Positions 1-64,000 of a stretch of 64,000 nucleotides of DNA are shown here, one piece after another. Origin of the DNA: an uncultured Phycisphaerales bacterium (GTDB lineage Bacteria; Planctomycetota; Phycisphaerae; Sedimentisphaerales; Anaerobacaceae); the NCBI GenBank assembly GCA_903857265.1, contig CAIODZ010000011.1, forward strand, positions 60,697 through 124,696, in the 5' to 3' direction. Both the position numbers and the translations under genes were made by a program. Every line of letters starts with the position of its first letter. Position 1 is the stretch's first letter. The notes beneath the pieces were generated by a model, which was not told the DNA's origin, did not search any database, and saw only the letters and a list, made by a program, of their open reading frames with translations.

Positions 1-32
1 TAAACGTGGGCAAGGCGGCAAAGAAGAAATAG
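1..32 (+). CDS. 3' end of an upstream gene, possibly acyl carrier protein
   Basis: An open frame enters from the left edge, reads NVGKAAKKK and stops with TAG at 30-32, 12 bases before fabF. A short Lys-rich tail directly before fabF would fit acpP, which often precedes fabF. Only nine residues are visible, so the identity is a guess from context. Confidence 0.3.
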   Translation, partial: NVGKAAKKK

Positions 33-44
33 CAGCTATAGAAA

Positions 45-1289
45 ATGAGCAGACGAAGAGTCGTTATTACAGGTCTGGGCTGCATTACCGCCTTGGGAGA
101 AACCGCTGACGAGTTTTTTGGGGCGCTTTGCCAGGGTAAAAGCGGCATCACAACGATAGAGTCGTTCAATACCACCGCGTACCCGGTTCACTTCGGCGGC
201 GAAATAAAGCATTTCGATGTTACCAAATATATCGACTTCCGCGAAAGCAAGCGGATGGACCGATTTTCCCAGTTAGCGGTTTCCGCGGCAATTCAGGCGG
301 TTAAGGAAAGCGGGCTGGATTTCAGCAAGGAAGACCCATACCGGATGGGTGTCATAGTCGGGACGGGTATCGGCGGCATAAAAGAAATCGAGGAACAGCA
401 CCTTATACTTTTAAACAAGGCGCCGATGAGGATTTCGCCGTTTACGGTTCCGCGTCTTATGGCCAACGCCGCGGCGGGCAATATCGCGATACAGTATGGC
501 TTGCGCGGGCCGAATTTCTGCATATCAAGCGCATGCGCCAGCAGCAACCACGCGATAGGCGAGGCGTTTTGCAATATCGTAGCCGGCCGCAGCGACGTGA
601 TGATAACGGGCGGCACCGAAGCGGCACTAACGCCATTAGGATTAGCGAGTTTTTGCGCCGCAAGGTCGCTTAGTTTGCGAAACGACAGCCCCGCACAGGC
701 ATCGAGACCCTTCGACAAGGACAGGGATGGATTTGTACTTTCAGAAGGCGCAGGCATAGCGGTTCTTGAAGAATACGAACACGCCAAAAAACGCGGGGCC
801 ACGATATACGCGGAAGTGCTGGGATACGGGGCGACCGACGACGGGAATCATATTACCGCGCCTCTGGCGGATGGGGCTGGGGCGGCCAAGGCGATGGAGT
901 TTGCGTTAAAAGACGCACAGGTGTCGCCCGATAAGGTCGATTACGTCAACGCCCACGGGACCGGAACTGAATTGAACGATATCGCCGAAAGCGCAGCCAT
1001 CAGGACAGTGCTTGGACCGCACGCGTATAAAGTTATGGTAAGCTCGACGAAGGGCGCTCACGGGCATTTGCTTGGGGCAAGCGCAGCCGTCGAGATGATA
1101 GTTTGTGCCCATGCGATTAAGAAATCGATTGTCCCGCCCACGGTTAACCTCGATAATGTCGATGAGCGTTGCGACACGAAGATGGATTTTGTGCCTTTGA
1201 AAGCCAGGGAGCACAAAGTCGGCGTCGCGATGAGCAACTCCTTCGGTTTCGGCGGACACAACGCCTGCGTCGTTTTTGGGAAAGTTTAG
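45..1289 (+). CDS. fabF: beta-ketoacyl-ACP synthase II
   Basis: This is the elongating condensing enzyme of type II fatty-acid synthesis, joining malonyl-ACP to an acyl-ACP in the cytoplasm. The 414-residue length is normal for FabF. The nucleophile is Cys164 in the SSACASS motif. The two catalytic histidines are visible as His304 (NAHGTGT) and His341 (GHLLGAS), and the C-terminal glycine-rich NSFGFGGHN loop is present. The ATG at 45 was chosen because it gives the canonical N-terminus RRVVITGLG. The Shine-Dalgarno signal is weak. The upstream open frame ends 12 bases earlier, which suggests an acp-fab operon. The family assignment is secure. Confidence 0.95.
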   Translation: MSRRRVVITGLGCITALGETADEFFGALCQGKSGITTIESFNTTAYPVHFGGEIKHFDVTKYIDFRESKRMDRFSQLAVSAAIQAVKESGLDFSKEDPYRMGVIVGTGIGGIKEIEEQHLILLNKAPMRISPFTVPRLMANAAAGNIAIQYGLRGPNFCISSACASSNHAIGEAFCNIVAGRSDVMITGGTEAALTPLGLASFCAARSLSLRNDSPAQASRPFDKDRDGFVLSEGAGIAVLEEYEHAKKRGATIYAEVLGYGATDDGNHITAPLADGAGAAKAMEFALKDAQVSPDKVDYVNAHGTGTELNDIAESAAIRTVLGPHAYKVMVSSTKGAHGHLLGASAAVEMIVCAHAIKKSIVPPTVNLDNVDERCDTKMDFVPLKAREHKVGVAMSNSFGFGGHNACVVFGKV

Positions 1290-1351
1290 TTTTTTCTGGT
1301 TTTTCGACTTTTTCGCAGCAAGGACACAGAGGATTTCCTGAGGCTCTTCTC

Positions 1352-2026
1352 ATGCATGACTATTTGGTCATTGTAGCCATAGTAGTTGTTATTGCTGCGT
1401 TAATCATATACCAATTTTTCGCTTCCTACAAACGTCGCCAGGAACTCGCAAACTGGGCATTGAGCAAAGGTCTCTCCTTCATCTCCGGTAAGAACGGTAA
1501 CTTTGATTCCCAATATCCCGGCTTCGACTGTCTCCAAAAAGGTCAAAGCCGTTATGCATACAACATAATGAGTGGCACACTCGTCAGCCGAGAGTTCCTC
1601 GGCTGTGACTATCATTATGCAACCGGTTCAGGTAAAAGCAGGTCGGAACATTATTTCTCGCTGGTCATTATCAAAAGCCCCATTTTGCTCGAACCGCTTA
1701 TAATTCGGCCGGAAACCTTTTCCGATAAACTTGCTGAACTCGTCGGCTTCAACGATATTGACTTTGAATCTGCCGAATTCAGCAAAAAGTTTTACGTCAA
1801 GTCCCCGGACAAAAAATGGGCATACGATATAATTCACCCGCGGATGATGGAATTTCTGATGAATTCGCCGGAGTTTTCGATACAATTCGATTCGTTATCT
1901 GTAATCGTATATCGCGACACAAGGTTTTCGCCCGCGGAATTCGAGGATGCGGCAAATTTGGTCAACGGAATTTTCGAACGCATCCCGGACTATGTGGTCC
2001 AAAATCAGAGAATCCGCCAGGCATAA
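1352..2026 (+). CDS. membrane-anchored protein of unknown function, upstream of lemA
   Basis: A 224-residue protein with one N-terminal membrane segment (about residues 4-23, rich in Val/Ile/Ala) and a soluble domain of roughly 200 residues. The frame opens at 1169 inside fabF, but the ATG at 1352 is the first one that leaves fabF intact and begins the hydrophobic anchor. The body resembles the general style of DUF3137-like proteins, which are often found beside lemA, but I see no diagnostic motif. It ends 11 bases before lemA, so the two are probably cotranscribed. Function unknown. Confidence 0.75.
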   Translation: MHDYLVIVAIVVVIAALIIYQFFASYKRRQELANWALSKGLSFISGKNGNFDSQYPGFDCLQKGQSRYAYNIMSGTLVSREFLGCDYHYATGSGKSRSEHYFSLVIIKSPILLEPLIIRPETFSDKLAELVGFNDIDFESAEFSKKFYVKSPDKKWAYDIIHPRMMEFLMNSPEFSIQFDSLSVIVYRDTRFSPAEFEDAANLVNGIFERIPDYVVQNQRIRQA

Positions 2027-2037
2027 GGGATTGAACT

Positions 2038-2610
2038 ATGGAAGAGCATATTGGGTTGATAATTGTCATTGCAATCATTGTTTTGCCGATTATCTGGCTC
2101 ATCGTTACATACAACAATTTTGTCAAGCTCAAGTACCTTTGTTCTAACGCATGGTCACAGATTGATACCGAGCTTAAACGCCGATACGACCTTATTCCCA
2201 ATCTCATCGAAGTCGTCAGGGGATATGCCAAATACGAACGAGATGTTTTGCAGACAGTAACCGAGGCCCGCGCAAAGGCCGTCGCCTCAACCGGTTCGCC
2301 CGCATCTCAGGCAAATGACGAAAACGGTCTTATATTTTCGCTGCGTCAGCTATTCGGCGTTGTGGAAAAATATCCCGACCTCAAGGCGTCCCAGCAGTTT
2401 CTAAAATTACAGTCGGAACTTGTTAACACCGAGGACCGCATCCAGGCCGCTCGACGTTTCTACAACGGCAACGTCCGCGACTTCAATACAATGATACAAT
2501 CGTTCCCGTCTAACCTTATAGCCGGCGTTTTCGGATTTGCCTCACAGGAGTTTTTCGAAATCGAGGATACGAGCATACGTAATGTCCCGGCAGTTTCTTT
2601 TGATAAATAA
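2038..2610 (+). CDS. lemA: LemA family protein
   Basis: A 190-residue LemA-family protein. It has an N-terminal membrane helix (about residues 6-24), then the hallmark segment YNNFVKLK, a helical region and YDLIPNLIEVVRGYA, followed by long alpha-helices. LemA proteins are membrane-anchored helical-bundle proteins whose biochemical role is not established. The start at 2038 follows an AAGGGA ribosome-binding site. It forms a pair with the membrane protein just upstream. Confidence 0.92.
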   Translation: MEEHIGLIIVIAIIVLPIIWLIVTYNNFVKLKYLCSNAWSQIDTELKRRYDLIPNLIEVVRGYAKYERDVLQTVTEARAKAVASTGSPASQANDENGLIFSLRQLFGVVEKYPDLKASQQFLKLQSELVNTEDRIQAARRFYNGNVRDFNTMIQSFPSNLIAGVFGFASQEFFEIEDTSIRNVPAVSFDK

Positions 2611-2645
2611 AGGAACTGTCGCGGTATTCGCTGGCCTTATTTCTC

Positions 2646-2673
2646 TTGTTCGCTCCTGCATAAAAGATAAAAT
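2646..2673 (+). promoter_or_regulatory. possible sigma-70-type promoter for lpdA
   Basis: TTGTTC at 2646-2651 and TAAAAT at 2668-2673 are separated by 16 bases. They lie in the 125-base gap between lemA and lpdA. The -35 match is modest, so this is tentative. Confidence 0.35.
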
Positions 2674-2735
2674 ACATTCGTTTTTTAAGGTGTCTGTTGC
2701 GATTGCGTAATGGCTTAAAAACTGGAGCGATGTAA

Positions 2736-4127
2736 ATGGCAGAAATATTTGACGTTGTTGTAATCGGTTCAGGACCGGGCGGTTATTACGCGGCCATTCG
2801 GTGTGCGCAAAAAGGCGCATCGGTCGCAATTATCGAAAAGGCCGAGACGGGCGGTACTTGCCTGAATCGCGGCTGTATTCCCTCGAAGACGTTGCTCGCT
2901 TCCGCGGAGGTCCTGTTGCAGGCAAAAAACGCAGGCGCTGTGGGCGTCGATATCCCGACGGTCTCGCCCAATTGGGTAAAAATGCAGCAGCGCAAAGACG
3001 CAATCGTCTCGGGTTCCAGGAAAGGGCTCTCCGGTCTTCTGCAGGCGAACAAAATTAAGATATTTGCGGGGACGGCCATTGTTTCTTCGCCAAAGGCGGT
3101 CGTGGTTAAAACCCAAACAGGGCAAATAGAAATCAACGCCACAAGAGGCATCGTAATCGCCACCGGCTCAATCCCGGTTGAAATACCGGCTTTCCCATTT
3201 GACGGACAAACCATTATCAGCAGCACGGAGGCGTTATCATTACCGGCAATTCCAGCGTCAATGGTAATCGTGGGCGGTGGCATCGTTGGCTGTGAGCTTG
3301 CTTGTGTTTACGCGGCTGTCGGAACAAAAGTTACAATCGTCGAGGCGCTCGAACGAATCATTAACACCGAAGACAAATGGGTCAGCCAGTTATTGGAACG
3401 CGAATTCAAAAAACTCGGCATAACGGTTTTGACAGGCCAAAAAGTAACTTCAGTCGATGCCTCGACAGGAATTGCCAAAGTTGCTATCGGTGGCGGACAA
3501 CCAATCGAAGCTGAAAAGGTTCTCGTCGCCGTTGGCAGAAAAGCGGTCTGCGACAAGCAAACCATCGACAACCTGAAATTGCAGACCGATGGCCCTGTGA
3601 TAAAGGTCAATGACAGGATGCAAACCAACATTTCAGGCATTTACGCCATTGGCGACGTGGTCGGCACGACATATCTGGCGCACGGCGCGTTCGCGGAAGC
3701 GGAGGTCGTTGTGGATAACCTTTTGGGCGGCAACTCGACAATAGGCGACTATTCGCTTATACCGAGGGCCGTCTATACTTTCCCCGAAATTGCCTCAGTT
3801 GGCAAATCCGAAGACAAATGCGTAAAGGAAGGTATCGATATTGCCGTCGGCAGGGGCTTTTTCAGGGCCAACGGCAGAAGTTTGGCCCACAACGAGACCG
3901 CTGGCGAAATAAGGGTTGTTCGTGAGAAGGCAAGTAATAAGATATTGGGCGTTACTATGGTCGGCGCAAAGGTTACCGAGCTTTTGGCTAGCGCTCGTAT
4001 GCTCATCGGCTCGACCGAAAAATTCCACGCCGTCAGCTTCCCGCACCCGACCGTCTCCGAAGTCCTCAAAGAAGCGTGGGAAGACGCTTTCGGCCTTAGC
4101 GTTCACCAGCCGCCTAAAGCGGGCTGA
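2736..4127 (+). CDS. lpdA: dihydrolipoyl dehydrogenase (E3)
   Basis: A 463-residue flavoprotein that reoxidises dihydrolipoamide with NAD+ in 2-oxoacid dehydrogenase or glycine-cleavage complexes. The FAD-binding motif GSGPGG is at residues 11-16. The redox-active disulfide is Cys42 and Cys47 in GGTCLNRGCIPSK. A second Rossmann motif, VGGGIVGCELA, binds NAD, and IYAIGDV precedes the dimerisation domain. The C-terminal HPTVSE carries the catalytic His and Glu. No E1 or E2 gene is adjacent, so which complex it serves cannot be read from this window. Confidence 0.95.
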   Translation: MAEIFDVVVIGSGPGGYYAAIRCAQKGASVAIIEKAETGGTCLNRGCIPSKTLLASAEVLLQAKNAGAVGVDIPTVSPNWVKMQQRKDAIVSGSRKGLSGLLQANKIKIFAGTAIVSSPKAVVVKTQTGQIEINATRGIVIATGSIPVEIPAFPFDGQTIISSTEALSLPAIPASMVIVGGGIVGCELACVYAAVGTKVTIVEALERIINTEDKWVSQLLEREFKKLGITVLTGQKVTSVDASTGIAKVAIGGGQPIEAEKVLVAVGRKAVCDKQTIDNLKLQTDGPVIKVNDRMQTNISGIYAIGDVVGTTYLAHGAFAEAEVVVDNLLGGNSTIGDYSLIPRAVYTFPEIASVGKSEDKCVKEGIDIAVGRGFFRANGRSLAHNETAGEIRVVREKASNKILGVTMVGAKVTELLASARMLIGSTEKFHAVSFPHPTVSEVLKEAWEDAFGLSVHQPPKAG

Positions 4128-4227
4128 ACAGTTGGTTCGTGGATTGCGGATAGGCGCGGTTTAAGATAGAACGGCGAGGGATTTTAGTTGCAAAAACTGC
4201 TGAATATCAGTAGATTACTTTGGCCTT

Positions 4228-4301
4228 GGCGGCGTACCCAAGTGGCCTAAGGGGACGGTTTGCAAAACCGTTATACGTGGGTTCGAATCCCACCGCCGCC
4301 T
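4228..4301 (+). tRNA. tRNA-Cys (anticodon GCA)
   Basis: A cloverleaf folds by eye. The acceptor GGCGGCG (4228-4234) pairs with CGCCGCC (4294-4300). The anticodon stem ACGGT/ACCGT encloses the loop TTGCAAA, giving anticodon GCA. The T arm is GTGGG-TTCGAAT-CCCAC. Position 73 is T, the discriminator expected for tRNA-Cys. The 3' CCA is not encoded. Confidence 0.95.
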
Positions 4302-4355
4302 GTTTTTCACCTTCACATTGGAACAACTCACCGAAGAAATTGTCTAAATAAATAC

Positions 4356-4383
4356 TTGACAAAACTGCCAAAGGCGATAAGAT
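4356..4383 (+). promoter_or_regulatory. sigma-70-type promoter candidate
   Basis: A perfect TTGACA at 4356-4361 and TAAGAT at 4378-4383 are separated by 16 bases. They lie just upstream of the small gene at 4417. The bases before the -35 (aaatac) are shared with the promoter at 11256. Confidence 0.5.
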
Positions 4384-4416
4384 TATACTTTGTCCATTTG
4401 GAGGCCTGTGAGAAAA

Positions 4417-4602
4417 ATGGTGGATGGGCAGAAAATACAATGGGCACAGGAGCATGCTCAAGGAATCCAGAAGCGGTTTGAGCAATGGCAGCAGCCCCTC
4501 GGTATTGATGGCAAAGAGTATGCCGAATACCTCAGGATTGAGCTGGTTCAATACTGCGATGACCCGCTATTAAAGGAATTTATCGAATCGTTGTCGCAGT
4601 AA
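4417..4602 (+). CDS. small protein of unknown function (61 aa)
   Basis: A 61-residue acidic, helix-prone protein (MVDGQKIQWAQEHAQGIQK...) with no signal peptide and no recognised domain. A TTG at 4390 would extend the frame, but the ATG at 4417 has GGAGG at 4400-4404 and a sigma-70-like promoter about 35-60 bases upstream. It stands alone between tRNA-Cys and the macrodomain operon. The promoter and ribosome-binding site support a real gene. Function unknown. Confidence 0.55.
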   Translation: MVDGQKIQWAQEHAQGIQKRFEQWQQPLGIDGKEYAEYLRIELVQYCDDPLLKEFIESLSQ

Positions 4603-4772
4603 GGTCTGGCCTTCAGGCCTATGCTCAAGACGGATGATTCGGCGATAACGCCGCACCGCAGGGGGTATTCTTATCTTTTGTAATCTTCACGGGGTTTGCG
4701 GGATGAAGAAATCTGCAAGCCCTTGTTTTTTGCTTCCAATTCGCGTTTCCATAAGTAATCTATAAGCATATT

Positions 4773-5303
4773 ATGAAGGCGGATATTGCAAATACCGTTC
4801 TTGAACTTATTGACAGCGATATCACCGAGATGGATACCGACGCAATCGTAAACGCCGCTAATGTACAATTGATTCTCGGCGGAGGCGTCGCGGGTGCGAT
4901 AAGGCGAAAAGGCGGGCCTGCGATTCAGCAACAGTGCGATAAAATAGGCGGGACATTTGTCGGCGGAGCGGTAATCACCACGGGTGGTAAACTCAAGGCG
5001 AAATACGTCATCCACGCGGTTGGCCCAAGGATGGGCGAAGGCGACGAAAATAATAAACTCAAAAACACGACGCTGAACTCTCTCAAACTGGCTGATAAAC
5101 ATAATATAAGGAGCATCGCCTTCCCCGCAATCAGTGCAGGCATATTCGGTTTTCCGATTGAGAGATGCGCCGAAATTATGCTGCGAACAACAATTGAATA
5201 CCTCAAAGGACAGACAGGTCTCAAGAAGGTGGTCTTTTGCCTGTTTGGCAGCGACAGTTACGCTGTTTTTGAAAATCAACTCAAACAGAAAATTGCCAAA
5301 TGA
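4773..5303 (+). CDS. macrodomain protein (probable ADP-ribose/O-acetyl-ADP-ribose hydrolase)
   Basis: A single-domain macrodomain of 176 residues. The substrate loop VNAAN, the glycine-rich GGGVAGAI and the second loop SAGIFGFP are all present, as in MacroD/YmdB-type enzymes that remove O-acetyl or ADP-ribose groups. Its stop codon overlaps the start of the alcohol dehydrogenase gene (ATGA at 5300-5303), and that gene overlaps polX in the same way. The three genes are therefore translationally linked. The family assignment is firm. The exact substrate is not known. Confidence 0.9.
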   Translation: MKADIANTVLELIDSDITEMDTDAIVNAANVQLILGGGVAGAIRRKGGPAIQQQCDKIGGTFVGGAVITTGGKLKAKYVIHAVGPRMGEGDENNKLKNTTLNSLKLADKHNIRSIAFPAISAGIFGFPIERCAEIMLRTTIEYLKGQTGLKKVVFCLFGSDSYAVFENQLKQKIAK

Positions 5304-6304
5304 AAGCAATTGTTTTGACAAAGACCGGCCCCATAGAAAGCAAACCATTGAGTTTGACTGAGCTGCCGATACCTGAGCCCAAAGAAAACGAGATACTCAT
5401 CAAGGTTTCGGTTTGCGGGGCGTGCCATACCGATTTGGATGAAGCCGAAGGCCGGCTGCCGACGAAATTGCCTGTTGTGCCGGGTCATCAGGTTGTGGGA
5501 ATAGTTTCACAACTTGGCAGGGGGGCGACAAAACATAAAATCGGCGATAGAGTTGGCGTTACCTGGCTTTATAGTTCCTGCGGCCAATGCGATTTTTGCA
5601 AAAAGGGTGAGGAGAACCTTTGCCTTGAAGCGAAATGGACGGGCAAGGACGCAAACGGCGGCTACGCGGAATATATGGTTATAAATGAAAATTACGCATA
5701 CCCGATTCCTAACCGGTTCACCGATTCACAGGCGGCGCCGTTACTCTGCGCAGGCGTCATCGGCTATCGCACGCTGCGCCTCGCTCAAATTCAAAAAGGC
5801 GAAAATATAGGCCTATACGGTTTCGGCGCATCGGCACATATCGTGATTCAAATCATAAAACACAAATTCCCCGATAATCAGGTGTTTGTATTTACCAAGA
5901 CCGGCGGACACGCTGAACTGGCAAAATCCTTAGGTGCGACATGGACGGGACTATCAGGTGAAACGCCTCCCGTTAAGCTCGACAAGATTATGGATTTTAC
6001 ACCCGCTGGCGAATGTGTCCGCGACGCACTCAAGGTATTAAACAGGGGTGGTCGATTAGTCATAAACGCGATTCGCAAAGAGACGCCTATACCTGCCCTT
6101 GATTACGCCGAATACCTCTGGCTCGAAAGAGAAATCAAAAGTGTCGCAAATGTTACTCGCAAAGACGCGGAAGAATTTTTGTCTTTGGCTGCCCAGATTC
6201 CAATTGTTCCCACAATAGAAGAATTCCCCCTTGAGGAGGCAAACGAAGTTTTGTTACAGATAAAACAATCGAAGCTGAAAGCAGCAGGGGTGTTGAGAGT
6301 ATGA
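5300..6304 (+). CDS. zinc-dependent alcohol dehydrogenase (MDR family)
   Basis: A 334-residue medium-chain dehydrogenase/reductase. The catalytic zinc site includes CGACHTD and GHQVVG. The structural-zinc lobe CGQCDFCKKGEENLC has all four cysteines. The nucleotide-binding loop GLYGFGASAH is a less usual form of GxGxxG. Substrates are likely primary alcohols or aldehydes with NAD(H), inferred from family. It overlaps the genes on both sides by four bases (ATGA), which implies coupled translation with the macrodomain protein and PolX. Confidence 0.9.
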   Translation: MKAIVLTKTGPIESKPLSLTELPIPEPKENEILIKVSVCGACHTDLDEAEGRLPTKLPVVPGHQVVGIVSQLGRGATKHKIGDRVGVTWLYSSCGQCDFCKKGEENLCLEAKWTGKDANGGYAEYMVINENYAYPIPNRFTDSQAAPLLCAGVIGYRTLRLAQIQKGENIGLYGFGASAHIVIQIIKHKFPDNQVFVFTKTGGHAELAKSLGATWTGLSGETPPVKLDKIMDFTPAGECVRDALKVLNRGGRLVINAIRKETPIPALDYAEYLWLEREIKSVANVTRKDAEEFLSLAAQIPIVPTIEEFPLEEANEVLLQIKQSKLKAAGVLRV

Positions 6305-8025
6305 AAAACGCAGCGATAAGTGAATTGTTTTCCGAGATGGCGGACATAATGGAAATCCTCGGCGAGGACGGGTTCCGCATCAATAGCTACCGCAAGGTCG
6401 CGCGGGTCATTGCCGATATGCCGACTGATATCGAAGAAATGTTAGCGACGGGGAAATTGGCGGAGACACCGGGAATCGGGAAATCGTCGTTAGCCAAAAT
6501 CGAGGAATTCATAAAGACGGGGCAAATAACCGCGCATCAGGAGCTTTTAACGAAGATTCCGCAGAAGTTATTGCAGTTGTTAAAGATACCAGGGATGGGG
6601 CCAAAGGGCGTCAAGGCGGTTTATGAAAACCTCAAGGTCAAAAGTATAGCCGATTTGAAAGCGGCGATTGAGACCGGCAAATTAGCCGAATTAGCCGGCT
6701 TCGGCGATAAAAAAGCAGCGATTATCGCCAAAGGCATTGAGTTTCTGGCGAAATCAACGGGAAGAATCCGCTTGGACCAGGCGTTTAACGCAGCGACTAT
6801 CGTTATGGGTTTTCTCAATGGATTGCCCGGCGTCAAAAAAATCGAGTATGCCGGCTCACTTCGTCGATGCGCCGAGACAATCGGCGATGTCGATATTCTT
6901 GTCGCCGCAAAGGATGGTAAAAAAATTATCGATGCTTTTGTCAAAAGCGAGTTCGTTCAGGAAGTATTGGCGGCAGGGGACACCAAAGGCGCGGTAATCA
7001 TAAAAACAGATAGTTGCCCCGTTCACGTCGATGTCCGCGTTGTGCCTGAAAAGAGTTTCGGCGCAGCGTTTAATTATTTCACCGGCTCAAAACAGCACAA
7101 TGTGCGATTGCGAGAAATAGCGGTCAAGGCGAAACTGAAGCTGAATGAATATGGCCTGTTTCGCGACAAAAAAATGATAGCCGGCGCTACGGAAAACGAA
7201 ATTTATAAAAAACTCGGACTCGATTACGTTGAGCCGATGTTAAGAGAGGACAGGGGCGAAATCGAAGCGGCCCAGAAGCATAAACTCCCCGATTTGGTGT
7301 GCCTTGAGGACATAAAAGGCGACCTGCATATTCACACGACCGCCTCGGACGGCTCCTGTGAAATCGAAGAATTAATCAATGCTGCCAAGCAAAAGGGCTA
7401 TCAATATATCTGCATAACGGACCATTCGCCTTTTGTCGCGATTGCCAACGGGTTATCGCCTGCTCGTCTGGCTAAGCAAATCGAGCGGATTCGCAAACTT
7501 AACGACCGGCTCAAAGGCGTTACCGTTTGGGCTGGCACGGAGGTCGATATTCTCGCGGATGGCTCTCTCGATTATGATGACAAATTGCTGGCCCAGCTCG
7601 ATTTTGTCATTGGCTCGATTCATTCTCGAATGTCCGGCGACAGGGAAACGCTCACGAAACGCGTGCTAAAAGCGATGGACAACCCTTATCTTAACTGCAT
7701 TGGCCACCCGACGGGCCGGCTGATTGGCGAACGCGAGCCAATGGATATCGATATGCAGGCGGTAATCAGACACGCCGCCGAGACGCGGACGGCAATGGAG
7801 GTCAGCTCGAACCCTTATCGGCTCGACCTCAAAGACGTTCACTGCAAAATGGCGGTTGAGGCGGGCGTGAAATTAGTCATCAATACCGACTCCCATAAGC
7901 TGCACCAGCTTGATTATATGCCCTTCGGTGTGGCGACGGCTGCAAGGGGGTGGGCGACAAAAGCGGATGTGCTTAATACCTGGCCCTTGGCGAAATTTAA
8001 AACATGGCTGGCCGGCAAGAAATAA
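6301..8025 (+). CDS. polX: DNA polymerase X family protein with PHP domain
   Basis: A 574-residue bacterial PolX for gap filling and end processing in DNA repair. Residues 1-150 carry helix-hairpin-helix segments (TPGIGKSSLAKIEEF, IPGMGPKGVKAVYEN, LAGFGDKKAAIIAKG). The nucleotidyltransferase core has GSLRR at 185-189 and the metal-binding aspartates Asp197, Asp199 and Asp244. The C-terminal PHP domain starts near residue 341 with DLHIHT and continues through ITDHSPF and NTDSHK, the usual 3'-5' exonuclease metal site. The start overlaps the upstream stop by four bases. All key residues are intact. Confidence 0.95.
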   Translation: MKNAAISELFSEMADIMEILGEDGFRINSYRKVARVIADMPTDIEEMLATGKLAETPGIGKSSLAKIEEFIKTGQITAHQELLTKIPQKLLQLLKIPGMGPKGVKAVYENLKVKSIADLKAAIETGKLAELAGFGDKKAAIIAKGIEFLAKSTGRIRLDQAFNAATIVMGFLNGLPGVKKIEYAGSLRRCAETIGDVDILVAAKDGKKIIDAFVKSEFVQEVLAAGDTKGAVIIKTDSCPVHVDVRVVPEKSFGAAFNYFTGSKQHNVRLREIAVKAKLKLNEYGLFRDKKMIAGATENEIYKKLGLDYVEPMLREDRGEIEAAQKHKLPDLVCLEDIKGDLHIHTTASDGSCEIEELINAAKQKGYQYICITDHSPFVAIANGLSPARLAKQIERIRKLNDRLKGVTVWAGTEVDILADGSLDYDDKLLAQLDFVIGSIHSRMSGDRETLTKRVLKAMDNPYLNCIGHPTGRLIGEREPMDIDMQAVIRHAAETRTAMEVSSNPYRLDLKDVHCKMAVEAGVKLVINTDSHKLHQLDYMPFGVATAARGWATKADVLNTWPLAKFKTWLAGKK

Positions 8026-8083
8026 TCATTGCCTTTGCGTATAAGCTCTGCTAAACAGGTAAACGATGCGTTTGACGATGTTC

Positions 8084-8112
8084 TTGACAAATAGCGCTAA
8101 AAATGCTATACT
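8084..8112 (+). promoter_or_regulatory. strong sigma-70-type promoter of the pilB-pilT unit
   Basis: TTGACA at 8084-8089, a 17-base spacer and TATACT at 8107-8112, with an extended -10 TG at 8104-8105. The predicted start lies about 28 bases before the pilB ATG at 8147. This is one of the best promoters in the window. Confidence 0.7.
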
Positions 8113-8146
8113 ACGCATATTACCAAATCTCTATTAGCGGGTATAT

Positions 8147-9886
8147 ATGGCCAAAACAGCACGCAGACATTTGGGGGAAGTTTTGTATAAGGCGGGCCTG
8201 GTTGAAAAACAGGCCCTCATCGACGCTATTAAGGTCGGCCAGGCGAGCAAAAAACGGCTCGGCGAGGTGCTTATTGAAAAGGGCCTTATAGACGAGGAAA
8301 ACCTCGCAAAGGCCATCGCCAAGCAATTCGACATGAAATACGTCAACCTTGATACCAATACCATAACCCCCGAAGTCCTCAAACTTGTCCCCGAGGACCT
8401 CATCAAAAGGCATAATGTACTGCCTTTCGGTATGGACAACGGCAAGCTCAAGTTAGCCATTTCAGACCCTGTAAATCTCGACGCGATGGATTCGGTCCGG
8501 TTCCGCACAAACAAGGAGCTTGATTGCTACGTCGCCAATCCTGCGAAAATCAGGTCATTTTTAACCGATACGCTTGAGCAGAGCAGGGCCGAGGAATCTG
8601 ACCGGTTAAGGCACAGTATCGACGCCACCGCAGCCGAGCTTGCTGAGGCGGGGCATGAGTTTCAGGCGGAAGTTCTCAAGGCCGGGCAGGTTGCCGGTTC
8701 TGATGACGGCCCCGTCGTTCGTCTTGTAAACCTCATAATCGATACAGCCGTTAATATTCGAGCAAGCGATATTCACATCGAGCCGATGTCCGACAGGGTG
8801 CGAATCAGGTACCGGCTGGACGGCGTTTGCTTTGAAAAAGACAATATCCCCAAAAATATGCAGGCGCCGTTGATGACGCGTCTGAAAATCCTTTCGGGTA
8901 TGAACATCGCCGAAAGACGTGTTCCCCAGGATGGCCGTATCAAACGCACCATAGGCAATCAGGACGTCGATTTCCGCGTATCCGCTCTGCCAGGTAACCA
9001 CGGCGAAAGCGTCGTGCTTCGTATTCTGCGTCCAGACGCCGTAAACATCGGCATTAAGGCGCTCGGCTTCGAATCCGATGACTATGACCGCTTCCAGAAA
9101 ATCATAAGAAGGCCAAACGGTATATTTCTTGTAACAGGCCCGACAGGCAGCGGTAAAACAACCACGCTTTACGCCGCTTTGCAGGAGCTGAATAAACCCG
9201 ACAAAAAAATCATTACCGCCGAAGACCCCATCGAATACAGCTTTGCCGGTATGAACCAGGTGCAGGTCAGGGAGGACATCGGCCTTACGTTTGAAAAGAT
9301 ACTGCGTGCGATGCTGCGTCAGGCGCCGAACGTGATTCTCGTCGGCGAAATTCGCGATGGTATTGTCGCCGACGTTGCTATTCAGGCGGCGCTTACAGGT
9401 CACCTCGTATTCAGCACGCTGCACACCAACGACGCCCCAAGCGCGATTACCCGTCTGGTTGATATGGGCGTCAAACCTTTCCTTGTCGCAAGTTCGATTC
9501 AAGCCATTATGGCCCAGCGATTGCTGCGGGTAATATGCAAAAACTGTAGAACCGTTGATAATGACCCCGATCCTCATTATCTTCGCCTGCTGGATATTAC
9601 CCCTGAAGACCTCAAAAATAACTCGATTTACAAAGGCGCCGGCTGCAGTCAGTGTCAGGGCATCGGCTACAAAGGGCGTAAGGGTATATTTGAAATGGTC
9701 GAGCTTAACAATGAAGTAAGGGAACTGGCGTTTTCAAAGGCCCCGACGAGTGAACTGCGGAAGGCCTGCATCGCCAGCGGTATGAGAACGCTTATGGAAG
9801 ACGGCAAACTCAAGATATTCAAAGGAGTAACCACGCCGGCGGAAGTTGCGGCCATTGCTCAAATGGAAGGAGTGAGAGGTGATTGA
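8147..9886 (+). CDS. GspE/PilB-type assembly ATPase, copy 1
   Basis: A 579-residue cytoplasmic hexameric ATPase that powers pilus or pseudopilus assembly. Residues 8-60 hold two tandem MshEN-type motifs (HLGEVLYKAG, then RLGEVLIEKG...LAKAIAKQ), the form known to bind cyclic di-GMP in some homologues. The Walker A motif GPTGSGKTTT is at 331-340 and the GEIRD motif is at 400-404. A CxxC...CxxC zinc finger follows (CKNC, CSQC). One oddity: the conserved RQDPD just before GEIRD reads RQAPN (392-395), so two usually invariant acidic residues are lost. The other two ATPases here keep QDPD. Activity may be altered. Confidence 0.9.
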   Translation: MAKTARRHLGEVLYKAGLVEKQALIDAIKVGQASKKRLGEVLIEKGLIDEENLAKAIAKQFDMKYVNLDTNTITPEVLKLVPEDLIKRHNVLPFGMDNGKLKLAISDPVNLDAMDSVRFRTNKELDCYVANPAKIRSFLTDTLEQSRAEESDRLRHSIDATAAELAEAGHEFQAEVLKAGQVAGSDDGPVVRLVNLIIDTAVNIRASDIHIEPMSDRVRIRYRLDGVCFEKDNIPKNMQAPLMTRLKILSGMNIAERRVPQDGRIKRTIGNQDVDFRVSALPGNHGESVVLRILRPDAVNIGIKALGFESDDYDRFQKIIRRPNGIFLVTGPTGSGKTTTLYAALQELNKPDKKIITAEDPIEYSFAGMNQVQVREDIGLTFEKILRAMLRQAPNVILVGEIRDGIVADVAIQAALTGHLVFSTLHTNDAPSAITRLVDMGVKPFLVASSIQAIMAQRLLRVICKNCRTVDNDPDPHYLRLLDITPEDLKNNSIYKGAGCSQCQGIGYKGRKGIFEMVELNNEVRELAFSKAPTSELRKACIASGMRTLMEDGKLKIFKGVTTPAEVAAIAQMEGVRGD

Positions 9887-9914
9887 TACATTGTTTTTTA
9901 TCAGGAATTGTTAA

Positions 9915-11051
9915 ATGGCAACAGTAAATATTGATAGATTGCTTCAGGCCTGCGTAACTATGGGCGGCTCGGATATTCACATCACGGTCGGCAGACCGCC
10001 TGTTTTAAGAATAGACGGCCGGCTGCGCTCGCTCGAAACAAAAGTCCTCGAACCGGATGATACCTTCGCTTTGATGAAAAGCATTACCCCTGAACGAAAC
10101 CAGCAGGAATTTCAGGAAGAGGGCGGCACCGATTACGGTTTTGCCTATGGCGAGCAGTGCCGATTCCGTGTGTCTGTTTTCAAACAAAAAGGCAATGTAG
10201 CAATGGTCCTGCGTCTGATTCCGTACAAAATCCTGAGTTTTGAGGAGATTGGTTTGCCCAAAATATGCGCAGCGCTTTGCCGCAGACCAAGAGGCCTTTT
10301 CATCGTTACAGGCCCGACCGGTAGCGGTAAAACGACTACGCTTGCAACAATGATCAATTACATTAACGAAAATCTCGACCGCCACATCGTAACCGTCGAG
10401 GAGCCAATCGAATATTACCATAACCATAAAAAGTCGATTATTAACCAGCGTGAAGTAGGAATTGACGTTCCAAGCTTTTCAGAAGCCCTTCGTCGCGTGT
10501 TGCGTCAGGACCCCGACGTGATTCTCGTCGGCGAATTGCGAGACCTTGAGACAATTGAAGCCGCTGTCCGTGCCGCGGAAACTGGACACTTGGTTTTCAG
10601 CACTCTGCACACAACGAGCGCGGCAGGAACTATTAGTCGTATTATTGACGTTTTCCCCGTTGACCAGCAGGAGCAAATCCGCATCCAGTTGAGCAGTAAC
10701 CTCATCGCGGTGCTTAGCCAGGCACTTTGCCCTTTATCCACAGGAAAAGGTCGTGTTGCGGCCTATGAATTTATGGTTGTTACGCCCGCTATCGCAAACC
10801 TTATCCGCGAAAACAAGACCTATCGTATTGATTCCAGCATCCAGACCGGCAGAAAACTTGGTATGCAATTGCTGGATGACCATTTGTGGCAACTCTACGA
10901 AGCCGGCAAGATTACAATGTCGGAAATGCTCGATAAAGCAAGGTCACCCGGTGCCTTGCATGATAAAGCAATAGCTCGGCTCAAGACCCTTAAGCCGCAC
11001 GAGAGACCTCCGGAAGAAGAGGAAGATTTCGGACCGGTTCTGCGAACGTAA
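9915..11051 (+). CDS. pilT: PilT-type pilus retraction ATPase
   Basis: A 378-residue PilT-family ATPase, which disassembles type IV pili. It has an N-terminal PAS-like region, Walker A GPTGSGKT at 133-140, the canonical QDPDVILVGELRD block, two-His motifs (TLHTTSAAG) and the PilT-type C-terminal AIANLIREN motif. There is no zinc finger, as expected for PilT. An acidic tail (EEEEDFGP) ends the protein. It follows the first PilB by 28 bases, so it probably shares its promoter. A retraction ATPase argues for a dynamic pilus, not only a secretion pseudopilus. Confidence 0.93.
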   Translation: MATVNIDRLLQACVTMGGSDIHITVGRPPVLRIDGRLRSLETKVLEPDDTFALMKSITPERNQQEFQEEGGTDYGFAYGEQCRFRVSVFKQKGNVAMVLRLIPYKILSFEEIGLPKICAALCRRPRGLFIVTGPTGSGKTTTLATMINYINENLDRHIVTVEEPIEYYHNHKKSIINQREVGIDVPSFSEALRRVLRQDPDVILVGELRDLETIEAAVRAAETGHLVFSTLHTTSAAGTISRIIDVFPVDQQEQIRIQLSSNLIAVLSQALCPLSTGKGRVAAYEFMVVTPAIANLIRENKTYRIDSSIQTGRKLGMQLLDDHLWQLYEAGKITMSEMLDKARSPGALHDKAIARLKTLKPHERPPEEEEDFGPVLRT

Positions 11052-11255
11052 TGCCTTGTGGTTTAAGCAGTTATATGATGTCCGGGAGGAAATTACCAGC
11101 CGCTGAGTGTAATGTGGGGGATACTTGCCGATTACGCTATTATTGAGTGGCAGGGGATTACAAGTTTAGGTTTGCAGGATGCGTTTTTTTAGAGCAAATT
11201 AAGGTTATGGGACCAAAACATTGTCTCATTAACCATATGTCTAATTGCTAAATAC

Positions 11256-11285
11256 TTGACACAACGTTAATTACGAGCATATAAT
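11256..11285 (+). promoter_or_regulatory. sigma-70-type promoter of the second ATPase gene
   Basis: TTGACA at 11256-11261, an 18-base spacer and a perfect TATAAT at 11280-11285, with the gene start at 11323. The 271-base gap 11052-11322 holds nothing else I recognise. Confidence 0.65.
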
Positions 11286-11322
11286 AGTAATTGATGGCAA
11301 GGCAAAAATAAAGGATGAATTT

Positions 11323-13089
11323 ATGGATAAGATGCCGCCAATAGAACAATTAAGAGGCAGACCCATAGGCCGAGTGCTTATGAAGATGGGTTTGCTGACC
11401 CGCGAAAAAGTCCACCATTGTCTCGAAGTGCAAAAACAAAGGCAGCAGCAGGAACACAAGAACATTCTTATTGGGGAGATTTTCGTTGAGCTTGGGCTTG
11501 TACAGGAAAAACAGTTGCATATCGCCCTTGCAGCTCAGCGAGGAATGGAATTTATAAATCTGGACGCAGTCGAGGTTTCCAAGAGCGTTCTGGACAAGCT
11601 TGCCCCGCAGATGGCAAAGACATATCACGTTTTGCCCATTGAATTCAAGGAGGACACAAACGAGTTGGTGGTGGCGGTTGACAAGGCCGACAGCTTCCGG
11701 GCAACGGATGATTTAAGCACTCTGCTTGGTATGAAAGTTACTGCTAAAATCGTTGACACAAAGGCGCTTGACACGGCTATTGCGAAATACTACCAGCAGA
11801 AGGATGAGGGGCAGGGAATAAACGAGCTAATCAGTGAAATTCAGGAAGACGGGTTCCTTGCTGAATTCGAGGGGCGAAACCAGAGTATCGACCTTGATGA
11901 ATTGAAGGAGCTTTCGGAATCGAACCCGGTGAAGAAGCTTTTGAACCTGGTGCTGATGCAGGCAATCAGGGACAAGGCATCGGATGTACATTTTGAGCCG
12001 TTTGAAAACGAATACAAGATGCGATATCGAATCGACGGCGTCCTTTACGAGATGGTTCCGCCGCCGAAGCATATCGCCGCGGCGCTTAGCTCAAGAATTA
12101 AGGTTATGGCAAGCTTAGACATCGCGGAAAGGCGTCTTCCCCAGGACGGCCGTATTTCGCTTACCGTTCAGGGAAACCCGGTTGACCTGCGTGTCAGTGT
12201 TTTGCCCACGATGTTCGGCGAAAGCGTTGTGCTTCGTATCCTCGACCGCAGCCAGATGCAATTAGACCTTGAAAAGCTCGGGATCGGGACAGATAACCTG
12301 AATGTTGTTCGACAGCTTATTCACAAGCCCAACGGAATCGTCATTGTTACAGGGCCAACGGGTTGCGGCAAGACAACGACCCTATACGCAGCATTAAACG
12401 AGCTTAACGACATCGAGACCAAGATAATCACCACCGAAGACCCGATTGAATACGATATTGACGGCATCATCCAGGTCCAGATGAGGCCGGAAGTCGGGGT
12501 TACTTTCGCGAAATGCCTGCGTTCAATCCTGCGCCAAGACCCCGATGTTGTAATGGTCGGTGAAATTCGTGACCTTGAAACGGCGGAAATCGCCGCTCAG
12601 GCCTCGCTGACAGGCCACATTGTGTTTACGACTTTGCACACAAACGATGCGCCGAGTTCCATCGCGCGACTTTTGGACCTTGGCATTGAACCGTTCCTTT
12701 TGACGGCGACGATAGAAGGCATTATCGCCCAGCGATTAATTAGGAAAATCTGTGAGCATTGCAAAACGCCGTTTTCGCCGACGGAAAGCCAGCTTATGGA
12801 GCTTGGGCTTTCTCCTGAGGACATCAAGGGCAAACAATTCTATTACGGCGCCGGCTGCAACAGGTGCAACAACACAGGATACAGGGGCAGAACGGGCCTT
12901 TTTGAAATTATGACTTTTAACGACGAAATACGCGAGCTGATTATGAACCACGCGTCAACAAATGTTCTTAGGACGGCAGCACAGAAGGCCGGCATGAAAT
13001 TGCTTCGAGAGGCGGGTTTGTCGTCGATATATAACGGCCTGTCCACAATCGACGAGGTCGTGAAGGAAACAATCGCGGAAAGCGAATAA
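11323..13089 (+). CDS. GspE/PilB-type assembly ATPase, copy 2
   Basis: A 588-residue paralogue of the ATPase at 8147. It has two MshEN-like motifs in residues 10-75 (IGRVLMKMGLL, IGEIFVELGLV), the N2 domain, Walker A GPTGCGKTTT, the intact QDPDVVMVGEIRD block and a zinc finger formed by CEHC and CNRC. Start: ATG at 11323 after AAGGATG. It is followed within 24 bases by gspF, and then by the pseudopilins. This copy is therefore more probably the ATPase of the pseudopilus, with copy 1 paired with PilT. That division of labour is inferred from position only. Confidence 0.92.
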   Translation: MDKMPPIEQLRGRPIGRVLMKMGLLTREKVHHCLEVQKQRQQQEHKNILIGEIFVELGLVQEKQLHIALAAQRGMEFINLDAVEVSKSVLDKLAPQMAKTYHVLPIEFKEDTNELVVAVDKADSFRATDDLSTLLGMKVTAKIVDTKALDTAIAKYYQQKDEGQGINELISEIQEDGFLAEFEGRNQSIDLDELKELSESNPVKKLLNLVLMQAIRDKASDVHFEPFENEYKMRYRIDGVLYEMVPPPKHIAAALSSRIKVMASLDIAERRLPQDGRISLTVQGNPVDLRVSVLPTMFGESVVLRILDRSQMQLDLEKLGIGTDNLNVVRQLIHKPNGIVIVTGPTGCGKTTTLYAALNELNDIETKIITTEDPIEYDIDGIIQVQMRPEVGVTFAKCLRSILRQDPDVVMVGEIRDLETAEIAAQASLTGHIVFTTLHTNDAPSSIARLLDLGIEPFLLTATIEGIIAQRLIRKICEHCKTPFSPTESQLMELGLSPEDIKGKQFYYGAGCNRCNNTGYRGRTGLFEIMTFNDEIRELIMNHASTNVLRTAAQKAGMKLLREAGLSSIYNGLSTIDEVVKETIAESE

Positions 13090-13112
13090 CTAAAAATCCA
13101 TAGGAGGTGTTT

Positions 13113-14384
13113 ATGCCGCTGTTTAAATACGAAGCTCTGGACTCGCAGGGAGTGGCGATTAAAAACGAGGTTGAGGCGTTAAGCCAGAAGGAAGCGGTCA
13201 GCAAGATAAGAAATATGGGGTATTTCCCCACAAAGGTAATGCCTGTTGGAGGGGGCAAGAAGGCGGCCGCCGCTGCTGCTGCCGGCGCTGCCGGCGCAAA
13301 GCCGAAGAGAAGACGCGGGGCGGGCGGCAAGGTCAAAATCAAGATGATTGCCCAGTTCTCCAGGCAGTTGTCCACACTCCAGGACGCGGGTCTGCCGATT
13401 TTGAGGTCGCTGCGAATTCTTGAGGAGCAGCAGAAAGCAGGCACATTCAAGCGTATCATCGGTTACGTCGCCGACGACATCGAAGGCGGCGCGACATTGT
13501 CTGAGGCGTTGAGCCGGTTTCCCAGATGCTTCGACCGCTTAATGGTGGGTATGGTCGCGGCAGGCGAGACGGGCGGCGTGCTTGACCTGATTTTGTCCCG
13601 CGTAGCCGACTTTATGGAAAAATCAGAGAAGCTCAAAGCCCGCGTCAAAGGCGCTATGATTTATCCGGCAGTGGTTCTTACCGCCGCGATGACGATGCTC
13701 ATATTGCTTATGATATTTGTTATTCCCAAGTTCGAAAGCGTTCTGAAGGAAATGCTTGAGGGGCAGGGCTTGCCCATGATTACGCAAATCGTGCTCAATG
13801 TAGCGCAGTGGATTGCCAAGGATTTCGGCTGGGCAATCCTTATGGGCGTGCCGTTCGGGTTTATTTTCCTGACCCGTCTTATCAGGCGGTTTAAAACGGG
13901 GCGATACGTTCTCGACGCCATCAAAATCCGACTGCCCGTCATGGGCCAGCTCACGCGAAAAGTGGCCATAACCCGCTGGACCAGGACGTTAGGCACGCTT
14001 ATCGGGGCGGGCGTTCCAATTCTCGACGCGATTAACGTTACCAGCGAAACCGCAGGCAACGAAGTATATGCCAAAATGCTTCTCAACGTTCAGAACTCAA
14101 TCAGGCAGGGCGACACATTCGCGACGCCTTTGAAGCAGTCCAAAACGGTCGACCTGATTGTCTCGAACATGGTGGCGGTAGGCGAAGAAACGGGAGACCT
14201 CGATAAGATGCTTCTCAAAATTGCGGACAACTACGACGAGCAGGTTGACGTTCTCGTTGCCTCGTTAATGCACCTGCTCGAACCCATAATGATTGTTGTC
14301 CTCGGCGGAATCGTGATGGTCATCGTTATGTCGGTGTTCCTGCCGATGATTAAAATTATTACCACGCTGAACGTCGGCGGGTAA
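13113..14384 (+). CDS. gspF: GspF/PilC-family inner-membrane platform protein
   Basis: A 423-residue polytopic inner-membrane protein on which the assembly ATPase acts. Two homologous GspF domains are visible, each with a GE-T/S-G motif (AAGETGGVLD and AVGEETGDLD). Hydrophobic helices lie near residues 165-195, 215-245 and 390-418. An Ala/Lys/Arg-rich low-complexity linker (about residues 48-72) joins a short N-terminal segment to the first domain. A GTG at 13107 lies inside the Shine-Dalgarno sequence AGGAGG (13102-13107), so the ATG at 13113 is the real start. Confidence 0.92.
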   Translation: MPLFKYEALDSQGVAIKNEVEALSQKEAVSKIRNMGYFPTKVMPVGGGKKAAAAAAAGAAGAKPKRRRGAGGKVKIKMIAQFSRQLSTLQDAGLPILRSLRILEEQQKAGTFKRIIGYVADDIEGGATLSEALSRFPRCFDRLMVGMVAAGETGGVLDLILSRVADFMEKSEKLKARVKGAMIYPAVVLTAAMTMLILLMIFVIPKFESVLKEMLEGQGLPMITQIVLNVAQWIAKDFGWAILMGVPFGFIFLTRLIRRFKTGRYVLDAIKIRLPVMGQLTRKVAITRWTRTLGTLIGAGVPILDAINVTSETAGNEVYAKMLLNVQNSIRQGDTFATPLKQSKTVDLIVSNMVAVGEETGDLDKMLLKIADNYDEQVDVLVASLMHLLEPIMIVVLGGIVMVIVMSVFLPMIKIITTLNVGG

Positions 14385-14435
14385 AAAATGAACCTTTAAA
14401 AACCGGAGTTATAGCGAATATTCAAGGAGAGTAAA

Positions 14436-15461
14436 ATGAAACCGATTAACGGCAATCAAAGCAGGAGGATTGGCTTTACCATTATCGAGCTACTCACGGT
14501 TATGAGCATCATTGTGATTCTCATCAGTTTGCTGACGCCCGCGCTGAATCGCGTCAGGAGATACGCGACAGACGTCAAGCAGAGGGCGCAATTCCACGCT
14601 ATTGCCGTCGCGCTTGATATGTTTAACGCCGAGTTCGATGGCTATCCCGATTCCAACGCGACGGACGACCGGGGGGATAACTATTGTGGTGCGATGCGTC
14701 TGGCGGAGGCAATGGTAGGCCAGGACCTGAAGGGCTTTAATCCAACATCTCTCTTTGAAAGAAGGGGATTTTGGAACAGCGTGAATCCCCCGAATCCGTG
14801 GGATGGTATGCCTTATCCGCCATATGATAGCTATGGCGTTACTACAGGTTCGGCCACTGCTGCTGATGGTATTACAGGTACTGCCCATTACAATGAAAAC
14901 TTAAGGTCACGCAAGATGTACTTGGAGCTTGAACACGCAAACGCATACATGCTTAAGGATATCTACGATAATGGCATTATAACCGCCGCCGCCGCCTTTG
15001 ACGAAACTGGGCCTGCATCGACAGGTTTTGACCCCAACACCTATGTTTTGTGCGATTCCTATAATCGCGTTACTAATAAAACCACGGGCAAAAAAATGGG
15101 TATGCCAATCCTTTATTACAGGGCTGACCAGTCAAAAATTCAGTTTCCTCCGGGCAGCATATCGGCTTCGGATATGAGGAAATATGTTGATTCTTACACA
15201 TACAACTTCTGGGACAATCAACTCTTGATTGATATGGGAATGCCCTGGTCCCTTGACGTTCACCATCTGGCAGGAGGTGGGCAAACCGCAGATAAGATTA
15301 AGATTGGAAGTACTTGTCCACAAGCATTTTATAATGTTATCCGCGATAAAAAGATTACCTCAGGCGACGTGCCGTACAGAGCGCATTCGTATGTCCTGAT
15401 TTCAGCGGGGTTTGACGGCGATTACGGCACAAGTGACGATATTTATAATTTCGGCGACTAA
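14436..15461 (+). CDS. GspG-like major pseudopilin, copy 1
   Basis: A 341-residue type II secretion pseudopilin. It has a short basic leader, the prepilin peptidase site G-FTIIELL, a hydrophobic helix, then the conserved DVKQRAQFHAI segment. The C-terminus has SAGFDGDYGTSDDIYNFGD, which matches the calcium-binding tail of GspG proteins. It is much longer than typical GspG (about 140 aa) because of an insert in the C-terminal domain. It follows gspF by 51 bases with a good AAGGAGAG ribosome-binding site. Confidence 0.88.
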   Translation: MKPINGNQSRRIGFTIIELLTVMSIIVILISLLTPALNRVRRYATDVKQRAQFHAIAVALDMFNAEFDGYPDSNATDDRGDNYCGAMRLAEAMVGQDLKGFNPTSLFERRGFWNSVNPPNPWDGMPYPPYDSYGVTTGSATAADGITGTAHYNENLRSRKMYLELEHANAYMLKDIYDNGIITAAAAFDETGPASTGFDPNTYVLCDSYNRVTNKTTGKKMGMPILYYRADQSKIQFPPGSISASDMRKYVDSYTYNFWDNQLLIDMGMPWSLDVHHLAGGGQTADKIKIGSTCPQAFYNVIRDKKITSGDVPYRAHSYVLISAGFDGDYGTSDDIYNFGD

Positions 15462-15481
15462 AAAGTCGGCGAGGAGAGGCG

Positions 15482-16456
15482 ATGAAAGGATTATGTAGTT
15501 TTGGGATTGTGTGCCTGATGTGCTTTGCAACACAGGTATTTGCAAGTGTGGTAAGAAACGGGAGTTTTGAAATGGACGGCCCTATTAATCATGTGTCGGC
15601 TAATACAAGGCCCAGATACTGGTGCGATGTGGGTTACAATGCATCCGTATTTTCCATGTCTGTTGACGGCACGTGGAAGACAGACGGAACATATTCGCTG
15701 TCGATGGTCACCGGAGTATTTGTCATATTTGAAGCTAATGATGCGGCGACTATCTCGCAATCCGTATATCTAAAGGGTGTTGATAAAATCATCTTCGACA
15801 CTCAGCTTTACTATGTTGGCGGTTCCTGGGACCCCAGTATCATTACATCCAGGGTTCTTATAGATGGTAATGAGGTCTGGAATTCAAACGGCCTGACATT
15901 TTCCGCGGGCCAATTCGAGGGCGAGGTCTCAATTGATGTAAACGAAATCTATAAAGATGAAAAACCCCACATCTTGTCGTTAGAACTTCGGACCAATCTT
16001 GGTGTAATAAGTTTTGAGTCGTATATTGCACAATGGGATAACATAAGATTTTATTCCGGCTGCACCGGTCTAATACCCGGTGATTTTACCGGCGATTGCA
16101 TTGTTGATATAAACGACCTTGCTGTCTTCACAAACGGCTGGCTTAAACCCGATGGCCCGGATTTGAACGGCGATGGCGTCAATAACTTTATTGACTTCGC
16201 GGTTTTTGCAGCTTTCTGGGGGACATCGGGTAATCCCGACTCCACCCAGCCGCCGCAGGACAATCTGTTGAATGCCGACCTCAACGACGACGGCATAGTC
16301 GATTATCAGGATGTATTTATCTTCAGCAATTCATGGCTTGCCGATGGCGGGCCTTGTGTCAGGGCCGATTTGAATAATGACGGCATTGTGGACTTTGAAG
16401 ATTTTTCCATATTTGCCGAATCCTGGCGTCAGACCGGTTCTTTGTATGGTTGGTAA
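15482..16456 (+). CDS. secreted protein with C-terminal dockerin-like repeats
   Basis: A 324-residue exported protein lying between two pseudopilin genes. A signal peptide (about residues 1-22, ending VFAS) precedes a beta-rich domain with an N-terminal VRNGSFEMDG signature, as in carbohydrate-binding-like modules. From about residue 195 there are four calcium-loop units, such as GDFTGDCIVDINDLAVF, DLNGDGVNNFIDFAVF and DLNNDGIVDFEDFSIF. These are typical of Phycisphaerae secreted proteins. Its location suggests it is a substrate or accessory of the secretion system. Its function is unknown. Confidence 0.8.
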   Translation: MKGLCSFGIVCLMCFATQVFASVVRNGSFEMDGPINHVSANTRPRYWCDVGYNASVFSMSVDGTWKTDGTYSLSMVTGVFVIFEANDAATISQSVYLKGVDKIIFDTQLYYVGGSWDPSIITSRVLIDGNEVWNSNGLTFSAGQFEGEVSIDVNEIYKDEKPHILSLELRTNLGVISFESYIAQWDNIRFYSGCTGLIPGDFTGDCIVDINDLAVFTNGWLKPDGPDLNGDGVNNFIDFAVFAAFWGTSGNPDSTQPPQDNLLNADLNDDGIVDYQDVFIFSNSWLADGGPCVRADLNNDGIVDFEDFSIFAESWRQTGSLYGW

Positions 16457-16483
16457 TAAATAATTGTGAAAAGGAATACACAG

Positions 16484-17407
16484 ATGAATAATCGTAAGGC
16501 GTTTACAATCGTTGAATTGCTTATGAGCATAACCATCATTGCCCTGTTGTTGGGTATCCTTCTGCCGGCTGTCACGACGGTTCGCACAAAGGCCAAAGAA
16601 ACTATCCAGAAAGGCCAGTTTGCTACAATCGATATGGCGCTGGAGGCCTTCAAACAGGATTATGGCGATTATCCGCCTTCAAACTGGCAGGATGGTGCAT
16701 CTAATACTATTGTTTACTGTGGTGCGGAGAAACTTACCGAGGCGCTTCTCGGCTGGGACCTGGCGGGCTTTGATCCCAACTCCGCCTGGCGGCGAGATGG
16801 TTGGGATGCCTTAGGCGGCATCGGTTCCTACGACCCGTGCAGAGCTGACGGCATCAGGACACTTACGGAAAGAAAAGGGCCTTATATCGACGTTGCGAAA
16901 ACCAGCGTTTTTCGTCTTGGCACAACCAGTTCAACAACTAATGACGGGCTTTATAATTCAGCTACTAATCCATACTTTGTGTTCTTCGATTCTAAACAGC
17001 CAAATTACGTTATCTGTGATGTTTTCAGCGTCAAAAAACTGACAATTCCCATATCCGGAGGACAAACCAAAATTGTCACGGCAGGGACGCCTATTCTTTA
17101 TTACAAAGCGGATACAAGTTCAAGAGCGCTCACCTGTATTCCCCAGAATGCCCCAAAAAGCATGTATAAATATACTGATAATCAGGCGCTGCTATCCCTC
17201 GGTATCCTGCCCAACGCCAGCACAGCCCATAATCTTTGGAAGAATAACGGGGCATATTTCTGCGACCCCAAATATAAAATTGCTGACCAGAGGGTTCCTG
17301 CTTTGCAAACAGGTGAACTCTGGCCGAACAGGCCCGATACATACATATTGATTTCCGCGGGGGCGGACCACGAGTTCGGGACAAACGACGATATCCTTAA
17401 CTTCTAA
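16484..17407 (+). CDS. GspG-like pseudopilin, copy 2
   Basis: A 307-residue pseudopilin, paralogous to the one at 14436. The leader is MNNRKA, followed by FTIVELLMSITIIALL. The QKGQFATIDMALEAFKQDYG segment and the C-terminal SAGADHEFGTNDDI calcium-type motif match copy 1. A GTG at 16466 would add six residues, but AAGGAA at 16471-16476 places the start at the ATG at 16484. Confidence 0.88.
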   Translation: MNNRKAFTIVELLMSITIIALLLGILLPAVTTVRTKAKETIQKGQFATIDMALEAFKQDYGDYPPSNWQDGASNTIVYCGAEKLTEALLGWDLAGFDPNSAWRRDGWDALGGIGSYDPCRADGIRTLTERKGPYIDVAKTSVFRLGTTSSTTNDGLYNSATNPYFVFFDSKQPNYVICDVFSVKKLTIPISGGQTKIVTAGTPILYYKADTSSRALTCIPQNAPKSMYKYTDNQALLSLGILPNASTAHNLWKNNGAYFCDPKYKIADQRVPALQTGELWPNRPDTYILISAGADHEFGTNDDILNF

Positions 17408-17435
17408 AGCCGCTTTCGCCTTTGAGGAATAAAAG

Positions 17436-18104
17436 ATGAAACCCGGCTCGCTAAAAACCGGCTTCACGCTCATCGAAATGGTCGTGGTGATTAGCATAAT
17501 CGCCATACTCATCTCGATGGTCTTCACTATCGTCAAACGCATCGACGACCAGGGCAAGGAGCGATTGACAAGAGATACCCTCGTCCTCATCGGCAATGCC
17601 CTCGAACAATTCCACGACTTTGGATATGAATACAAAAATGCAAACTATAACGGCCTTACTTTCCCTCTCGATTGCAACGGCTACTATCTTACGGGGACTC
17701 CAAATCTCCCAGCCACACTTCAAAGCGCTTTAGGTTTATCCGCCACGCCAAGCATTTTCATTTCCGGGGGGACATACGACCCGAATTTTTCGGGTTCTGA
17801 AGCATTGTATTTTATTCTTAGACAGGTTCCCGATTGCCGGGCAACGCTCGATAAAATTGATAAGTCGCTGTTGACTAATAAAGATCCCCACGGAAATTCA
17901 ATAACCATCACCATCGGTGCATCGCCGGTGCTGCCTTTCACAAGAATCATCGACCCTTGGGGAACAGCTTTGCGATACGACTACTACCAGAAAGACAGTT
18001 CGTGGTTACCCGATCTGAATACAAAAAAAACCTTTCCTGTAATAACGTCCGCCGGGCCGGACAAGCAGTTTGATACGGCTGATGATATATCTAACGTGAA
18101 GTAA
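17436..18104 (+). CDS. GspG-like pseudopilin, copy 3
   Basis: A 222-residue pseudopilin with leader MKPGSLKTG, then FTLIEMVVVISIIAILISM. The C-terminal SAGPDKQFDTADDI repeats the GspG calcium-loop pattern in degenerate form. Three GspG-type proteins in one cluster suggest duplication and specialisation, perhaps different pseudopilus subunits. Start after GAGGAAT. The next gene begins two bases after its stop. Confidence 0.86.
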   Translation: MKPGSLKTGFTLIEMVVVISIIAILISMVFTIVKRIDDQGKERLTRDTLVLIGNALEQFHDFGYEYKNANYNGLTFPLDCNGYYLTGTPNLPATLQSALGLSATPSIFISGGTYDPNFSGSEALYFILRQVPDCRATLDKIDKSLLTNKDPHGNSITITIGASPVLPFTRIIDPWGTALRYDYYQKDSSWLPDLNTKKTFPVITSAGPDKQFDTADDISNVK

Positions 18105-18105
18105 A

Positions 18106-18960
18106 ATGAAAAATAAACGCAGACAGCTCGTTCGACGTCGCTCACGACAGGCAGGCACAACACTTACCGAGATGGTGGTTGTCATCGGGATAGCCGCGTT
18201 GATGCTTGGCTTAGCTGTCCCTGCTGTGAATATGCTCCTCAATTCCTTCGAATCCGAAAGCGGCGCAAAATCGATAATCAGTTCGGCTATGGCCAGCGCA
18301 CGAGCCATCGCCTCCAAAGAGCAGCGTTACGCCGGAATCCGTTTCCAGAAACTGGGCGACCCCAATCATCCTGAAAAAGCATCGCAATATATAATCTTTA
18401 TTATTCATGACACCAATATAATGGCCTATGGTTTCCGCGCGGTTGAAGGAATCCAGCCGATTAAACTCCCCGACTCCATCGGCGTGATGGATATGACTAT
18501 CGTTCCAACAAGAAACATCCAAAATCCTATCAATCCATCAATCCAATTAGAGATTAACCAGGACAATCTTATTAATGATAATTTTGAGCTGATCGACACC
18601 TCAACTTTTTCGATTATCTTTTCGCCATCGGGCAAACTTGTAATTCAGGGTGTCAGGGTAATGAATAGAGATGGCATTGGCGATAAGACATACATTGTCC
18701 CTACGGAGAGTAACGACGACATTTTCAACAAAAAATGGAAGGTCGATGCCGGGCTGGCCATGTTCTATCAGGATGATTACTGGATAGCCCCTACTAATTG
18801 GGGTTTGGGGCCTGAGCCCAGTCGAAACAGCTTTGTAATTTACTACACCAAAGAATTCAGGCAGGCATACAACAACGGCAAACCGTATTCCGGCTATCCT
18901 AAACCTTGGAATCGGGTTTATATAAATCCTTACACAGGGACGATTATTAACGAAAAATGA
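18106..18960 (+). CDS. minor pseudopilin (GspH-like)
   Basis: A 284-residue prepilin-like protein. A long Arg-rich leader (RRQLVRRRSRQAG) precedes TTLTEMVVVIGIAALMLGL, a variant N-methylation site with T instead of F after the glycine. The following ASARAIASKEQRYAGIRF region is typical of GspH/FimT proteins. Its last four bases overlap the next gene (ATGA at 18957-18960). Confidence 0.82.
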   Translation: MKNKRRQLVRRRSRQAGTTLTEMVVVIGIAALMLGLAVPAVNMLLNSFESESGAKSIISSAMASARAIASKEQRYAGIRFQKLGDPNHPEKASQYIIFIIHDTNIMAYGFRAVEGIQPIKLPDSIGVMDMTIVPTRNIQNPINPSIQLEINQDNLINDNFELIDTSTFSIIFSPSGKLVIQGVRVMNRDGIGDKTYIVPTESNDDIFNKKWKVDAGLAMFYQDDYWIAPTNWGLGPEPSRNSFVIYYTKEFRQAYNNGKPYSGYPKPWNRVYINPYTGTIINEK

Positions 18961-19676
18961 TTAAGAAGACCCAAGACATAAGACGCAAGACCCAAGACGC
19001 GAAAGGTTTTTCGCTTACCGAAGTCCTTATTGCTGTCGGCTTGCTGGCTATGGGGATGCTGTTTATCGCGGGGGCGTTTCCCGTGAGTATTCATTTCACG
19101 ACGGTTGCCACCGAGCGCACCATTGCCCCGATAGTCGCCGACGAGGCCTTTGTTAAAATAAAACTTTACGGCATCATAAATGCAAATGTGGTTTATGCTT
19201 CACAAATTTCTTACGAGGTTGATGCGCCATCGTTGTTTCCTTATACCGAGTTTGCGTATCCTTCAACGCCGTCAGCGGCTAAGCAATATTGGTGGTCGGC
19301 TATATTTCGAAGGGTTGACATTAACGACGTTCAGGTTACCGTTTTTGTCAGCCGAAAGGTCGGCGCAACAACGACTTATCCCAATCCTATTGATTCCTCA
19401 AGGCCTGTTGCAGTGAACGTTGGTGTTTCAGGCACAGCCGGCAATTACGATATTTCTATAACAGGCGACAAGACATGGATTAACGACGGCTGCACAATTG
19501 TTGATAATGTTACAGGCCAGATATATCGCGTCCTCGAACGCTATCCAAACAATGATACTTTCATAAAACTCGACAAACCTTGGCAGGGCGGGACAACGGG
19601 CGTCTGGGTCGTTCCGCCGCCCAAGACCGGCCGATACCCCTGTATTGGTGTCTATCAGAAAGTAATGAATTTCTAA
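18957..19676 (+). CDS. minor pseudopilin (GspI/PilV-like) with heptad-repeat leader
   Basis: A 239-residue prepilin-like protein with G-FSLTEVLIAVGLLAMGMLF, typical of the GspI/PilV group. Before the cleavage site, the basic leader IKKTQDIRRKTQDA is encoded almost entirely by five perfect 7-bp tandem units (18966-19000). The same family occurs as non-coding repeats at 56402. The start overlaps the upstream stop. Confidence 0.82.
   Translation: MIKKTQDIRRKTQDAKGFSLTEVLIAVGLLAMGMLFIAGAFPVSIHFTTVATERTIAPIVADEAFVKIKLYGIINANVVYASQISYEVDAPSLFPYTEFAYPSTPSAAKQYWWSAIFRRVDINDVQVTVFVSRKVGATTTYPNPIDSSRPVAVNVGVSGTAGNYDISITGDKTWINDGCTIVDNVTGQIYRVLERYPNNDTFIKLDKPWQGGTTGVWVVPPPKTGRYPCIGVYQKVMNF
18966..19000 (+). 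repeat. heptanucleotide array, five units, inside a coding region
   Basis: Five consecutive 7-bp units: AAGACCC, AAGACAT, AAGACGC, AAGACCC, AAGACGC. The array encodes the leader of the GspI-like pseudopilin. The non-coding array at 56402 starts with the same units. Confidence 0.9.
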
Positions 19677-19684
19677 TTTTGCTT

Positions 19685-20656
19685 ATGAACGAAATACGAA
19701 ATACTAAATACGAGCGACGAGGATTCACCCTTATAGAACTCGTCGTCGCCATAGGCGTAATGGCGATGGTGATTGCCTTTGCCGGGGTGGTTTTCAAAGC
19801 CAGTATCGCCTCATACCGCATCGCCACTGCCCAGGCCGAGATTATGCAAAAATTCCGCGCCATCACCGACCAGTTGAGCAGTGACTTCAGAGGGCTTCAC
19901 GTCGGTATGCCTGTATTTCTATGGTTTGAGGTCGATGACTCCAACGATAGGTTTGACCAGATTATGCTTTTCGCCGATGGCGATTTCCAGTCTGTTCGGC
20001 CCTATGACACCGACATGAATCCTCCCCATTATCAAATACCACGGACCACTGGTTCTCCTGTCGTAGGCAATGTTGCGCGAATCCAATATGGCCAGGCCAA
20101 GGTATATTCTCCGGTCGCGAACAAATATTGGGACCCCAATGAGCAGGTTGGCGAAAATAGCCCTGACCGCTTCTTTAATAAAAAATACAGGACATTATCC
20201 AGGCGCCAGCACATTTTAACCGCTGACCCTAACATTATTCCTTGGCCGGACCCCGGTAATTTTATCAACTCCTTCGAGCCAAATCGTAATGATGATTATG
20301 AGCACGATACAAATTCGTTGTCTCAATGGCAGGCATTGCTCAATGTACAGGCAAATCAAGACCATGTGATGGATATTTGTTTTCATTACAGACCGCGGAT
20401 TGATTATCAAAACAGCACAGGTTTGCATATGCTGATGGCTGAGGGTGTTCCTAACTTTATGATTCAATTGACTGTTGATGATCCTATTAATGGGACTTTC
20501 AGTTGGCAGCCGGAAAACGATGCGATAAAAAATAACACCCTGCCTCCTGTTTTTTTCTGGCCCCGCGCAGTCAAATTTACCTTCACGCTTTACGATTCAC
20601 AAGGCGTGTTCAAGAATGGCCAAACTTTTACCCATATCGTTTATATCGGTGACTGA
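19685..20656 (+). CDS. minor pseudopilin (GspJ-like) with heptad-repeat leader
   Basis: A 323-residue prepilin-like protein with leader MNEIRNTKYERRG and FTLIELVVAIGVMAMVIAF. The TAQAEIMQKFRAITDQLSSD segment is typical of GspJ. The frame opens earlier at 19580 inside the preceding gene, but the ATG at 19685 gives a proper short leader eight bases after the upstream stop. The leader is encoded by 7-bp units of the GAAATAC/TAAATAC family, which also occurs in inverse orientation in the array at 56934. Confidence 0.82.
   Translation: MNEIRNTKYERRGFTLIELVVAIGVMAMVIAFAGVVFKASIASYRIATAQAEIMQKFRAITDQLSSDFRGLHVGMPVFLWFEVDDSNDRFDQIMLFADGDFQSVRPYDTDMNPPHYQIPRTTGSPVVGNVARIQYGQAKVYSPVANKYWDPNEQVGENSPDRFFNKKYRTLSRRQHILTADPNIIPWPDPGNFINSFEPNRNDDYEHDTNSLSQWQALLNVQANQDHVMDICFHYRPRIDYQNSTGLHMLMAEGVPNFMIQLTVDDPINGTFSWQPENDAIKNNTLPPVFFWPRAVKFTFTLYDSQGVFKNGQTFTHIVYIGD
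19691..19718 (+). repeat. heptanucleotide array, four units, inside a coding region
   Basis: GAAATAC, GAAATAC, TAAATAC, GAGCGAC in 7-bp register. The reverse complement of the intergenic array at 56934-56982 shares the core actaaatacgarcgac. Confidence 0.8.
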
Positions 20657-20657
20657 T

Positions 20658-23156
20658 ATGACAAGGAAGATGATTCCAAATTCGAAATCTGCAATCTGCA
20701 ATCTGCAATCCGCAATCCGGAGCGGCTCCGCTATCATTCTTGCTGTTGTTCTTACAACCCTTCTTGCAATCTTAGGCGTTCTATTTTTGTTTTCCTCCCG
20801 CGTTGATTCAGCCGCCACCTCAGCAGTGGGGGCTAACCATGACCTCAAATTGGCCGTCGATACTGTTGTCGCACAAATTTCCCAGAAACTTGTTCTTGAT
20901 ACGCCGGGCATTAACCCAAACGGCACATACTACAATTACCCCGATGGCAACAATCCCTGGCTTGCCTGCCTTGAGCCGTATCAGTATGCTCTTAACACTT
21001 ACCACTGGCGGCATATAACAGATATTAATAACACATTTCGGGCCAACCAGGCCTTGTGTGACATTCCGGCTAACATTGTCCTCGAATATCAGGACAGCGT
21101 TGATGTTGGCGACAGCACTCCGGTAAAACAATTCTATGCCGACGCCGACGGTGATGGCGTCAGCGATTCGATTTGGGTGCAGGTTTCGGATATAAATTCG
21201 AGCAAGGGCAAGCCCGTTTACGCTGCGATTCGCATAATCGATAACGGCGGTATGCTCAATATCAACACCGGCCTCAAATTCGACCCAACTCGCTCCGTTG
21301 GCTCAACTCAGCTTGATATCAACGTTGCTGAATTGTCGCAAAGAGGCATTAGTAACGGAACGCCTGATGTAGCTGCATTGAAACTTGACAATTGGCGATG
21401 CGGCACAGAACCAAGTTATCTTTACGAGCCAAGCGTCATTTGGCAATATTATCTGCCTGATGGAAACTACACTCCCTTTGATATTTCCGATGAGCTTGTT
21501 CTTCGTTATCGTTATATCTTGAACAATGACCAGATGACAACAAGAATCGAAAACCTCTGGACAAACGCCTTCAAAGGCGGCCTTGTAGTTCCATTAACCT
21601 CACCGAGCCAAATCAATACCCTTCCCACATTCTGGGGGCATAGGGTGGGCTACGACTTTTCTGACGCCAGCATCTACGACTACCAGCATCTCGCCACGAC
21701 TTATAATATGGACAGGATTATCGCTCCCGATGGCAGCAAAATGTTCAATATCAACCAGGCCTCTTCGTCTAATTTCTCTAACATAATCAAACTTCGCGAC
21801 CGAATCAAAAAAGCCCTCGAACCGAATGAAAATTATGACGCAAACCAGATTGCCGTAAATCTAATCGATTACATAGACACGGATTCAAGTGTTACCTACT
21901 TTGTTGCTCCCGGCACATTAACACCTTATTTTGGCTTCGAAAGACCCTGCGTTTACATATCAGAAATCGCCCAGAATTTTTATAAGCCAGACCCAAGGGA
22001 TCCCACTACATACTATTCTTATGCCATAGAGCTATACAAGCCATACCCGGAGGATGACGCCCCAAACGGATGGAAACTTGGCATTGATGGGCAGCCTCCT
22101 ACTATTACTATAAACAGTTGGACCGCTTCACAACGGTTTCATGTGCTGGCAAATATTGATCTCAGAGCAGATATACCAATCGATGATTCCAATTCAAATA
22201 CACAGAAGCCTGTTTCCGACATAAAATTCTACCCGGGAAGTAGTATAAAGCTTTATCGGCCCGTAAATGGTTATGGGCTTACGCCGGTTGATTCGGTAAG
22301 CGTCCGACCTATGAATGTAAACGGCAGCAACTGGATGGCTCCGACGAGCAGTTCCGAACCGCACAGTTTTGAAAGGGATGTAACTATTAACAGGTGTATC
22401 AGGAGGGTTTGGGACCCGAATGGGCCAAATTCGCCGACACTTGGCAAGATGAATAACTTTGTCGATACCGGAACACTTATGATTCAGGCGCACCCGGACA
22501 ACAACTCGCTTACGAACATCGGCGAAATCGGCCAGCTCTTATCCCGTGACCAAATTTCGATCGATAAAAATAGTACTGAAGCAGATGTTCGCCTTAATCT
22601 CGCCGACCCGTGTGTCCAGAACCTTTTCAAATACCTGACCGTGATGGATCCGAACGCATACACAGGCGACCCAAATGAAACCCGAATCAAAGGCAGAATC
22701 AATACCAATACCGCACCGTGGTTTGTTCTCGCCCAACTGCCCTGGGTGTCTTATAACACCACGAATTATGACCTCGCCCGCTCAATCGTAAATTACCGCG
22801 ATACTATTCGCGGCCCCTTCAAAAATATCGGCGAACTTATGAATGTCGGCATCATTAACAATGACTCGAACAGTTTGAACAGGATGGATTATTACAAGGG
22901 CAAAGCTATTCCCACTCCTTTAGCGACGCCCACGGACTGCAATGGCGACGCATTTGAGGAGCGGGACGTTATTTTTGACCGTATCAGCAATCTCGTAACT
23001 GTTCGCAGCGACGTCTTTACGGCCTATATCCTCGTCCGCATCGGCCCCTCCGGCCCGCAAAAAAGAGTCATCGCTATTTTAGACAGAAGCGGCGTTACGC
23101 CCACAGGCGGCAAAGTAAAAATTGTCGCGATACAACAAGTGCCAGACCCACGTTAA
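20658..23156 (+). CDS. GspK-like large minor pseudopilin with heptad-repeat leader
   Basis: An 832-residue protein whose N-terminus has SGSAIILAVVLTTLLAILGVLFLFS, a membrane helix of the GspK type, where the pseudopilin motif is degenerate. The IDNGGMLNINT segment and later repeated helix-hairpin-helix-like NINTAPWFVLAQLPW motifs (as NTNTAPW) are typical of GspK. It is far longer than usual GspK (about 330 aa). The ATG at 20658 starts one base after the upstream stop. Residues 8-21 (NSKSAICNLQSAIR) are encoded by six 7-bp repeat units. Confidence 0.78.
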   Translation: MTRKMIPNSKSAICNLQSAIRSGSAIILAVVLTTLLAILGVLFLFSSRVDSAATSAVGANHDLKLAVDTVVAQISQKLVLDTPGINPNGTYYNYPDGNNPWLACLEPYQYALNTYHWRHITDINNTFRANQALCDIPANIVLEYQDSVDVGDSTPVKQFYADADGDGVSDSIWVQVSDINSSKGKPVYAAIRIIDNGGMLNINTGLKFDPTRSVGSTQLDINVAELSQRGISNGTPDVAALKLDNWRCGTEPSYLYEPSVIWQYYLPDGNYTPFDISDELVLRYRYILNNDQMTTRIENLWTNAFKGGLVVPLTSPSQINTLPTFWGHRVGYDFSDASIYDYQHLATTYNMDRIIAPDGSKMFNINQASSSNFSNIIKLRDRIKKALEPNENYDANQIAVNLIDYIDTDSSVTYFVAPGTLTPYFGFERPCVYISEIAQNFYKPDPRDPTTYYSYAIELYKPYPEDDAPNGWKLGIDGQPPTITINSWTASQRFHVLANIDLRADIPIDDSNSNTQKPVSDIKFYPGSSIKLYRPVNGYGLTPVDSVSVRPMNVNGSNWMAPTSSSEPHSFERDVTINRCIRRVWDPNGPNSPTLGKMNNFVDTGTLMIQAHPDNNSLTNIGEIGQLLSRDQISIDKNSTEADVRLNLADPCVQNLFKYLTVMDPNAYTGDPNETRIKGRINTNTAPWFVLAQLPWVSYNTTNYDLARSIVNYRDTIRGPFKNIGELMNVGIINNDSNSLNRMDYYKGKAIPTPLATPTDCNGDAFEERDVIFDRISNLVTVRSDVFTAYILVRIGPSGPQKRVIAILDRSGVTPTGGKVKIVAIQQVPDPR
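20678..20719 (+). repeat. heptanucleotide array, six units, inside a coding region
   Basis: AAATTCG, AAATCTG, CAATCTG, CAATCTG, CAATCCG, CAATCCG in exact 7-bp register within the leader of the GspK-like gene. The same family is intergenic at 37066-37100. Confidence 0.9.
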
Positions 23157-23236
23157 TTTTTTACCACTAAGACACCAAGACACAAAGTTTTCTTCTTAGT
23201 GCCTTAGTGACTTTGTGGCAGAATAAATCGGAAATT

Positions 23237-23275
23237 GGCAATCACTTCAGGCAATCACTTAAGGCAATCACTTCA
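23237..23275 (+). repeat. three tandem 13-bp units overlapping a gene end
   Basis: GGCAATCACTTCA, GGCAATCACTTAA, GGCAATCACTTCA run from 23237 to 23275. The third unit contains the stop codon and last lysine codon of the minus-strand phosphatase gene. The units downstream look like duplications of that gene end. Confidence 0.85.
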
Positions 23276-24080
23276 GTAGGTTTAACATCTCCGAGTACAC
23301 CTTCTTATTCCCCCCGACGGTCATAAATTCCCCGGCTTGGTACTTGTCGAGGTCAAGCGGGAAAAGCTTGTTGCCTTTCCAGTCGCTGACGATTGCACCC
23401 GCGGATTCGGCTATCAATACCCCCGCTGCTACGTCCCAAATCTTCGGCCTTACAAATACCACCCCGACAAGCGAACCCTTCGCTAAATACGCGAGTTGAA
23501 GGCACGAACTGCCCAATGTGCGCGACCTCGCCTTTTCCATAAGCGAGATTACCCATTTCGGCACGCCGTTATCGAAGAAACTGTCGGTGCCAATGCTGGA
23601 AAAGTTGTCGAAGCCGTCGTCGCTCGCGCTGATTCGCCTGTTATTTAGTCGTGCCTCGTCGCCTTTTATTGCCGTGAACATCGAATCCGTCGCCGGGTCA
23701 TAAATTACTCCCACCACCGGCTCACCCTCATACATCGCCGCTATCGATACCGTAAACAACAGCATCCCTTTTGCGAAGTTGGTCGTCCCGTCTATCGGGT
23801 CGATTACCCACCACACCTTTTTGCTTCCCTTTGGCGGCTGCTTGAACATCTTGCCTTTCGGGCCTTCCTCGCCTATAAACCCGTCGTCGGGATACGTTTC
23901 CTTTATCCGGTCAATGATTATCTGCTGACAAATCGTATCCGCCTGTGTTACCAACTGGTCAGGCCCTTTAACTGATACCTTAATATAGCTCGATTCCTCC
24001 ATAGCCCTTTGTCCAGCCAATCGAGCCGCGACCTCCGCGGTTTCCAGCATCCTGCTCAAATCCTTCTGCTCAAGTCCCAT
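23268..24080 (-). CDS. inositol monophosphatase family phosphatase
   Basis: A 270-residue Mg2+-dependent, Li+-sensitive-type phosphatase. The metal site is complete: GEEGP, DPIDGTTNF, and the C-terminal WDVAAGVLIAESAGA. Substrates in this family include inositol phosphates, 3'-phosphoadenosine 5'-phosphate and fructose 1,6-bisphosphate, and sequence reading cannot separate these. Start: ATG at 24080 after AAAGGAAAA on the minus strand. It is divergent from the DUF2752 gene across 50 bases. Its 3' end lies within a 13-bp tandem repeat. Confidence 0.9.
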   Translation of the reverse strand: MGLEQKDLSRMLETAEVAARLAGQRAMEESSYIKVSVKGPDQLVTQADTICQQIIIDRIKETYPDDGFIGEEGPKGKMFKQPPKGSKKVWWVIDPIDGTTNFAKGMLLFTVSIAAMYEGEPVVGVIYDPATDSMFTAIKGDEARLNNRRISASDDGFDNFSSIGTDSFFDNGVPKWVISLMEKARSRTLGSSCLQLAYLAKGSLVGVVFVRPKIWDVAAGVLIAESAGAIVSDWKGNKLFPLDLDKYQAGEFMTVGGNKKVYSEMLNLLK

Positions 24081-24092
24081 ATTTTTCCTTTC

Positions 24093-24121
24093 TTGACGTA
24101 ATTTGAGAATGCCGGTATTGT
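24093..24121 (+). promoter_or_regulatory. sigma-70-type promoter, probably giving a near-leaderless mRNA
   Basis: TTGACG at 24093-24098, a 17-base spacer and TATTGT at 24116-24121. The ATG of the next gene is at 24131, about where transcription would start, and no Shine-Dalgarno sequence precedes it. Confidence 0.5.
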
Positions 24122-24130
24122 AACGCCCTT

Positions 24131-24598
24131 ATGGAATCAGGCCAACAACCAATCTCGCCGAAGTTATTTTCGCGTGCTTCCGCCAATCAGCGGCTGATTG
24201 CGGCCGCCATCTTTCTTGTCATTGCCGCCGGTTTTACTCTTGGCTGGCTTATGGGCCGATTCCATTTCTTTCTATATCCTTTCCCCTGCGGCTTTAAACA
24301 GCGTTATAACCTGCCTTGCCCGACCTGCGGTATGACCACCGCCGTCATCGCTTTTTCCCACGGGCATATATGCGATGCCTTTTATGCCCAGCCCGCCGCG
24401 GGATTTTTCTGCTGTTTTGCGGTTGTAATCGCATTTTTTGCTTTCCTTGTAGCCGTCTTTGGAGTATATTCACCATTAGTTGAGCGGCGGCTTGCATCGC
24501 TGAAACTGCGATACATCCTCGCCGCGTTGTTTTTGATTTTGGCCGCCGGCTGGGCTGTAACCCTTGTAAGGGCAATAGCACAGAACAGCGGCAATTGA
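24131..24598 (+). CDS. DUF2752 membrane protein
   Basis: A 155-residue protein with three to four membrane helices and the DUF2752 signature CPTCGMT, here in FKQRYNLPCPTCGMTTA, followed by a second Pro-rich helix (AFYAQPAAGFF). The function of this family is not established. The ATG at 24131 has no ribosome-binding site and lies about ten bases after a plausible -10 element, so the message may be leaderless. Confidence 0.85.
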   Translation: MESGQQPISPKLFSRASANQRLIAAAIFLVIAAGFTLGWLMGRFHFFLYPFPCGFKQRYNLPCPTCGMTTAVIAFSHGHICDAFYAQPAAGFFCCFAVVIAFFAFLVAVFGVYSPLVERRLASLKLRYILAALFLILAAGWAVTLVRAIAQNSGN

Positions 24599-24613
24599 AG
24601 ATGTTGGGGTAAA

Positions 24614-25330
24614 GTGAAACCGAAAAAGGCAAAATCTGGTATCGCGATATGCTCGTTTTGGCCCGCCGTATTATTTTGCACGGGCCTGCCGCTGCTCCTG
24701 TTTTACGCCGGCTGTAATGCCGTGGGTATGGTATCCGCCATCGGCACCCCGACTGCTTCCGAAGCAGGCAATTCGGCTGAATACAACCTCTCAAAAGACA
24801 AAGACCAGAAAATTCTCGTCTTTGTTGACCAGCCCGCTTATCTGAGCGCCTATCCCAACCTGCGATTTTATATCACCGATTATATAACCAAAATTCTTCA
24901 GGACAAAGACAAGGCCAGGATATCGCCCTCGTTGTTTATCAATTATCAATCGCTTGCCGATTTTAGAGCCGCAACGCCTGAATTTTATACACTTTCCCCG
25001 GCGCAGGTTGGTGAAAAACTCGGTGCCGACATGGTACTGGTCGTTACCATTACCGACTGCAAAATCCGCGATATACCCGAAGGGGCTTATGTTGCCGGCT
25101 CACTTGATGCTTACGCGGCGCTTTACAGGGTTTCATCAGGCGAAAAGCTCTGGCCCACCACCGAAAACTCACGTTTTGTTCAGGTGGGGTTCGAGTCAGA
25201 GCGGCGGGGGCGGGACGCTGCTGTTGTCCGTCTGGCCTTCGCCGCTTCGCACTGTGTTACAAGATATCTTTATAATTGTCCAAAAACCGGTTTTAAAATA
25301 TCGGATGAAAGAACCACCTCGGGGTGGTGA
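24614..25330 (+). CDS. probable lipoprotein of unknown function
   Basis: A 238-residue protein starting with GTG at 24614. A basic N-terminus and hydrophobic stretch end in LLLFYAGC, a plausible though imperfect lipobox (Tyr at -3). The remainder is an alpha/beta domain with ILVFVDQPAYLS and LGADMVLVVTITDCKI. That pattern resembles proteins that read out as GNA1162/LpoB-like lipoproteins, but I cannot assign it. It follows the DUF2752 gene by 15 bases, so the two are probably cotranscribed. Confidence 0.7.
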   Translation: MKPKKAKSGIAICSFWPAVLFCTGLPLLLFYAGCNAVGMVSAIGTPTASEAGNSAEYNLSKDKDQKILVFVDQPAYLSAYPNLRFYITDYITKILQDKDKARISPSLFINYQSLADFRAATPEFYTLSPAQVGEKLGADMVLVVTITDCKIRDIPEGAYVAGSLDAYAALYRVSSGEKLWPTTENSRFVQVGFESERRGRDAAVVRLAFAASHCVTRYLYNCPKTGFKISDERTTSGW

Positions 25331-25379
25331 AATTGATAAACTAAATTTTATCTGAAACTTTTTTATAAAGGATGATTCG

Positions 25380-26969
25380 ATGATAAAGGTTCTGATTACA
25401 GACAAACTCGCGCAGGAAGGCATTAACCTGCTTAAAGCAATGTCCGACGTCGAAGTTACCGTCAAGACGGGTATAAGCGAAGACGAGCTGGCAAGCATAA
25501 TCGGCAGCTACGATGGCCTGATTATCCGCAGCGCAACCAAGGTTACCGCCAAGGTTCTTGCAAATCCCGGCAGATTCAAAGCCGTTGCCCGCGCAGGCGT
25601 CGGTATCGATAACGTTGACGTAAAAGAAGCGACCCGCAAGGGTGTCCTTGTTATGAATACGCCCGGCGGCAACACCCTCAGCGCAGCCGAGCACACTATG
25701 GCGCTGATGCTCGCGATGAGCCGGCACGTTGTCCCCGCCTGTAATTCGCTTAAGGCCGGCGCATGGGACAGGAAACAATACGAGGGCAACCAGCTCAATA
25801 ACAAAACTCTCGGCGTCATAGGCCTGGGCAGAATCGGTATGGCCGTCGCCAAAATGGCCACCGGTTTCGATATGAAAATTCTCGGCTATGACCCGCTTGC
25901 CGTCCCCCCGGAAGCCGAAAAGCTGGGTGTTGAAATCACAGACAATCTCGAAAGAATTTTTAAGGAAGCCGATTATATTACCGTCCACGTTCCAAAGAAC
26001 GAGCAGACGCTCAATATGATTAACACCGACCAGATTAAAATGATGAAACCGACCGTTCGCTTAGTTAACTGCTCGCGAGGTGGTATCATTAACGAAGACG
26101 CGATTTATGAGGCCCTTAAAGAAAAACGCATCGCGGGCGCGGCCCTTGATGTGTTCCCGAAAGAACCGCCCGAAAATACGCGGTTCAAGGAATTCGCTAA
26201 TTGCCTCGTTACCCCTCACCTCGGCGCAAGCACCGAAGAGGCCCAAATCGAAGTCGCGGTCGAGGCCGCTCAAATCTTGGTAAACGCACTGCGCGGCGAC
26301 TCCATCAGGAACGCTATTAACGCGCCATCTACCGCCGGGGCTGTGCCTCCGCTGGTTTTAAAGTATGCCGAGCTTGCTCGTCGAGTCGGCATCGTACTCA
26401 GCACTCTCGCTCCGGGAGCCATAAAACAGGTCCAGGTCGAGTATCGCGGCGCTATCGCCGAAATGCCTCTTCAGGCCGTAACGCTCAATTTCGCAATTGG
26501 TCTGCTCCAAAAGCATTTTGAGATGCCGCTGAATTTAGTTAATACGCCGGTGCTCGCAAAAGAGCGCGGCATCAGCATCGACGTAACCAAAAACCCGACG
26601 CCTAAAGATGTCGCGTCCAGTTTCTCCGCCAAGGTTGTTACCGACAAGGTTACTCGCACCATCACCGGCTCGGTCTTCGGCGAAAAGCTCCTGCGAATCA
26701 TCGAAATCGACGGCTTCAACGCTGAGATAACCCCACAGGGTGCGGTCCTCATTATCTTCAACGAAGACCGCCCCGGCGTCATAGGCCATCTTGGAACCGT
26801 GCTCGGCAAGCACAAAATCAACATCGCAACTATGGGCGTCGGACAAAAGCTCGACCTGCAGAAAGCTGTTCTCGCGGTCTCGCTCGATAAGGCCCCCGAT
26901 GATGATACAATCAATGACCTTCGTAAGCTCGACTTTGTTAATGAAATCTATGTTTGCAAGCTTGACTAA
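25380..26969 (+). CDS. serA: D-3-phosphoglycerate dehydrogenase
   Basis: A 529-residue long-form SerA, the first enzyme of serine synthesis (3-phosphoglycerate to 3-phosphohydroxypyruvate with NAD+). The NAD fold has GLGRIGMAVA. The catalytic Arg, Glu and His are visible in NCSRGGIINE, the PKEPPEN region and TPHLGAST. After residue 320 comes the intervening ASB domain, and the final 75 residues form an ACT domain (LIIFNEDRPGVIGHLGTVL), which in relatives mediates serine feedback. Ribosome-binding site AAGGAT. The family is secure. Confidence 0.95.
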   Translation: MIKVLITDKLAQEGINLLKAMSDVEVTVKTGISEDELASIIGSYDGLIIRSATKVTAKVLANPGRFKAVARAGVGIDNVDVKEATRKGVLVMNTPGGNTLSAAEHTMALMLAMSRHVVPACNSLKAGAWDRKQYEGNQLNNKTLGVIGLGRIGMAVAKMATGFDMKILGYDPLAVPPEAEKLGVEITDNLERIFKEADYITVHVPKNEQTLNMINTDQIKMMKPTVRLVNCSRGGIINEDAIYEALKEKRIAGAALDVFPKEPPENTRFKEFANCLVTPHLGASTEEAQIEVAVEAAQILVNALRGDSIRNAINAPSTAGAVPPLVLKYAELARRVGIVLSTLAPGAIKQVQVEYRGAIAEMPLQAVTLNFAIGLLQKHFEMPLNLVNTPVLAKERGISIDVTKNPTPKDVASSFSAKVVTDKVTRTITGSVFGEKLLRIIEIDGFNAEITPQGAVLIIFNEDRPGVIGHLGTVLGKHKINIATMGVGQKLDLQKAVLAVSLDKAPDDDTINDLRKLDFVNEIYVCKLD

Positions 26970-27026
26970 CTTCGCAGACGTGAAGATGAAAAACGAATCG
27001 GCAGCGACTCGACGGGGATGTGGCTA

Positions 27027-28397
27027 ATGGCTGGCGAACTGATTATTACCGTTAGCGGTCTCAGGGGTATTGTCGGCGAAAACCTCACCCCGCAAGTCGC
27101 TGCCGATTATGGTCGCGCGTTTGGCTAATTTCTGCGCTCGCGCAATCTCAACATCGGGAAATTAGTTGTCTGCCTGGGCCGCGACTCTCGGCCCAGCGGA
27201 CAATCTCTCGCCAATGCCGTAACCTCAGGTCTTACGTCCGTTGGCGTTAGCGTCATTGACCTCGGTATTGTCACCACACCTACCGTCGGCATTATGGTTC
27301 AGCATCTCGCCTGTGCTGGCGGCGTAATCATTACCGCTTCTCATAACCACTTACCATATAACGGTGTCAAACTGCTCCTCGATAACGCTATGGCGCCGCC
27401 TCCAGATGTCGCCGAGCAGATTAAAAATCGTTTTCTTAACAAGGATTTTGCCTCGGTTGATTCGCTGAAGCAGGGAACTGTCTCCGCGAACAACGAAGCC
27501 GATGATATTCACCTTGCCAAGGTCCTTCGTATCGTTGACCAAAAGGCAATCGCCAAGAAACAATTCAAAGTCGTCCTCGACAGCGTAAATGGAGCAGGGG
27601 GGCGACCTGGTGTAAAACTCCTTACGGCTCTCGGCTGTAAAATCACCCCTGTAAATACCGAACCGACGGGCCTGTTCGCTCATATGCCTGAACCAACCGC
27701 CGAAAATCTTACATCTCTTTGCGACGCCGCCAAAAACGCTCACGCTGACATCGGCTTCGCGCAGGACCCCGACGCCGACCGCCTCGCGATTGTTGATGAG
27801 ATGGGCGCATACATCGGCGAGGAATATACCTTGGCTCTTGCTGCCAAACTTATATTCAGCAAACAAACCGGCTCCGCCGCAGCAAACCTCTCAACCTCAC
27901 GTATGATTGACGACATTGCCAAATCAGCAGGGGGGCACGTTATCCGCACGCCCGTCGGCGAAGCAAACGTTGCCTCCGCGATGCTCCAAAATAACTGCAT
28001 CATCGGGGGTGAAGGCAACGGCGGCGTCATCGACCTCCGAATCGGCCCCATCCGCGATTCCCTCGTTGCTATGGCATTCGCCCTGCAATTGCTCGCACAG
28101 ACAGGCAAAACCGTTAGCCAGCTTGTCGGCGTAATACCGCGCTATTCGATGACCAAATACAAATTCCCCGCCGACAAGACAAAAATCAAACTCATCCTCG
28201 ATGCCGTTAAAAAACTTTTCCCTGATGCCAAAGTTGACTCTTCAGACGGCTTTCGTTTCGATTTTCCCGACGCCTGGATTCACATCCGCTCAAGCAACAC
28301 CGAACCCATCGTCCGCGTTATCGCCGAAACCAAAGACAAATCCGCCTCGGCCAAATATATCGACGCCGTCCTCAAAATTGCCCAAAATCCGGGCTAA
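27027..28397 (+). pseudogene. phosphomannomutase/phosphoglucosamine mutase-like gene with in-frame stop
   Basis: An alpha-D-phosphohexomutase frame begins at the ATG at 27027 (after GGGGA) with the family N-terminus ITVSGLRGIVG. A TAA at 27126-27128 interrupts it after residue 33. Reading continues in the same frame with GKLVVCLGRDSRPSG, then the phosphoserine loop TASHN, the metal loop DPDADR and the C-terminal sugar-phosphate loop RSSNTEP. A downstream restart (for example the ATG at 27294) would lack the first 89 codons, which form part of domain I. It is therefore a recent nonsense mutation, a base-call error, or a readthrough case. TAA ends other genes here, so recoding is not general. 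Confidence 0.8.
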
Positions 28398-28756
28398 AAA
28401 CCCCTTAGCTCCCACCTGTCATCTTTAATCAGGCAAAGTTGAAATTCCCCTCTGAATAATTTACCCGCAAATGAAATCTGCTGTTGAGTTTCGTCTTTTT
28501 TGATTAGACGGTATGTTCCGCAATCGGCTATTTCCACCCGGCCTTTGCCCTCGTTCACGCTGCCCTCGTAGCTCAAAAATTTAAGCGGATGGTCGAATAT
28601 CTTCATCGCCTCAATCGCCCTTTTCCCCCATTCTTCAGGCGGCTGTGCCAGCCGATATGTTTCCAAAATCCCGCCACGTTCCAGCATCAAATCCCAGTGC
28701 GTCGGCTCCGACTCTTTTTGGTGCCTCTGAACGACAAATTTCTTCGGTTCTTCCAT
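28394..28756 (-). CDS. LigD-type 3'-phosphoesterase domain protein
   Basis: A 120-residue stand-alone copy of the DNA polymerase LigD phosphoesterase (PE) domain. The motifs FVVQRHQ and THWDLMLE carry the His and Asp metal ligands, and GKGRVEIADCGTY follows. Such proteins trim 3' ends in repair in some bacteria. The frame opens with TTG at 28765, but the ATG at 28756 is preferred. Its stop codon overlaps that of the convergent mutase gene by three bases (28394-28397). No LigD ligase or Ku is in the window. Confidence 0.85.
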   Translation of the reverse strand: MEEPKKFVVQRHQKESEPTHWDLMLERGGILETYRLAQPPEEWGKRAIEAMKIFDHPLKFLSYEGSVNEGKGRVEIADCGTYRLIKKDETQQQISFAGKLFRGEFQLCLIKDDRWELRGF

Positions 28757-28945
28757 AGCCGGCAACTCTATATTAAAGTTTTAATCCTGCGATTAACAGG
28801 GCAATAAATCATAACAAAAAATTGTTGCTTTTGCCGAAGATATCTAATAAAATTCACGCCCTTCCAGCGATGTTTATTGTTGTGAGCATTTCGCCGCTCG
28901 CCAATATCTGGGTGGGTTCTTGAAAGGTTGTTGTGGACTATTATT

Positions 28946-31045
28946 ATGCTTGATAAATTCTTTAATCCGAAATCAGTTGCTATTGTAGGCGCCTCACGCC
29001 AAAAAGGTAAAGTCGGCTACGAAATCCTCAGGTCTATGATTGAAGCCGGTTTCCCCGGAACAATCTATCCCGTCAATTCCCAGGCCGACGAGGTCGAGGG
29101 GCTTAAGTGTTACCCCTCCCTTACTTCAATTGGACAGGTGCCGGACCTGGCGATTGTCGTCGTCCCGGCAAAGGGCGTCGCCGCCGTTATGCAGGAATGT
29201 GCCACCCTCGGCATAAAAGCCGTGGTTGTAATAACCGCCGGCTTCAAGGAAATCGGCGAGGAAGGCCGAAAGCTCGAACAACAAATTCTCCAGATTGCAA
29301 GACAAGCCGGAATACGAATCATTGGCCCCAATTGCCTCGGCCTAATCGTTCCTGCCAACAAGCTCAACGCAAGTTTTGGCGGCACGCTTCCCGCCGTCGG
29401 CTCTACCGGCTATATGTCGCAGTCCGGTGCGCTGCTCGCTGCCATTCTCGATATGGCAAACGCCAACAGCATCGGCTTCAGCAAGCTCGTCAGTATCGGT
29501 AACAAAGCCGATGTCGATGAAATTGATATCATCGAGGCCTTCGCGGATGACCCGGATACAAAAGTCATCGCCGGCTATCTCGAAAACATTACCGACGGAA
29601 ATACCTTTGTTCGCATCGCCGAACAAATCTCCCAGAAAAAACCCATCCTTCTTATGAAGGCAGGTGTTACCGCTGCGGGCGCAAAAGCCGCCTCCTCCCA
29701 TACCGGCTCGCTCGCGGGCAGCGACACCGCCTACGAAGCCGTATTCGAAAGGGCGGGCGTCATTCGTTGCTTCTCAATCAAATCACAGTTCGATTTTGCC
29801 CAGGGGTTCGCTTATCAGCCGCTTCCAAAAGGCGACTCCGTAGCCGTTATCACCAATGCGGGCGGCGCAGGTATTATGGCTGCCGACGCCATTGAAAAAC
29901 AACAGCTCACCTTCGCGAAATTAACCGACGAAACCCAAAAACGCCTCGCTTCGAAGCTTCCCGCCGCGGCCAATTTCCACAATCCCGTTGATGTCCTCGG
30001 CGACGCTCTCCCAGACCGTTATGAATTTGCCATTGATGTCGTCCTTGACGACCCAAACGTTGATGCGGTGGTGATACTGCTTACGCCACAGGCAATGACC
30101 GACGCCACAGGAACCGCTGAAGCTATTGTCAATGTCCTGAAGAGAAAACCCGGCAAACCCGTCTTCACCTGCTTCCTCGGCGCAGAAAAAGTCGCCAAAG
30201 GAAACGCCATTCTCAGGGACAACAATATTCCGCAGTACGATTCCCCCGAGGCCGCCGTTCTCACCATCAAGGTTATGGTTAATTATGTCCGCTGGAAGGC
30301 AAGACCGAAACGGATTGTCAAACTCTTCTCCGTCAATCGCCACAAAGTTGAAACTATCCTCCAGAGAAACCTCAGGCAGGGAACCCGTCAGATCGGCGAA
30401 GCCGAATCGAAAGAAGTTCTCGAGGCCTACGGCTTCGTAACGCCCAAGGACGCCGTTGCGAATACTGCTCTCCAGGCCGCGAACATTGCCGACCAGCTCG
30501 GCTACCCCGTCGTCCTCAAAATATGGTCCCCCGACATCATTCATAAATCAGACGTAGGCGGCGTCAAAATACACCTCGAAAATGCCCAGCAGGTTATGGA
30601 TGCCTTTGATCTCATGATGTTCAGAATCCCCAAAAAACTCCCCAATGCCAAAATTCTCGGCGTCCTTGTCCAGCAAATGTGCGGCGGCGGCAAAGAGCTT
30701 ATCCTCGGTATGAACCGCGACCCTCATTTCGGCCCCCTTATGATGTTCGGTATGGGCGGTACGATGGTCGAGATTATGCACGACGTAGCATTCTATCTCG
30801 CGCCGCTTACCGCTGAGGAGGCCAAACAAATGCTCGTCAGCACAAGAACTTATAAAATGCTTATCGGCGCAAGAGGACAGAAGGGCGTTGATATCGACGC
30901 CGTCGCGGAAGCCCTGCAGCGATTCTCTCAGCTTGTTACCGAATTCCCGGAAATTCAGGAAATGGACATCAATCCCTTTATGGTCGGACCGGCCGGTACA
31001 ACTCCCGTCGCCGTCGATGCCAGAATAAGGGTGGAAAAAGCTTAA
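28946..31045 (+). CDS. ADP-forming acyl-CoA synthetase (fused alpha-beta), acetate/acyl-CoA type
   Basis: A 699-residue fusion of the alpha and beta parts of NDP-forming acyl-CoA synthetases. The CoA-binding Rossmann domain starts with KSVAIVGASRQKGKVG. The phosphohistidine loop is SSHTGSLAGSD. The C-terminal half is an ATP-grasp domain (YGFVTPKDAVA, PVVLKIWSPDIIHKSDVGGV, MDINPFMV). It converts acyl-CoA, ADP and phosphate to acid and ATP, or the reverse. The frame opens with TTG at 28928, and the ATG at 28946 gives the usual N-terminus. It lies 16 bases before the CoA-transferase gene. Confidence 0.9.
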   Translation: MLDKFFNPKSVAIVGASRQKGKVGYEILRSMIEAGFPGTIYPVNSQADEVEGLKCYPSLTSIGQVPDLAIVVVPAKGVAAVMQECATLGIKAVVVITAGFKEIGEEGRKLEQQILQIARQAGIRIIGPNCLGLIVPANKLNASFGGTLPAVGSTGYMSQSGALLAAILDMANANSIGFSKLVSIGNKADVDEIDIIEAFADDPDTKVIAGYLENITDGNTFVRIAEQISQKKPILLMKAGVTAAGAKAASSHTGSLAGSDTAYEAVFERAGVIRCFSIKSQFDFAQGFAYQPLPKGDSVAVITNAGGAGIMAADAIEKQQLTFAKLTDETQKRLASKLPAAANFHNPVDVLGDALPDRYEFAIDVVLDDPNVDAVVILLTPQAMTDATGTAEAIVNVLKRKPGKPVFTCFLGAEKVAKGNAILRDNNIPQYDSPEAAVLTIKVMVNYVRWKARPKRIVKLFSVNRHKVETILQRNLRQGTRQIGEAESKEVLEAYGFVTPKDAVANTALQAANIADQLGYPVVLKIWSPDIIHKSDVGGVKIHLENAQQVMDAFDLMMFRIPKKLPNAKILGVLVQQMCGGGKELILGMNRDPHFGPLMMFGMGGTMVEIMHDVAFYLAPLTAEEAKQMLVSTRTYKMLIGARGQKGVDIDAVAEALQRFSQLVTEFPEIQEMDINPFMVGPAGTTPVAVDARIRVEKA

Positions 31046-31061
31046 AACAGGAAAATTTATT

Positions 31062-32924
31062 ATGGCTGATTTCAACTGGAAAGAAAAATATAAATCAAAA
31101 GTAACGACCGCAGAAACCGCGATGAAGCTCGTCAAGTCGGGCGACAACATCTTCATAGGCACCGCCTGCGCCCAGCCGCAGCACCTCGTCGCCGCGCTCG
31201 TTGAGCATTCCTCCCATATCTACGATGCACATATCGTTCACCTCCTTACTATGGGCAACGCTCCCTATACAGGCGAAAAATACCGCGAAAAATTCAAAAT
31301 GAACTCGTTTTTCATCGCCGACAACGTCCGCGAAGCGTTCAGCAAAGGCATCGGCGATTATTCCCCTATCTTTCTTTCCGAAATCCCCAACGAATTCGAA
31401 AGCGGCAGGATTCCTCTCGACGTCGCGCTTATATCTGTTACGCCGCCCGACGTCAACGGCCTCTGCTCCCTCGGTGTCTCAGTCGATATTGTCAAATCCG
31501 CCGCATCAAACGCCAAATACGTCCTCGCTCAGGTCAACTCCCGTATGCCGAGAACTTTCGGCGATTCATTTATCCACGTCAACAACATCGATTGCCTTGT
31601 CCCCTTTGACGAAGATGTCTTCGAAATCACCGTCCCCGAAACCGACGACGTCATGCGCCGCATTGGCGAAAATATCGCCCGGCTCGTCGAAGACGGCTCG
31701 ACTATCGAATGCGGCATCGGACGAATCCCCCAGACGCTCGCAGAATATCTCAAAGACAAAAAAGACCTCGGCATCCACACCGAAATGTTCAGCGACTGGA
31801 TTATCGACCTCATCGAATGTGGCGCTATTACCTGCGCCAAAAAAACCGTCAACCACGGCAAAATCGTCGCAAGTTTCTGTATGGGCACCAAACGCCTTTA
31901 CGAATACATCAACAATAACCCCTTCTTCGAGTTTTACCCCTCCGAATATGTAAATGACCCCCACCTCATCAGTCAGAACGAAAAAATGATTGCTATCAAC
32001 GTTGCTCTTGAAGTTGACCTCACAGGCCAGGTCTGCTCCGACTCCCTCGGATATCGCTTCTACAGCGGCATCGGCGGACAAGTTGACTTCACCAGAGGCG
32101 CAGCCAGAAGCAGGGGAGGAAAAGCTATTATCGCTATGCCCTCTACTGCCCGCTCAGGTGAGGTCAGCAGAATCGTCCCCCATCTCGCCGAGGGCGCAGG
32201 CGTCGTTACCACCCGCGGCGATGTTCATTACGTTGTTACCGAATATGGCATCGCTTATCTCCACGGCAAATCAATCCGCGAAAGGGTTCTCGACCTCATC
32301 AATATCGCCCATCCCAAGTTCCGAACCGAGCTTATTCAGGCCGCCAAGACACACAAATACATCTATGCCGACCAGATTGAGCTTGACTGGGACAAAGTCA
32401 GGTATCCTGCCGAGCTTGAACGTTATGATACCCTTCGCGACGGCACCCAAATCTTCTTCAGGCCCGTCAAGCCCAACGACGAGCACGAGCTTGCCGAAAT
32501 GCTTTACTCCCTCAGCGAAAAATCCGTCCAGACAAGATATATGACCCACACCATATCATTCCCCCACAAGGACGTCCAGCAGCTCACTAACATCAACTAC
32601 CAGAAGGATGTCGCCATCGTCGGCGTTGTCCCCGGCCCTTCAGGCGACGAGCACATTGTCGCTATGGCCCAGTATTTCCTCGACCCCAAAACCCAGTCCG
32701 CTGAAGTCGCCTTCATCGTCCACGATGAATGGCAGCAAAAAGGAATGGGCACCTACCTGCTCGATTATATTTGTAAAATTGCCAAGCAGAGGGGCGTTAA
32801 GCGGTTCTTCGCGAAGGTTATGCCGAGCAACAAGCCGATGCTCGCCATATTCCATAACTCCGGCTACAAGGTCAACACTACTTTCGACGGCGAGGTTTAC
32901 AATATATCCTATGACCTTGCTTGA
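31062..32924 (+). CDS. acetyl-CoA hydrolase/transferase fused to a GNAT acetyltransferase
   Basis: A 620-residue two-domain protein. Residues 1-440 are an acetyl-CoA hydrolase/4-hydroxybutyrate CoA-transferase-type domain (FIGTACAQPQHLV, GIGGQVDFTRGAARS, VTEYGIAYLHGKS). Residues about 465-620 are a GNAT domain whose acetyl-CoA loop is seen in EWQQKGMGTYLLDY. The fusion type is known in other bacteria. Here it sits between an acyl-CoA synthetase and a deacetylase, so the GNAT part may acetylate acyl-CoA enzymes. That target is inferred. Confidence 0.9.
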   Translation: MADFNWKEKYKSKVTTAETAMKLVKSGDNIFIGTACAQPQHLVAALVEHSSHIYDAHIVHLLTMGNAPYTGEKYREKFKMNSFFIADNVREAFSKGIGDYSPIFLSEIPNEFESGRIPLDVALISVTPPDVNGLCSLGVSVDIVKSAASNAKYVLAQVNSRMPRTFGDSFIHVNNIDCLVPFDEDVFEITVPETDDVMRRIGENIARLVEDGSTIECGIGRIPQTLAEYLKDKKDLGIHTEMFSDWIIDLIECGAITCAKKTVNHGKIVASFCMGTKRLYEYINNNPFFEFYPSEYVNDPHLISQNEKMIAINVALEVDLTGQVCSDSLGYRFYSGIGGQVDFTRGAARSRGGKAIIAMPSTARSGEVSRIVPHLAEGAGVVTTRGDVHYVVTEYGIAYLHGKSIRERVLDLINIAHPKFRTELIQAAKTHKYIYADQIELDWDKVRYPAELERYDTLRDGTQIFFRPVKPNDEHELAEMLYSLSEKSVQTRYMTHTISFPHKDVQQLTNINYQKDVAIVGVVPGPSGDEHIVAMAQYFLDPKTQSAEVAFIVHDEWQQKGMGTYLLDYICKIAKQRGVKRFFAKVMPSNKPMLAIFHNSGYKVNTTFDGEVYNISYDLA

Positions 32925-32939
32925 CGGGAGAATCTGATT

Positions 32940-34076
32940 GTGAGCGATAAACCCGCTGCCTTTATTTATTCGCCTCGCCTCGAAGAAATTTCCTATCCGC
33001 CCGAGCATCCTTTTAATACGACGCGGGCAAAAAAAACACGCGAAGTCATAAACTCTATGGGCCTGCTCGCCGCCCCCGACAGAATCGAAGTCCCCCCCGA
33101 ACCCGCCGATCGGATCGTCCTAAAAAAATTCCACACTGCCCGCTATCTGCATACCCTTCAGGACGCCTCAAAGGGCCAGTGGAATTACGAAGCCCTCCAA
33201 ATGGGCATCGGAACGACCGAATGTCCCGTCTTTAAGGGTGTATATGAGTACGCGGTCCTGGCAGTCGGGGCAACTATTACGGCAGCACAACTCATTCTCG
33301 ACGGCAAAGCAGGCGTTGCCTTCAATCCTTCGGGCGGCTTTCACCACGCCCACCCAGAGCTTGCTGCGGGCTTTTGCTATATAAACGACGTTGCCCTTGC
33401 CTGCGAAGTCCTTTCCGAGCAGGGCAAAAAAGTCCTCTACCTCGATGTTGATGTTCATTGCGGCGATGGCGTCACTGCCTTTTTCTATAATCGCTCCGAC
33501 GTTATGACAATTTCGCTCCACCAGAACCCCAGGACTCTTTTCCCAGGTACCGGCTTCGAAAATGAAATCGGCAAAGGCAAAGGTAAGGGCTACTGCGTCA
33601 ACATCCCTCTGCCCATCGGCACCTACGACGACGCCTATATGCTCGCAATCAAAGAAGTGGTCCTGCCCTTAATCGGCGCATTCAAACCCGATGTATTCGT
33701 CTTTGAGCTTGGCGCAGATGCCCTCGCGGGCGACCCGCTCGCCAATCTCCGCCTGACAAATAACGTTTACTCCGAAATCATTCATCACCTGCTCACCTTC
33801 AAAAAGCCCATCCTTATGACCGGTGGAGGCGGCTACAATGTCCCCAATACCATTCGTGCCTGGGCCCTTGCCTGGTCCGCACTTTGCGGCGCAGATTCCG
33901 AGCTTGACGCCAATATGCTTATGGGCGGAATTATGCTCCAGACCACCGAATGGCACGGCGGCCTGCGCGATAGAGAACTCCCCGTTAATTCCCAGCAGCG
34001 TGATGCCGTTATCCCTGCCCTCACCGCCACCCTCGATACCCTCAAGGCCACCGTCTTTCCCCTTCACGGCCTGTAA
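32940..34076 (+). CDS. acuC: AcuC-type histone deacetylase family protein
   Basis: A 378-residue zinc-dependent lysine deacetylase of the AcuC/class I HDAC family. The active-site motifs are GGFHHAHPELAAGFCYIND, LYLDVDVHCGDG and MTGGGGYN. In Bacillus, AcuC removes acetyl groups from acetyl-CoA synthetase and so reactivates it. The GTG start at 32940 follows GGGAG with a nine-base gap and lies 15 bases after the CoA-transferase/GNAT gene. An Acs gene lies 3 kb away. Confidence 0.9.
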   Translation: MSDKPAAFIYSPRLEEISYPPEHPFNTTRAKKTREVINSMGLLAAPDRIEVPPEPADRIVLKKFHTARYLHTLQDASKGQWNYEALQMGIGTTECPVFKGVYEYAVLAVGATITAAQLILDGKAGVAFNPSGGFHHAHPELAAGFCYINDVALACEVLSEQGKKVLYLDVDVHCGDGVTAFFYNRSDVMTISLHQNPRTLFPGTGFENEIGKGKGKGYCVNIPLPIGTYDDAYMLAIKEVVLPLIGAFKPDVFVFELGADALAGDPLANLRLTNNVYSEIIHHLLTFKKPILMTGGGGYNVPNTIRAWALAWSALCGADSELDANMLMGGIMLQTTEWHGGLRDRELPVNSQQRDAVIPALTATLDTLKATVFPLHGL

Positions 34077-34084
34077 GGCCTTTT
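34068..34084 (+). terminator. short hairpin with T-run after acuC
   Basis: GGCCT-GTA-AGGCC followed by TTTT spans the acuC stop codon. The stem is only five base pairs, so termination would be weak. Confidence 0.35.
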
Positions 34085-34114
34085 CCCGCTTGCTCTTTAG
34101 GAGTCTAATCGCTT

Positions 34115-35011
34115 ATGGCATATCTAATGCATATTGGATTCGATAACACAAGCCGTCTTTGCCGAGACGTTTACTATTTCGAATACAAAGGGATAAGATT
34201 TAAGCTCATTCAAAACAATATTAGAAAATACTGTGACGTCTTGCTGACTATTATACCTGGAAGAAACAATCAGGAAGCACAAAATATCGCTTATATTACC
34301 GCAGCAGAATTCCTAAGTGCCTTAAGTTGGGAAAACAATTCCCTTGTGAAGGTACATCATGAAGGAGGAATGGGTATCCCAGAAAATTTTCATCTCAAAA
34401 AGGCAAGATGCAGTATATACTCATGGCCACAAGTTCCATTTGTCGGTCGCGATGTTGGATATGACATATGCCGCATTCCCCAAATAGAAAACGATAATCA
34501 GAAAAATGCCCTCATCCTGTTTCGTGAAGCTTCAAGCTCGAACAATAAATACTTATCATTCCTTTTTTTCTGGCAGATATTGGAAATAGCCAACAGCGAT
34601 CCTATTGGTTGGATTAACAAAGTATATCGCAAAAATCGCAATAAAATAAGAGTTACGAATAATGAGATTCAAAGACTCCCCCTTAATGGTAACACCATCG
34701 GGTATTATTTCTATGACGACTGCCGTAATGCTATCGCTCACATTTTCAAGAGAGATACTGGAAAGAAAAAACTCAAACTGGATACACTCGAAGATAACAG
34801 CCGGATATCACATAGCGATTTGGTAATAAAGGAGTTTGCAAGATTTTACATAACAAATAATTTAGGACTTCAAAAATCAATGCTCCTTTTGAAAAGGTAT
34901 GATAGACGGTTCCCTGTATATGTCACAGAAAAAGAAGCTAATATATTTTCCGGAACTATCGCATACAAACGACTTTCACCTTTTGATAGTATAAAAAAGC
35001 GATGGCATTGA
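34115..35011 (+). CDS. AT-rich hypothetical protein with HEPN-like RNAIAH motif
   Basis: A 298-residue soluble protein whose base composition and codon use are clearly more AT-rich than those of its neighbours, which suggests recent transfer. Near the C-terminus, Arg204 and His209 form R-x4-H in DDCRNAIAHI, the pattern of HEPN ribonuclease domains. The preceding helical region (FFWQILEIANSD) fits such a fold. Some toxin and defence proteins use this motif. No partner antitoxin is adjacent. ATG at 34115, AGGAG at 34099-34103. Assignment beyond HEPN-like is not possible by reading. Confidence 0.65.
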   Translation: MAYLMHIGFDNTSRLCRDVYYFEYKGIRFKLIQNNIRKYCDVLLTIIPGRNNQEAQNIAYITAAEFLSALSWENNSLVKVHHEGGMGIPENFHLKKARCSIYSWPQVPFVGRDVGYDICRIPQIENDNQKNALILFREASSSNNKYLSFLFFWQILEIANSDPIGWINKVYRKNRNKIRVTNNEIQRLPLNGNTIGYYFYDDCRNAIAHIFKRDTGKKKLKLDTLEDNSRISHSDLVIKEFARFYITNNLGLQKSMLLLKRYDRRFPVYVTEKEANIFSGTIAYKRLSPFDSIKKRWH

Positions 35012-35154
35012 TGAAACATTAGAAAACACAAAAAAACTATCCTAGGAAAAATCAGTAGCCATCAAATAACGGCAAAGAGATAAGAGCGTTTTGTCAAAAC
35101 GGTCTGTCGAGGCACGTCAAACCGGCAATAAAAGCAAGCATTTCTCCGCATCCC

Positions 35155-35189
35155 TCAATCGTCAATCGGCAATCGAAAATTGGCAATCT
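35155..35189 (+). repeat. heptanucleotide array, five units
   Basis: TCAATCG, TCAATCG, GCAATCG, AAAATTG, GCAATCT in 7-bp register in the 267-base gap between the HEPN-like gene and lacI. Confidence 0.8.
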
Positions 35190-35233
35190 AAGATATATGC
35201 CTTTTTGTGCCGCTTTGTCCCTTGCTTTTTCGG

Positions 35234-35252
35234 TTATTATAGTTCATAATAA
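35234..35252. promoter_or_regulatory. inverted repeat, possible operator of the LacI-type regulator
   Basis: TTATTAT and ATAATAA form a perfect 7-bp inverted repeat with a 5-base spacer, overlapping a TATAGT -10-like sequence 27 bases before the regulator gene. LacI operators usually contain a central CG, which this lacks, so autoregulation is only a suggestion. Confidence 0.3.
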
Positions 35253-35278
35253 TAAAGGTTTAGAGGAAACGTATATCG

Positions 35279-36310
35279 ATGGCCGTAATTCAGTCAAATG
35301 GTGCGCCGACAATAAAAGAGATAGCCGCTCATTGCGGTGTAAGCCAGGCCACCGTCAGCCGGGTATTAAACAGTAATTACAAACACGGTTTTACCGTCAG
35401 GCCGGAGGTTTATCAGCGTATTATCGATACGGCCAACTCCCTCGGATATCGGCCAAACCTGGCAGCAAAAAATCTTGCTCGGCAAAAAACGAGCATAATC
35501 GCCATTCTCGGTTGCGACGTCGCACTGGGCTGGCCGGGAAACATTTATCAAACCGTAGTCGAGTCCTGCGTTCGTGAGCTGCACTCGGACTCGGGCGAAT
35601 ATGATGTTTGTATGTCCATTCCTAATCTGGCCAAAGACCGCTGCGAACTGCCCCCCTGGAAGGTCGATGGGGCGATTGTCCTTCAGCAATGTTCCCCCGA
35701 AACTATCGAAGTGCTGGAAAGGAACCATATTCCGTATGTGGTTATCAACGGCGTCGGGGGGCCGACGTGCTCATCGGTTATTCCTGATGATATTGAGGGG
35801 GCACGGCTGGCTATGCGTCACCTGGCCGAGCTTGGGCATACCCGGATAGCTTACGCGGGCCCCACCAGTGAGCACTATACTCATAGAAGTATCAGCGATA
35901 GGCATAACACATATCTTTCTGAATTGAAAATACGGGGGCTTGAGCCGGTGAAAGATCACGACAAGGCGTTTAGTTCCGCGACCGCCTTTCTGGCTTCTTC
36001 GATAATGAAACATCACGCGACGGCCATTCTGGCTTACGACCATATCGAGGCGATGAGAATCCTTCAGGGGGCTAATACGCTTGAAATTCCGATTCCGGAG
36101 CAGGTCAGCATGGTTTGCTTTAATGACGAGTACCTGTGCAGCATTGTTACTCCGCCCTTGACAACCGTGGCTGTTCCTTCGGAACAAATGGGGCAAGTCG
36201 CGGCCAATATGCTCCTTAAGCGGCTGAAATCGCCCGCCGATTTCCATCCTGAATGCGTTAAACTCCAGCAGAGTTTGATTGTTAGAGCTTCCACCGCGCC
36301 GGCAAAGTAA
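35279..36310 (+). CDS. LacI family transcriptional regulator
   Basis: A 343-residue regulator. The N-terminal helix-turn-helix is TIKEIAAHCGVSQATVSRVLN, followed by the hinge region (YRPNLAAKNLARQKT). A periplasmic-binding-protein-like effector domain runs to the end with PPLTTVAVPSEQMGQ. The effector is probably a sugar or nucleoside but cannot be read. The neighbouring genes (satP and acs, convergent) do not obviously fit a sugar regulon. ATG at 35279 after AGAGGAA. Confidence 0.92.
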   Translation: MAVIQSNGAPTIKEIAAHCGVSQATVSRVLNSNYKHGFTVRPEVYQRIIDTANSLGYRPNLAAKNLARQKTSIIAILGCDVALGWPGNIYQTVVESCVRELHSDSGEYDVCMSIPNLAKDRCELPPWKVDGAIVLQQCSPETIEVLERNHIPYVVINGVGGPTCSSVIPDDIEGARLAMRHLAELGHTRIAYAGPTSEHYTHRSISDRHNTYLSELKIRGLEPVKDHDKAFSSATAFLASSIMKHHATAILAYDHIEAMRILQGANTLEIPIPEQVSMVCFNDEYLCSIVTPPLTTVAVPSEQMGQVAANMLLKRLKSPADFHPECVKLQQSLIVRASTAPAK

Positions 36311-36320
36311 ATCTGCTGTT

Positions 36321-36400
36321 CTGCCTGCCCGGCGTAGCCCCTTGGGCGAAGTCGGGTCTTCTGCTTGCCACGGCGTAGTTTCTTAACGAAGCCGGGTCTT
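36321..36400 (+). repeat. tandem pair of 40-bp GAAGCCGGGTC-family repeats
   Basis: Two 40-bp units (36321-36360 and 36361-36400) share the pattern CTGC-TGCC-CGGCGTAG-CTT-GCGAAG-CGGGTCTT with several mismatches. Members of this family also lie at 52815, 52908, 53203, 56990 (inverse) and 59621 (inverse). Confidence 0.8.
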
Positions 36401-36404
36401 CCAT

Positions 36405-36995
36405 TTACGTCTTTTTCACCGGCCCCAAAGGCAATACTACCTTACCGTAGCACTCGTTCAAAACCTGTGCGAGGCCTGTGTATATGGCTGAAAAGCCGCA
36501 GAATATGCCCTCATAGCCGGCTGCTGTGCCAAGTTCGACGCTGCCGTTAAGGTATTTTATTGCGAGCATCCAAAACAGAACCGTCAGCGACAAAAACACC
36601 ACCTGCAAAGCCCTGTTCAATTTCAAAGTGCCGATGAACATTACAAACGTAAACAGACCCCACATAAATAGGTACGCTGCCATTCCTTCTTTTGCTGTGG
36701 CGTCCGCCCATCCGAGTTTCGGCGCGACTATGAGCCATACTAACGTGAGCCAGAAAAGGCCATAAGAGCAGAACGCCGTTGTCGCGAAGGTGTTGCCTTT
36801 TTTCCATTCCATTATGCCTGCGATAATCTGGGCTCCTCCGCCGTAAAATATGCCCATCGCAAGAATCATACTACTCATTCCGAAAAGCCCTGCGTTGTGC
36901 AGGTTTAAAAGGACCGTCGTCATTCCGAATCCCAGAAGCCCTAAGGGCGCAGGATTCCCCGTCTTGTCTTTCAACTCCGTTATATTTGCGTCCAT
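36405..36995 (-). CDS. satP: acetate/succinate transporter of the GPR1/FUN34/YaaH (SatP) family
   Basis: A 196-residue inner-membrane protein with six predicted helices. The family signature [14 protein letters not shown] lies at the first helix, and [15 protein letters not shown] follows. It moves acetate (or succinate) with protons. It lies downstream of acs on the same strand, so uptake and activation of acetate are linked. The start at 36995 follows GGAAAGGAAGAG on the minus strand. The 106-base gap to acs contains a heptad array. Confidence 0.9.
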
Positions 36996-37065
36996 ATTCT
37001 CTTCCTTTCCCTAATTCGTAAAATCCGCATCTTGCCCGCCTTTGGCGTGGCAGATTCGCATCCTT

Positions 37066-37100
37066 AAATCCGCAATCTACAATCTGCAATCCGCAATTTA
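37066..37100 (+). repeat. heptanucleotide array, five units
   Basis: AAATCCG, CAATCTA, CAATCTG, CAATCCG, CAATTTA between acs and satP. It is the same family as the coding array at 20678. Confidence 0.88.
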
Positions 37101-37101
37101 T

Positions 37102-39084
37102 TTACTTGCCTCTTCCTTTTACCAGCGATTCCACAACGGTTGGGTCAGCAAGGGTAGTGATATCGCCGAGGTTCGATACGTCGCCTTCGGCTATCTTACG
37201 CAGGATTCTCCGCATAATCTTGCCCGAGCGCGTCTTGGGCAGGCCGTGAGCGAACTGGATTGCCTCGGGCACCGCGATGGGCCCAATCTCCTTGCGGACG
37301 TGCAAAAGCAATTCTTTTTTCAGCTCTTCGCTTTCCGTGATGCCTTCCTTGAGCGTTACGAAGGCATACAGCCCCTGTCCTTTTATATCGTGCGGAATGG
37401 GCGTTACCGCTGCTTCTGCGACCTTCTCGTGGCTTACCAGCGCGCTTTCCACCTCAGCGGTCCCGATTCTGTGCCCCGATACGTTTACAACGTCGTCGAT
37501 TCTGCCCATCAGCCAGTAGTCGCCGTCCTGGTCTTCGCGGCAGCCGTCGCCCGTGAAATACAAATCAGGGAACATCGTAAAATATGTATCGATGAACCTG
37601 TCGTGGTCTCCCCACATCGTCCTCATCATTCCGGGCCATGGTTTGCGTATGCAGAGTTTCCCGCCCTCGTTTACTTCGCACTGGCTTCCGTCGTCTCGCA
37701 GAATCACGGGGTCAACGCCGAAGAATGGTTTGCACGCGCTTCCAGGCTTTATGGTATGCGCCCCCGGCAGGGGGGTTATCAGTATCCCGCCCGTCTCCGT
37801 CTGCCACCACGTATCGACTATTGGGCATTTACTATGTCCGATTTTTTCGTAATACCAAATCCATGCCTCTGGGTTGATGGGTTCGCCGACGGAGCCGAGG
37901 ATTCTTAGGGTATCGAGTTTGTATTTGGCGGGCCACTGTTCACCAAGGCGCATCAGGGAGCGAATAGCGGTAGGGGCTGTGTAGAAGATGGTTACGCCGA
38001 ACTTATCGCAGACCTGCCAGAATCGTCCTGCGTCGGGATAGGTCGGCACGCCCTCGAACATCAAGCTTGTCGCGCCGTTGGCAAGTGGGCCGTAAACGAT
38101 ATAAGTGTGCCCCGTTACCCAGCCGATGTCGGCGGTGCACCAAAAAACGTCGTTATCGTGAACGTCAAAAATGAACTTATGGCTGAGCGCCGCGTGCAGC
38201 AGGTATCCGCCCGTGGTATGAACGACGCCCTTTGGTTTGCCCGTTGAGCCGGAGGTGTAAAGGATGAAGAGGGGGTCTTCGGCGTTCATTTTCTCCGGTT
38301 CGCAATCGTCTTTCGCCTTTGCTATTTCGTCGGTGTACCAGGTGTCCCTGCCCGCCTTCATATTGCAGGGTTCTTCGCCTACCTTTACCACTATTGCGCC
38401 TTCAATGCTTGGCGTATTGGCAAGGGCTGCATCTGCGATGTCTTTTAGTTTTATATGTTTGCCCGCCCGCATCGAGACGTTGCTCGTTACGAGCAGCTTG
38501 CATTTCGAATCGTTAATCCTGTCCTTGAGCGAATCGGCGCTGAAGCCGCCGAAGACGATAGAATGAATCGCCCCGATTCTGGAACAGGCCAGCATCGCAA
38601 CAGGCAATTCCGGGACCATCGGCAGATATATCGCGATGCGGTCGCCTTTCTTTACGCCTTTGGATTTAAGCACGTTGGCGAATTTGCACACCTCTTTGTG
38701 CAGTTGCTCGTATGTGTATTTCCTGACCGCTTTATCCTCTTCACCCTGCCATATAATCGCGGTCTTCTTTGCCGTCGCGGTTTTCAAATGCCTGTCTAAA
38801 CAGTTATACGAAACGTTCAGTTGCCCATCCGCGAACCAGGTATGCTCGATTTTGCGATTTTTGGTGTCCCAGGTATATTCGAGGCCCTTTTTCGGCTCTT
38901 TGAACCATACAAGCGATTTGGCCTGTTCGAGCCAGAACTTGTCGGGCTCATTTATGGATTGCTCCCACATCTGCTGATATTGCTTCATACTGCCTATATG
39001 CGCCTTGGCTGCGATCGCCGCCGGCGGCGCAAATTTCCTGTCTTCTGTCATCAATGATGTGATTGCCTTTTTCTCGTTGCCCAT
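37102..39084 (-). CDS. acs: acetyl-CoA synthetase (AMP-forming)
   Basis: A 660-residue Acs that activates acetate to acetyl-CoA via acetyl-AMP. The AMP-binding P-loop YTSGSTGKPKGVVH, the WWQTETGG motif and the C-terminal hinge are present. The lysine that GNAT enzymes acetylate in other Acs proteins is Lys622 in PKTRSGKIMRR. The nearby GNAT and AcuC genes make acetylation control plausible. satP follows on the same strand. The start at 39084 is the ATG nearest a plausible ribosome-binding site (AAGGAGAAGCGG). Confidence 0.95.
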   Translation of the reverse strand: MGNEKKAITSLMTEDRKFAPPAAIAAKAHIGSMKQYQQMWEQSINEPDKFWLEQAKSLVWFKEPKKGLEYTWDTKNRKIEHTWFADGQLNVSYNCLDRHLKTATAKKTAIIWQGEEDKAVRKYTYEQLHKEVCKFANVLKSKGVKKGDRIAIYLPMVPELPVAMLACSRIGAIHSIVFGGFSADSLKDRINDSKCKLLVTSNVSMRAGKHIKLKDIADAALANTPSIEGAIVVKVGEEPCNMKAGRDTWYTDEIAKAKDDCEPEKMNAEDPLFILYTSGSTGKPKGVVHTTGGYLLHAALSHKFIFDVHDNDVFWCTADIGWVTGHTYIVYGPLANGATSLMFEGVPTYPDAGRFWQVCDKFGVTIFYTAPTAIRSLMRLGEQWPAKYKLDTLRILGSVGEPINPEAWIWYYEKIGHSKCPIVDTWWQTETGGILITPLPGAHTIKPGSACKPFFGVDPVILRDDGSQCEVNEGGKLCIRKPWPGMMRTMWGDHDRFIDTYFTMFPDLYFTGDGCREDQDGDYWLMGRIDDVVNVSGHRIGTAEVESALVSHEKVAEAAVTPIPHDIKGQGLYAFVTLKEGITESEELKKELLLHVRKEIGPIAVPEAIQFAHGLPKTRSGKIMRRILRKIAEGDVSNLGDITTLADPTVVESLVKGRGK

Positions 39085-39347
39085 ACCGCTTCTCCTTGTT
39101 CCTCAGGGGGGTTTGAAATTGTCAATCGGTTCTATTGAACCTGCCACGTTTAAAATGGCATATTCTTCACGTTGGCTGCCAAATGTCAATAAAAACTTAG
39201 TATTGGGCGACAAAAAACCAAAGGGCGGAGTTGCTCCGGTAGGTATCTACCTTATAAAAATTAATCATTTGCAATAGAACGATATTCCGATTCGTCTGTA
39301 TAATAACCATAGCGTTATAGGGTTTTGAAAGCATAGGAGAATTTAAG

Positions 39348-41129
39348 ATGCCCGGCTGTATAGTCGGGCGTATGACGTTGGAAAGGCAGGATATGTACGA
39401 TTTATTTATGGCAAGATATTCAGGAAAGGCACGGATGCATACAAATATCCTGCTTTGGGCTGTACTTTTTACAGTATTATCGCTAATCGTTCGGCCCGTC
39501 AAAGCGCAATCAGATGATTATATAATCGTTTACAGGAGCCACTCACAAAAGCGAAATATGCTCAATCGCCCGACGTTCCCTGTATCGCGCGACTTCAATA
39601 TTATTCCCGCTGTAGCAGCTCATCTCGACGCCAATCAGGTCAAACAGCTTATGGCAAATCCCGACGTTGAGTACATCGAGCCGGACTACAAAATTTACGT
39701 CCTCGGCAGCCCAGATATCAATGCTTATTCATCATCAGGCATTAGTGCTTTGTCTTCATCTCAGACCATTCCTTACGGCATCTCTATGGTCAACGCCCCC
39801 GCAGTATGGCCGCGAGCTAAGGGCGCAGGCGTCCGGGTCGCTCTTATGGATACCGGCATAAGTATGTATCATCCCGATAGGGGCAATGTGGTCGCTTCGG
39901 TGAGTTTTGCGATCGACTCAAGCAATGCACTAATACCCGTGGAGGATTTTCACGGCCACGGCACCCACACTTCAGGCACTATCGCCGCAGCGGATAACGA
40001 TATCGGGGTTGTTGGGGTTGCCCCGCAGGCCGATTTACTCATCGCCAAGGTATTGGACAACACCGGCTCCGGCCAGGACAGCTGGGTAATTTCCGGCATT
40101 GAATGGGCCGTCAATAACAACGCTAAAGTAATCAGCATGAGCTTGGGCGGCCCTGATTACTCGGCGGCTTTGGATACCGCCTGCAGCAACGCACTCGCAG
40201 CCGGCACGCTCCTGGTCGCGGCAGCGGGAAATGACAACGTAAACACGCCTTTCTACCCGGCCTCTCTGTCTTCGGTAATTTCCGTCGCGGCAGTTGACCA
40301 GAGCAAAAACAAGGCGAGTTTCTCAAATTTTGGGCCGACTATCGCCCTTGCCGCCCCGGGCGTGTCTGTTTACTCGACAGTACCCATCAGCACTGATACC
40401 AGTGCCGCTGCCGACGCGGTATGGAGCAGCACAAGCCATCAGTCAAATATGCTAACCGGCACGGCCCCCGGCTCAGTCACCGGCCAAATCTGCAATTGCG
40501 GCCTTGCTGACGGTTCCGACCCGCAGGATACCTGTCCCGACGCTGTCGCCGGAAACATCGCCCATATCCGCAGAGGCATCACCACATTCGCCGCGAAAGT
40601 CGCACACGCCCGGTCCAAAGGCGCCATCGGCGCAATCATCTCGAACAATATTTCCGGAAATTTCAACGGTACCCTCGCTGACGGAACTCCTCTTGTTGTT
40701 GTATCGATTTCACAAGCCGACGGCGATGCTCTCCAGATACTCGCCCAGTCGGGTATTTCCGGCACCGTTTCGGTCACTGGGAATCCGTATGCCTATTACA
40801 GCGGCACCTCGATGGCATGTCCCCATGTCGCGGGCGTCGCGGCCTTAATCTTCTCCGCTGCCCATTACAATATAACCCCAACGGAAGTTTCTAATATTCT
40901 TTTCGATTCCGCTCAGGACCTCGGCTCACCGGGCAGAGACGACATTTTTGGCCATGGCCTCGTTGACGCGTATGCCGCTCTGACTCTCGAAAAAATTAAT
41001 ATCCTCGCGGCTTTCGCAGATAACTGGCTCTCGACATGCTCATCTCCATCCTGGTGTGAAGGTATGGACACCAACCACAGCGGCAAAGTCGATTTTGTCG
41101 ATTTTGCAACACTGACCGAAAACTGGTAA
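39348..41129 (+). CDS. secreted subtilisin-like serine protease with PA insert and dockerin-like tail
   Basis: A 593-residue S8 protease. After a long basic n-region, a signal helix at about 33-53 ends in VKAQS, followed by an I9-type propeptide (residues 57-118). The catalytic triad is Asp168 (LMDTG), His204 (HGTHTSG) and Ser488 (GTSMACPHVAG). A PA-like domain (about 370-480) is inserted before the serine. The C-terminus has one dockerin-like loop (DTNHSGKVDFVDF). The ATG at 39348 follows AGGAGAA. A perfect TATAAT lies at 39299-39304 in the 263-base upstream gap. Confidence 0.9.
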   Translation: MPGCIVGRMTLERQDMYDLFMARYSGKARMHTNILLWAVLFTVLSLIVRPVKAQSDDYIIVYRSHSQKRNMLNRPTFPVSRDFNIIPAVAAHLDANQVKQLMANPDVEYIEPDYKIYVLGSPDINAYSSSGISALSSSQTIPYGISMVNAPAVWPRAKGAGVRVALMDTGISMYHPDRGNVVASVSFAIDSSNALIPVEDFHGHGTHTSGTIAAADNDIGVVGVAPQADLLIAKVLDNTGSGQDSWVISGIEWAVNNNAKVISMSLGGPDYSAALDTACSNALAAGTLLVAAAGNDNVNTPFYPASLSSVISVAAVDQSKNKASFSNFGPTIALAAPGVSVYSTVPISTDTSAAADAVWSSTSHQSNMLTGTAPGSVTGQICNCGLADGSDPQDTCPDAVAGNIAHIRRGITTFAAKVAHARSKGAIGAIISNNISGNFNGTLADGTPLVVVSISQADGDALQILAQSGISGTVSVTGNPYAYYSGTSMACPHVAGVAALIFSAAHYNITPTEVSNILFDSAQDLGSPGRDDIFGHGLVDAYAALTLEKINILAAFADNWLSTCSSPSWCEGMDTNHSGKVDFVDFATLTENW

Positions 41130-41193
41130 ACCACTTATTGACAACGACTTACGCCGCAAAAATCAATTTTTTCCCAAAAAAGTTATATTTTCC

Positions 41194-41221
41194 TTGACTT
41201 ATAAGTGTTATTTTGTAAAAT
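41194..41221 (+). promoter_or_regulatory. promoter candidate for the HNH-AP2 gene
   Basis: TTGACT at 41194-41199 and TAAAAT at 41216-41221 with a 16-base spacer. They would give a 5' leader of about 150 bases that contains a long inverted repeat. Confidence 0.4.
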
Positions 41222-41258
41222 TCTAACCCGCTGGCAGTGCCGGCAGGGGGCAGGGATA

Positions 41259-41359
41259 GAAATCCCAAGTTTCGCGCCTTGTGCGCAAGATAAATCAAAA
41301 CAATTTTCGTTTGTGTTTTGTTGTTTGTCTGAAATTTTGAATTTGAAATTTGGGATTTC
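41259..41359 (+). repeat. 15-bp inverted repeat in the HNH-AP2 leader
   Basis: The 15-base arms at 41259-41273 and 41345-41359 are complementary except for one G-T position, which would pair as G-U in RNA. The arms are 71 bases apart, and the right arm ends 7 bases before the GGAGGA ribosome-binding site. Confidence 0.65.
41330..41357 (+). repeat. heptanucleotide array, four units
   Basis: TGAAATT, TTGAATT, TGAAATT, TGGGATT in 7-bp register. It overlaps the right arm of the inverted repeat, so the hairpin may have arisen from repeat spread. Confidence 0.7.
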
Positions 41360-41378
41360 TTTGAATGGAGGAATAACG

Positions 41379-41954
41379 ATGTCTGCTCAACTGACAATAA
41401 CGATACCTGTCTGGCTCGACTTCATTTTCACCTGTCCACTGCTCACCTATCGCCTGTTCCGTTTCGGCTACACCTTCCGCAAAATCGATTTAGGTCTGGG
41501 CTGTTTCACTATCGTCGAGCCGCTTGATTACTATCGAATCAGGCATTTCAAATGGTTCGTCCACGGCAATGGCTCGAACCTTTACGCCGCCCGCAGCGAA
41601 TTAACCAATGACCTGCGCTCGAAAATAATTTTCCTACACCGTCAGCTTATGTCCCCGCCCGCAGGCCTCGTCGTTGACCATTGGAATTGCGATTCACTCG
41701 ACAACCGCCGCGCCAATCTCCGCATCGTCACTCAGGCCGTCAATATGCGTAACAGGCGAAAACGCAAAAACACCTCTTCGCGTTACATCGGCGTCCATTT
41801 CGACAAGCAGCGCAATAAATGGTCTGTCCACATCAGATATAACGGCAAAAAACTCTGGCTCGGCCGTTTCGACAATGAAATTGATGCCGCTCGTACTTAT
41901 GATGAGGCAGCGAAGAAATACTATGGCGACTTCGCGCGTCTCAATTTTTGTTAA
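41379..41954 (+). CDS. HNH endonuclease-like protein with AP2 DNA-binding domain
   Basis: A 191-residue protein. The HNH_3-type core is seen in VVDHWNCDSLDNRRANLRIV with the following NMRNR. The C-terminal AP2 domain has SSRYIGVHFDK, NKWSVHIRYNGKKLWLG and the final YYGDFARLNF. Proteins of this build occur as free-standing homing-type or phage-related nucleases. The ATG at 41379 follows GGAGGA by six bases, so the longer open frame from 41205 is not used. No intron or intein host gene is seen around it. Confidence 0.88.
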   Translation: MSAQLTITIPVWLDFIFTCPLLTYRLFRFGYTFRKIDLGLGCFTIVEPLDYYRIRHFKWFVHGNGSNLYAARSELTNDLRSKIIFLHRQLMSPPAGLVVDHWNCDSLDNRRANLRIVTQAVNMRNRRKRKNTSSRYIGVHFDKQRNKWSVHIRYNGKKLWLGRFDNEIDAARTYDEAAKKYYGDFARLNFC

Positions 41955-42030
41955 ATCTACCCACCACCGGCTACGTCTCGTCTTTCGTAACGGCCAATCG
42001 CCGCGACTATTTATTTTTGGTTGCGTAATA

Positions 42031-43128
42031 CTAAATACAATCCGAGGCGGTGCATTCAAGCCAATGCTCGGCGAGGACGGCAAGGTCCAGCGAATTAACA
42101 ACATTGTCCTCGGCTTCGAGGTTGCAGGCCTGGCTCCAGTTATTGTCGCCCTCGCTGCTAAGCCATGCAGAGGCGAAAACGGCAAAATCGTAAAAGTCAA
42201 CGTGACAATCCGTGTGCAGGTCGCCAACAGGCGGCTCGTGCAGCGGGTCGCCGCAGCAGGCAGCCAGCCAGGGAACAAAGTCAACATTATTGGATACGGC
42301 GTCACCGCGCCCGTCGGGGTTGCTCGTGGAATTATACGGCCCGCTTGCATCGCCCCAGCTGTTGTTCGCGGCGATGATTTCATTACTCTGCCAGTTGGCT
42401 GCGGCGGTGAGGTTGCCTGAAAAACAGTTATGCTCGAGTGTAAGGGACGTCAATGCGGGCGGCCCGACGCCCAGCCCTTCGAGTCCATTATCAATGAAAG
42501 AATTATAGGTCACTGTAACCGATACAGCGCCGTCTATCGACATACCCACGTAATTGCCCGCCATAACATTACTGGTGACCTGAGCATCAGCGTTCTGCAG
42601 GTAAACTCCCGTATGCCACCCGGTGAATTTATTCAACTTTACCTGCAAGTTACTGACGCCGCCAAATTCGTTAATCATCGCCCTGTATGAATCTCCTCCG
42701 CCGGGTGCGGCCCCGGTTCGGGTAAACAAGTTGCATTGAATCGTGTGACCGCTCGTCCCGCCGACAATATATATGCCCGCATTCTCACCGGCAGGCACAT
42801 GCGCACCATCGGTAATCTTAAAGCCGTCGAACGAAATGCCGTTCAATGTTATTTTCACGTACCCGATAATGTCGCTTTCCGTCGAACGTTCCCCGCTGCC
42901 CGATATGCCTGCGTTTGCTCCCACAAAATGGAGGTTGGCCTTATTGACCAACAAATTTTCATTATAGTTTCCGGAGGCGACGTTAATCGTGTCACCGGCC
43001 CCGGCGGCGTTTATCGCTCCCTGAATGGTAGTGTAATCGGCAGGAACATTGATACTCGCCCCTTGTGATATCGCGCCGATGGTAAGCGCAATGGCTGATA
43101 CTATGAAAATTGATTTTACCATTTTCAT
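42031..43128 (-). CDS. secreted right-handed beta-helix protein with dockerin-like tail
   Basis: A 365-residue exported protein. A signal peptide (MKMVKSIFIVSAIALTIGA) is followed by NVPADYTTIQGAINAAGAGD, the entry motif of Pel-type beta-helix proteins. Repeated coils with N-x-F/I patterns (NLFTRTG, NKFTGWHTGVYL, NSFIDNG, NCFSGN) come next. The C-terminus carries two degenerate dockerin-like units (DCHVDFYDFAVFASAW, DNVVNSLDLAVLAEHW). The start was moved to the ATG at 43128 because GGAGGAGG precedes it by six bases. Substrate unknown; a polysaccharide role is inferred from the fold. Confidence 0.85.
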   Translation of the reverse strand: MKMVKSIFIVSAIALTIGAISQGASINVPADYTTIQGAINAAGAGDTINVASGNYNENLLVNKANLHFVGANAGISGSGERSTESDIIGYVKITLNGISFDGFKITDGAHVPAGENAGIYIVGGTSGHTIQCNLFTRTGAAPGGGDSYRAMINEFGGVSNLQVKLNKFTGWHTGVYLQNADAQVTSNVMAGNYVGMSIDGAVSVTVTYNSFIDNGLEGLGVGPPALTSLTLEHNCFSGNLTAAANWQSNEIIAANNSWGDASGPYNSTSNPDGRGDAVSNNVDFVPWLAACCGDPLHEPPVGDLHTDCHVDFYDFAVFASAWLSSEGDNNWSQACNLEAEDNVVNSLDLAVLAEHWLECTASDCI

Positions 43129-43889
43129 CTTTTTGCCTCCTCCAGCAATAATTTTTGGCCAATCCACGCTCACCGTGAGTTTATCACGGCTAAGTCGGGA
43201 TTTTCCCTATACATGTCTTATGTAACGTCGGGACTACTCCTGACCGTCACAATCTACCATATTTCTCTTGAAAATGCAAGCGTTTTCGGACCTTCCCCAT
43301 AGCGTAGCGCAAGCCCCAGAACTCCGTTATCTGGGGTCCAGCGTCTTCATACCCCCGGCTCTCCCCTCGTAGCGAAGCGAAGATCCCCGCATGTCTTTGG
43401 CGGGGAGCCAAGCTCCCTCGGTTTTCTGTCGGGGCCCCATATCGATTTAGCCCCCACCCCGCGCGGTGGGGGTTTGTCATTCCTAACAGTGAACAATTAC
43501 AGCTTTTATTAGTTTTGGCCTTATGTTGTATTTTATAAACATAGTGTCAGATTCTGTCACACCTATAAATGCAAAAATATATCCTAAAATTCATATTGTA
43601 TCTTGACATAAAAAAAACTTATGTAATCATTTACTAAAATGGGTAGATGGAGCAATAAAAATTCACGGGAAACAATCTTGGCGTTATTGTCATTGTGTTA
43701 TCCGGACAGAACCCGGATGCGGTTTTACCTGGAAACCATATAAACAGTAGTCATGCTGAGAAAACCAAAGGAGGTGATTTTATGAAAACACTAATCGCTT
43801 AGCGGGATTTGTTCACGGTTTTCTGCCAGCGTAGCGGAAAATAATTTTTAGACGATCTGTTATATGACATTCACAAAAGGAGATTAGGT
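43129..43889. other. 760-base structured leader/intergenic region
   Basis: The left part (43290-43475) is GC-rich with hairpins, for example CCCCGC/GCGGGG (43385-43405) and CCCCCACC/GGTGGGGG (43451-43472). The right part is AT-rich and contains an isolated TTGACA at 43603-43608 without a good -10, a 34-codon frame at 43639-43743 lacking a ribosome-binding site, and a minigene at 43782. It would be the regulatory region of the gene at 43890. Confidence 0.5.
43782..43802 (+). CDS. six-codon leader minigene with consensus Shine-Dalgarno
   Basis: AAAGGAGGTGAT at 43767-43778, complementary to the 16S rRNA tail, precedes ATG by seven bases from GGAGG. The frame reads MKTLIA and stops at TAG. Past the amber codon the same frame continues for 13 sense codons to TAA. 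It lies 88 bases before the gene at 43890. It could be an attenuator-type leader or the remnant of a longer gene. Confidence 0.4.
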   Translation: MKTLIA

Positions 43890-44534
43890 ATGAAAAAGGC
43901 AATATTTAACCCCAAAGGCGTAACCGCAACACTCATCAACAGGGTTCACCGCACCGGCATTACCATGATGACAATCATAAACAAGGTGCATAATAAGTCC
44001 GAGAACGTTAACCCCAAAGTCGTTGATGACATGGAAACCGATTATCTGCTCGCAAACGTCGAGCTGGAAAATATGCTGAAGTCACAGCTCGCGCAAAAAA
44101 ACGATGAGAGTTGGAAACTCTTTGTTGATTCCGTAAACAAACTCGACATCGCAGAAAAGCCGATATTCAGGGGGGTCGTGCGAAGCGTCAAACAAACTGC
44201 GGAAAACATCCTCTCCGATAATCCCAATCCGTTTGCCACCCCGTCTTTTGAACTGCCGCCCTACATTACCCCCTATATGCCGACCGCACCTGTGAATATA
44301 GACCCGAATTTTTGGAAACCTATTTTCAACGATGCAGAAAAACTGGAAGCAGCAACAGGGAAGGATTTGGTTAGTGGAGTAGGTGCAGTTGCAGGAGCAA
44401 TAGCAGTTGCGGCGGGCGGTGCTGCAGCAGCTCCTATTGCAACAGCCACTGCTGCAGGATGTGCAGCATTTGAGGGCGGCGTTGCAATAGGTAACGCGAT
44501 TAACCATTACATGGGTTGGGAAGAATGGAAGTAG
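43890..44534 (+). CDS. protein with hydrophobic Gly/Ala-rich C-terminus, candidate secreted or pore-forming peptide precursor
   Basis: A 214-residue protein without a classical signal peptide. Residues 1-110 are charged and helix-prone. Residues 112-145 form a Pro-rich linker (NPNPFATPSFELPPYITPY). Residues 160-204 form a Gly/Ala-rich hydrophobic segment (VGAVAGAIAVAAGGAAAAP and AFEGGVAIGNAIN), with small-residue spacing like class II bacteriocins and glycine-zipper peptides, ending in MGWEEWK. The ATG at 43890 follows AAGGAG. It is directly upstream of a C11 protease, which in this family cleaves after basic residues. Lys158 precedes the hydrophobic tail. The precursor role is an inference. 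Confidence 0.7.
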   Translation: MKKAIFNPKGVTATLINRVHRTGITMMTIINKVHNKSENVNPKVVDDMETDYLLANVELENMLKSQLAQKNDESWKLFVDSVNKLDIAEKPIFRGVVRSVKQTAENILSDNPNPFATPSFELPPYITPYMPTAPVNIDPNFWKPIFNDAEKLEAATGKDLVSGVGAVAGAIAVAAGGAAAAPIATATAAGCAAFEGGVAIGNAINHYMGWEEWK

Positions 44535-44580
44535 ATGAAAATATAATGCATTACGTTTGTATACAGAGTAATTACCCTGC

Positions 44581-44617
44581 AACCGGTAGAGACCCGAGCA
44601 ATCCGGCTCTACCGGTT
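44581..44617 (+). terminator. hairpin between candidate precursor and protease genes
   Basis: A perfect 11-bp inverted repeat, AACCGGTAGAG (44581-44591) and CTCTACCGGTT (44607-44617), with a 15-base loop is followed by CTTTAT. As a partial terminator it would lower expression of the downstream protease relative to the upstream gene. Confidence 0.6.
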
Positions 44618-44653
44618 CTTTATCCGTATATTTAAAAGCAAGGAGGAACAGTT

Positions 44654-45898
44654 ATGTCAACAAACAGTATTTTCATCTTCATGGCAGGCGACAATAATCT
44701 TGATGTCTCAGGCGTCCAGGACATCCAGGAAATGCTCCAGTCCGAAATAGCTCCTGAGTTGAATGTGGTCATCCAGTTTGACCGCAGAAAAGCAATGCCG
44801 TGGGAAAATCCCGCCGACAGCACAACAAAGCGGCTAAAGGTGGAAGCTCATCAGCTCATACAGAAGCAGGATATCGGCGAAACCAATACAGGGGACCCGG
44901 CAGTCCTCAACGAATTCCTGAAGTGGGGAATCAATGGGTTTCCTGCAAAACGCAAAATAGCGGTCATCTGGAATCACGGCGGCGGAGTAAAGGACACCGA
45001 TATCTACAAGTCCTTTGCAGGGAAGGTCAAAAGCTCCCTGTTCGTCCCCCAGGAGCAGCGTAATACCACTACCGTTCAAAAGCTCCAGGGCACGGTGCAG
45101 GCCAGGCATCTTGAAAACCTTGACAATCTGCTCAATCTTCCGCAGCGAATGGTCTGCACAGATGATACATCTCGTGATTTCCTCGACAATCTTGAGCTTA
45201 AGTCGGCGCTCACCATACCCGAACAGAAATTCGACATTATTGCTTTCGATGCCTGCCTTATGAGCATGTTTGAAATTATCTACCAGATTAAGGATAGCGC
45301 CGACATTGTTATTGGTTCCGAAGAAATCGAGCCGGCGAATGGGTGGCCGTACAAACCAATATTGAATTACTTGAGTACAAACCAGACGGTCGATAACGGA
45401 GAGTTATCGCGAAAAATTGCGGCGTTTTACAGAGAGTACTACGCCGCAACAGATGAAAATGTTACCCAATCGGCGGTGCGAACCGGTTCTCTTGAGAAGG
45501 CCTCCGCTGCTTTGGATGGTTTTGCCGGCACGCTTGCTAAGTCGCTGGGAACAATGAAAGCCACTTTGGCTGATATTCTGATTTCCGTACAACGCTTCAG
45601 GGAAGAGGATTATCTTGACCTTTACGATTTTGCTTTGCTGTGTCGGAAAAATATGTCGCAGCCGGGCATCGCTGAATCCGCAGCCGGCCTCCTCAAACTG
45701 CTGGATGAAAATATTATTGCCAATGTAACCGCAGGCGATAAAGTAAAGAACGCGCATGGCATATCCATCTATTTCCCGCTCAAAGGACCTCCAGAGGATG
45801 TCCTTCACATATATCGCAAGCTGGACTTCACTGTTACTTACCCGAATTGGTTGAAACTGATAACAGCATTCCATACCTCCCCGACCTTACAAAGATAA
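44654..45898 (+). CDS. clostripain-like cysteine protease (family C11)
   Basis: A 414-residue C11 peptidase of the caspase-like clan CD. The catalytic His108 lies in IWNHGGG and the catalytic Cys201 in AFDACLMSMFE. The N-terminal IFIFMAGDNNLD strand is typical. No signal peptide is visible, which points to a cytoplasmic role, unlike secreted clostripain. Relatives cleave after Arg or Lys and are often activated by self-cleavage. A stretch rich in Lys/Arg lies between the two catalytic residues. It follows the Gly/Ala-rich protein gene across a hairpin, with ribosome-binding site AAGGAGG. Confidence 0.9.
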   Translation: MSTNSIFIFMAGDNNLDVSGVQDIQEMLQSEIAPELNVVIQFDRRKAMPWENPADSTTKRLKVEAHQLIQKQDIGETNTGDPAVLNEFLKWGINGFPAKRKIAVIWNHGGGVKDTDIYKSFAGKVKSSLFVPQEQRNTTTVQKLQGTVQARHLENLDNLLNLPQRMVCTDDTSRDFLDNLELKSALTIPEQKFDIIAFDACLMSMFEIIYQIKDSADIVIGSEEIEPANGWPYKPILNYLSTNQTVDNGELSRKIAAFYREYYAATDENVTQSAVRTGSLEKASAALDGFAGTLAKSLGTMKATLADILISVQRFREEDYLDLYDFALLCRKNMSQPGIAESAAGLLKLLDENIIANVTAGDKVKNAHGISIYFPLKGPPEDVLHIYRKLDFTVTYPNWLKLITAFHTSPTLQR

Positions 45899-46037
45899 AC
45901 GTATACCCATTGTTATTGTGTCGGGGAAGGAGGATGGCGGGGTTTACTAAAATCGCCAATCGACATTTATCCGCCAGTCAGTGTGGCGGAACCGCAAATC
46001 GGCAATTTCTTCTGATTTCCTCTGCCTTTCGCTTCCT

Positions 46038-46065
46038 GATTTCTAACTTCTCATTTCTCACTTCT
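46038..46065 (+). repeat. heptanucleotide array, four units
   Basis: GATTTCT, AACTTCT, CATTTCT, CACTTCT in exact 7-bp register. Confidence 0.8.
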
Positions 46066-46173
46066 CCCGAACAGGGATGGCCGAGCCATAAATTTTTGCC
46101 ATTTACTTTCCTGTCCTCGACTCAAGCTTCAAAGGTTTCACAGTCGGGGATTGCTTTTTGATTTGAGGTTGAA

Positions 46174-46201
46174 CTGTACGCTGCACGCTATACGCTGTCC
46201 G
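46174..46201 (+). repeat. heptanucleotide array, four units
   Basis: CTGTACG, CTGCACG, CTATACG, CTGTCCG in exact register. The same four units, in a different order, occur at 53069-53096. Confidence 0.88.
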
Positions 46202-46274
46202 CTGATTCTTAAATCCGCAATTTCTTCCTGATTTCCTGATAACCTGACTATCCCCAAAAAATACCCGAATTTAC

Positions 46275-46302
46275 TTGACAATTTGGGCTATTTACGTAAA
46301 CT
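46275..46302 (+). promoter_or_regulatory. promoter candidate for the giant modular protein
   Basis: A perfect TTGACA at 46275-46280 and TAAACT at 46297-46302, spacer 16 bases. The leader to the ATG at 46485 would be about 175 bases. Confidence 0.4.
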
Positions 46303-46484
46303 AATAAAAGCAACATGAGTCCACACCTGCCTGCCCTCGAATGTTGTAGTCGGGGGTGGAGGATGGCGTTTTTAACACATTTCTATTCGCCTTAGGCGAA
46401 TTGGAGAAGGGGAAAAATATGCTCACAAGCAGAAGAGCCATATCGGGAGACATTCGATTTCTATCTTTTAGGAGGTCTGGAGAA

Positions 46485-49400
46485 ATGTTTAAGAATAAAA
46501 TTCATGCGCCCATTTTCAAACATCAAATAAAATTATCAATCTTTGTGGCTTTGTTTGTTTGTGGTTTCTCGTTAGCTGAGGTATTTGCAGAACAGATAAA
46601 TATTTCAGATAGCAATTGGCAGTCAATACGTGGAATACGGCCAGTTGTGGTTGCTAAATCAAACAATGTGAATAATGACTCAAATCGGATGGTTGCTAAA
46701 AGCGTCATTATGTCAAGCTCTGCTCCAACGCCACAGCCAACACAATGCATTGTCACCAAGTCCTCTCCTACATCACTGACATATAGTCAAACTGATTCCA
46801 CGCATGGAGGAATGCAGGCAAGTCTGTCAGTTCAAGCATTTCAAGCCGACCCTTACCTTGAAACGGCTGATAATTATGATTACTACCTCGTCTATATGGG
46901 TGTGCATATCCATCCTGGTAGTGGGTGGCCCACCTACACAATGGCCCTTGGTCAAGATGCAAAAACAGGGTCTGCACTTGAGGTTTGGGCTGGTATATCC
47001 GGGGAGATACAACAAATTTCGACCTGGTTCGATCCAAAATCGGGAACATGGGGCGATGAAGGCGATCACAGTTTCCAAATATCAGCGCAGGTTGCGGGAA
47101 ACGGTTTTGGTCTGGGTGCTTCGGGGCCTGTCTACGCTGGAAGCGTGATAACGGAACCCAGCACTAATCAAATGCAGTGGTACCTTGGAATGAATAGACC
47201 CTGGCCGATTGATCTTAATCCCCGAGACAGAAAAGACTATGATTTAGTTTTCCTTTTTGTTGCGAGAGTTCCTGAAGGAACTTCTCTTAATATTTCTGCA
47301 AATGCACTCTATTGGTGTTGGGGCGGCGTTCTGAATCCACAATCGGCGTATGTGTGGCCATCGGTTTCCGGCCAAATATTTGGGAGACATTTACTGCAAA
47401 CATCGGCGACTCCGTCTGATGGTGGCTATATAACACCCTCTTCTGGCCTTCAATGGATTGATACTAAAATTCCAGTTACGCCTCATTCTAATTCAGGATA
47501 TCTTTTCGGTAGTTGGTTGGGGGATGTCCCTTCAGGACACGGAACAGATAATCCACTTCAAATTTATACACTCAAAAACATGAGTTTGACCGGACAATTC
47601 CTAAAGTTAACAACTATAGAAGTTCAGTCAGATCCGGTTGGAGTACTTATAAGTGACCCAGATGGGGGATCAAATACTTCTTATTTGCGAAATAAGGCTG
47701 CAAGTTCTTCGTATTGGCTGCAAGCTCCTTCGACTGCCAGCAGCCGTCCTTTCACTGGTTGGCAAAAAAATGGTTCTTCGTATTCGACTAATCGGAGAAT
47801 TGACTTTTCCTTCCCATTATCAGGAACGGATGTCTATAAAGCCACCTATGCTCAAATATACACATTAAGCCTATCTAAAAGCGGTAATGGGAGCGTAAGA
47901 GTGAACGGGACACAGTATTCTCTGCCGTGGTCCGGGAGCTTTACGGCGGGGACAAACGTAACGCTTGAAGCTGTTCCGGACAGTGGATGGCAATTCTCTA
48001 ATTGGGGGATAGACCTTTCCGGAAACGCAAACCCGACAGCGATTCAAATGAATGGCGAAAGAAATGTAACAGTTAATTTTGCCCAGCCGAACATGTCCGT
48101 ATCTTCGTCTGATGGCCTGAGTTCATCCGGACAGCAGGGAGGACCGTTCAGTCCATCCAGCAAGGATTATACCGTGCAAAATACAGGTTCCGGGACACTT
48201 TCGTGGTCTGTTTCCAAGGTACAGAATTGGGTTTCTCTGTCGCAAAGTAGTGGAACGCTGGGGGCGGGACAGTCCACAACCGTAACGGTCTCTGTCAACA
48301 GTAATGCCAACAGCTTGTCAGCAGGGTCTTACTCGGACACGGTGTCCTTTACCAATAATACAAATGGTTTAGGAAACACCAGCCGGGGCGTTTCGTTATC
48401 GGTAACTACGCAGCCGAACATGTCGGTATCTCCATCTGATTGGCTCAGTTCATCAGGACAACAGGGAGGACCGTTTAGTCCGTCAAGTAAAACATATACT
48501 GTAACAAACACTGGCGGCGGGACGCTTTCGTGGTCTGCTTCCAAGGCACAAAGCTGGGTTACCGTTTCGCCAAGCAGTGGAACGCTGGGGGCGGGTCTGT
48601 CCACAACCGTAACGGTCTCTATCAATAATAATGCCAACAGCTTGTCTGCGGGGTCTTACTCGGACACGGTGTCCTTTACCAATAATACAAATAGTTTAGG
48701 AAACACCAGCCGTAGTGTTTCGTTATCGGTAACTACGCAGCCGAACATGTCGGTATCTCCATCGGATGGGCTTAGTTCATCCGGACAACAGGGAGGACCG
48801 TTCAGTCCATCCAGCAAAGATTATACCGTGCAAAACACAGGCATCGGGACACTTTCGTGGTCTGCTTCCAAAACACAAAGTTGGGTTACTGTCACGCCAA
48901 GCAGCGGGTCTCTGACTGCCGGGCAGTCGGCTAGTGTAACCGTGTCTACCAACAGTAATGCTAATGGCCTGTCGCCGAACACTTATTCAGACACGGTGTC
49001 TTTCGTCAATAATACGAATAGCTCGGGCAATACCAGCCGCAGTGTCTCTTTGACGGTTTCGACCAATCCGACTATATCAGGTTATGTGCGTGATTGCAGT
49101 AGTAACGGTGTTGGCGGTGTTACTGTAACGTTCAGCAACAGTGCTGGTTCAACAACGACCCTCAACGATGGTTCGTACAGCAAACAGATTACCTCTGGCT
49201 GGAGCGGGACCGCAACACCGAGTTATTTGACATGGAGTTTCACTCCATTGAATCGTTCTTACAGCAATGTTACCTCAAATCAGACGAATCAGAACTTCCA
49301 GCGAAGTGATTGCTTATGTGGGCCTTACACAGTTGGTGGGGCCATTTTCACCAATATAGGCAGTCCGATGACGAGTGGCCTTGCAGATGTTAATATTACA

Positions 49401-52400
49401 CTTACAGGAACAGGCGGGACGTTTACTGGAAAGACATCCGGCGCACAAGGAATATGGTCAATACCAAACGTTCCTTGCGGGACATACACTGTTACACCAA
49501 GTCGTTTGTGTTATAGATTCGAGCATGTGGCAGGTGGCATATCCGATGGTAATTCCTCTATTACTATTACTGTTGACGCTGATCACCAGGCGGCAAACCA
49601 GAGCATTCAGTTCTTGGCTATTCCTGTAACTTGCTACGTTAAATCCGATATGAACTGGGATGGTTTTGTTAGCATCGTTGGCGATGTCGAACCATTTGTT
49701 AAAGTTGTCTATAATAATGACTTGGCCTGGTATCAAAATCATTTCCCAGGCAAAGACCAGGTGCTTCCCGGTGATTGCAGTGGTGACGGTTTCCTGAGCA
49801 TTATCGGCGATGTCCCCTGCTTTGTGAACTGCGTATACTTTGGCAATTGTGCGACAACAGTCACCGGCGTTCAATCCGGCATTCTGATGGCAGCGGTTGC
49901 AGGTGAAAGCTCTGAAAGTAAGGCCGTTGATAAGTTATTGTTGCCGTTAGGTCTTGCCTCTGCGGTCTCGATGGATACAGAGCCATCTGCGCCAAAGCCG
50001 GGAGACGTGATTTCACTGGCTCTGTGGGGCGAATGGTCAGATAGCTGTATTCCGACCGAAGCAAGGACTCGGGTGAATGGCACAAATATTTATGTCAATT
50101 TGTTGCACGGATATACGGCAGATACGTCGTGTGCTCAAGCCCTCACAGAGTGGTCTGCTGTTAAAGATATAGGACCGCTGGATGCAGGCACTTACGAGGT
50201 ATATGTGAGTGTTTACGAAGAAAGCTGGGACAAATTGAATGCAACGCCGCCCTCGCTCGTTGGGAAGATAACTGTAGGCGAGGTCCGTGCTCGGTCCGTT
50301 TTGTCCAGTCTGGCTACTTCATATACCATTGGCGGTGCGATTTATACTGATATCAGTAATCCGTTGACAAGTGGCCTTGCAGACGTCAATGTGACGCTTA
50401 CAGGCACAGGCGGCACATTCAATGCCAAGACATCCGGAGCGCAAGGTATATGGTCCGTTGCCAATGTTCCGGAAGGAACATACACGGTCACACCGGCCCG
50501 CACAGGTTACTGCTTCGAACACGTAGCCGGCGGCGTCTCCGATGGTCAATTGTCAATAACGATAACAGTCAATTCCGCAAACCAGGCAGCCAACCAGAGC
50601 ATACAGTTCCTTGCTACAGCCGGTTGTAACCACGCGACATATACTGTTGGGGGTGCGATTTACACTGACCTCGATAATCCATTGGTTAGCGGACTGGCAG
50701 GAGTGAAAGTCAGCGTTGATGGCAACAACGGAATATTTGACACAAATACCGCTGGTAGTCAGGGACTCTGGCAGATCGATGTTCCCGAAGGCAGCTATGA
50801 AGTCACGCCCAGTATGACTGGCAAGATATTTGAACATGTGTTCAGTGGTAATCCGGATAGTCAGTCCTCTGTTTTGATTGACGTAAATGCAGCTAATCAG
50901 GCAATCAACCAAAGCATTCAGTTCCTGGCAAGCGAACCAAACATACTTCCAGCGACCAATCCGACCCCGGCCAATGGTGCGACAGGTGTCAGCGTAACAA
51001 CCGACCTTAGCTGGACAGCCGGCTCAGGCGCTACATCACACGATGTCTATTTCGGCACCGTCAGTCCCGGTACATTCCGGGGCAACCAGACAGCAACGAC
51101 CTACGATACCAACACTATGGCTAACAATACGACTTATTATTGGCGTATCAATGAGAAGAACACTGGCGGTACAACCACTGGCGATGTCTGGAGCTTTAAG
51201 ACTGTTGCTGTTGTTGCTGCGCCCGGTAAAGCTACAAGTCCGACCCCGGCTAACGCAGCAACAGGCGTGGGTGTAACCACCGACCTTAGCTGGACAGCCG
51301 GCTCAGGCGCAACATCACACGATGTCTATTTCGGCACCGTAAGCCCCGGCACATTCCGGGGCAATCAGACAGGAACAACCTACGATACCGGAACTATGGC
51401 CAACAACACGACTTACTATTGGCGCATCGATGAGAAAAATGCCGGCGGCACTACCACTGGCGATGTCTGGAGCTTCACAACAGTGCCGCAAGTAACCATT
51501 TCACCTAACGGTGGCACATTTACCGGTTCGATATCAGTGACGCTATCCTGCTCGACGTCAGGTATGACAATCCGCTATACGACCAACGGCAGTGATCCGA
51601 TATCCAGTTCGACACAATATACATCGCCGTTTACAGTGAGCAGCTCATGTACGGTCAAGGCGAGAGCATTTAAGGGCGGTCGCAATGGTACTGGTGGCGA
51701 TGTTGCATCGGCAATTTTCACAAAAGTTGCTACTCCTGGCAAGGCGACAAGTCCGACACCGGCAAGCGGAGCGACAGGTGTCAGCGTAACCACCGATCTT
51801 AGCTGGACAGCCGGCTCAGGTGCTACCTCACACGATGTCTATTTCGGCACCGTGAGTCCGGGCACGTCCCGAGGCAACCAGACAGCAACGACCTACGATA
51901 CCGGAACTATGGCTAACAACACTACTTATTACTGGCGTATCGATGAAAAGAACGCAGGCGGCACTACCACTGGCGATGTCTGGAGCTTTAAGACTGTTGC
52001 TGTTGTTGCTGCGCCAGGTAAAGCTACAAGTCCGACACCGGCAAGCGGAGCAACAGGTGTCAGTGTAACCACCGATCTTAGCTGGACAGCCGGCTCAGGC
52101 GCAACCTCACACGATGTCTATTTCGGCACCGTCAGTCCCGGTACATTCCGAGGTAATCAGACAGCAACGACCTACGATACCGGAACTATGGCCAATAATA
52201 CGACTTACTATTGGCGCATCGATGAGAAGAATGCTGGCGGCACTACCACTGGCGATATCTGGAGCTTCACGACCACGGCCAGCGTCACGAAGCCGACAGC
52301 CACCACCGTGGCCGCCAGTGCTATCACCGCCAACGGAGCGACCTTGAACAGCACGGTCAACCCGAACGGGTCGAGTACGACGATCTATTTCCAATACGGG

Positions 52401-52574
52401 ACCACGAAGAGCTACGGCAGCACTACGACTTCAAACAGTATCGGCACCAGTTCCGGCAGCCGCAGCCAGACCATCTCCGGTCTGACGCGGAGAACGACCT
52501 ACCATTTCCGGATTGTGGCGACCAATAGCGGCGGCACCAGCTACGGCAGCGATTTGACCTTCACGACCCGCTAA
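46485..52574 (+). CDS. giant modular secreted protein (BACON, SdrD-like, Fn3-like and chitobiase-like modules)
   Basis: A 2029-residue exported protein. AGGAGG at 46470-46475 and a signal peptide ending in LAEVFA set the start at 46485. Order of modules: a unique N-terminal domain; InlB-like/PKD-type repeats (about 47400-48080); three BACON-type modules (48083-49060); a carboxypeptidase-regulatory-like domain; a dockerin-like pair (DMNWDGFVSIVGDV, DCSGDGFLSIIGDV); three YTVGGAI-type SdrD-like modules (49321-49620, 50323-50620, 50640-50930); four near-identical Fn3-like modules; a chitobiase C-terminal-like module (51490-51735); and a GC-richer final Fn3. It is probably a surface adhesin or scaffold. 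No sortase or anchor motif is visible. Confidence 0.85.
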   Translation: MFKNKIHAPIFKHQIKLSIFVALFVCGFSLAEVFAEQINISDSNWQSIRGIRPVVVAKSNNVNNDSNRMVAKSVIMSSSAPTPQPTQCIVTKSSPTSLTYSQTDSTHGGMQASLSVQAFQADPYLETADNYDYYLVYMGVHIHPGSGWPTYTMALGQDAKTGSALEVWAGISGEIQQISTWFDPKSGTWGDEGDHSFQISAQVAGNGFGLGASGPVYAGSVITEPSTNQMQWYLGMNRPWPIDLNPRDRKDYDLVFLFVARVPEGTSLNISANALYWCWGGVLNPQSAYVWPSVSGQIFGRHLLQTSATPSDGGYITPSSGLQWIDTKIPVTPHSNSGYLFGSWLGDVPSGHGTDNPLQIYTLKNMSLTGQFLKLTTIEVQSDPVGVLISDPDGGSNTSYLRNKAASSSYWLQAPSTASSRPFTGWQKNGSSYSTNRRIDFSFPLSGTDVYKATYAQIYTLSLSKSGNGSVRVNGTQYSLPWSGSFTAGTNVTLEAVPDSGWQFSNWGIDLSGNANPTAIQMNGERNVTVNFAQPNMSVSSSDGLSSSGQQGGPFSPSSKDYTVQNTGSGTLSWSVSKVQNWVSLSQSSGTLGAGQSTTVTVSVNSNANSLSAGSYSDTVSFTNNTNGLGNTSRGVSLSVTTQPNMSVSPSDWLSSSGQQGGPFSPSSKTYTVTNTGGGTLSWSASKAQSWVTVSPSSGTLGAGLSTTVTVSINNNANSLSAGSYSDTVSFTNNTNSLGNTSRSVSLSVTTQPNMSVSPSDGLSSSGQQGGPFSPSSKDYTVQNTGIGTLSWSASKTQSWVTVTPSSGSLTAGQSASVTVSTNSNANGLSPNTYSDTVSFVNNTNSSGNTSRSVSLTVSTNPTISGYVRDCSSNGVGGVTVTFSNSAGSTTTLNDGSYSKQITSGWSGTATPSYLTWSFTPLNRSYSNVTSNQTNQNFQRSDCLCGPYTVGGAIFTNIGSPMTSGLADVNITLTGTGGTFTGKTSGAQGIWSIPNVPCGTYTVTPSRLCYRFEHVAGGISDGNSSITITVDADHQAANQSIQFLAIPVTCYVKSDMNWDGFVSIVGDVEPFVKVVYNNDLAWYQNHFPGKDQVLPGDCSGDGFLSIIGDVPCFVNCVYFGNCATTVTGVQSGILMAAVAGESSESKAVDKLLLPLGLASAVSMDTEPSAPKPGDVISLALWGEWSDSCIPTEARTRVNGTNIYVNLLHGYTADTSCAQALTEWSAVKDIGPLDAGTYEVYVSVYEESWDKLNATPPSLVGKITVGEVRARSVLSSLATSYTIGGAIYTDISNPLTSGLADVNVTLTGTGGTFNAKTSGAQGIWSVANVPEGTYTVTPARTGYCFEHVAGGVSDGQLSITITVNSANQAANQSIQFLATAGCNHATYTVGGAIYTDLDNPLVSGLAGVKVSVDGNNGIFDTNTAGSQGLWQIDVPEGSYEVTPSMTGKIFEHVFSGNPDSQSSVLIDVNAANQAINQSIQFLASEPNILPATNPTPANGATGVSVTTDLSWTAGSGATSHDVYFGTVSPGTFRGNQTATTYDTNTMANNTTYYWRINEKNTGGTTTGDVWSFKTVAVVAAPGKATSPTPANAATGVGVTTDLSWTAGSGATSHDVYFGTVSPGTFRGNQTGTTYDTGTMANNTTYYWRIDEKNAGGTTTGDVWSFTTVPQVTISPNGGTFTGSISVTLSCSTSGMTIRYTTNGSDPISSSTQYTSPFTVSSSCTVKARAFKGGRNGTGGDVASAIFTKVATPGKATSPTPASGATGVSVTTDLSWTAGSGATSHDVYFGTVSPGTSRGNQTATTYDTGTMANNTTYYWRIDEKNAGGTTTGDVWSFKTVAVVAAPGKATSPTPASGATGVSVTTDLSWTAGSGATSHDVYFGTVSPGTFRGNQTATTYDTGTMANNTTYYWRIDEKNAGGTTTGDIWSFTTTASVTKPTATTVAASAITANGATLNSTVNPNGSSTTIYFQYGTTKSYGSTTTSNSIGTSSGSRSQTISGLTRRTTYHFRIVATNSGGTSYGSDLTFTTR
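48083..49060 (+). repeat. three tandem BACON-module DNA repeats of about 325 bp
   Basis: Units begin near 48085, 48412 and 48737 with AACATG-TCCGTATCT or AACATG-TCGGTATCT and share long identical stretches, for example around CAGGGAGGACCGTT. The high identity indicates recent duplication. Confidence 0.8.
50944..52275 (+). repeat. four near-identical Fn3-like DNA repeats of about 260 bp
   Basis: Units at about 50950, 51236, 51748 and 52030 share almost unbroken identity around CACGATGTCTATTTCGGC and CCTACGATACC. The second and third are separated by the chitobiase-like module. Such repeats favour recombination and copy-number change. Confidence 0.85.
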
Positions 52575-52814
52575 AACGTACAAGGAGCTTGGTAAATCGA
52601 CGGACTCGAAGACGATAGACGACGTCGAAATCCGCATTGCCCAAATCAGTGTCTTATGAATTTATTTCGGCCAGCTTAGGCATTTTGCCGGGCGGCAATG
52701 TAGTTGACGCTGTGGACGAAACGAGGGCCTTGCGCACGAATCATATTTGGAGCAAAGGCCGCGTTGAGTACACATTCTTGGCCGACACGGAGCAAAGCGA
52801 CAAGCCCGCTTCGG

Positions 52815-52861
52815 AAATTCTATTTCTCTGCTTGCCACGGCGAAGCGTAGCGAAGCCGGGT
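52815..52861 (+). repeat. left copy of 47-bp inverted repeat
   Basis: These 47 bases match the reverse complement of 59621-59667 at 46 positions. The central part is CTTGCCACGGCGAAGCGTAG. The pair encloses about 6.8 kb with the GT-C, GIY-YIG and methyltransferase genes. Confidence 0.92.
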
Positions 52862-53047
52862 GTCCATTAGTGCAATCAGTGGCTAAATAAAAAAAACAGC
52901 GTAACCAGCCTGCCTCGGCGTAGTTGCTCAACGAAGCCGGGCGCAATCAGCGTCTAAACCTTTTTTGTTTTTTTGTCGCAAAATGGCCCTTTTCCACCTC
53001 TATATATGTAGTGAAGACCCGTGACTATAATCGGCAATTGAACCGTC

Positions 53048-53103
53048 GTCTTAGGTCTTTTGTCTGAACTGTACGCTGTCCGCTGCACGCTATACGCTGT
53101 CTT
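53048..53103 (+). repeat. heptanucleotide array, eight units from two families
   Basis: GTCTTAG, GTCTTTT, GTCTGAA, CTGTACG, CTGTCCG, CTGCACG, CTATACG, CTGTCTT. Two unrelated families are joined without loss of the 7-bp register. Confidence 0.88.
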
Positions 53104-53325
53104 CTAATGTGTTTACGAACTTACGACCTTCTTGACGATATATAGTTAAGGCCTTATTATGCCCCTGCGCTGGCGCTGTATGCATGAGGGTGGGAATATG
53201 GGCCTTGCCACGGCCGCCGTTAGGCGTCCCTTACGGGAGTAGTCAAAGACGAAGCCGGGTCTAACGCCTGTGCGGATAATGGTTTATGTAAATAAGATTA
53301 GTAGCAACAGTTAGGGAAGATAGTT

Positions 53326-56300
53326 ATGCCAGAATTGTTACAGCAAAATAAACAGATGCAGGTCCCCCCAACTTCACTTTTGCGAAGCAAAACGGCAGGG
53401 GTCATCGGCCTTATTGCTATGCTCATTTTCGCCCTTCACGCTTGCACTCGTATGGTTGGCGCGGGCGATACCTGGGTTGCGCTTGCCTGCGGCAGGCACT
53501 TTTACAACCACGGCGTCGATACCAACGAACCCTTCAGCGCCAATTCGCACCGTGTCGGCCCCACAGCCGAGGAGATTGCCACCTGGCCCGACTGGGCGCA
53601 GACCATTGCCAATAAGGTCAGCATCGATACCCTCAAGTACTGGCATCCCACTGGCTGGATAGACCAGAACTGGCTCACTCACGTTATTTTCTACTGGCTG
53701 GCCTATGACTCGCCTATCGCCGACGGCCCGAAGCTGACCTTCAATTCGCTTGTGTACTGGAAATTTACGTTATACATACTTACCATCATTTGCGTTTACT
53801 ATACGGGCAGGGTTATGGGTGTTCACCCCGCCTTGTCCGCCGCAGCCGCCTGTGCTGCTCTGTTCATAGGCCGCTCATTCCTCGATATCAGGCCCGCTGG
53901 CTTCTCAAACCTCCTGGTCGCGGTGTTTTTACTCGTCATGGCCCTCTCAACTTATCGTAATTACCTTTACATTTGGCTTTTGCTCCCCGTCACGGTATTC
54001 TGGGCAAACCTTCACGGCGGCTACATTTACGTCTTTATTATGCTTACCCCTATTGTTGGACTCCACGTATTGGGTCTGCTTTGGCGAAAGCTCGCCGTCA
54101 AGCTCGAACTTGCTCCTGCCATTCCCGCGATTGCCCCCTTACCCGGCACTACTTTACCTGCCGTTTGGCATACCATCGCTGTCGGCTTTCTCGCTTTTCT
54201 CGCCTCCATCATTTTCAATCCTTTCCATCTCACCAACCTAACCCACACCTTCCAGATAAGCATTTCCGAAAACGCCGAAGGCTGGAGAAATGTTCATGAG
54301 TGGTGGCCGGCGTTTCGGTGGGATAATCCGGTGGGGACGGCGTTTCCGTTTTTGGTGATGACGGTGATGGGAATAGGGCTGGTGGTGATATGGTGGATAA
54401 TCCGGCTTTTGGTGCCGAAACAGGTGCAGGTAAAGGTGATGAAATTGCAGGCGGGATATCAGCCAAAGCAATCGAACGGGCTGGCATATACGGTGGGTTT
54501 TGCGGGGGCGGCACTGGTAATATGGGCAATAATGATTTCGTGCTCAATGACGGACATCGCAAAAAATACGCCCCAGGACCCAGGTATAGCGGAAAGCTTG
54601 ATTACGAGTTTTCTGATAAATGGTTTGTTTGTTGGGATATTGTGGCTGGCAGTATTTGTAAACATTCACATAATATATTTGATATTGCCATTCGGGCTTT
54701 TCGTGTTATACGCGACGAACAATGAGCCGGGGTACGCGGGGAGATACATATTTCCGTTTGTAACGACGCCGTTTTATTGCGGGTTGTTCGCAATAGCGTC
54801 GCGGCTTTCGAAGAAGCCGAAGTTTTCATCGCTTAATATAGTTTACGTTCTGGCTGCGTCGATAGCGACGATACTGATTTCGGCAGCGCTAGTGAATCCG
54901 TTCAAGTTTACTGAGCCGATATGGCATTTAGAGCAGTTTTGGAACCTGAAGCGGTCATGGTCGCCATTGTGCGAGGCCAACTTAGAGATAAGCTACCCAT
55001 ATTTTTTCCAGGTTATTTACGCGGTAAATATTTTATGTATAGCGGCGTGGTTTGCAGCGCCATACGTGAAGGTATTGATGACGGAGATATTCGGAGGGAA
55101 AGCAGAAGCCGTTGGGGAAGAGGCGTCGTATCGTCGTCCGAAGGTAGACCTTGCGCTGATAGTAGTCGCGGGGATGACGGCGTATATGGCTTATCGGTCG
55201 CGGCGATTTATACCTATAGCGGGAATAGCGGTTTGTCCGCCGATAGCGTTGCTGGCAGAGCAGATAATCCAGACGGCAGCGGCGGCGAGGAATTTCCGGA
55301 AGTACGGCCGTGCTTCACTTCCACGGATGCCTTTTAGCGTTCAGATATTGCTGACAACTGCGGCGGTGATATTAGTCGGCGTGCTTGGGGTACATTGGGG
55401 CATTAAATTCAAGAAGATATATATGGACCCGTGGGCCACGGACGCGAAGTTTGATTCTATGTTTATGCGAATGACGGCATCGGCGGCGAAGCCATTTGAC
55501 GCATGCGAATTCATAACGGCGAACAAGATGCGCGGGAACATGTTCAATTACTGGACGGAAGGGGGCTTTATCGCGTGGGGACAGACGCCTGACGCGGACG
55601 GTCATACGCCATTACAGCTGTTTATGGACGGCAGGGCGCAGGCGGCATACAACTACCAGGCATACGGGACGTGGTCGGAGCTGATGTCGGGCGGGCCGAC
55701 GCCGAGGAAGGCAGCGATGAGAAACCAGAATCTTACGCCTGATGATTATGCGCAGACAGGGGCGTGGTTAGACAAACGGCTGAAGGAATATAAGGTATGG
55801 GTGGTATTGATGCCCACGAACCAGTTCGAGGTGCCATTCGTGAAGGGTCTTGAGTATTCGTCGAGCTGGCGGATGATATTTCTGAGCGACAAGCAAAAAC
55901 TGTTTGTTGATATATCAACGCCGAGGGGAAAGCAGCTATTCGACGGCATCGAAGACGGGAACACGATATATCCTGAGGAGGTCTATCGCGACATTATGAT
56001 AGCGCACAATTCACTGTTATACGAAAATACGCAAGAACGACTGACGAGGGGCGCGGAGCACGCGTTAAAAGCATACTGGGCGGCCCCGACGCGGACGCCG
56101 CTGCAACTGATACAGATATATTACGAGCGTTATGCGCCGTTGAGGCCGTCGATAGATGCGTTCTGGCAAAAGGTGGTGGACGATTTCGAGGCGAACAAAA
56201 AGGAGTATTATAAGCACAGCGGATTTTATTTCAAGGCAGTCGGGGTACTGATGGGGATAAGTCATCTTGAGCCACAAGCGGCCGAGCAGAACAAAAAAGA

Positions 56301-56376
56301 CGTAGTTGAACAGTATGAACGAAAGAAGGTAGAGCTGCAGAAGGTTATAGAAGAGATGCAGGACAGGAGATGGTAA
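53326..56376 (+). CDS. large polytopic membrane protein, GT-C glycosyltransferase-like
   Basis: A 1016-residue protein with about 13 predicted helices in residues 25-700 and a C-terminal soluble region ending in a charged coiled coil. The first loop has GDTWVALACGRHFYNHG and DQNWLTHVIFYWL. These correspond to the GDxWWHLATGR...WLxxV pattern of a large family of GT-C-like membrane proteins common in Planctomycetota. The donor would be a lipid-linked sugar, by inference. The ATG at 53326 follows AGGGAAGA. Codon use changes abruptly near 54295, from C/T-ending to G/A-ending codons, with no break in frame. Confidence 0.75.
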   Translation: MPELLQQNKQMQVPPTSLLRSKTAGVIGLIAMLIFALHACTRMVGAGDTWVALACGRHFYNHGVDTNEPFSANSHRVGPTAEEIATWPDWAQTIANKVSIDTLKYWHPTGWIDQNWLTHVIFYWLAYDSPIADGPKLTFNSLVYWKFTLYILTIICVYYTGRVMGVHPALSAAAACAALFIGRSFLDIRPAGFSNLLVAVFLLVMALSTYRNYLYIWLLLPVTVFWANLHGGYIYVFIMLTPIVGLHVLGLLWRKLAVKLELAPAIPAIAPLPGTTLPAVWHTIAVGFLAFLASIIFNPFHLTNLTHTFQISISENAEGWRNVHEWWPAFRWDNPVGTAFPFLVMTVMGIGLVVIWWIIRLLVPKQVQVKVMKLQAGYQPKQSNGLAYTVGFAGAALVIWAIMISCSMTDIAKNTPQDPGIAESLITSFLINGLFVGILWLAVFVNIHIIYLILPFGLFVLYATNNEPGYAGRYIFPFVTTPFYCGLFAIASRLSKKPKFSSLNIVYVLAASIATILISAALVNPFKFTEPIWHLEQFWNLKRSWSPLCEANLEISYPYFFQVIYAVNILCIAAWFAAPYVKVLMTEIFGGKAEAVGEEASYRRPKVDLALIVVAGMTAYMAYRSRRFIPIAGIAVCPPIALLAEQIIQTAAAARNFRKYGRASLPRMPFSVQILLTTAAVILVGVLGVHWGIKFKKIYMDPWATDAKFDSMFMRMTASAAKPFDACEFITANKMRGNMFNYWTEGGFIAWGQTPDADGHTPLQLFMDGRAQAAYNYQAYGTWSELMSGGPTPRKAAMRNQNLTPDDYAQTGAWLDKRLKEYKVWVVLMPTNQFEVPFVKGLEYSSSWRMIFLSDKQKLFVDISTPRGKQLFDGIEDGNTIYPEEVYRDIMIAHNSLLYENTQERLTRGAEHALKAYWAAPTRTPLQLIQIYYERYAPLRPSIDAFWQKVVDDFEANKKEYYKHSGFYFKAVGVLMGISHLEPQAAEQNKKDVVEQYERKKVELQKVIEEMQDRRW

Positions 56377-56401
56377 GCGTCGCGGCCAGGGGCCGCAACG
56401 C

Positions 56402-56471
56402 AAGACGCAAGACGTAAGACGCTAGACCTAAGACATAAGTCATTTATGATTTCCGATTTCCAATTGCCGAT
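56402..56471 (+). repeat. heptanucleotide array, ten units
   Basis: AAGACGC, AAGACGT, AAGACGC, TAGACCT, AAGACAT, AAGTCAT, TTATGAT, TTCCGAT, TTCCAAT, TGCCGAT. The family drifts from AAGACNN to TNCCGAT while the register holds for 70 bases. Confidence 0.9.
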
Positions 56472-56524
56472 TGGCGCCCGCCTTCGTTAGCACTTCGGCG
56501 GGTAAAATTTTGGGATGCGGACAG

Positions 56525-56643
56525 TTCAATTTCCGATTGCCGAATGTCGATTGGCGATTTGAAGACAGAAGACAGAAGACAGTTCGTGGTTCGTTGTTCA
56601 TAGCAGTTTGTATGTCGTCGTTCGTATATAGTATATCGTAATT
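56525..56643 (+). repeat. heptanucleotide array, seventeen units of mixed families
   Basis: Units include TCCGATT, GGCGATT, AGAAGAC (twice), AGTTCGT, GGTTCGT, CGTATAT, AGTATAT and CGTAATT. All 17 consecutive units fit a strict 7-bp register, although several families follow each other. Confidence 0.85.
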
Positions 56644-56746
56644 CGGATGCCGCCTCCCGTGAGGGACGCCAAACGGCGGAAGGCGGGGAGTTAGTCACCC
56701 GTGCCACGTGGCTCGTGACTCGAAAATAAAATGGGAGAGTATCTTT

Positions 56747-56917
56747 ATGCAAATAGAGATTTTAAACAATTTAATAGTTTCTTTAAAAGCCCCGTTAAAT
56801 GCCATAAAGCGGAATCCTATACGTTTTCTTATATGGGTATTAGTAGCTATCATCATAGGATTAGCAGCCATTTGGTTGCCAATATTGCTTATTAAAGCGG
56901 CTCGTTTTGTAAGTTGA
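56747..56917 (+). CDS. small single-pass membrane protein (56 aa)
   Basis: A 56-residue protein with a polar N-terminus (MQIEILNNLIVSLKAPLNAIK) and one or two hydrophobic helices (FLIWVLVAIIIGLAAIWLPILL). The ATG at 56747 follows GGGAG by about eight bases. It lies in a repeat-rich stretch but is itself not made of repeats. Function unknown. Confidence 0.5.
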   Translation: MQIEILNNLIVSLKAPLNAIKRNPIRFLIWVLVAIIIGLAAIWLPILLIKAARFVS

Positions 56918-56933
56918 TACAGGCAAGAGCTAA

Positions 56934-56982
56934 TTAGTCGATAGTATTTAGTCGATAGTCGTTCGTATTTAGTATTTAGTGA
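56934..56982 (+). repeat. heptanucleotide array, seven units
   Basis: TTAGTCG, ATAGTAT, TTAGTCG, ATAGTCG, TTCGTAT, TTAGTAT, TTAGTGA. Its reverse complement resembles the coding array at 19691. A GAAGCCGGG-family copy follows at 56990-57038. Confidence 0.88.
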
Positions 56983-57051
56983 AAAACATGCCTGGCTTCG
57001 CCAAGAAACTACGCCGAGGTAAACGCCGTGGCAGGCGGAGGGCACAGAGAG

Positions 57052-57107
57052 TTTTTAGTTTTAAGTTTTGAGTGTTTAGTGTTGAGTTTTAAAATTGCCG
57101 ATTGGCG
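57052..57107 (+). repeat. heptanucleotide array, eight units
   Basis: TTTTTAG, TTTTAAG, TTTTGAG, TGTTTAG, TGTTGAG, TTTTAAA, ATTGCCG, ATTGGCG, changing family in register. Confidence 0.85.
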
Positions 57108-57206
57108 ATTTGTTTTACCGCGGAGGTCGCGGAGAACGCAGAGAGTTTTTAACCACAGATTGCACAGTTTTTTTAGCCACCGAGGACACAGAGAGCACAG
57201 AGAATT

Positions 57207-57929
57207 TTATTTTCTTAACTTATCGATATAAACAAGTCGGCCGTTTTTATCTTTATACTTCCAGAACCTCCAGCCGTTCATTGTCTCTTTCTTTGTAACT
57301 GCTAATCCTGCCAATGAGGGACTGTCGAATATTTCGCCATTTACTTTGATTCGACCATTTGAAAAAACCCACGCTTTATATTGTTTGCCTTTGTAATTGG
57401 CATGGATTACTTTTCCTTGCGGGAAATACCCTCTCAATGAATTGAACTTTTTAATCTTATGTTTGCGCCGATGTTTTTTCTTTTTCTTATCAAAGAGTTT
57501 GTAACCTTTGAATATATCCTCTATTTCCTGTTTATTTCTCTCTTTTACCTGAGCTTCCAGTTTAGGAAGAAGATTAATTGCTCGCCTCAATTTACCCTTT
57601 ACAACATTACCCCTCGGTCGATAAATCCGCAGAAATAAGGATTCAACTTCTTTTGTATGTTCTTCTCTTCTTATGATATACAAACTAAAGTGTGACCATC
57701 TGTCTTGGTGTTTATCTTTTAAGTGTTGTTTTATACGATTTTTTAAATCTGACGCTAAACCCACATTATGAAGTTTATTTTTGTCGTATAAAGCATATAT
57801 ACCCTGATGTCCTGCTATTACGGATACGATCTCTTCTTTATACCTATCGAATATATCAGCGCTGACTTTTTCAAGATATCCTGAAACAATAGGTCGTGAA
57901 GAAAGTTTTCTTTTTCTTCTTTTAGCCAT
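57207..57929 (-). CDS. GIY-YIG nuclease-like protein with RAMA-like C-terminal domain
   Basis: A 240-residue basic protein. The GIY-YIG core is GIYALYDKNKLHNVGLASDLKNRIKQH, with the Arg and later Glu (EVESLFLRIYRP) expected for the family. The C-terminus (SPSLAGLAVTKKETMNGWRFWKY) resembles RAMA domains that accompany restriction-modification genes. AGGAG favours the second ATG, at 57929. It starts 29 bases after the methyltransferase stop on the same strand, so the two form an operon. A restriction or repair role is inferred. Confidence 0.8.
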   Translation of the reverse strand: MAKRRKRKLSSRPIVSGYLEKVSADIFDRYKEEIVSVIAGHQGIYALYDKNKLHNVGLASDLKNRIKQHLKDKHQDRWSHFSLYIIRREEHTKEVESLFLRIYRPRGNVVKGKLRRAINLLPKLEAQVKERNKQEIEDIFKGYKLFDKKKKKHRRKHKIKKFNSLRGYFPQGKVIHANYKGKQYKAWVFSNGRIKVNGEIFDSPSLAGLAVTKKETMNGWRFWKYKDKNGRLVYIDKLRK

Positions 57930-57957
57930 TCGCATTACTCCTAAAATACTTATGACT

Positions 57958-59472
57958 TTATGCTAATTTGTAGGCGATTTGCTCGTCGAGGATGTCTTTG
58001 ACGGTAAGGGCGATAATGGACTTGCCGGACTTCTTGAAGAAGGCCTGTATCTCACTCATAGCATCGGATGAATAATCAAAAGCAACAAAGAACCCTTTTG
58101 TTCTGTCTTCGCGCATCATAGCCGCCTCGAAATTGTCGATATCGGGCCTGCCGACTTTATCCTTCTGCTTGACCTGAATGGGATACCAGACATCCATAAA
58201 GCCAAGCTCTCCCTTGTCCTTTTTCGGCATGGCCGAAATCGGATAGATACGCCCGTCGATGCCCATATCGCCCACCTGTGCCTTATTGGGAATACCGCCC
58301 AGAGCAATAACGGCCCAGTTCTCAAATTCAAAATGCGGGATTTCTCGAAGCTGTTTTTCACTCCACGGCAAATCACGCACAACAAACCCTCGACCTGCCT
58401 GCCACAACTTTTCATCCTCTCGCAAATGACACACATCTCGCAGGCGTTTTGCCATAACACGGCAGGCAGTTGGCGAAACATCAATGCCTATCCACTGCCT
58501 GCCAAGATTTTCAGCGGCAACTAACGCTGTACCGCAGCCACAAAAGGCATCTAAGATGATATCGTTAGGATTACTTGAAGTCTCAATTATTCTATCCAGT
58601 AGTGCTAAAGGTTTTTGTGTGGGATAGCCTAAAGATTCACGAGAAGATGAACTGATTAGGTCTATATCATCCCAAACATCAGATAACGGTACACCTTTAT
58701 TATCTTCCAAATAATACTTAAGACGAGGAGTGCCTCCTTCTTTTTCTGGCCAGAATACCAAACCCTCTTCCTCATATTTATTCAGATTTTCTGGGAGTGT
58801 AACCCAATGCATACCGGCTTTGCCACATTTGTTAGGGTCTATTCCATGCCATTCTTTACCAGTTTCACCATTTCGCTTTCCACTTACCAAGAGCGGAACT
58901 AACTGGTAAGTCCCCTTATCGTCCTTATGCTTGTAAAGTTCAAGAGAACCTTCGGAAAGTTCTTTGTATTGCATATTGAAAAGGTAATCACTGTTTTTTG
59001 TATAAAAGAAGATACTGTCGTGAGCACGACGAAAAATCTTGCTCATTGAAGAGCGATTTGAGCTCCTCTTCCATACAATTTCATTAACGAACTGATTTTC
59101 GCCGAAAATCTGGTCGAGCATAATTTTGACGTAGTGGGAGGCGTGCCAGTCGCAGTGGTAGTAGAATGAGCCGGTTTTCTTGAGGACGCGGTGCAATTCG
59201 ACGCAGCGGGGGCGCATAAAGTCGATATAGGCCTGCGTTGAGGCGTGGCGGTCGTCGAAGGCGCGTTTTTCCTTTGTCTCGCCCCAGAAGACCTCGTAGT
59301 TACGGTTTGAATTAAAAGGCGGGTCGATATAAATCAGGTCAACGCATTCGGCGGGGAGTTTTTTGAGTTGTTCGAGGTTATCGCCGCAATAAATGACGCG
59401 TGTATCGACAAGGGAAGAGGGTTTGCCCGCAACGGGGGCTTTCTTTGAATTGGATGCAGGTTTCTTAGCCAT
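57958..59472 (-). CDS. site-specific DNA methyltransferase fused to a PD-(D/E)XK nuclease-like domain
   Basis: A 504-residue protein. The beta-class N4/N6 amino-methyltransferase has the catalytic motif IDPPFN at about 49-54 and the AdoMet motif LDAFCGCGTA at 308-316, with a target-recognition region between them. The C-terminus contains GDMGIDGRIYP (Asp406) and YPIQVKQ (Gln433, Lys435), the D...Q-x-K pattern of Mrr-like nucleases. One chain may thus hold modification and cleavage. The frame start at 59472 has no clear alternative. It forms an operon with the GIY-YIG gene. Confidence 0.88.
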   Translation of the reverse strand: MAKKPASNSKKAPVAGKPSSLVDTRVIYCGDNLEQLKKLPAECVDLIYIDPPFNSNRNYEVFWGETKEKRAFDDRHASTQAYIDFMRPRCVELHRVLKKTGSFYYHCDWHASHYVKIMLDQIFGENQFVNEIVWKRSSNRSSMSKIFRRAHDSIFFYTKNSDYLFNMQYKELSEGSLELYKHKDDKGTYQLVPLLVSGKRNGETGKEWHGIDPNKCGKAGMHWVTLPENLNKYEEEGLVFWPEKEGGTPRLKYYLEDNKGVPLSDVWDDIDLISSSSRESLGYPTQKPLALLDRIIETSSNPNDIILDAFCGCGTALVAAENLGRQWIGIDVSPTACRVMAKRLRDVCHLREDEKLWQAGRGFVVRDLPWSEKQLREIPHFEFENWAVIALGGIPNKAQVGDMGIDGRIYPISAMPKKDKGELGFMDVWYPIQVKQKDKVGRPDIDNFEAAMMREDRTKGFFVAFDYSSDAMSEIQAFFKKSGKSIIALTVKDILDEQIAYKLA

Positions 59473-59620
59473 AGATAATTAGTTTAAGCAATGTGGAGAT
59501 ATTTGCAAGATAGAATTGGGGGGAAACCTTAGAAGAAAGAAGGGCGGACACATAGGTCTGCCCCTACGAAACAACTATGGAAATCCGCGTAATCAGCGGT
59601 TAAAATAATTGTGTTTTATG

Positions 59621-59667
59621 ACCCGGCTTCGCTACGCTTCGCCGTGGCAAGCGGAGAAATAGAATTT
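59621..59667 (-). repeat. right copy of 47-bp inverted repeat
   Basis: Inverse copy of 52815-52861 with one mismatch in 47. It lies in the gap between the methyltransferase gene and the glycosyltransferase gene. Confidence 0.92.
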
Positions 59668-59692
59668 AAGATTTAAGATTTGAAATTTGAGA
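59665..59692 (+). repeat. heptanucleotide array, four units
   Basis: TTTAAGA, TTTAAGA, TTTGAAA, TTTGAGA directly abutting the 47-bp repeat. Confidence 0.85.
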
Positions 59693-59717
59693 ACAAAAAA
59701 CCTGGACCAAGGAAGTT

Positions 59718-60422
59718 ATGGAACAACAGATTTCGATTTCCGTGTTTTTTCCGTGCTATAACGAACAGGACAACGTTAGGCAAACAACACAGCGGGCAGT
59801 AGAGGTACTCGAAGGACTGAAAGCGGATTACGAGATAATTCTTGTCAACGACGGCAGCGCAGACCAAACAGGGGCAAGAGCAGATGCAATCGCGGCGGGA
59901 AACAATCGAGTCCGGGTAGTTCATCATGCGCATAATATGGGATACGGGGCAGCGTTACAATCAGGGATACGAGCGGCGAAGAAAAAGCTTGTTTTTTTCA
60001 CCGATGGGGACGGGCAATTCGATATCGGCGAAATAAAGCTGGTTTTGCCTTTGATAGAGCAGAATGATATTGTATGCGGATATCGGCTCGACCGGAAAGA
60101 CCCGTTTGTGAGGAAACTGAACGGGTGGATGTGGACGAGATTGGTGAATCTTTTGTTCGGGATGCATGTCCGTGATATCGACTGCGCGTTTAAGCTGTTC
60201 CGTGCGAAAGTTTTCGAAGGGATGACGATGTCGAGCGAGGGTGCGCTGATAAGCGCGGAGATATTAGCAAGGGCGACGCGACGCGGATTCAGAATCGCAG
60301 AGGTTGGGGTGCATCATTACCCGCGAAAGGCAGGCAAACAAACAGGGGCGAAACTGACGGTGATTCTGCGGGCGTTCAAAGAGTTGTTTAAGCTGTATAA
60401 TCGAATAAGAAAAGGGGAGTAA
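59718..60422 (+). CDS. family 2 glycosyltransferase (polyprenyl-phosphate sugar synthase-like)
   Basis: A 234-residue GT2 enzyme. The nucleotide-sugar motif VNDGSADQTG and the metal motif DGDGQFD are present, as in dolichyl/undecaprenyl-phosphate mannose or glucose synthases. There is no C-terminal membrane anchor. Such enzymes make lipid-linked sugars for GT-C transferases, so the large membrane protein at 53326 is a possible user. That link is an inference from proximity. ATG at 59718 after AAGGAAG. Confidence 0.9.
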   Translation: MEQQISISVFFPCYNEQDNVRQTTQRAVEVLEGLKADYEIILVNDGSADQTGARADAIAAGNNRVRVVHHAHNMGYGAALQSGIRAAKKKLVFFTDGDGQFDIGEIKLVLPLIEQNDIVCGYRLDRKDPFVRKLNGWMWTRLVNLLFGMHVRDIDCAFKLFRAKVFEGMTMSSEGALISAEILARATRRGFRIAEVGVHHYPRKAGKQTGAKLTVILRAFKELFKLYNRIRKGE

Positions 60423-60424
60423 GG

Positions 60425-60459
60425 ATTGTAGATTGCAGATTTCGGATTGCGGATTTGTT
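60425..60459 (+). repeat. heptanucleotide array, five units
   Basis: GATTGTA, GATTGCA, GATTTCG, GATTGCG, GATTTGT starting three bases after the glycosyltransferase stop. Confidence 0.88.
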
Positions 60460-60487
60460 TTATCACAGAAGACGTAGAGAAATATAA

Positions 60488-60515
60488 TTTGAAATTTAAA
60501 ATTTAAGATTTGAGA
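60488..60515 (+). repeat. heptanucleotide array, four units
   Basis: TTTGAAA, TTTAAAA, TTTAAGA, TTTGAGA. Two hairpins follow (CCCCCAGG/CCTGGGGG at 60522-60541 and TCCGCC/GGCGGA at 60562-60576). Confidence 0.85.
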
Positions 60516-60608
60516 AAGCAACCCCCAGGCGGGCCTGGGGGCTAACCATCCCTCCAATAAATCCGCCATAGGCGGACAAGTTGGGAGTTAAATATATCTG
60601 GGATAAAA

Positions 60609-62543
60609 ATGGCGGGCAGCAAGAGAAAGACGAAAAAGAAAACGACGGTGAACCTGTTTGTATATGGTTCGCTGAGGGACCCGCAGATATTCGAGTCGAT
60701 ATGCGGGATGAGTTTTACGCGCAAGAGCGGCAAGGCGGATGGGCATACGTTATTGGCGGAGCCGGCGTTTCTGGCGGGACATAAGAAGGTAAGTCCGGAC
60801 AACGTGTATTTTTACGCGGTTGAGTCGCCCGGAGCGAAAATCGAGGGATTCGTGATTTACGATGTGCCGGAGAGGGCGATGGCGGAGATTGACCGGTACG
60901 AGGGGAAGCGATACGAAAAAGAGATGGTGAAGGTACATACTGCCCAGGGGCTTGTTACGGCGAAGTCGTATCTTGTAAGCGCGGAGGCGATGAAGAAGCA
61001 TTTCGGGGACAGGTTCCACGTTAATCTGATACATGAGCTTTGGCTGCGGAAGCGGATAGACAATTTTTTGAAGAAGCGGACGAGGCCCGGGGACAAGAGC
61101 ATTGACGCGGAGCTTGAGCGATTAGCGGAGCGGGAGCTATTGGCGACGACGGAGCGGGATTTGGTGATAACGCATTATCGAACGGACGCGGTGAGCGATT
61201 ATTTTCTGGAGCATGAGCTTAACAGGCCAAGGCCGAGTATAAGGTATTTATACGGGGATGCGCAGGCGGCGAAATACATCAATAATTATCTTGAGCTTGT
61301 GGTCAAGCAGGTGCTGCTGAGCCAGTTAGACGAGAGGATACAGGCGATTTTTCGGTTCGAGCTGGAGCACATGCGGACATCGGAGCGGTATTTCAAGCGG
61401 TCCGTGAGCTTGCTGATAGCTCTTCAGATAATCAACAACAACATCTCGGCAGTAGAGATGATAATGAAGCAGTGTCTCAAGACGATGCCTTTCGAGAAGT
61501 ATGATTTGATAGATTACGTTAAATACGCGGTGCGGGCAGCGAGGAGCTTGTTTGACGCGAGGGTGGTGGAGACACAGCTGAATTCGATACGGTCGAATTT
61601 TCAGCCCGGTCTGGTGCCGATGGGATGCGAGACGGAGCTGAGCAACGTGGGGGCGGCGGTTGTGGAGGAGGACGTTGAGGAGACGAAAAAAGAGGACCCG
61701 GCGTACGATTGTTTTCGATATTTTCATGATTTTCAGCTCGATGTTTTATCGTGGAAGCTTGGGGGGTACATTGACGACCACAGCGGGTCTGCGGAGAGGA
61801 CGAGGAGGCAGGGGTTTCTGGAGCTTGCGCCGGGGCGATTGAACGTTGCGTTGGAGCTATCGAGGCCCGCGACGGCGTGCCCATGGCTTTTGAATCAGCT
61901 TATAAACGAGATAACGGCATTTTACAACGTTAAGCCGCACAGTTTGCATTTGTCGTTCCAGATGCGGAAAAGGCAAATCGGCAAACAGAGGATTTTGCCT
62001 TTGGGGTTTGTGAAGTGTTTGCTGGCGCTGGGCGGGGGGACAGAGGTGAATAAGACGGGCCGGCTGTGGATTTCGAGGATGGGGCACGACGAGATTACCA
62101 GCGGGGAGGAGCTTGTATTCGCGAGGACGAGCCAGAGGCAGTGGTTTGTCGGTGCGGACGTGGACGGGGACAAGACGCCATCGTCGGTGACGGCATATAC
62201 CCAGCAATATAAATTTATTCGGCTGGAGCAGCGGGCGAATTATGAGCCGTTGATAATGTGTTTGAAGGGGCTTCAATTAGCGTATAACCCGGCGGATTAT
62301 CTGACGGCGGAGCAATTAAAAAAGAGCGCCAAACTGCGTCGTGAATACGAGGAATTGAAGACGTGGGCGTCCAACCCGACGGAAATCAGTGCGAAGATAA
62401 TAAAGAGTTTTTTAGGGACGGTCCGGGAGGGGTTAATGAATGAGGCGCATTATAGGCCGTCGCATAAGCTGCATTATATTGAATGGGCTTTGGGCGCGAT
62501 TGATATGCGGCTGCGGACGTTTAACGAGCAGATATCGCATTGA
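60609..62543 (+). CDS. gamma-glutamylcyclotransferase (AIG2) domain fused to a putative amidoligase-like domain
   Basis: A 644-residue protein. Residues 15-140 are a GGCT/AIG2 domain (LFVYGSLRDPQIF, and IDRYEGKRYEKEMV with the family acidic residue). A helical middle region (150-330) follows. The C-terminal part begins with GLVPMGCETELSN, resembling the GxExE start of amidoligase/glutamate-cysteine-ligase-like domains, and has PHSLHLSFQM further on. AIG2 genes are known to associate with amidoligases. The second domain call is tentative. Codon use is strongly G-ending. Confidence 0.65.
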   Translation: MAGSKRKTKKKTTVNLFVYGSLRDPQIFESICGMSFTRKSGKADGHTLLAEPAFLAGHKKVSPDNVYFYAVESPGAKIEGFVIYDVPERAMAEIDRYEGKRYEKEMVKVHTAQGLVTAKSYLVSAEAMKKHFGDRFHVNLIHELWLRKRIDNFLKKRTRPGDKSIDAELERLAERELLATTERDLVITHYRTDAVSDYFLEHELNRPRPSIRYLYGDAQAAKYINNYLELVVKQVLLSQLDERIQAIFRFELEHMRTSERYFKRSVSLLIALQIINNNISAVEMIMKQCLKTMPFEKYDLIDYVKYAVRAARSLFDARVVETQLNSIRSNFQPGLVPMGCETELSNVGAAVVEEDVEETKKEDPAYDCFRYFHDFQLDVLSWKLGGYIDDHSGSAERTRRQGFLELAPGRLNVALELSRPATACPWLLNQLINEITAFYNVKPHSLHLSFQMRKRQIGKQRILPLGFVKCLLALGGGTEVNKTGRLWISRMGHDEITSGEELVFARTSQRQWFVGADVDGDKTPSSVTAYTQQYKFIRLEQRANYEPLIMCLKGLQLAYNPADYLTAEQLKKSAKLRREYEELKTWASNPTEISAKIIKSFLGTVREGLMNEAHYRPSHKLHYIEWALGAIDMRLRTFNEQISH

Positions 62544-62565
62544 TTATAAACGAGTTTTTCTTGTG

Positions 62566-63021
62566 TTAATCGCCATACCACCATTTGACTAAACGTTCCC
62601 TGAGATAGTATCCGAGGAAGACGCCTGCTGCGGAGGCCAGATACCAGTACAAGCCAATCGCAATCGTAAAAAAAATACCCCGTATAAAATAAGGTCCCGG
62701 AGGGTTAACGTCTATGAACCTATCGAGCAGAAACCCCACGATGGATATGCATAGGCCCGCCAATTCCAGGTACAGAGCCGGCGCCATCCATACAAGCGAC
62801 CATTTGTGTTCTATATCGTAGTAACTGAAATAACCGGTAACGATACTGCCGAGGAAAAAAGCAAGCGGCAGGATTACCAAAAAACCCATTATCATCCCTA
62901 CGTTCTCGTCCATTTTAGTAGAGACCAAATTAGTAAAGACCAACCAAAACAACAAAAAAAGAAGCGCATAAGCGATACCACTCGCAATTAATCCGAGGAA
63001 AACGAGTCCAACCAGTTTCAT
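62566..63021 (-). CDS. small integral membrane protein of unknown function
   Basis: A 151-residue protein with four predicted membrane helices (about residues 3-30, 42-65, 78-100, 118-142) and a short charged C-terminus. No recognised domain. It is convergent with the GGCT fusion gene, whose stop is 22 bases away, and divergent from ispH. The ATG at 63021 is preceded by AGGGAG on the minus strand. Confidence 0.7.
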   Translation of the reverse strand: MKLVGLVFLGLIASGIAYALLFLLFWLVFTNLVSTKMDENVGMIMGFLVILPLAFFLGSIVTGYFSYYDIEHKWSLVWMAPALYLELAGLCISIVGFLLDRFIDVNPPGPYFIRGIFFTIAIGLYWYLASAAGVFLGYYLRERLVKWWYGD

Positions 63022-63193
63022 ATTAACTCCCTCAATATGAAAATCCTGTTTTTCACTACCGCGTGTTCCTTAATTATACTTAAGGAAATGACGGAGTAAA
63101 CCCTGCCCTACAAATTTTTATTACCCGGATAGATATTTAAGGAAGGGAAAATCCGTGAAATCTGCGTAATATGTGGTTAAAATCCTTTTCCTT

Positions 63194-64000
63194 ATGAAAG
63201 TCATAGTCGCGGAAAAATACGGTTTTTGCGCGGGTGTTCGCAATGCTATAAGCACGGCGGAGAAGGTGTTGGCGGAGAAAGGCCGGGTTTATTCGCTGGG
63301 GCCGATTATTCATAACCCGGGCGTTGTCGAGCGATTGGCCAAAAAGGGCCTTGTAACCGTCGATGACGTGGAGCAGATACCGGCGGGGGCGACAGTGCTG
63401 ATACGCTCGCACGGTGCGGGTTCGCAGGAAATGGCCCATCTTAAAGAAAAATACGCGGATATTGTTGACGCGACCTGCGTTTTGGTCAAAAGGATGCAGC
63501 AAATCGCGATGCAGATGGAGGAGCAGGGATATAAGGTGGTGATAGTCGGCGACCAGAACCACCCGGAGGTGCGTGCGGTGGTGGGGTGCACAAAGGGGGC
63601 GGTGGTAGTGGGTAATGAGTCGGATATAAGCACAATAGGAAGCGGGCGACTGGGAATTGTGTGCCAGACGACGCAAAGCCCCGAATTTTTCAGCGAGATG
63701 CTTTCAGCGATAGCAAAGGCCGGTTTTGATGAGATGAAGGTGATAAATACCCTGTGCAAGGAGGCGATTAAGAGGCAGCAGGCGGCGGTGGAATTGTGTA
63801 TGAAAGTCGATATTATGTTCGTTTTGGGGGGGCGGGAGAGCGCAAATACGCGGAAATTAGCGGAATTGTGCAAAAAGTACAATAATAAAACATTTCATTT
63901 GCAAAACTGGGACGAATTTGATAAAAAGCAGGTTTTCGGCTGTCAGGTCGCAGGTGTGACAGCGGGGGCCTCAACGCCCCAGTGGATTATAGATGACTTC
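63194..64000 (+). CDS. ispH: 4-hydroxy-3-methylbut-2-enyl diphosphate reductase (partial)
   Basis: The frame from the ATG at 63194 stays open to the window edge (269 codons, 3' end missing). IspH makes IPP and DMAPP in the last step of the MEP isoprenoid pathway. The three cluster cysteines are visible: Cys12 (GFCAGV), Cys95 (DATC) and Cys188 (NTLCKEAIKRQ). His40 and His73 (SHGAG) are also in place. The missing part should be about 10-40 residues. No Shine-Dalgarno sequence is obvious. Confidence 0.93.
   Translation, partial: MKVIVAEKYGFCAGVRNAISTAEKVLAEKGRVYSLGPIIHNPGVVERLAKKGLVTVDDVEQIPAGATVLIRSHGAGSQEMAHLKEKYADIVDATCVLVKRMQQIAMQMEEQGYKVVIVGDQNHPEVRAVVGCTKGAVVVGNESDISTIGSGRLGIVCQTTQSPEFFSEMLSAIAKAGFDEMKVINTLCKEAIKRQQAAVELCMKVDIMFVLGGRESANTRKLAELCKKYNNKTFHLQNWDEFDKKQVFGCQVAGVTAGASTPQWIIDDF

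What the first reader, a model, noticed from the sequence alone, without database searches (positions are those of the whole stretch)
18966..60515. Sixteen degenerate heptanucleotide arrays of several families across 42 kb
Arrays at 18966, 19691, 20678, 35155, 37066, 41330, 46038, 46174, 53048, 56402, 56525, 56934, 57052, 59665, 60425 and 60488 all keep a strict 7-bp period, although their sequences belong to unrelated families (AAGACNN, NAATCNG, CTGTACG, TTTAAGA, TTAGTCG and others). In several, one family passes into another without breaking register (53048-53103, 56402-56471, 56525-56643). This implies a generating process that counts seven bases and not one particular mobile sequence. Heptanucleotide STRR sequences are known from heterocystous cyanobacteria. 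A comparable system in a probable planctomycete would be notable.
Basis: partly seen in the sequence, partly recalled or inferred. Interest (0 to 1): 0.85.

Follow-up and report, generated by a model that had tools for sequence, protein, structure and literature searches.

The report
Seven-letter DNA repeats that rewrite themselves
The genome of this uncultured planctomycete relative carries about 140 short arrays per million bases of imperfect seven-letter DNA repeats, built from about a dozen recurring word families that replace one another at the same sites in related species, likely because new arrays are copied from old ones, which would give the long-unexplained seven-base repeats of bacteria a testable origin.

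Summary
In detail: all 16 sites beat the 99.9th percentile of random window stretches on a 4-unit score; 41330 only ties it on the 5-unit score. In 1.13 Mb of the genome, period 7 gives 161 arrays against 1 in Markov sequence and at most 9 at periods 8-15. The arrays are not unrelated: 155 of 161 fall into 13 recurring families. In the six largest, neighbouring units are no more alike than distant units of the same array, which plain slippage does not predict. In a congener, 23 arrays with orthologous flanks split into 14 same family (often other words or unit numbers), 5 another heptad family at the same place, 4 none. GATTNNN arrays occur in 79 of 294 phylum genomes. Xanthomonas, Nostoc, Geobacter and Beggiatoaceae have published counterparts. 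I favour seeded copying of words from a genome-wide pool (0.45); the copying itself is inferred. New here: many families in one genome, replacement in place, and arrays seeded in coding linkers (AddA, pseudopilin leaders).

The parts
18966..18998 (+). AAGACNN array inside the leader peptide of a prepilin-like protein (gene 18957-19676)
   Evidence: motif GFSLTEVL follows; NCBIfam prepilin domain
19689..19713 (+). GAAATAC units passing in register into GAGNNAC, directly after the ATG of a second prepilin-like gene (19685-20656)
   Evidence: orthologues with other unit numbers in G001, G002, G003
20683..20719 (+). AATCNGC array in the N-terminus of a third gene (20658-23156; no match in NCBIfam at E 0.01)
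35153..35188 (.). AATCGNN array upstream of a LacI-type regulator gene (35279-36310)
37063..37097 (-). GATTGCN array (read in the sense of the acs gene) starting about 4 nt after the stop codon of acetyl-CoA synthetase (37102-39084, minus)
   Evidence: G001 and G002 carry a CAGCGTN array at the same place
41330..41358 (.). weak TGAAATT array just upstream of an HNH-AP2 endonuclease-like gene
   Evidence: 26/35, the weakest site
46039..46066 (.). [AC]TTCTNN array
46174..46204 (-). CTGTACG array (minus strand reads CAGCGTN, one of the two commonest families)
53048..53103 (.). three GTCTNNN units passing in register into a CTGTACG array
56398..56473 (+). AAGACNN array passing in register into GATTNCC units
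56477..56502 (.). palindrome CCCGCC-N14-GGCGGG lying between two heptad arrays
56525..56649 (+). GATTNNC, then AAGACAG, then TTCGTNN-like units in one register
56934..56980 (+). TTAGTNN array
57049..57092 (+). TTTAGTT-family array (GAGTTTT units)
59664..59692 (+). ATTTAAG/ATTTGAA array
60423..60455 (+). GATTNNN array; the same core with other words at the orthologous site of G001 and G002
60483..60515 (+). AATTTRA array; absent at the orthologous site of G002

Best explanation
The arrays form a genome-wide library of degenerate seven-base words that likely spreads and renews itself by seeded copying: a short chance match to a family core would be extended by units copied from arrays elsewhere in the genome. 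Shown: strict period 7, few families with fixed cores and variable positions, no neighbour-to-neighbour similarity beyond the array average in the six largest families, change of words, unit number or whole family at orthologous sites, and arrays in a coding linker whose codons in an array-free relative already equal one and a half units. Inferred: that the copying is template switching during replication or gap filling, that core matches serve as annealing sites (which would keep the register and explain in-register family changes), and that the arrays are mostly tolerated rather than useful, surviving after stop codons, in spacers, in pseudopilin leaders and in protein linkers. Untested: the polymerase, and why the step is seven.
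For: Period and control: 161 vs 1. Few families: 13 with two or more members, 6 singletons among 161; 1,394 similar array pairs vs 367-406 after column permutation. No stepwise slippage signature: in the six largest families adjacent units are about as alike at variable positions as any two units of the array (0.53/0.51, 0.50/0.49, 0.51/0.51, 0.68/0.67, 0.39/0.45, 0.53/0.56), and in CAGCGTN and CTCGATA no more alike than units of different arrays (0.51, 0.46); 7 of 161 arrays hold three perfect consecutive units. Turnover: 23 of 161 own arrays passed the flank filter in 0.56 Mb of G002; my reading of the printed alignments: 14 same family, 5 other family (each also detected as an array in G002), 4 none. 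G001 and G002 are 93 and 89% identical in their two longest syntenic stretches; their acs arrays are identical while the first pseudopilin leader holds AAATCCG in one and ACGAGNN in the other. Words change while the core stays: window 60425 vs G001 vs G002. Seeding: in AddA the codons ACGAGCGACGA of G000 face four full ACGAGNN units in G002 (21 bp longer, in frame); ACGAGNN arrays also sit there in G003 and G023, antisense in G027, inverted in G007, and ACGCTTC units in G021; G029, G032, G016 and G017 have none. In the four arrays that I chose and unitised by eye (G002, G003, G023, G027), 81 of 85 core letters are intact with 7 different two-letter words in 17 units.
Against: Arrays do not share blocks as copying of whole arrays would predict: CAGCGTN pairs sharing two or more consecutive units 86 vs 89.3 in within-array shuffles, three or more 7 vs 7.3; of six families only GATTNNN shows a mild excess (27 vs 17.2, 13 of 300 shuffles reach it), CTCGATA less (14 vs 9.3, 32 of 300). 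In four of six families units are more alike within an array than between arrays (0.51/0.33, 0.51/0.40, 0.67/0.51, 0.56/0.40), and in GATTNNN, GAATTTA and TTTAGTT identical neighbours exceed a shuffle across arrays (9 vs 4.3, 12 vs 7.1, 5 vs 2.2), though not a shuffle within arrays; so the pool is not fully mixed. AGAC units show order dependence (2 of 500 shuffles). The four-unit peak of CAGCGTN and the same core across a phylum are not explained by neutral copying. In a conserved array (L057) substitutions also hit the core, so cores are not kept everywhere. Direction of change at the AddA site is inferred from relatives, not observed.
Confidence: 0.45

Rival explanations
1. The arrays are binding sites of conserved regulators or nucleoid proteins that contact a fixed core every seven bases over about four to five units, as proposed for Geobacter and Beggiatoaceae repeats.
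For: Fixed cores with free positions; four-unit peak of CAGCGTN runs; 28 of 31 close inverted pairs have the G-rich arm first; same core family across the phylum; published proposals of the same kind.
Against: Family replaced or lost at 9 of 23 orthologous sites; several families serve the same site in different species; arrays inside coding leaders and linkers; substitutions in the core of a conserved array.
Confidence: 0.2
2. Plain replication slippage with a preferred step of seven bases (the polymerase-contact idea of Mrazek et al. 2007, seen only as cited), followed by point mutation.
For: Unit-number changes in whole units at orthologous sites (L006 9900: about 15 vs 6 units; AddA +21 bp); local homogeneity in four families; period 7 also leads in genus, family and order samples and in 5 of 12 phylum samples.
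Against: No excess similarity of neighbours over distant units in the six largest families; few perfect runs (7 of 161); families recur far above column-permuted expectation; variation sits in the same columns across the arrays of a family.
Confidence: 0.2
3. A dedicated templated enzyme, telomerase-like or reverse-transcriptase-based, writes the units from RNA templates.
For: Strict length with position-specific variation and no neighbour similarity resembles what I recall of variable telomere repeats.
Against: No RVT_1 (PF00078) match in any of the 4 genus genomes (91-96% complete drafts; 26 of 61 genomes searched have one); many families would need many templates.
Confidence: 0.05
4. The arrays are debris or arms of a mobile element, for example of the dispersed HNH-AP2 endonuclease genes.
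For: HNH-AP2 genes are multicopy in the genus (22, 26, 17, 19 AP2 matches) and 9 of 161 arrays lie within 400 bp upstream of one (7 within 400 bp downstream).
Against: G023 and G027 have no AP2 match but 20 and 24 CAGCGTN hits (controls 2 and 3); 152 of 161 arrays are not in that upstream window.
Confidence: 0.04
5. G-quadruplex-forming repeats kept for their structure, as argued for Xanthomonas and Nostoc.
For: Shared architecture: heptads, variable positions, convergent pairs, closeness to stop codons, and a four-unit peak in CAGCGTN.
Against: None of the 13 family consensuses has three fixed G or C in a row.
Confidence: 0.03
6. Assembly artefact.
For: The source is a 70-contig draft genome.
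Against: Arrays conserved at orthologous sites of other genomes, and present in 20-kb samples of two of three single-contig assemblies (5 in G004, 2 in G019; 0 in G013).
Confidence: 0.01

Closest known systems
GGGAATC / (GGGANTN)n heptamer arrays of Xanthomonas and GGGGA(C/T)T arrays of Nostoc (PMC4692102; abstract and passages seen)
   Same: Strict heptads with about five fixed and two variable positions (Xanthomonas), intergenic, close to stop codons on the sense strand, 70 and 75 close convergent pairs, a preference for four units (here a peak in CAGCGTN only), length and sequence variation between close species.
   Different: A G-rich family explained by G-quadruplexes; here 13 families without G-tracts, in-register joins, and family replacement at orthologous sites.
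Geobacter metallireducens heptanucleotide elements (PMC2700814; passages seen): four GGACCGG units (49 copies) and five MTYCTGA units in opposite-strand pairs (15 of 16 sites)
   Same: Four to five degenerate heptads, the first kind within and between genes, the second paired on opposite strands; MTYCTGA resembles the [AC]TTCTNN family found here.
   Different: Described as predicted regulatory RNA elements and regulator-binding sites; no turnover at orthologous sites or shared word pool in the passages I saw.
TAACTGA direct repeats of Beggiatoaceae, some cyanobacteria and Bacteroidetes (PMC4679880; abstract, introduction and passages seen)
   Same: Intergenic heptad arrays, two to six copies in the BOGUAY genome, patchy across phyla.
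   Different: A single exact heptamer, mostly just upstream of start codons; here degenerate and commoner after stop codons.
STRR heptanucleotides of heterocystous cyanobacteria (recalled; only mentions seen in PMC4692102)
   Same: Several heptad families in one genome; small hairpin elements embedded in heptad arrays are recalled from Nostoc and seen here in the window and at two orthologous sites of G002.
   Different: Membership could not be tested by sequence here.
Heptanucleotide long simple sequence repeats of Mrazek et al. 2007 (not held; read only as cited in PMC4679880 and PMC4692102)
   Same: Excess of period 7 among longer simple repeats in many bacteria.
   Different: Slippage was proposed there; the degenerate arrays here lack its signature.
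Satellite families from heptamers, e.g. (GATAGRA)n of Chloroflexus aurantiacus (PMC6749651; passages seen)
   Same: Dispersed heptad satellites in a bacterium (22 satellites).
   Different: A single heptamer family.

Membership tests
Heterogeneous heptamer arrays (Xanthomonas/Nostoc type) | Period exactly 7 in excess over other periods | tested here: met
   161 vs 1 Markov; at most 9 at periods 8-15
Heterogeneous heptamer arrays (Xanthomonas/Nostoc type) | Some positions fixed, two or so variable | tested here: met
   six largest families: core columns 0.89-0.96 conserved, 2-4 variable columns
Heterogeneous heptamer arrays (Xanthomonas/Nostoc type) | Preference for four units | tested here: inconclusive
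   [CT]AGCG[TG][ATG] runs of 2-6 units: 15, 10, 18, 4, 0 (one of 9); GATT[GT]NN: 70 (34 in Markov), 11, 15, 4, 0, so only a secondary hump; the other six patterns show no peak at four
Heterogeneous heptamer arrays (Xanthomonas/Nostoc type) | Intergenic, close to stop codons | tested here: met
   130 of 161 intergenic, 26 coding, 5 at stretch edges (own gene calls); arrays cover 4.9-7.9% of positions 0-90 nt after stops vs 1.6-4.1% of positions 0-90 nt before starts
Heterogeneous heptamer arrays (Xanthomonas/Nostoc type) | Close convergent (inverted) pairs | tested here: met
   31 close inverted pairs (6 in G000), 28 with the G-rich arm first; G000 also has 16 direct and 29 unrelated close pairs
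Heterogeneous heptamer arrays (Xanthomonas/Nostoc type) | G-tracts able to form G-quadruplexes | tested here: not met
   no family consensus has GGG or CCC; so not filed as a member of the G4 class
Geobacter MTYCTGA elements | Five degenerate [AC]T[CT]CTGA units, paired on opposite strands | tested here: inconclusive
   family [AC]TTCTNN/GAATTTA with three inverted pairs exists, but no Geobacter sequence was compared
Slippage microsatellite | Neighbouring units more alike than distant ones; perfect runs common | tested here: not met
   in six families adjacent identity exceeds any-pair identity by at most 0.02; 7 of 161 arrays with three perfect units
Telomerase-like / reverse-transcribed repeats | A reverse transcriptase in the genome | tested here: not met
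   0 of 4 genus genomes have a PF00078 match (drafts)
STRR of heterocystous cyanobacteria | Homologous sequence or mechanism | not tested
   no cyanobacterial genome was searched; mechanism unknown there too, as far as I recall
Regulator-binding site arrays | A protein that binds the cores | not testable with these tools
   needs biochemistry

The most novel reading that the evidence does not exclude
Heptad-step template switching: some bacterial polymerase or gap-filling process adds DNA one seven-base word at a time, each time re-annealing through the four to five core bases to a different array anywhere in the genome and reading two to three fresh bases from it. The core is then the annealing site and the variable positions are what is copied, which would explain in one stroke the fixed period, the fixed cores, the mixed words without shared blocks, the in-register family changes, the seeded arrays in coding linkers and the inverted pairs.
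Probability: 0.2. Interest if true: 0.88.

Novelty: new variant of a known kind. Interest (0 to 1): 0.63.

Why it matters
Heptad repeats have been noticed separately in cyanobacteria, xanthomonads, Geobacter and Beggiatoaceae and given separate explanations (slippage, G-quadruplexes, regulator sites). Here one genus shows many families side by side, so explanations tied to one sequence fail, and orthologous sites caught in different states make the origin testable. The arrays also write new peptide into proteins (AddA linker, pseudopilin leaders).

Tried and rejected
Reverse-transcriptase origin: searched PF00078 in 61 genomes; no match in the 4 genus genomes. HNH-AP2 endonucleases as cause: multicopy in the genus but no match in G023 and G027, which have CAGCGTN arrays. 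A palindromic CCCGCC..GGCGGG element as carrier: only 4 copies in 1.13 Mb, 1 of 4 within 30 bp of a detected array. Other dispersed repeats: no 20-mer met the multicopy cut-off; 12-mers show further repeat classes, not pursued as cause. Whole-array copying: no block sharing beyond shuffles except a mild GATTNNN excess. Neutral decay of perfect repeats: in 17 AddA units 81 of 85 core letters are intact although the words differ. Alignments of four gain or loss cases gave no target-site duplication that I could read; one of the four (L016) did not align usefully. Shared vocabulary, tested with own-genome family profiles: 25 of 29 arrays in the genus (control 34%), 18 of 37 in the family (control 32%), 20 of 35 in order and others (control 31%) (a few loci overlap, so some arrays are counted twice), and 22 of 48 in phylum genomes that were chosen by GATT hits (control 8.9). 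In that last set period 7 leads the periods 5-11 in only 5 of 12 genomes; period 6 is higher in several GC-rich ones.
Full report
What was checked. The 16 sites were rescored one by one against random stretches of the same window, with Tandem Repeats Finder and with a column-consensus detector. Every site scores 24-27 of 28 over four units, where the 99.9th percentile of 3,799 array-free stretches is 22; over five units 41330 only ties the 99.9th percentile. The same detector on 1.13 Mb (59 fetched stretches plus the window, 40% of the 2.81-Mb genome) gives 161 arrays at period 7, 1 in order-3 Markov sequence, and at most 9 at any period from 8 to 15; periods 4, 5 and 6 give 91, 17 and 21 against 86, 9 and 4 in the control. 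The window holds 16 of the 161, about 1.8 times the average density.

Who it is. The closest named records by an acetyl-CoA synthetase search are Phycisphaerales MAGs from a fen (96 and 95% identity) and Sedimentisphaerales MAGs. G001 and G002, two of the three congeners searched, have contigs of the same length (32,571 and 26,438) as the records behind L100 and L099, so I take them to be those two MAGs.

Families. Clustering the 161 arrays by five-unit profiles gives 13 families with two or more members and 6 singletons: GATTNNN 33, CAGCGTN 32, GAATTTA 20, TTTAGTT 18, CTCGATA 15, AAGACNN 13, then smaller ones. Similar pairs number 1,394 against 367-406 in three column permutations. In the six largest families the core columns are 0.89-0.96 conserved and two to four columns vary. 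A pattern search for CTGTACGCTGTACG with up to two mismatches finds 115 places in the whole genome against 7 for the reversed pattern.

How units are arranged. If arrays grew by slippage, neighbours should be the most alike. They are not: in the six largest families, identity at variable positions between neighbours exceeds that of any two units of the same array by at most 0.02. In CAGCGTN and CTCGATA it also equals or falls below that between different arrays; in the other four it is higher within arrays (for GATTNNN 0.51 vs 0.33), so the pool is only partly mixed, and AGAC units show order dependence (2 of 500 shuffles). Of 161 arrays, 7 contain three perfect consecutive units. CAGCGTN runs peak at four units (15, 10, 18, 4, 0 for two to six); GATT[GT]NN runs have only a secondary hump there (70 with 34 expected, 11, 15, 4, 0); six other patterns have no peak at four. 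Whole-array copying is not supported: shared runs of units do not exceed within-array shuffles except mildly in GATTNNN.

Where they lie. By my own gene of 161 arrays are intergenic, 26 coding and 5 at stretch edges, in a sample that is 82% coding. Arrays cover 4.9-7.9% of positions 0-90 nt after stop codons against 1.6-4.1% of positions 0-90 nt before starts, and some start inside the last codons. Near stops one orientation is commoner in several families (CAGCGTN 11 to 2, GAATTTA 5 to 1, GATTNNN 6 to 3, TTTAGTT 7 to 4; AGAC 3 to 3; AGATTT 0 to 2), by my reading the one that offers stop codons such as TAG or TGA. Three consecutive genes of the window's secretion-type operon carry an array in the N-terminus; two have a prepilin domain match. 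Close inverted pairs have the G-rich arm first in 28 of 31 cases. Nine of the 28 come from loci fetched with the GATT pattern; without them it is 19 to 3, and two rows (L111) share an arm. A stricter family scan found only 3 same-family inverted pairs in G000.

Turnover. Of the 161 arrays, 23 passed a flank filter (at least 220 aligned bases, 60 on each side, mean identity 79%) in 0.56 Mb of G002; the other 138 did not and were left out. My reading of the 23 alignments: 14 keep the family, often with other words or unit numbers (L006 9900 about 15 vs 6 units; L007 3086; window 60416); 5 show another heptad family at the same place (window 37054, L014 5755, L014 6521, L020 7995, L023 2167); 4 show none (L005 12203, L007 11801 and 11849, window 60483). 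In the other direction 20 of 70 G002 arrays passed; an inverted pair of G002 (L263) has 11 bp in its place in G000. At the acs stop codon G001 and G002 (93 and 89% DNA identity in their two longest syntenic stretches) carry an identical CAGCGTN array, G000 a GATTGCN array, and two further relatives yet other heptads. The first pseudopilin leader holds AAGACNN in G000, AAATCCG in G001, ACGAGNN in G002 and AGACNN plus AATCNNN in G003, and no array in G007, G019 and G032.

The AddA case. A conserved helicase-nuclease (AddA, 883 bits against a cut-off of 708) has a variable linker before the motif VQGIIDLL. G000 reads ACGAGCGACGA there, coding T-S-D-D, which already equals one and a half units of the ACGAGNN family. 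G002 is 21 bp longer, in frame, with units ACGAGTC ACGGGTC ACGAGGC ACGAGCG. Of the other 14 orthologues fetched (56 of 61 genomes have a match), G003 and G023 have ACGAGNN arrays, G027 the antisense form, G007 an inverted form, G021 ACGCTTC units, G001 a longer insert ending in ACGAAAT-like units; G029, G032, G016 and G017 have none; I leave G004, G006, G019 and G025 unclassified. The added units keep the core and carry other words than the seed, which slippage from the seed alone does not predict. A second linker of the same protein holds a GATTTAT-type array in G000 and a TTTTGAG-type array in G002, in replaced segments of equal length (88 bp).

How far it reaches. Four GATT cores at spacing 7 occur in 79 of 294 phylum genomes, at spacing 8 in 15 of 294, many of the listed period-8 hits being perfect repeats. 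Some genomes have hundreds (383 hits in G331). The reversed control, TTAGNNN, is itself frequent in a few genomes. Through named loci 14 more genomes were searched: the four planctomycetes all have hits (174, 136, 53, 28), and of ten with other labels four do: Fibrobacterota (45), Lentisphaerae (17), Cloacimonadota (7) and Chloroflexota (2, with 9 in the control). These MAGs were found through a planctomycete-like gene and may be misbinned. In 12 phylum genomes 22 of 48 arrays fit families of this genome against 8.9 expected (genomes chosen by GATT counts, and 6 of the 22 are GATTNNN); there period 7 leads in 5 of 12 samples.

What is known. Heptad arrays with variable positions, a four-unit preference, convergent pairs and closeness to stop codons are described for Xanthomonas and Nostoc and linked to G-quadruplexes (PMC4692102, abstract and passages). 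Geobacter metallireducens has four-unit GGACCGG and five-unit MTYCTGA elements, the latter in opposite-strand pairs (PMC2700814, passages). TAACTGA repeats are described in PMC4679880 (abstract, introduction, passages), heptamer satellites in PMC6749651 (passages). Mrazek et al. 2007 was not held and is cited second hand. Searches for heptad repeats in planctomycetes or MAGs show no paper on such arrays there among the rows listed; one search listed 15 of 268, and only the open-licence library is covered.

Judgement. Sequence-bound explanations (G-quadruplex, one mobile element) fail on the number of families; reverse transcription lacks its enzyme in the genus drafts; slippage alone lacks its signature but can account for some unit-number changes. 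Seeded copying from a shared pool explains most, with two open points: why seven, and why the same cores persist across a phylum.

Noticed in passing
window 41379-41954 and 13 further loci in 1.13 Mb: A dispersed family of HNH-AP2 endonuclease-like genes with a conserved N-terminus; 22, 26, 17 and 19 AP2 matches in the four genus genomes, several with a heptad array just upstream.
   Followed up: partly
L014 7703, L001 13931, L025 10989 and others: A second kind of degenerate repeat with a step of about nine bases (CACAGANNN, as in ACAGAGGACACAGAGAA) in intergenic DNA.
   Followed up: no
L016 10278-10336, L015 19578, L001 4237 and others: A composite dispersed repeat (..CGTAGCGCAGCGAAGATCCCCGCATG..GGCGGGGAGCCA..GCAACAGGGGACCCA); four of the six printed copies of its end lead straight into a heptad array.
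   Followed up: no
L007 1612, L011 11544, L018 9634, L025 3546, L030 4823: A near-identical palindrome TATAAGTATATACGCATATACTTATATA in several intergenic regions.
   Followed up: no
window 46356-52574: A 2,072-aa open reading frame with 327-bp and 279-bp internal repeats.
   Followed up: no
L182 7019-7193: An unusually long heptad array (about 25 units, AGAACAN and related words) in G003.
   Followed up: no
G308, G136, G250: Period-8 GATTNNNN arrays (up to 216 hits in G308) in a few phylum genomes, so a step of eight also occurs.
   Followed up: no
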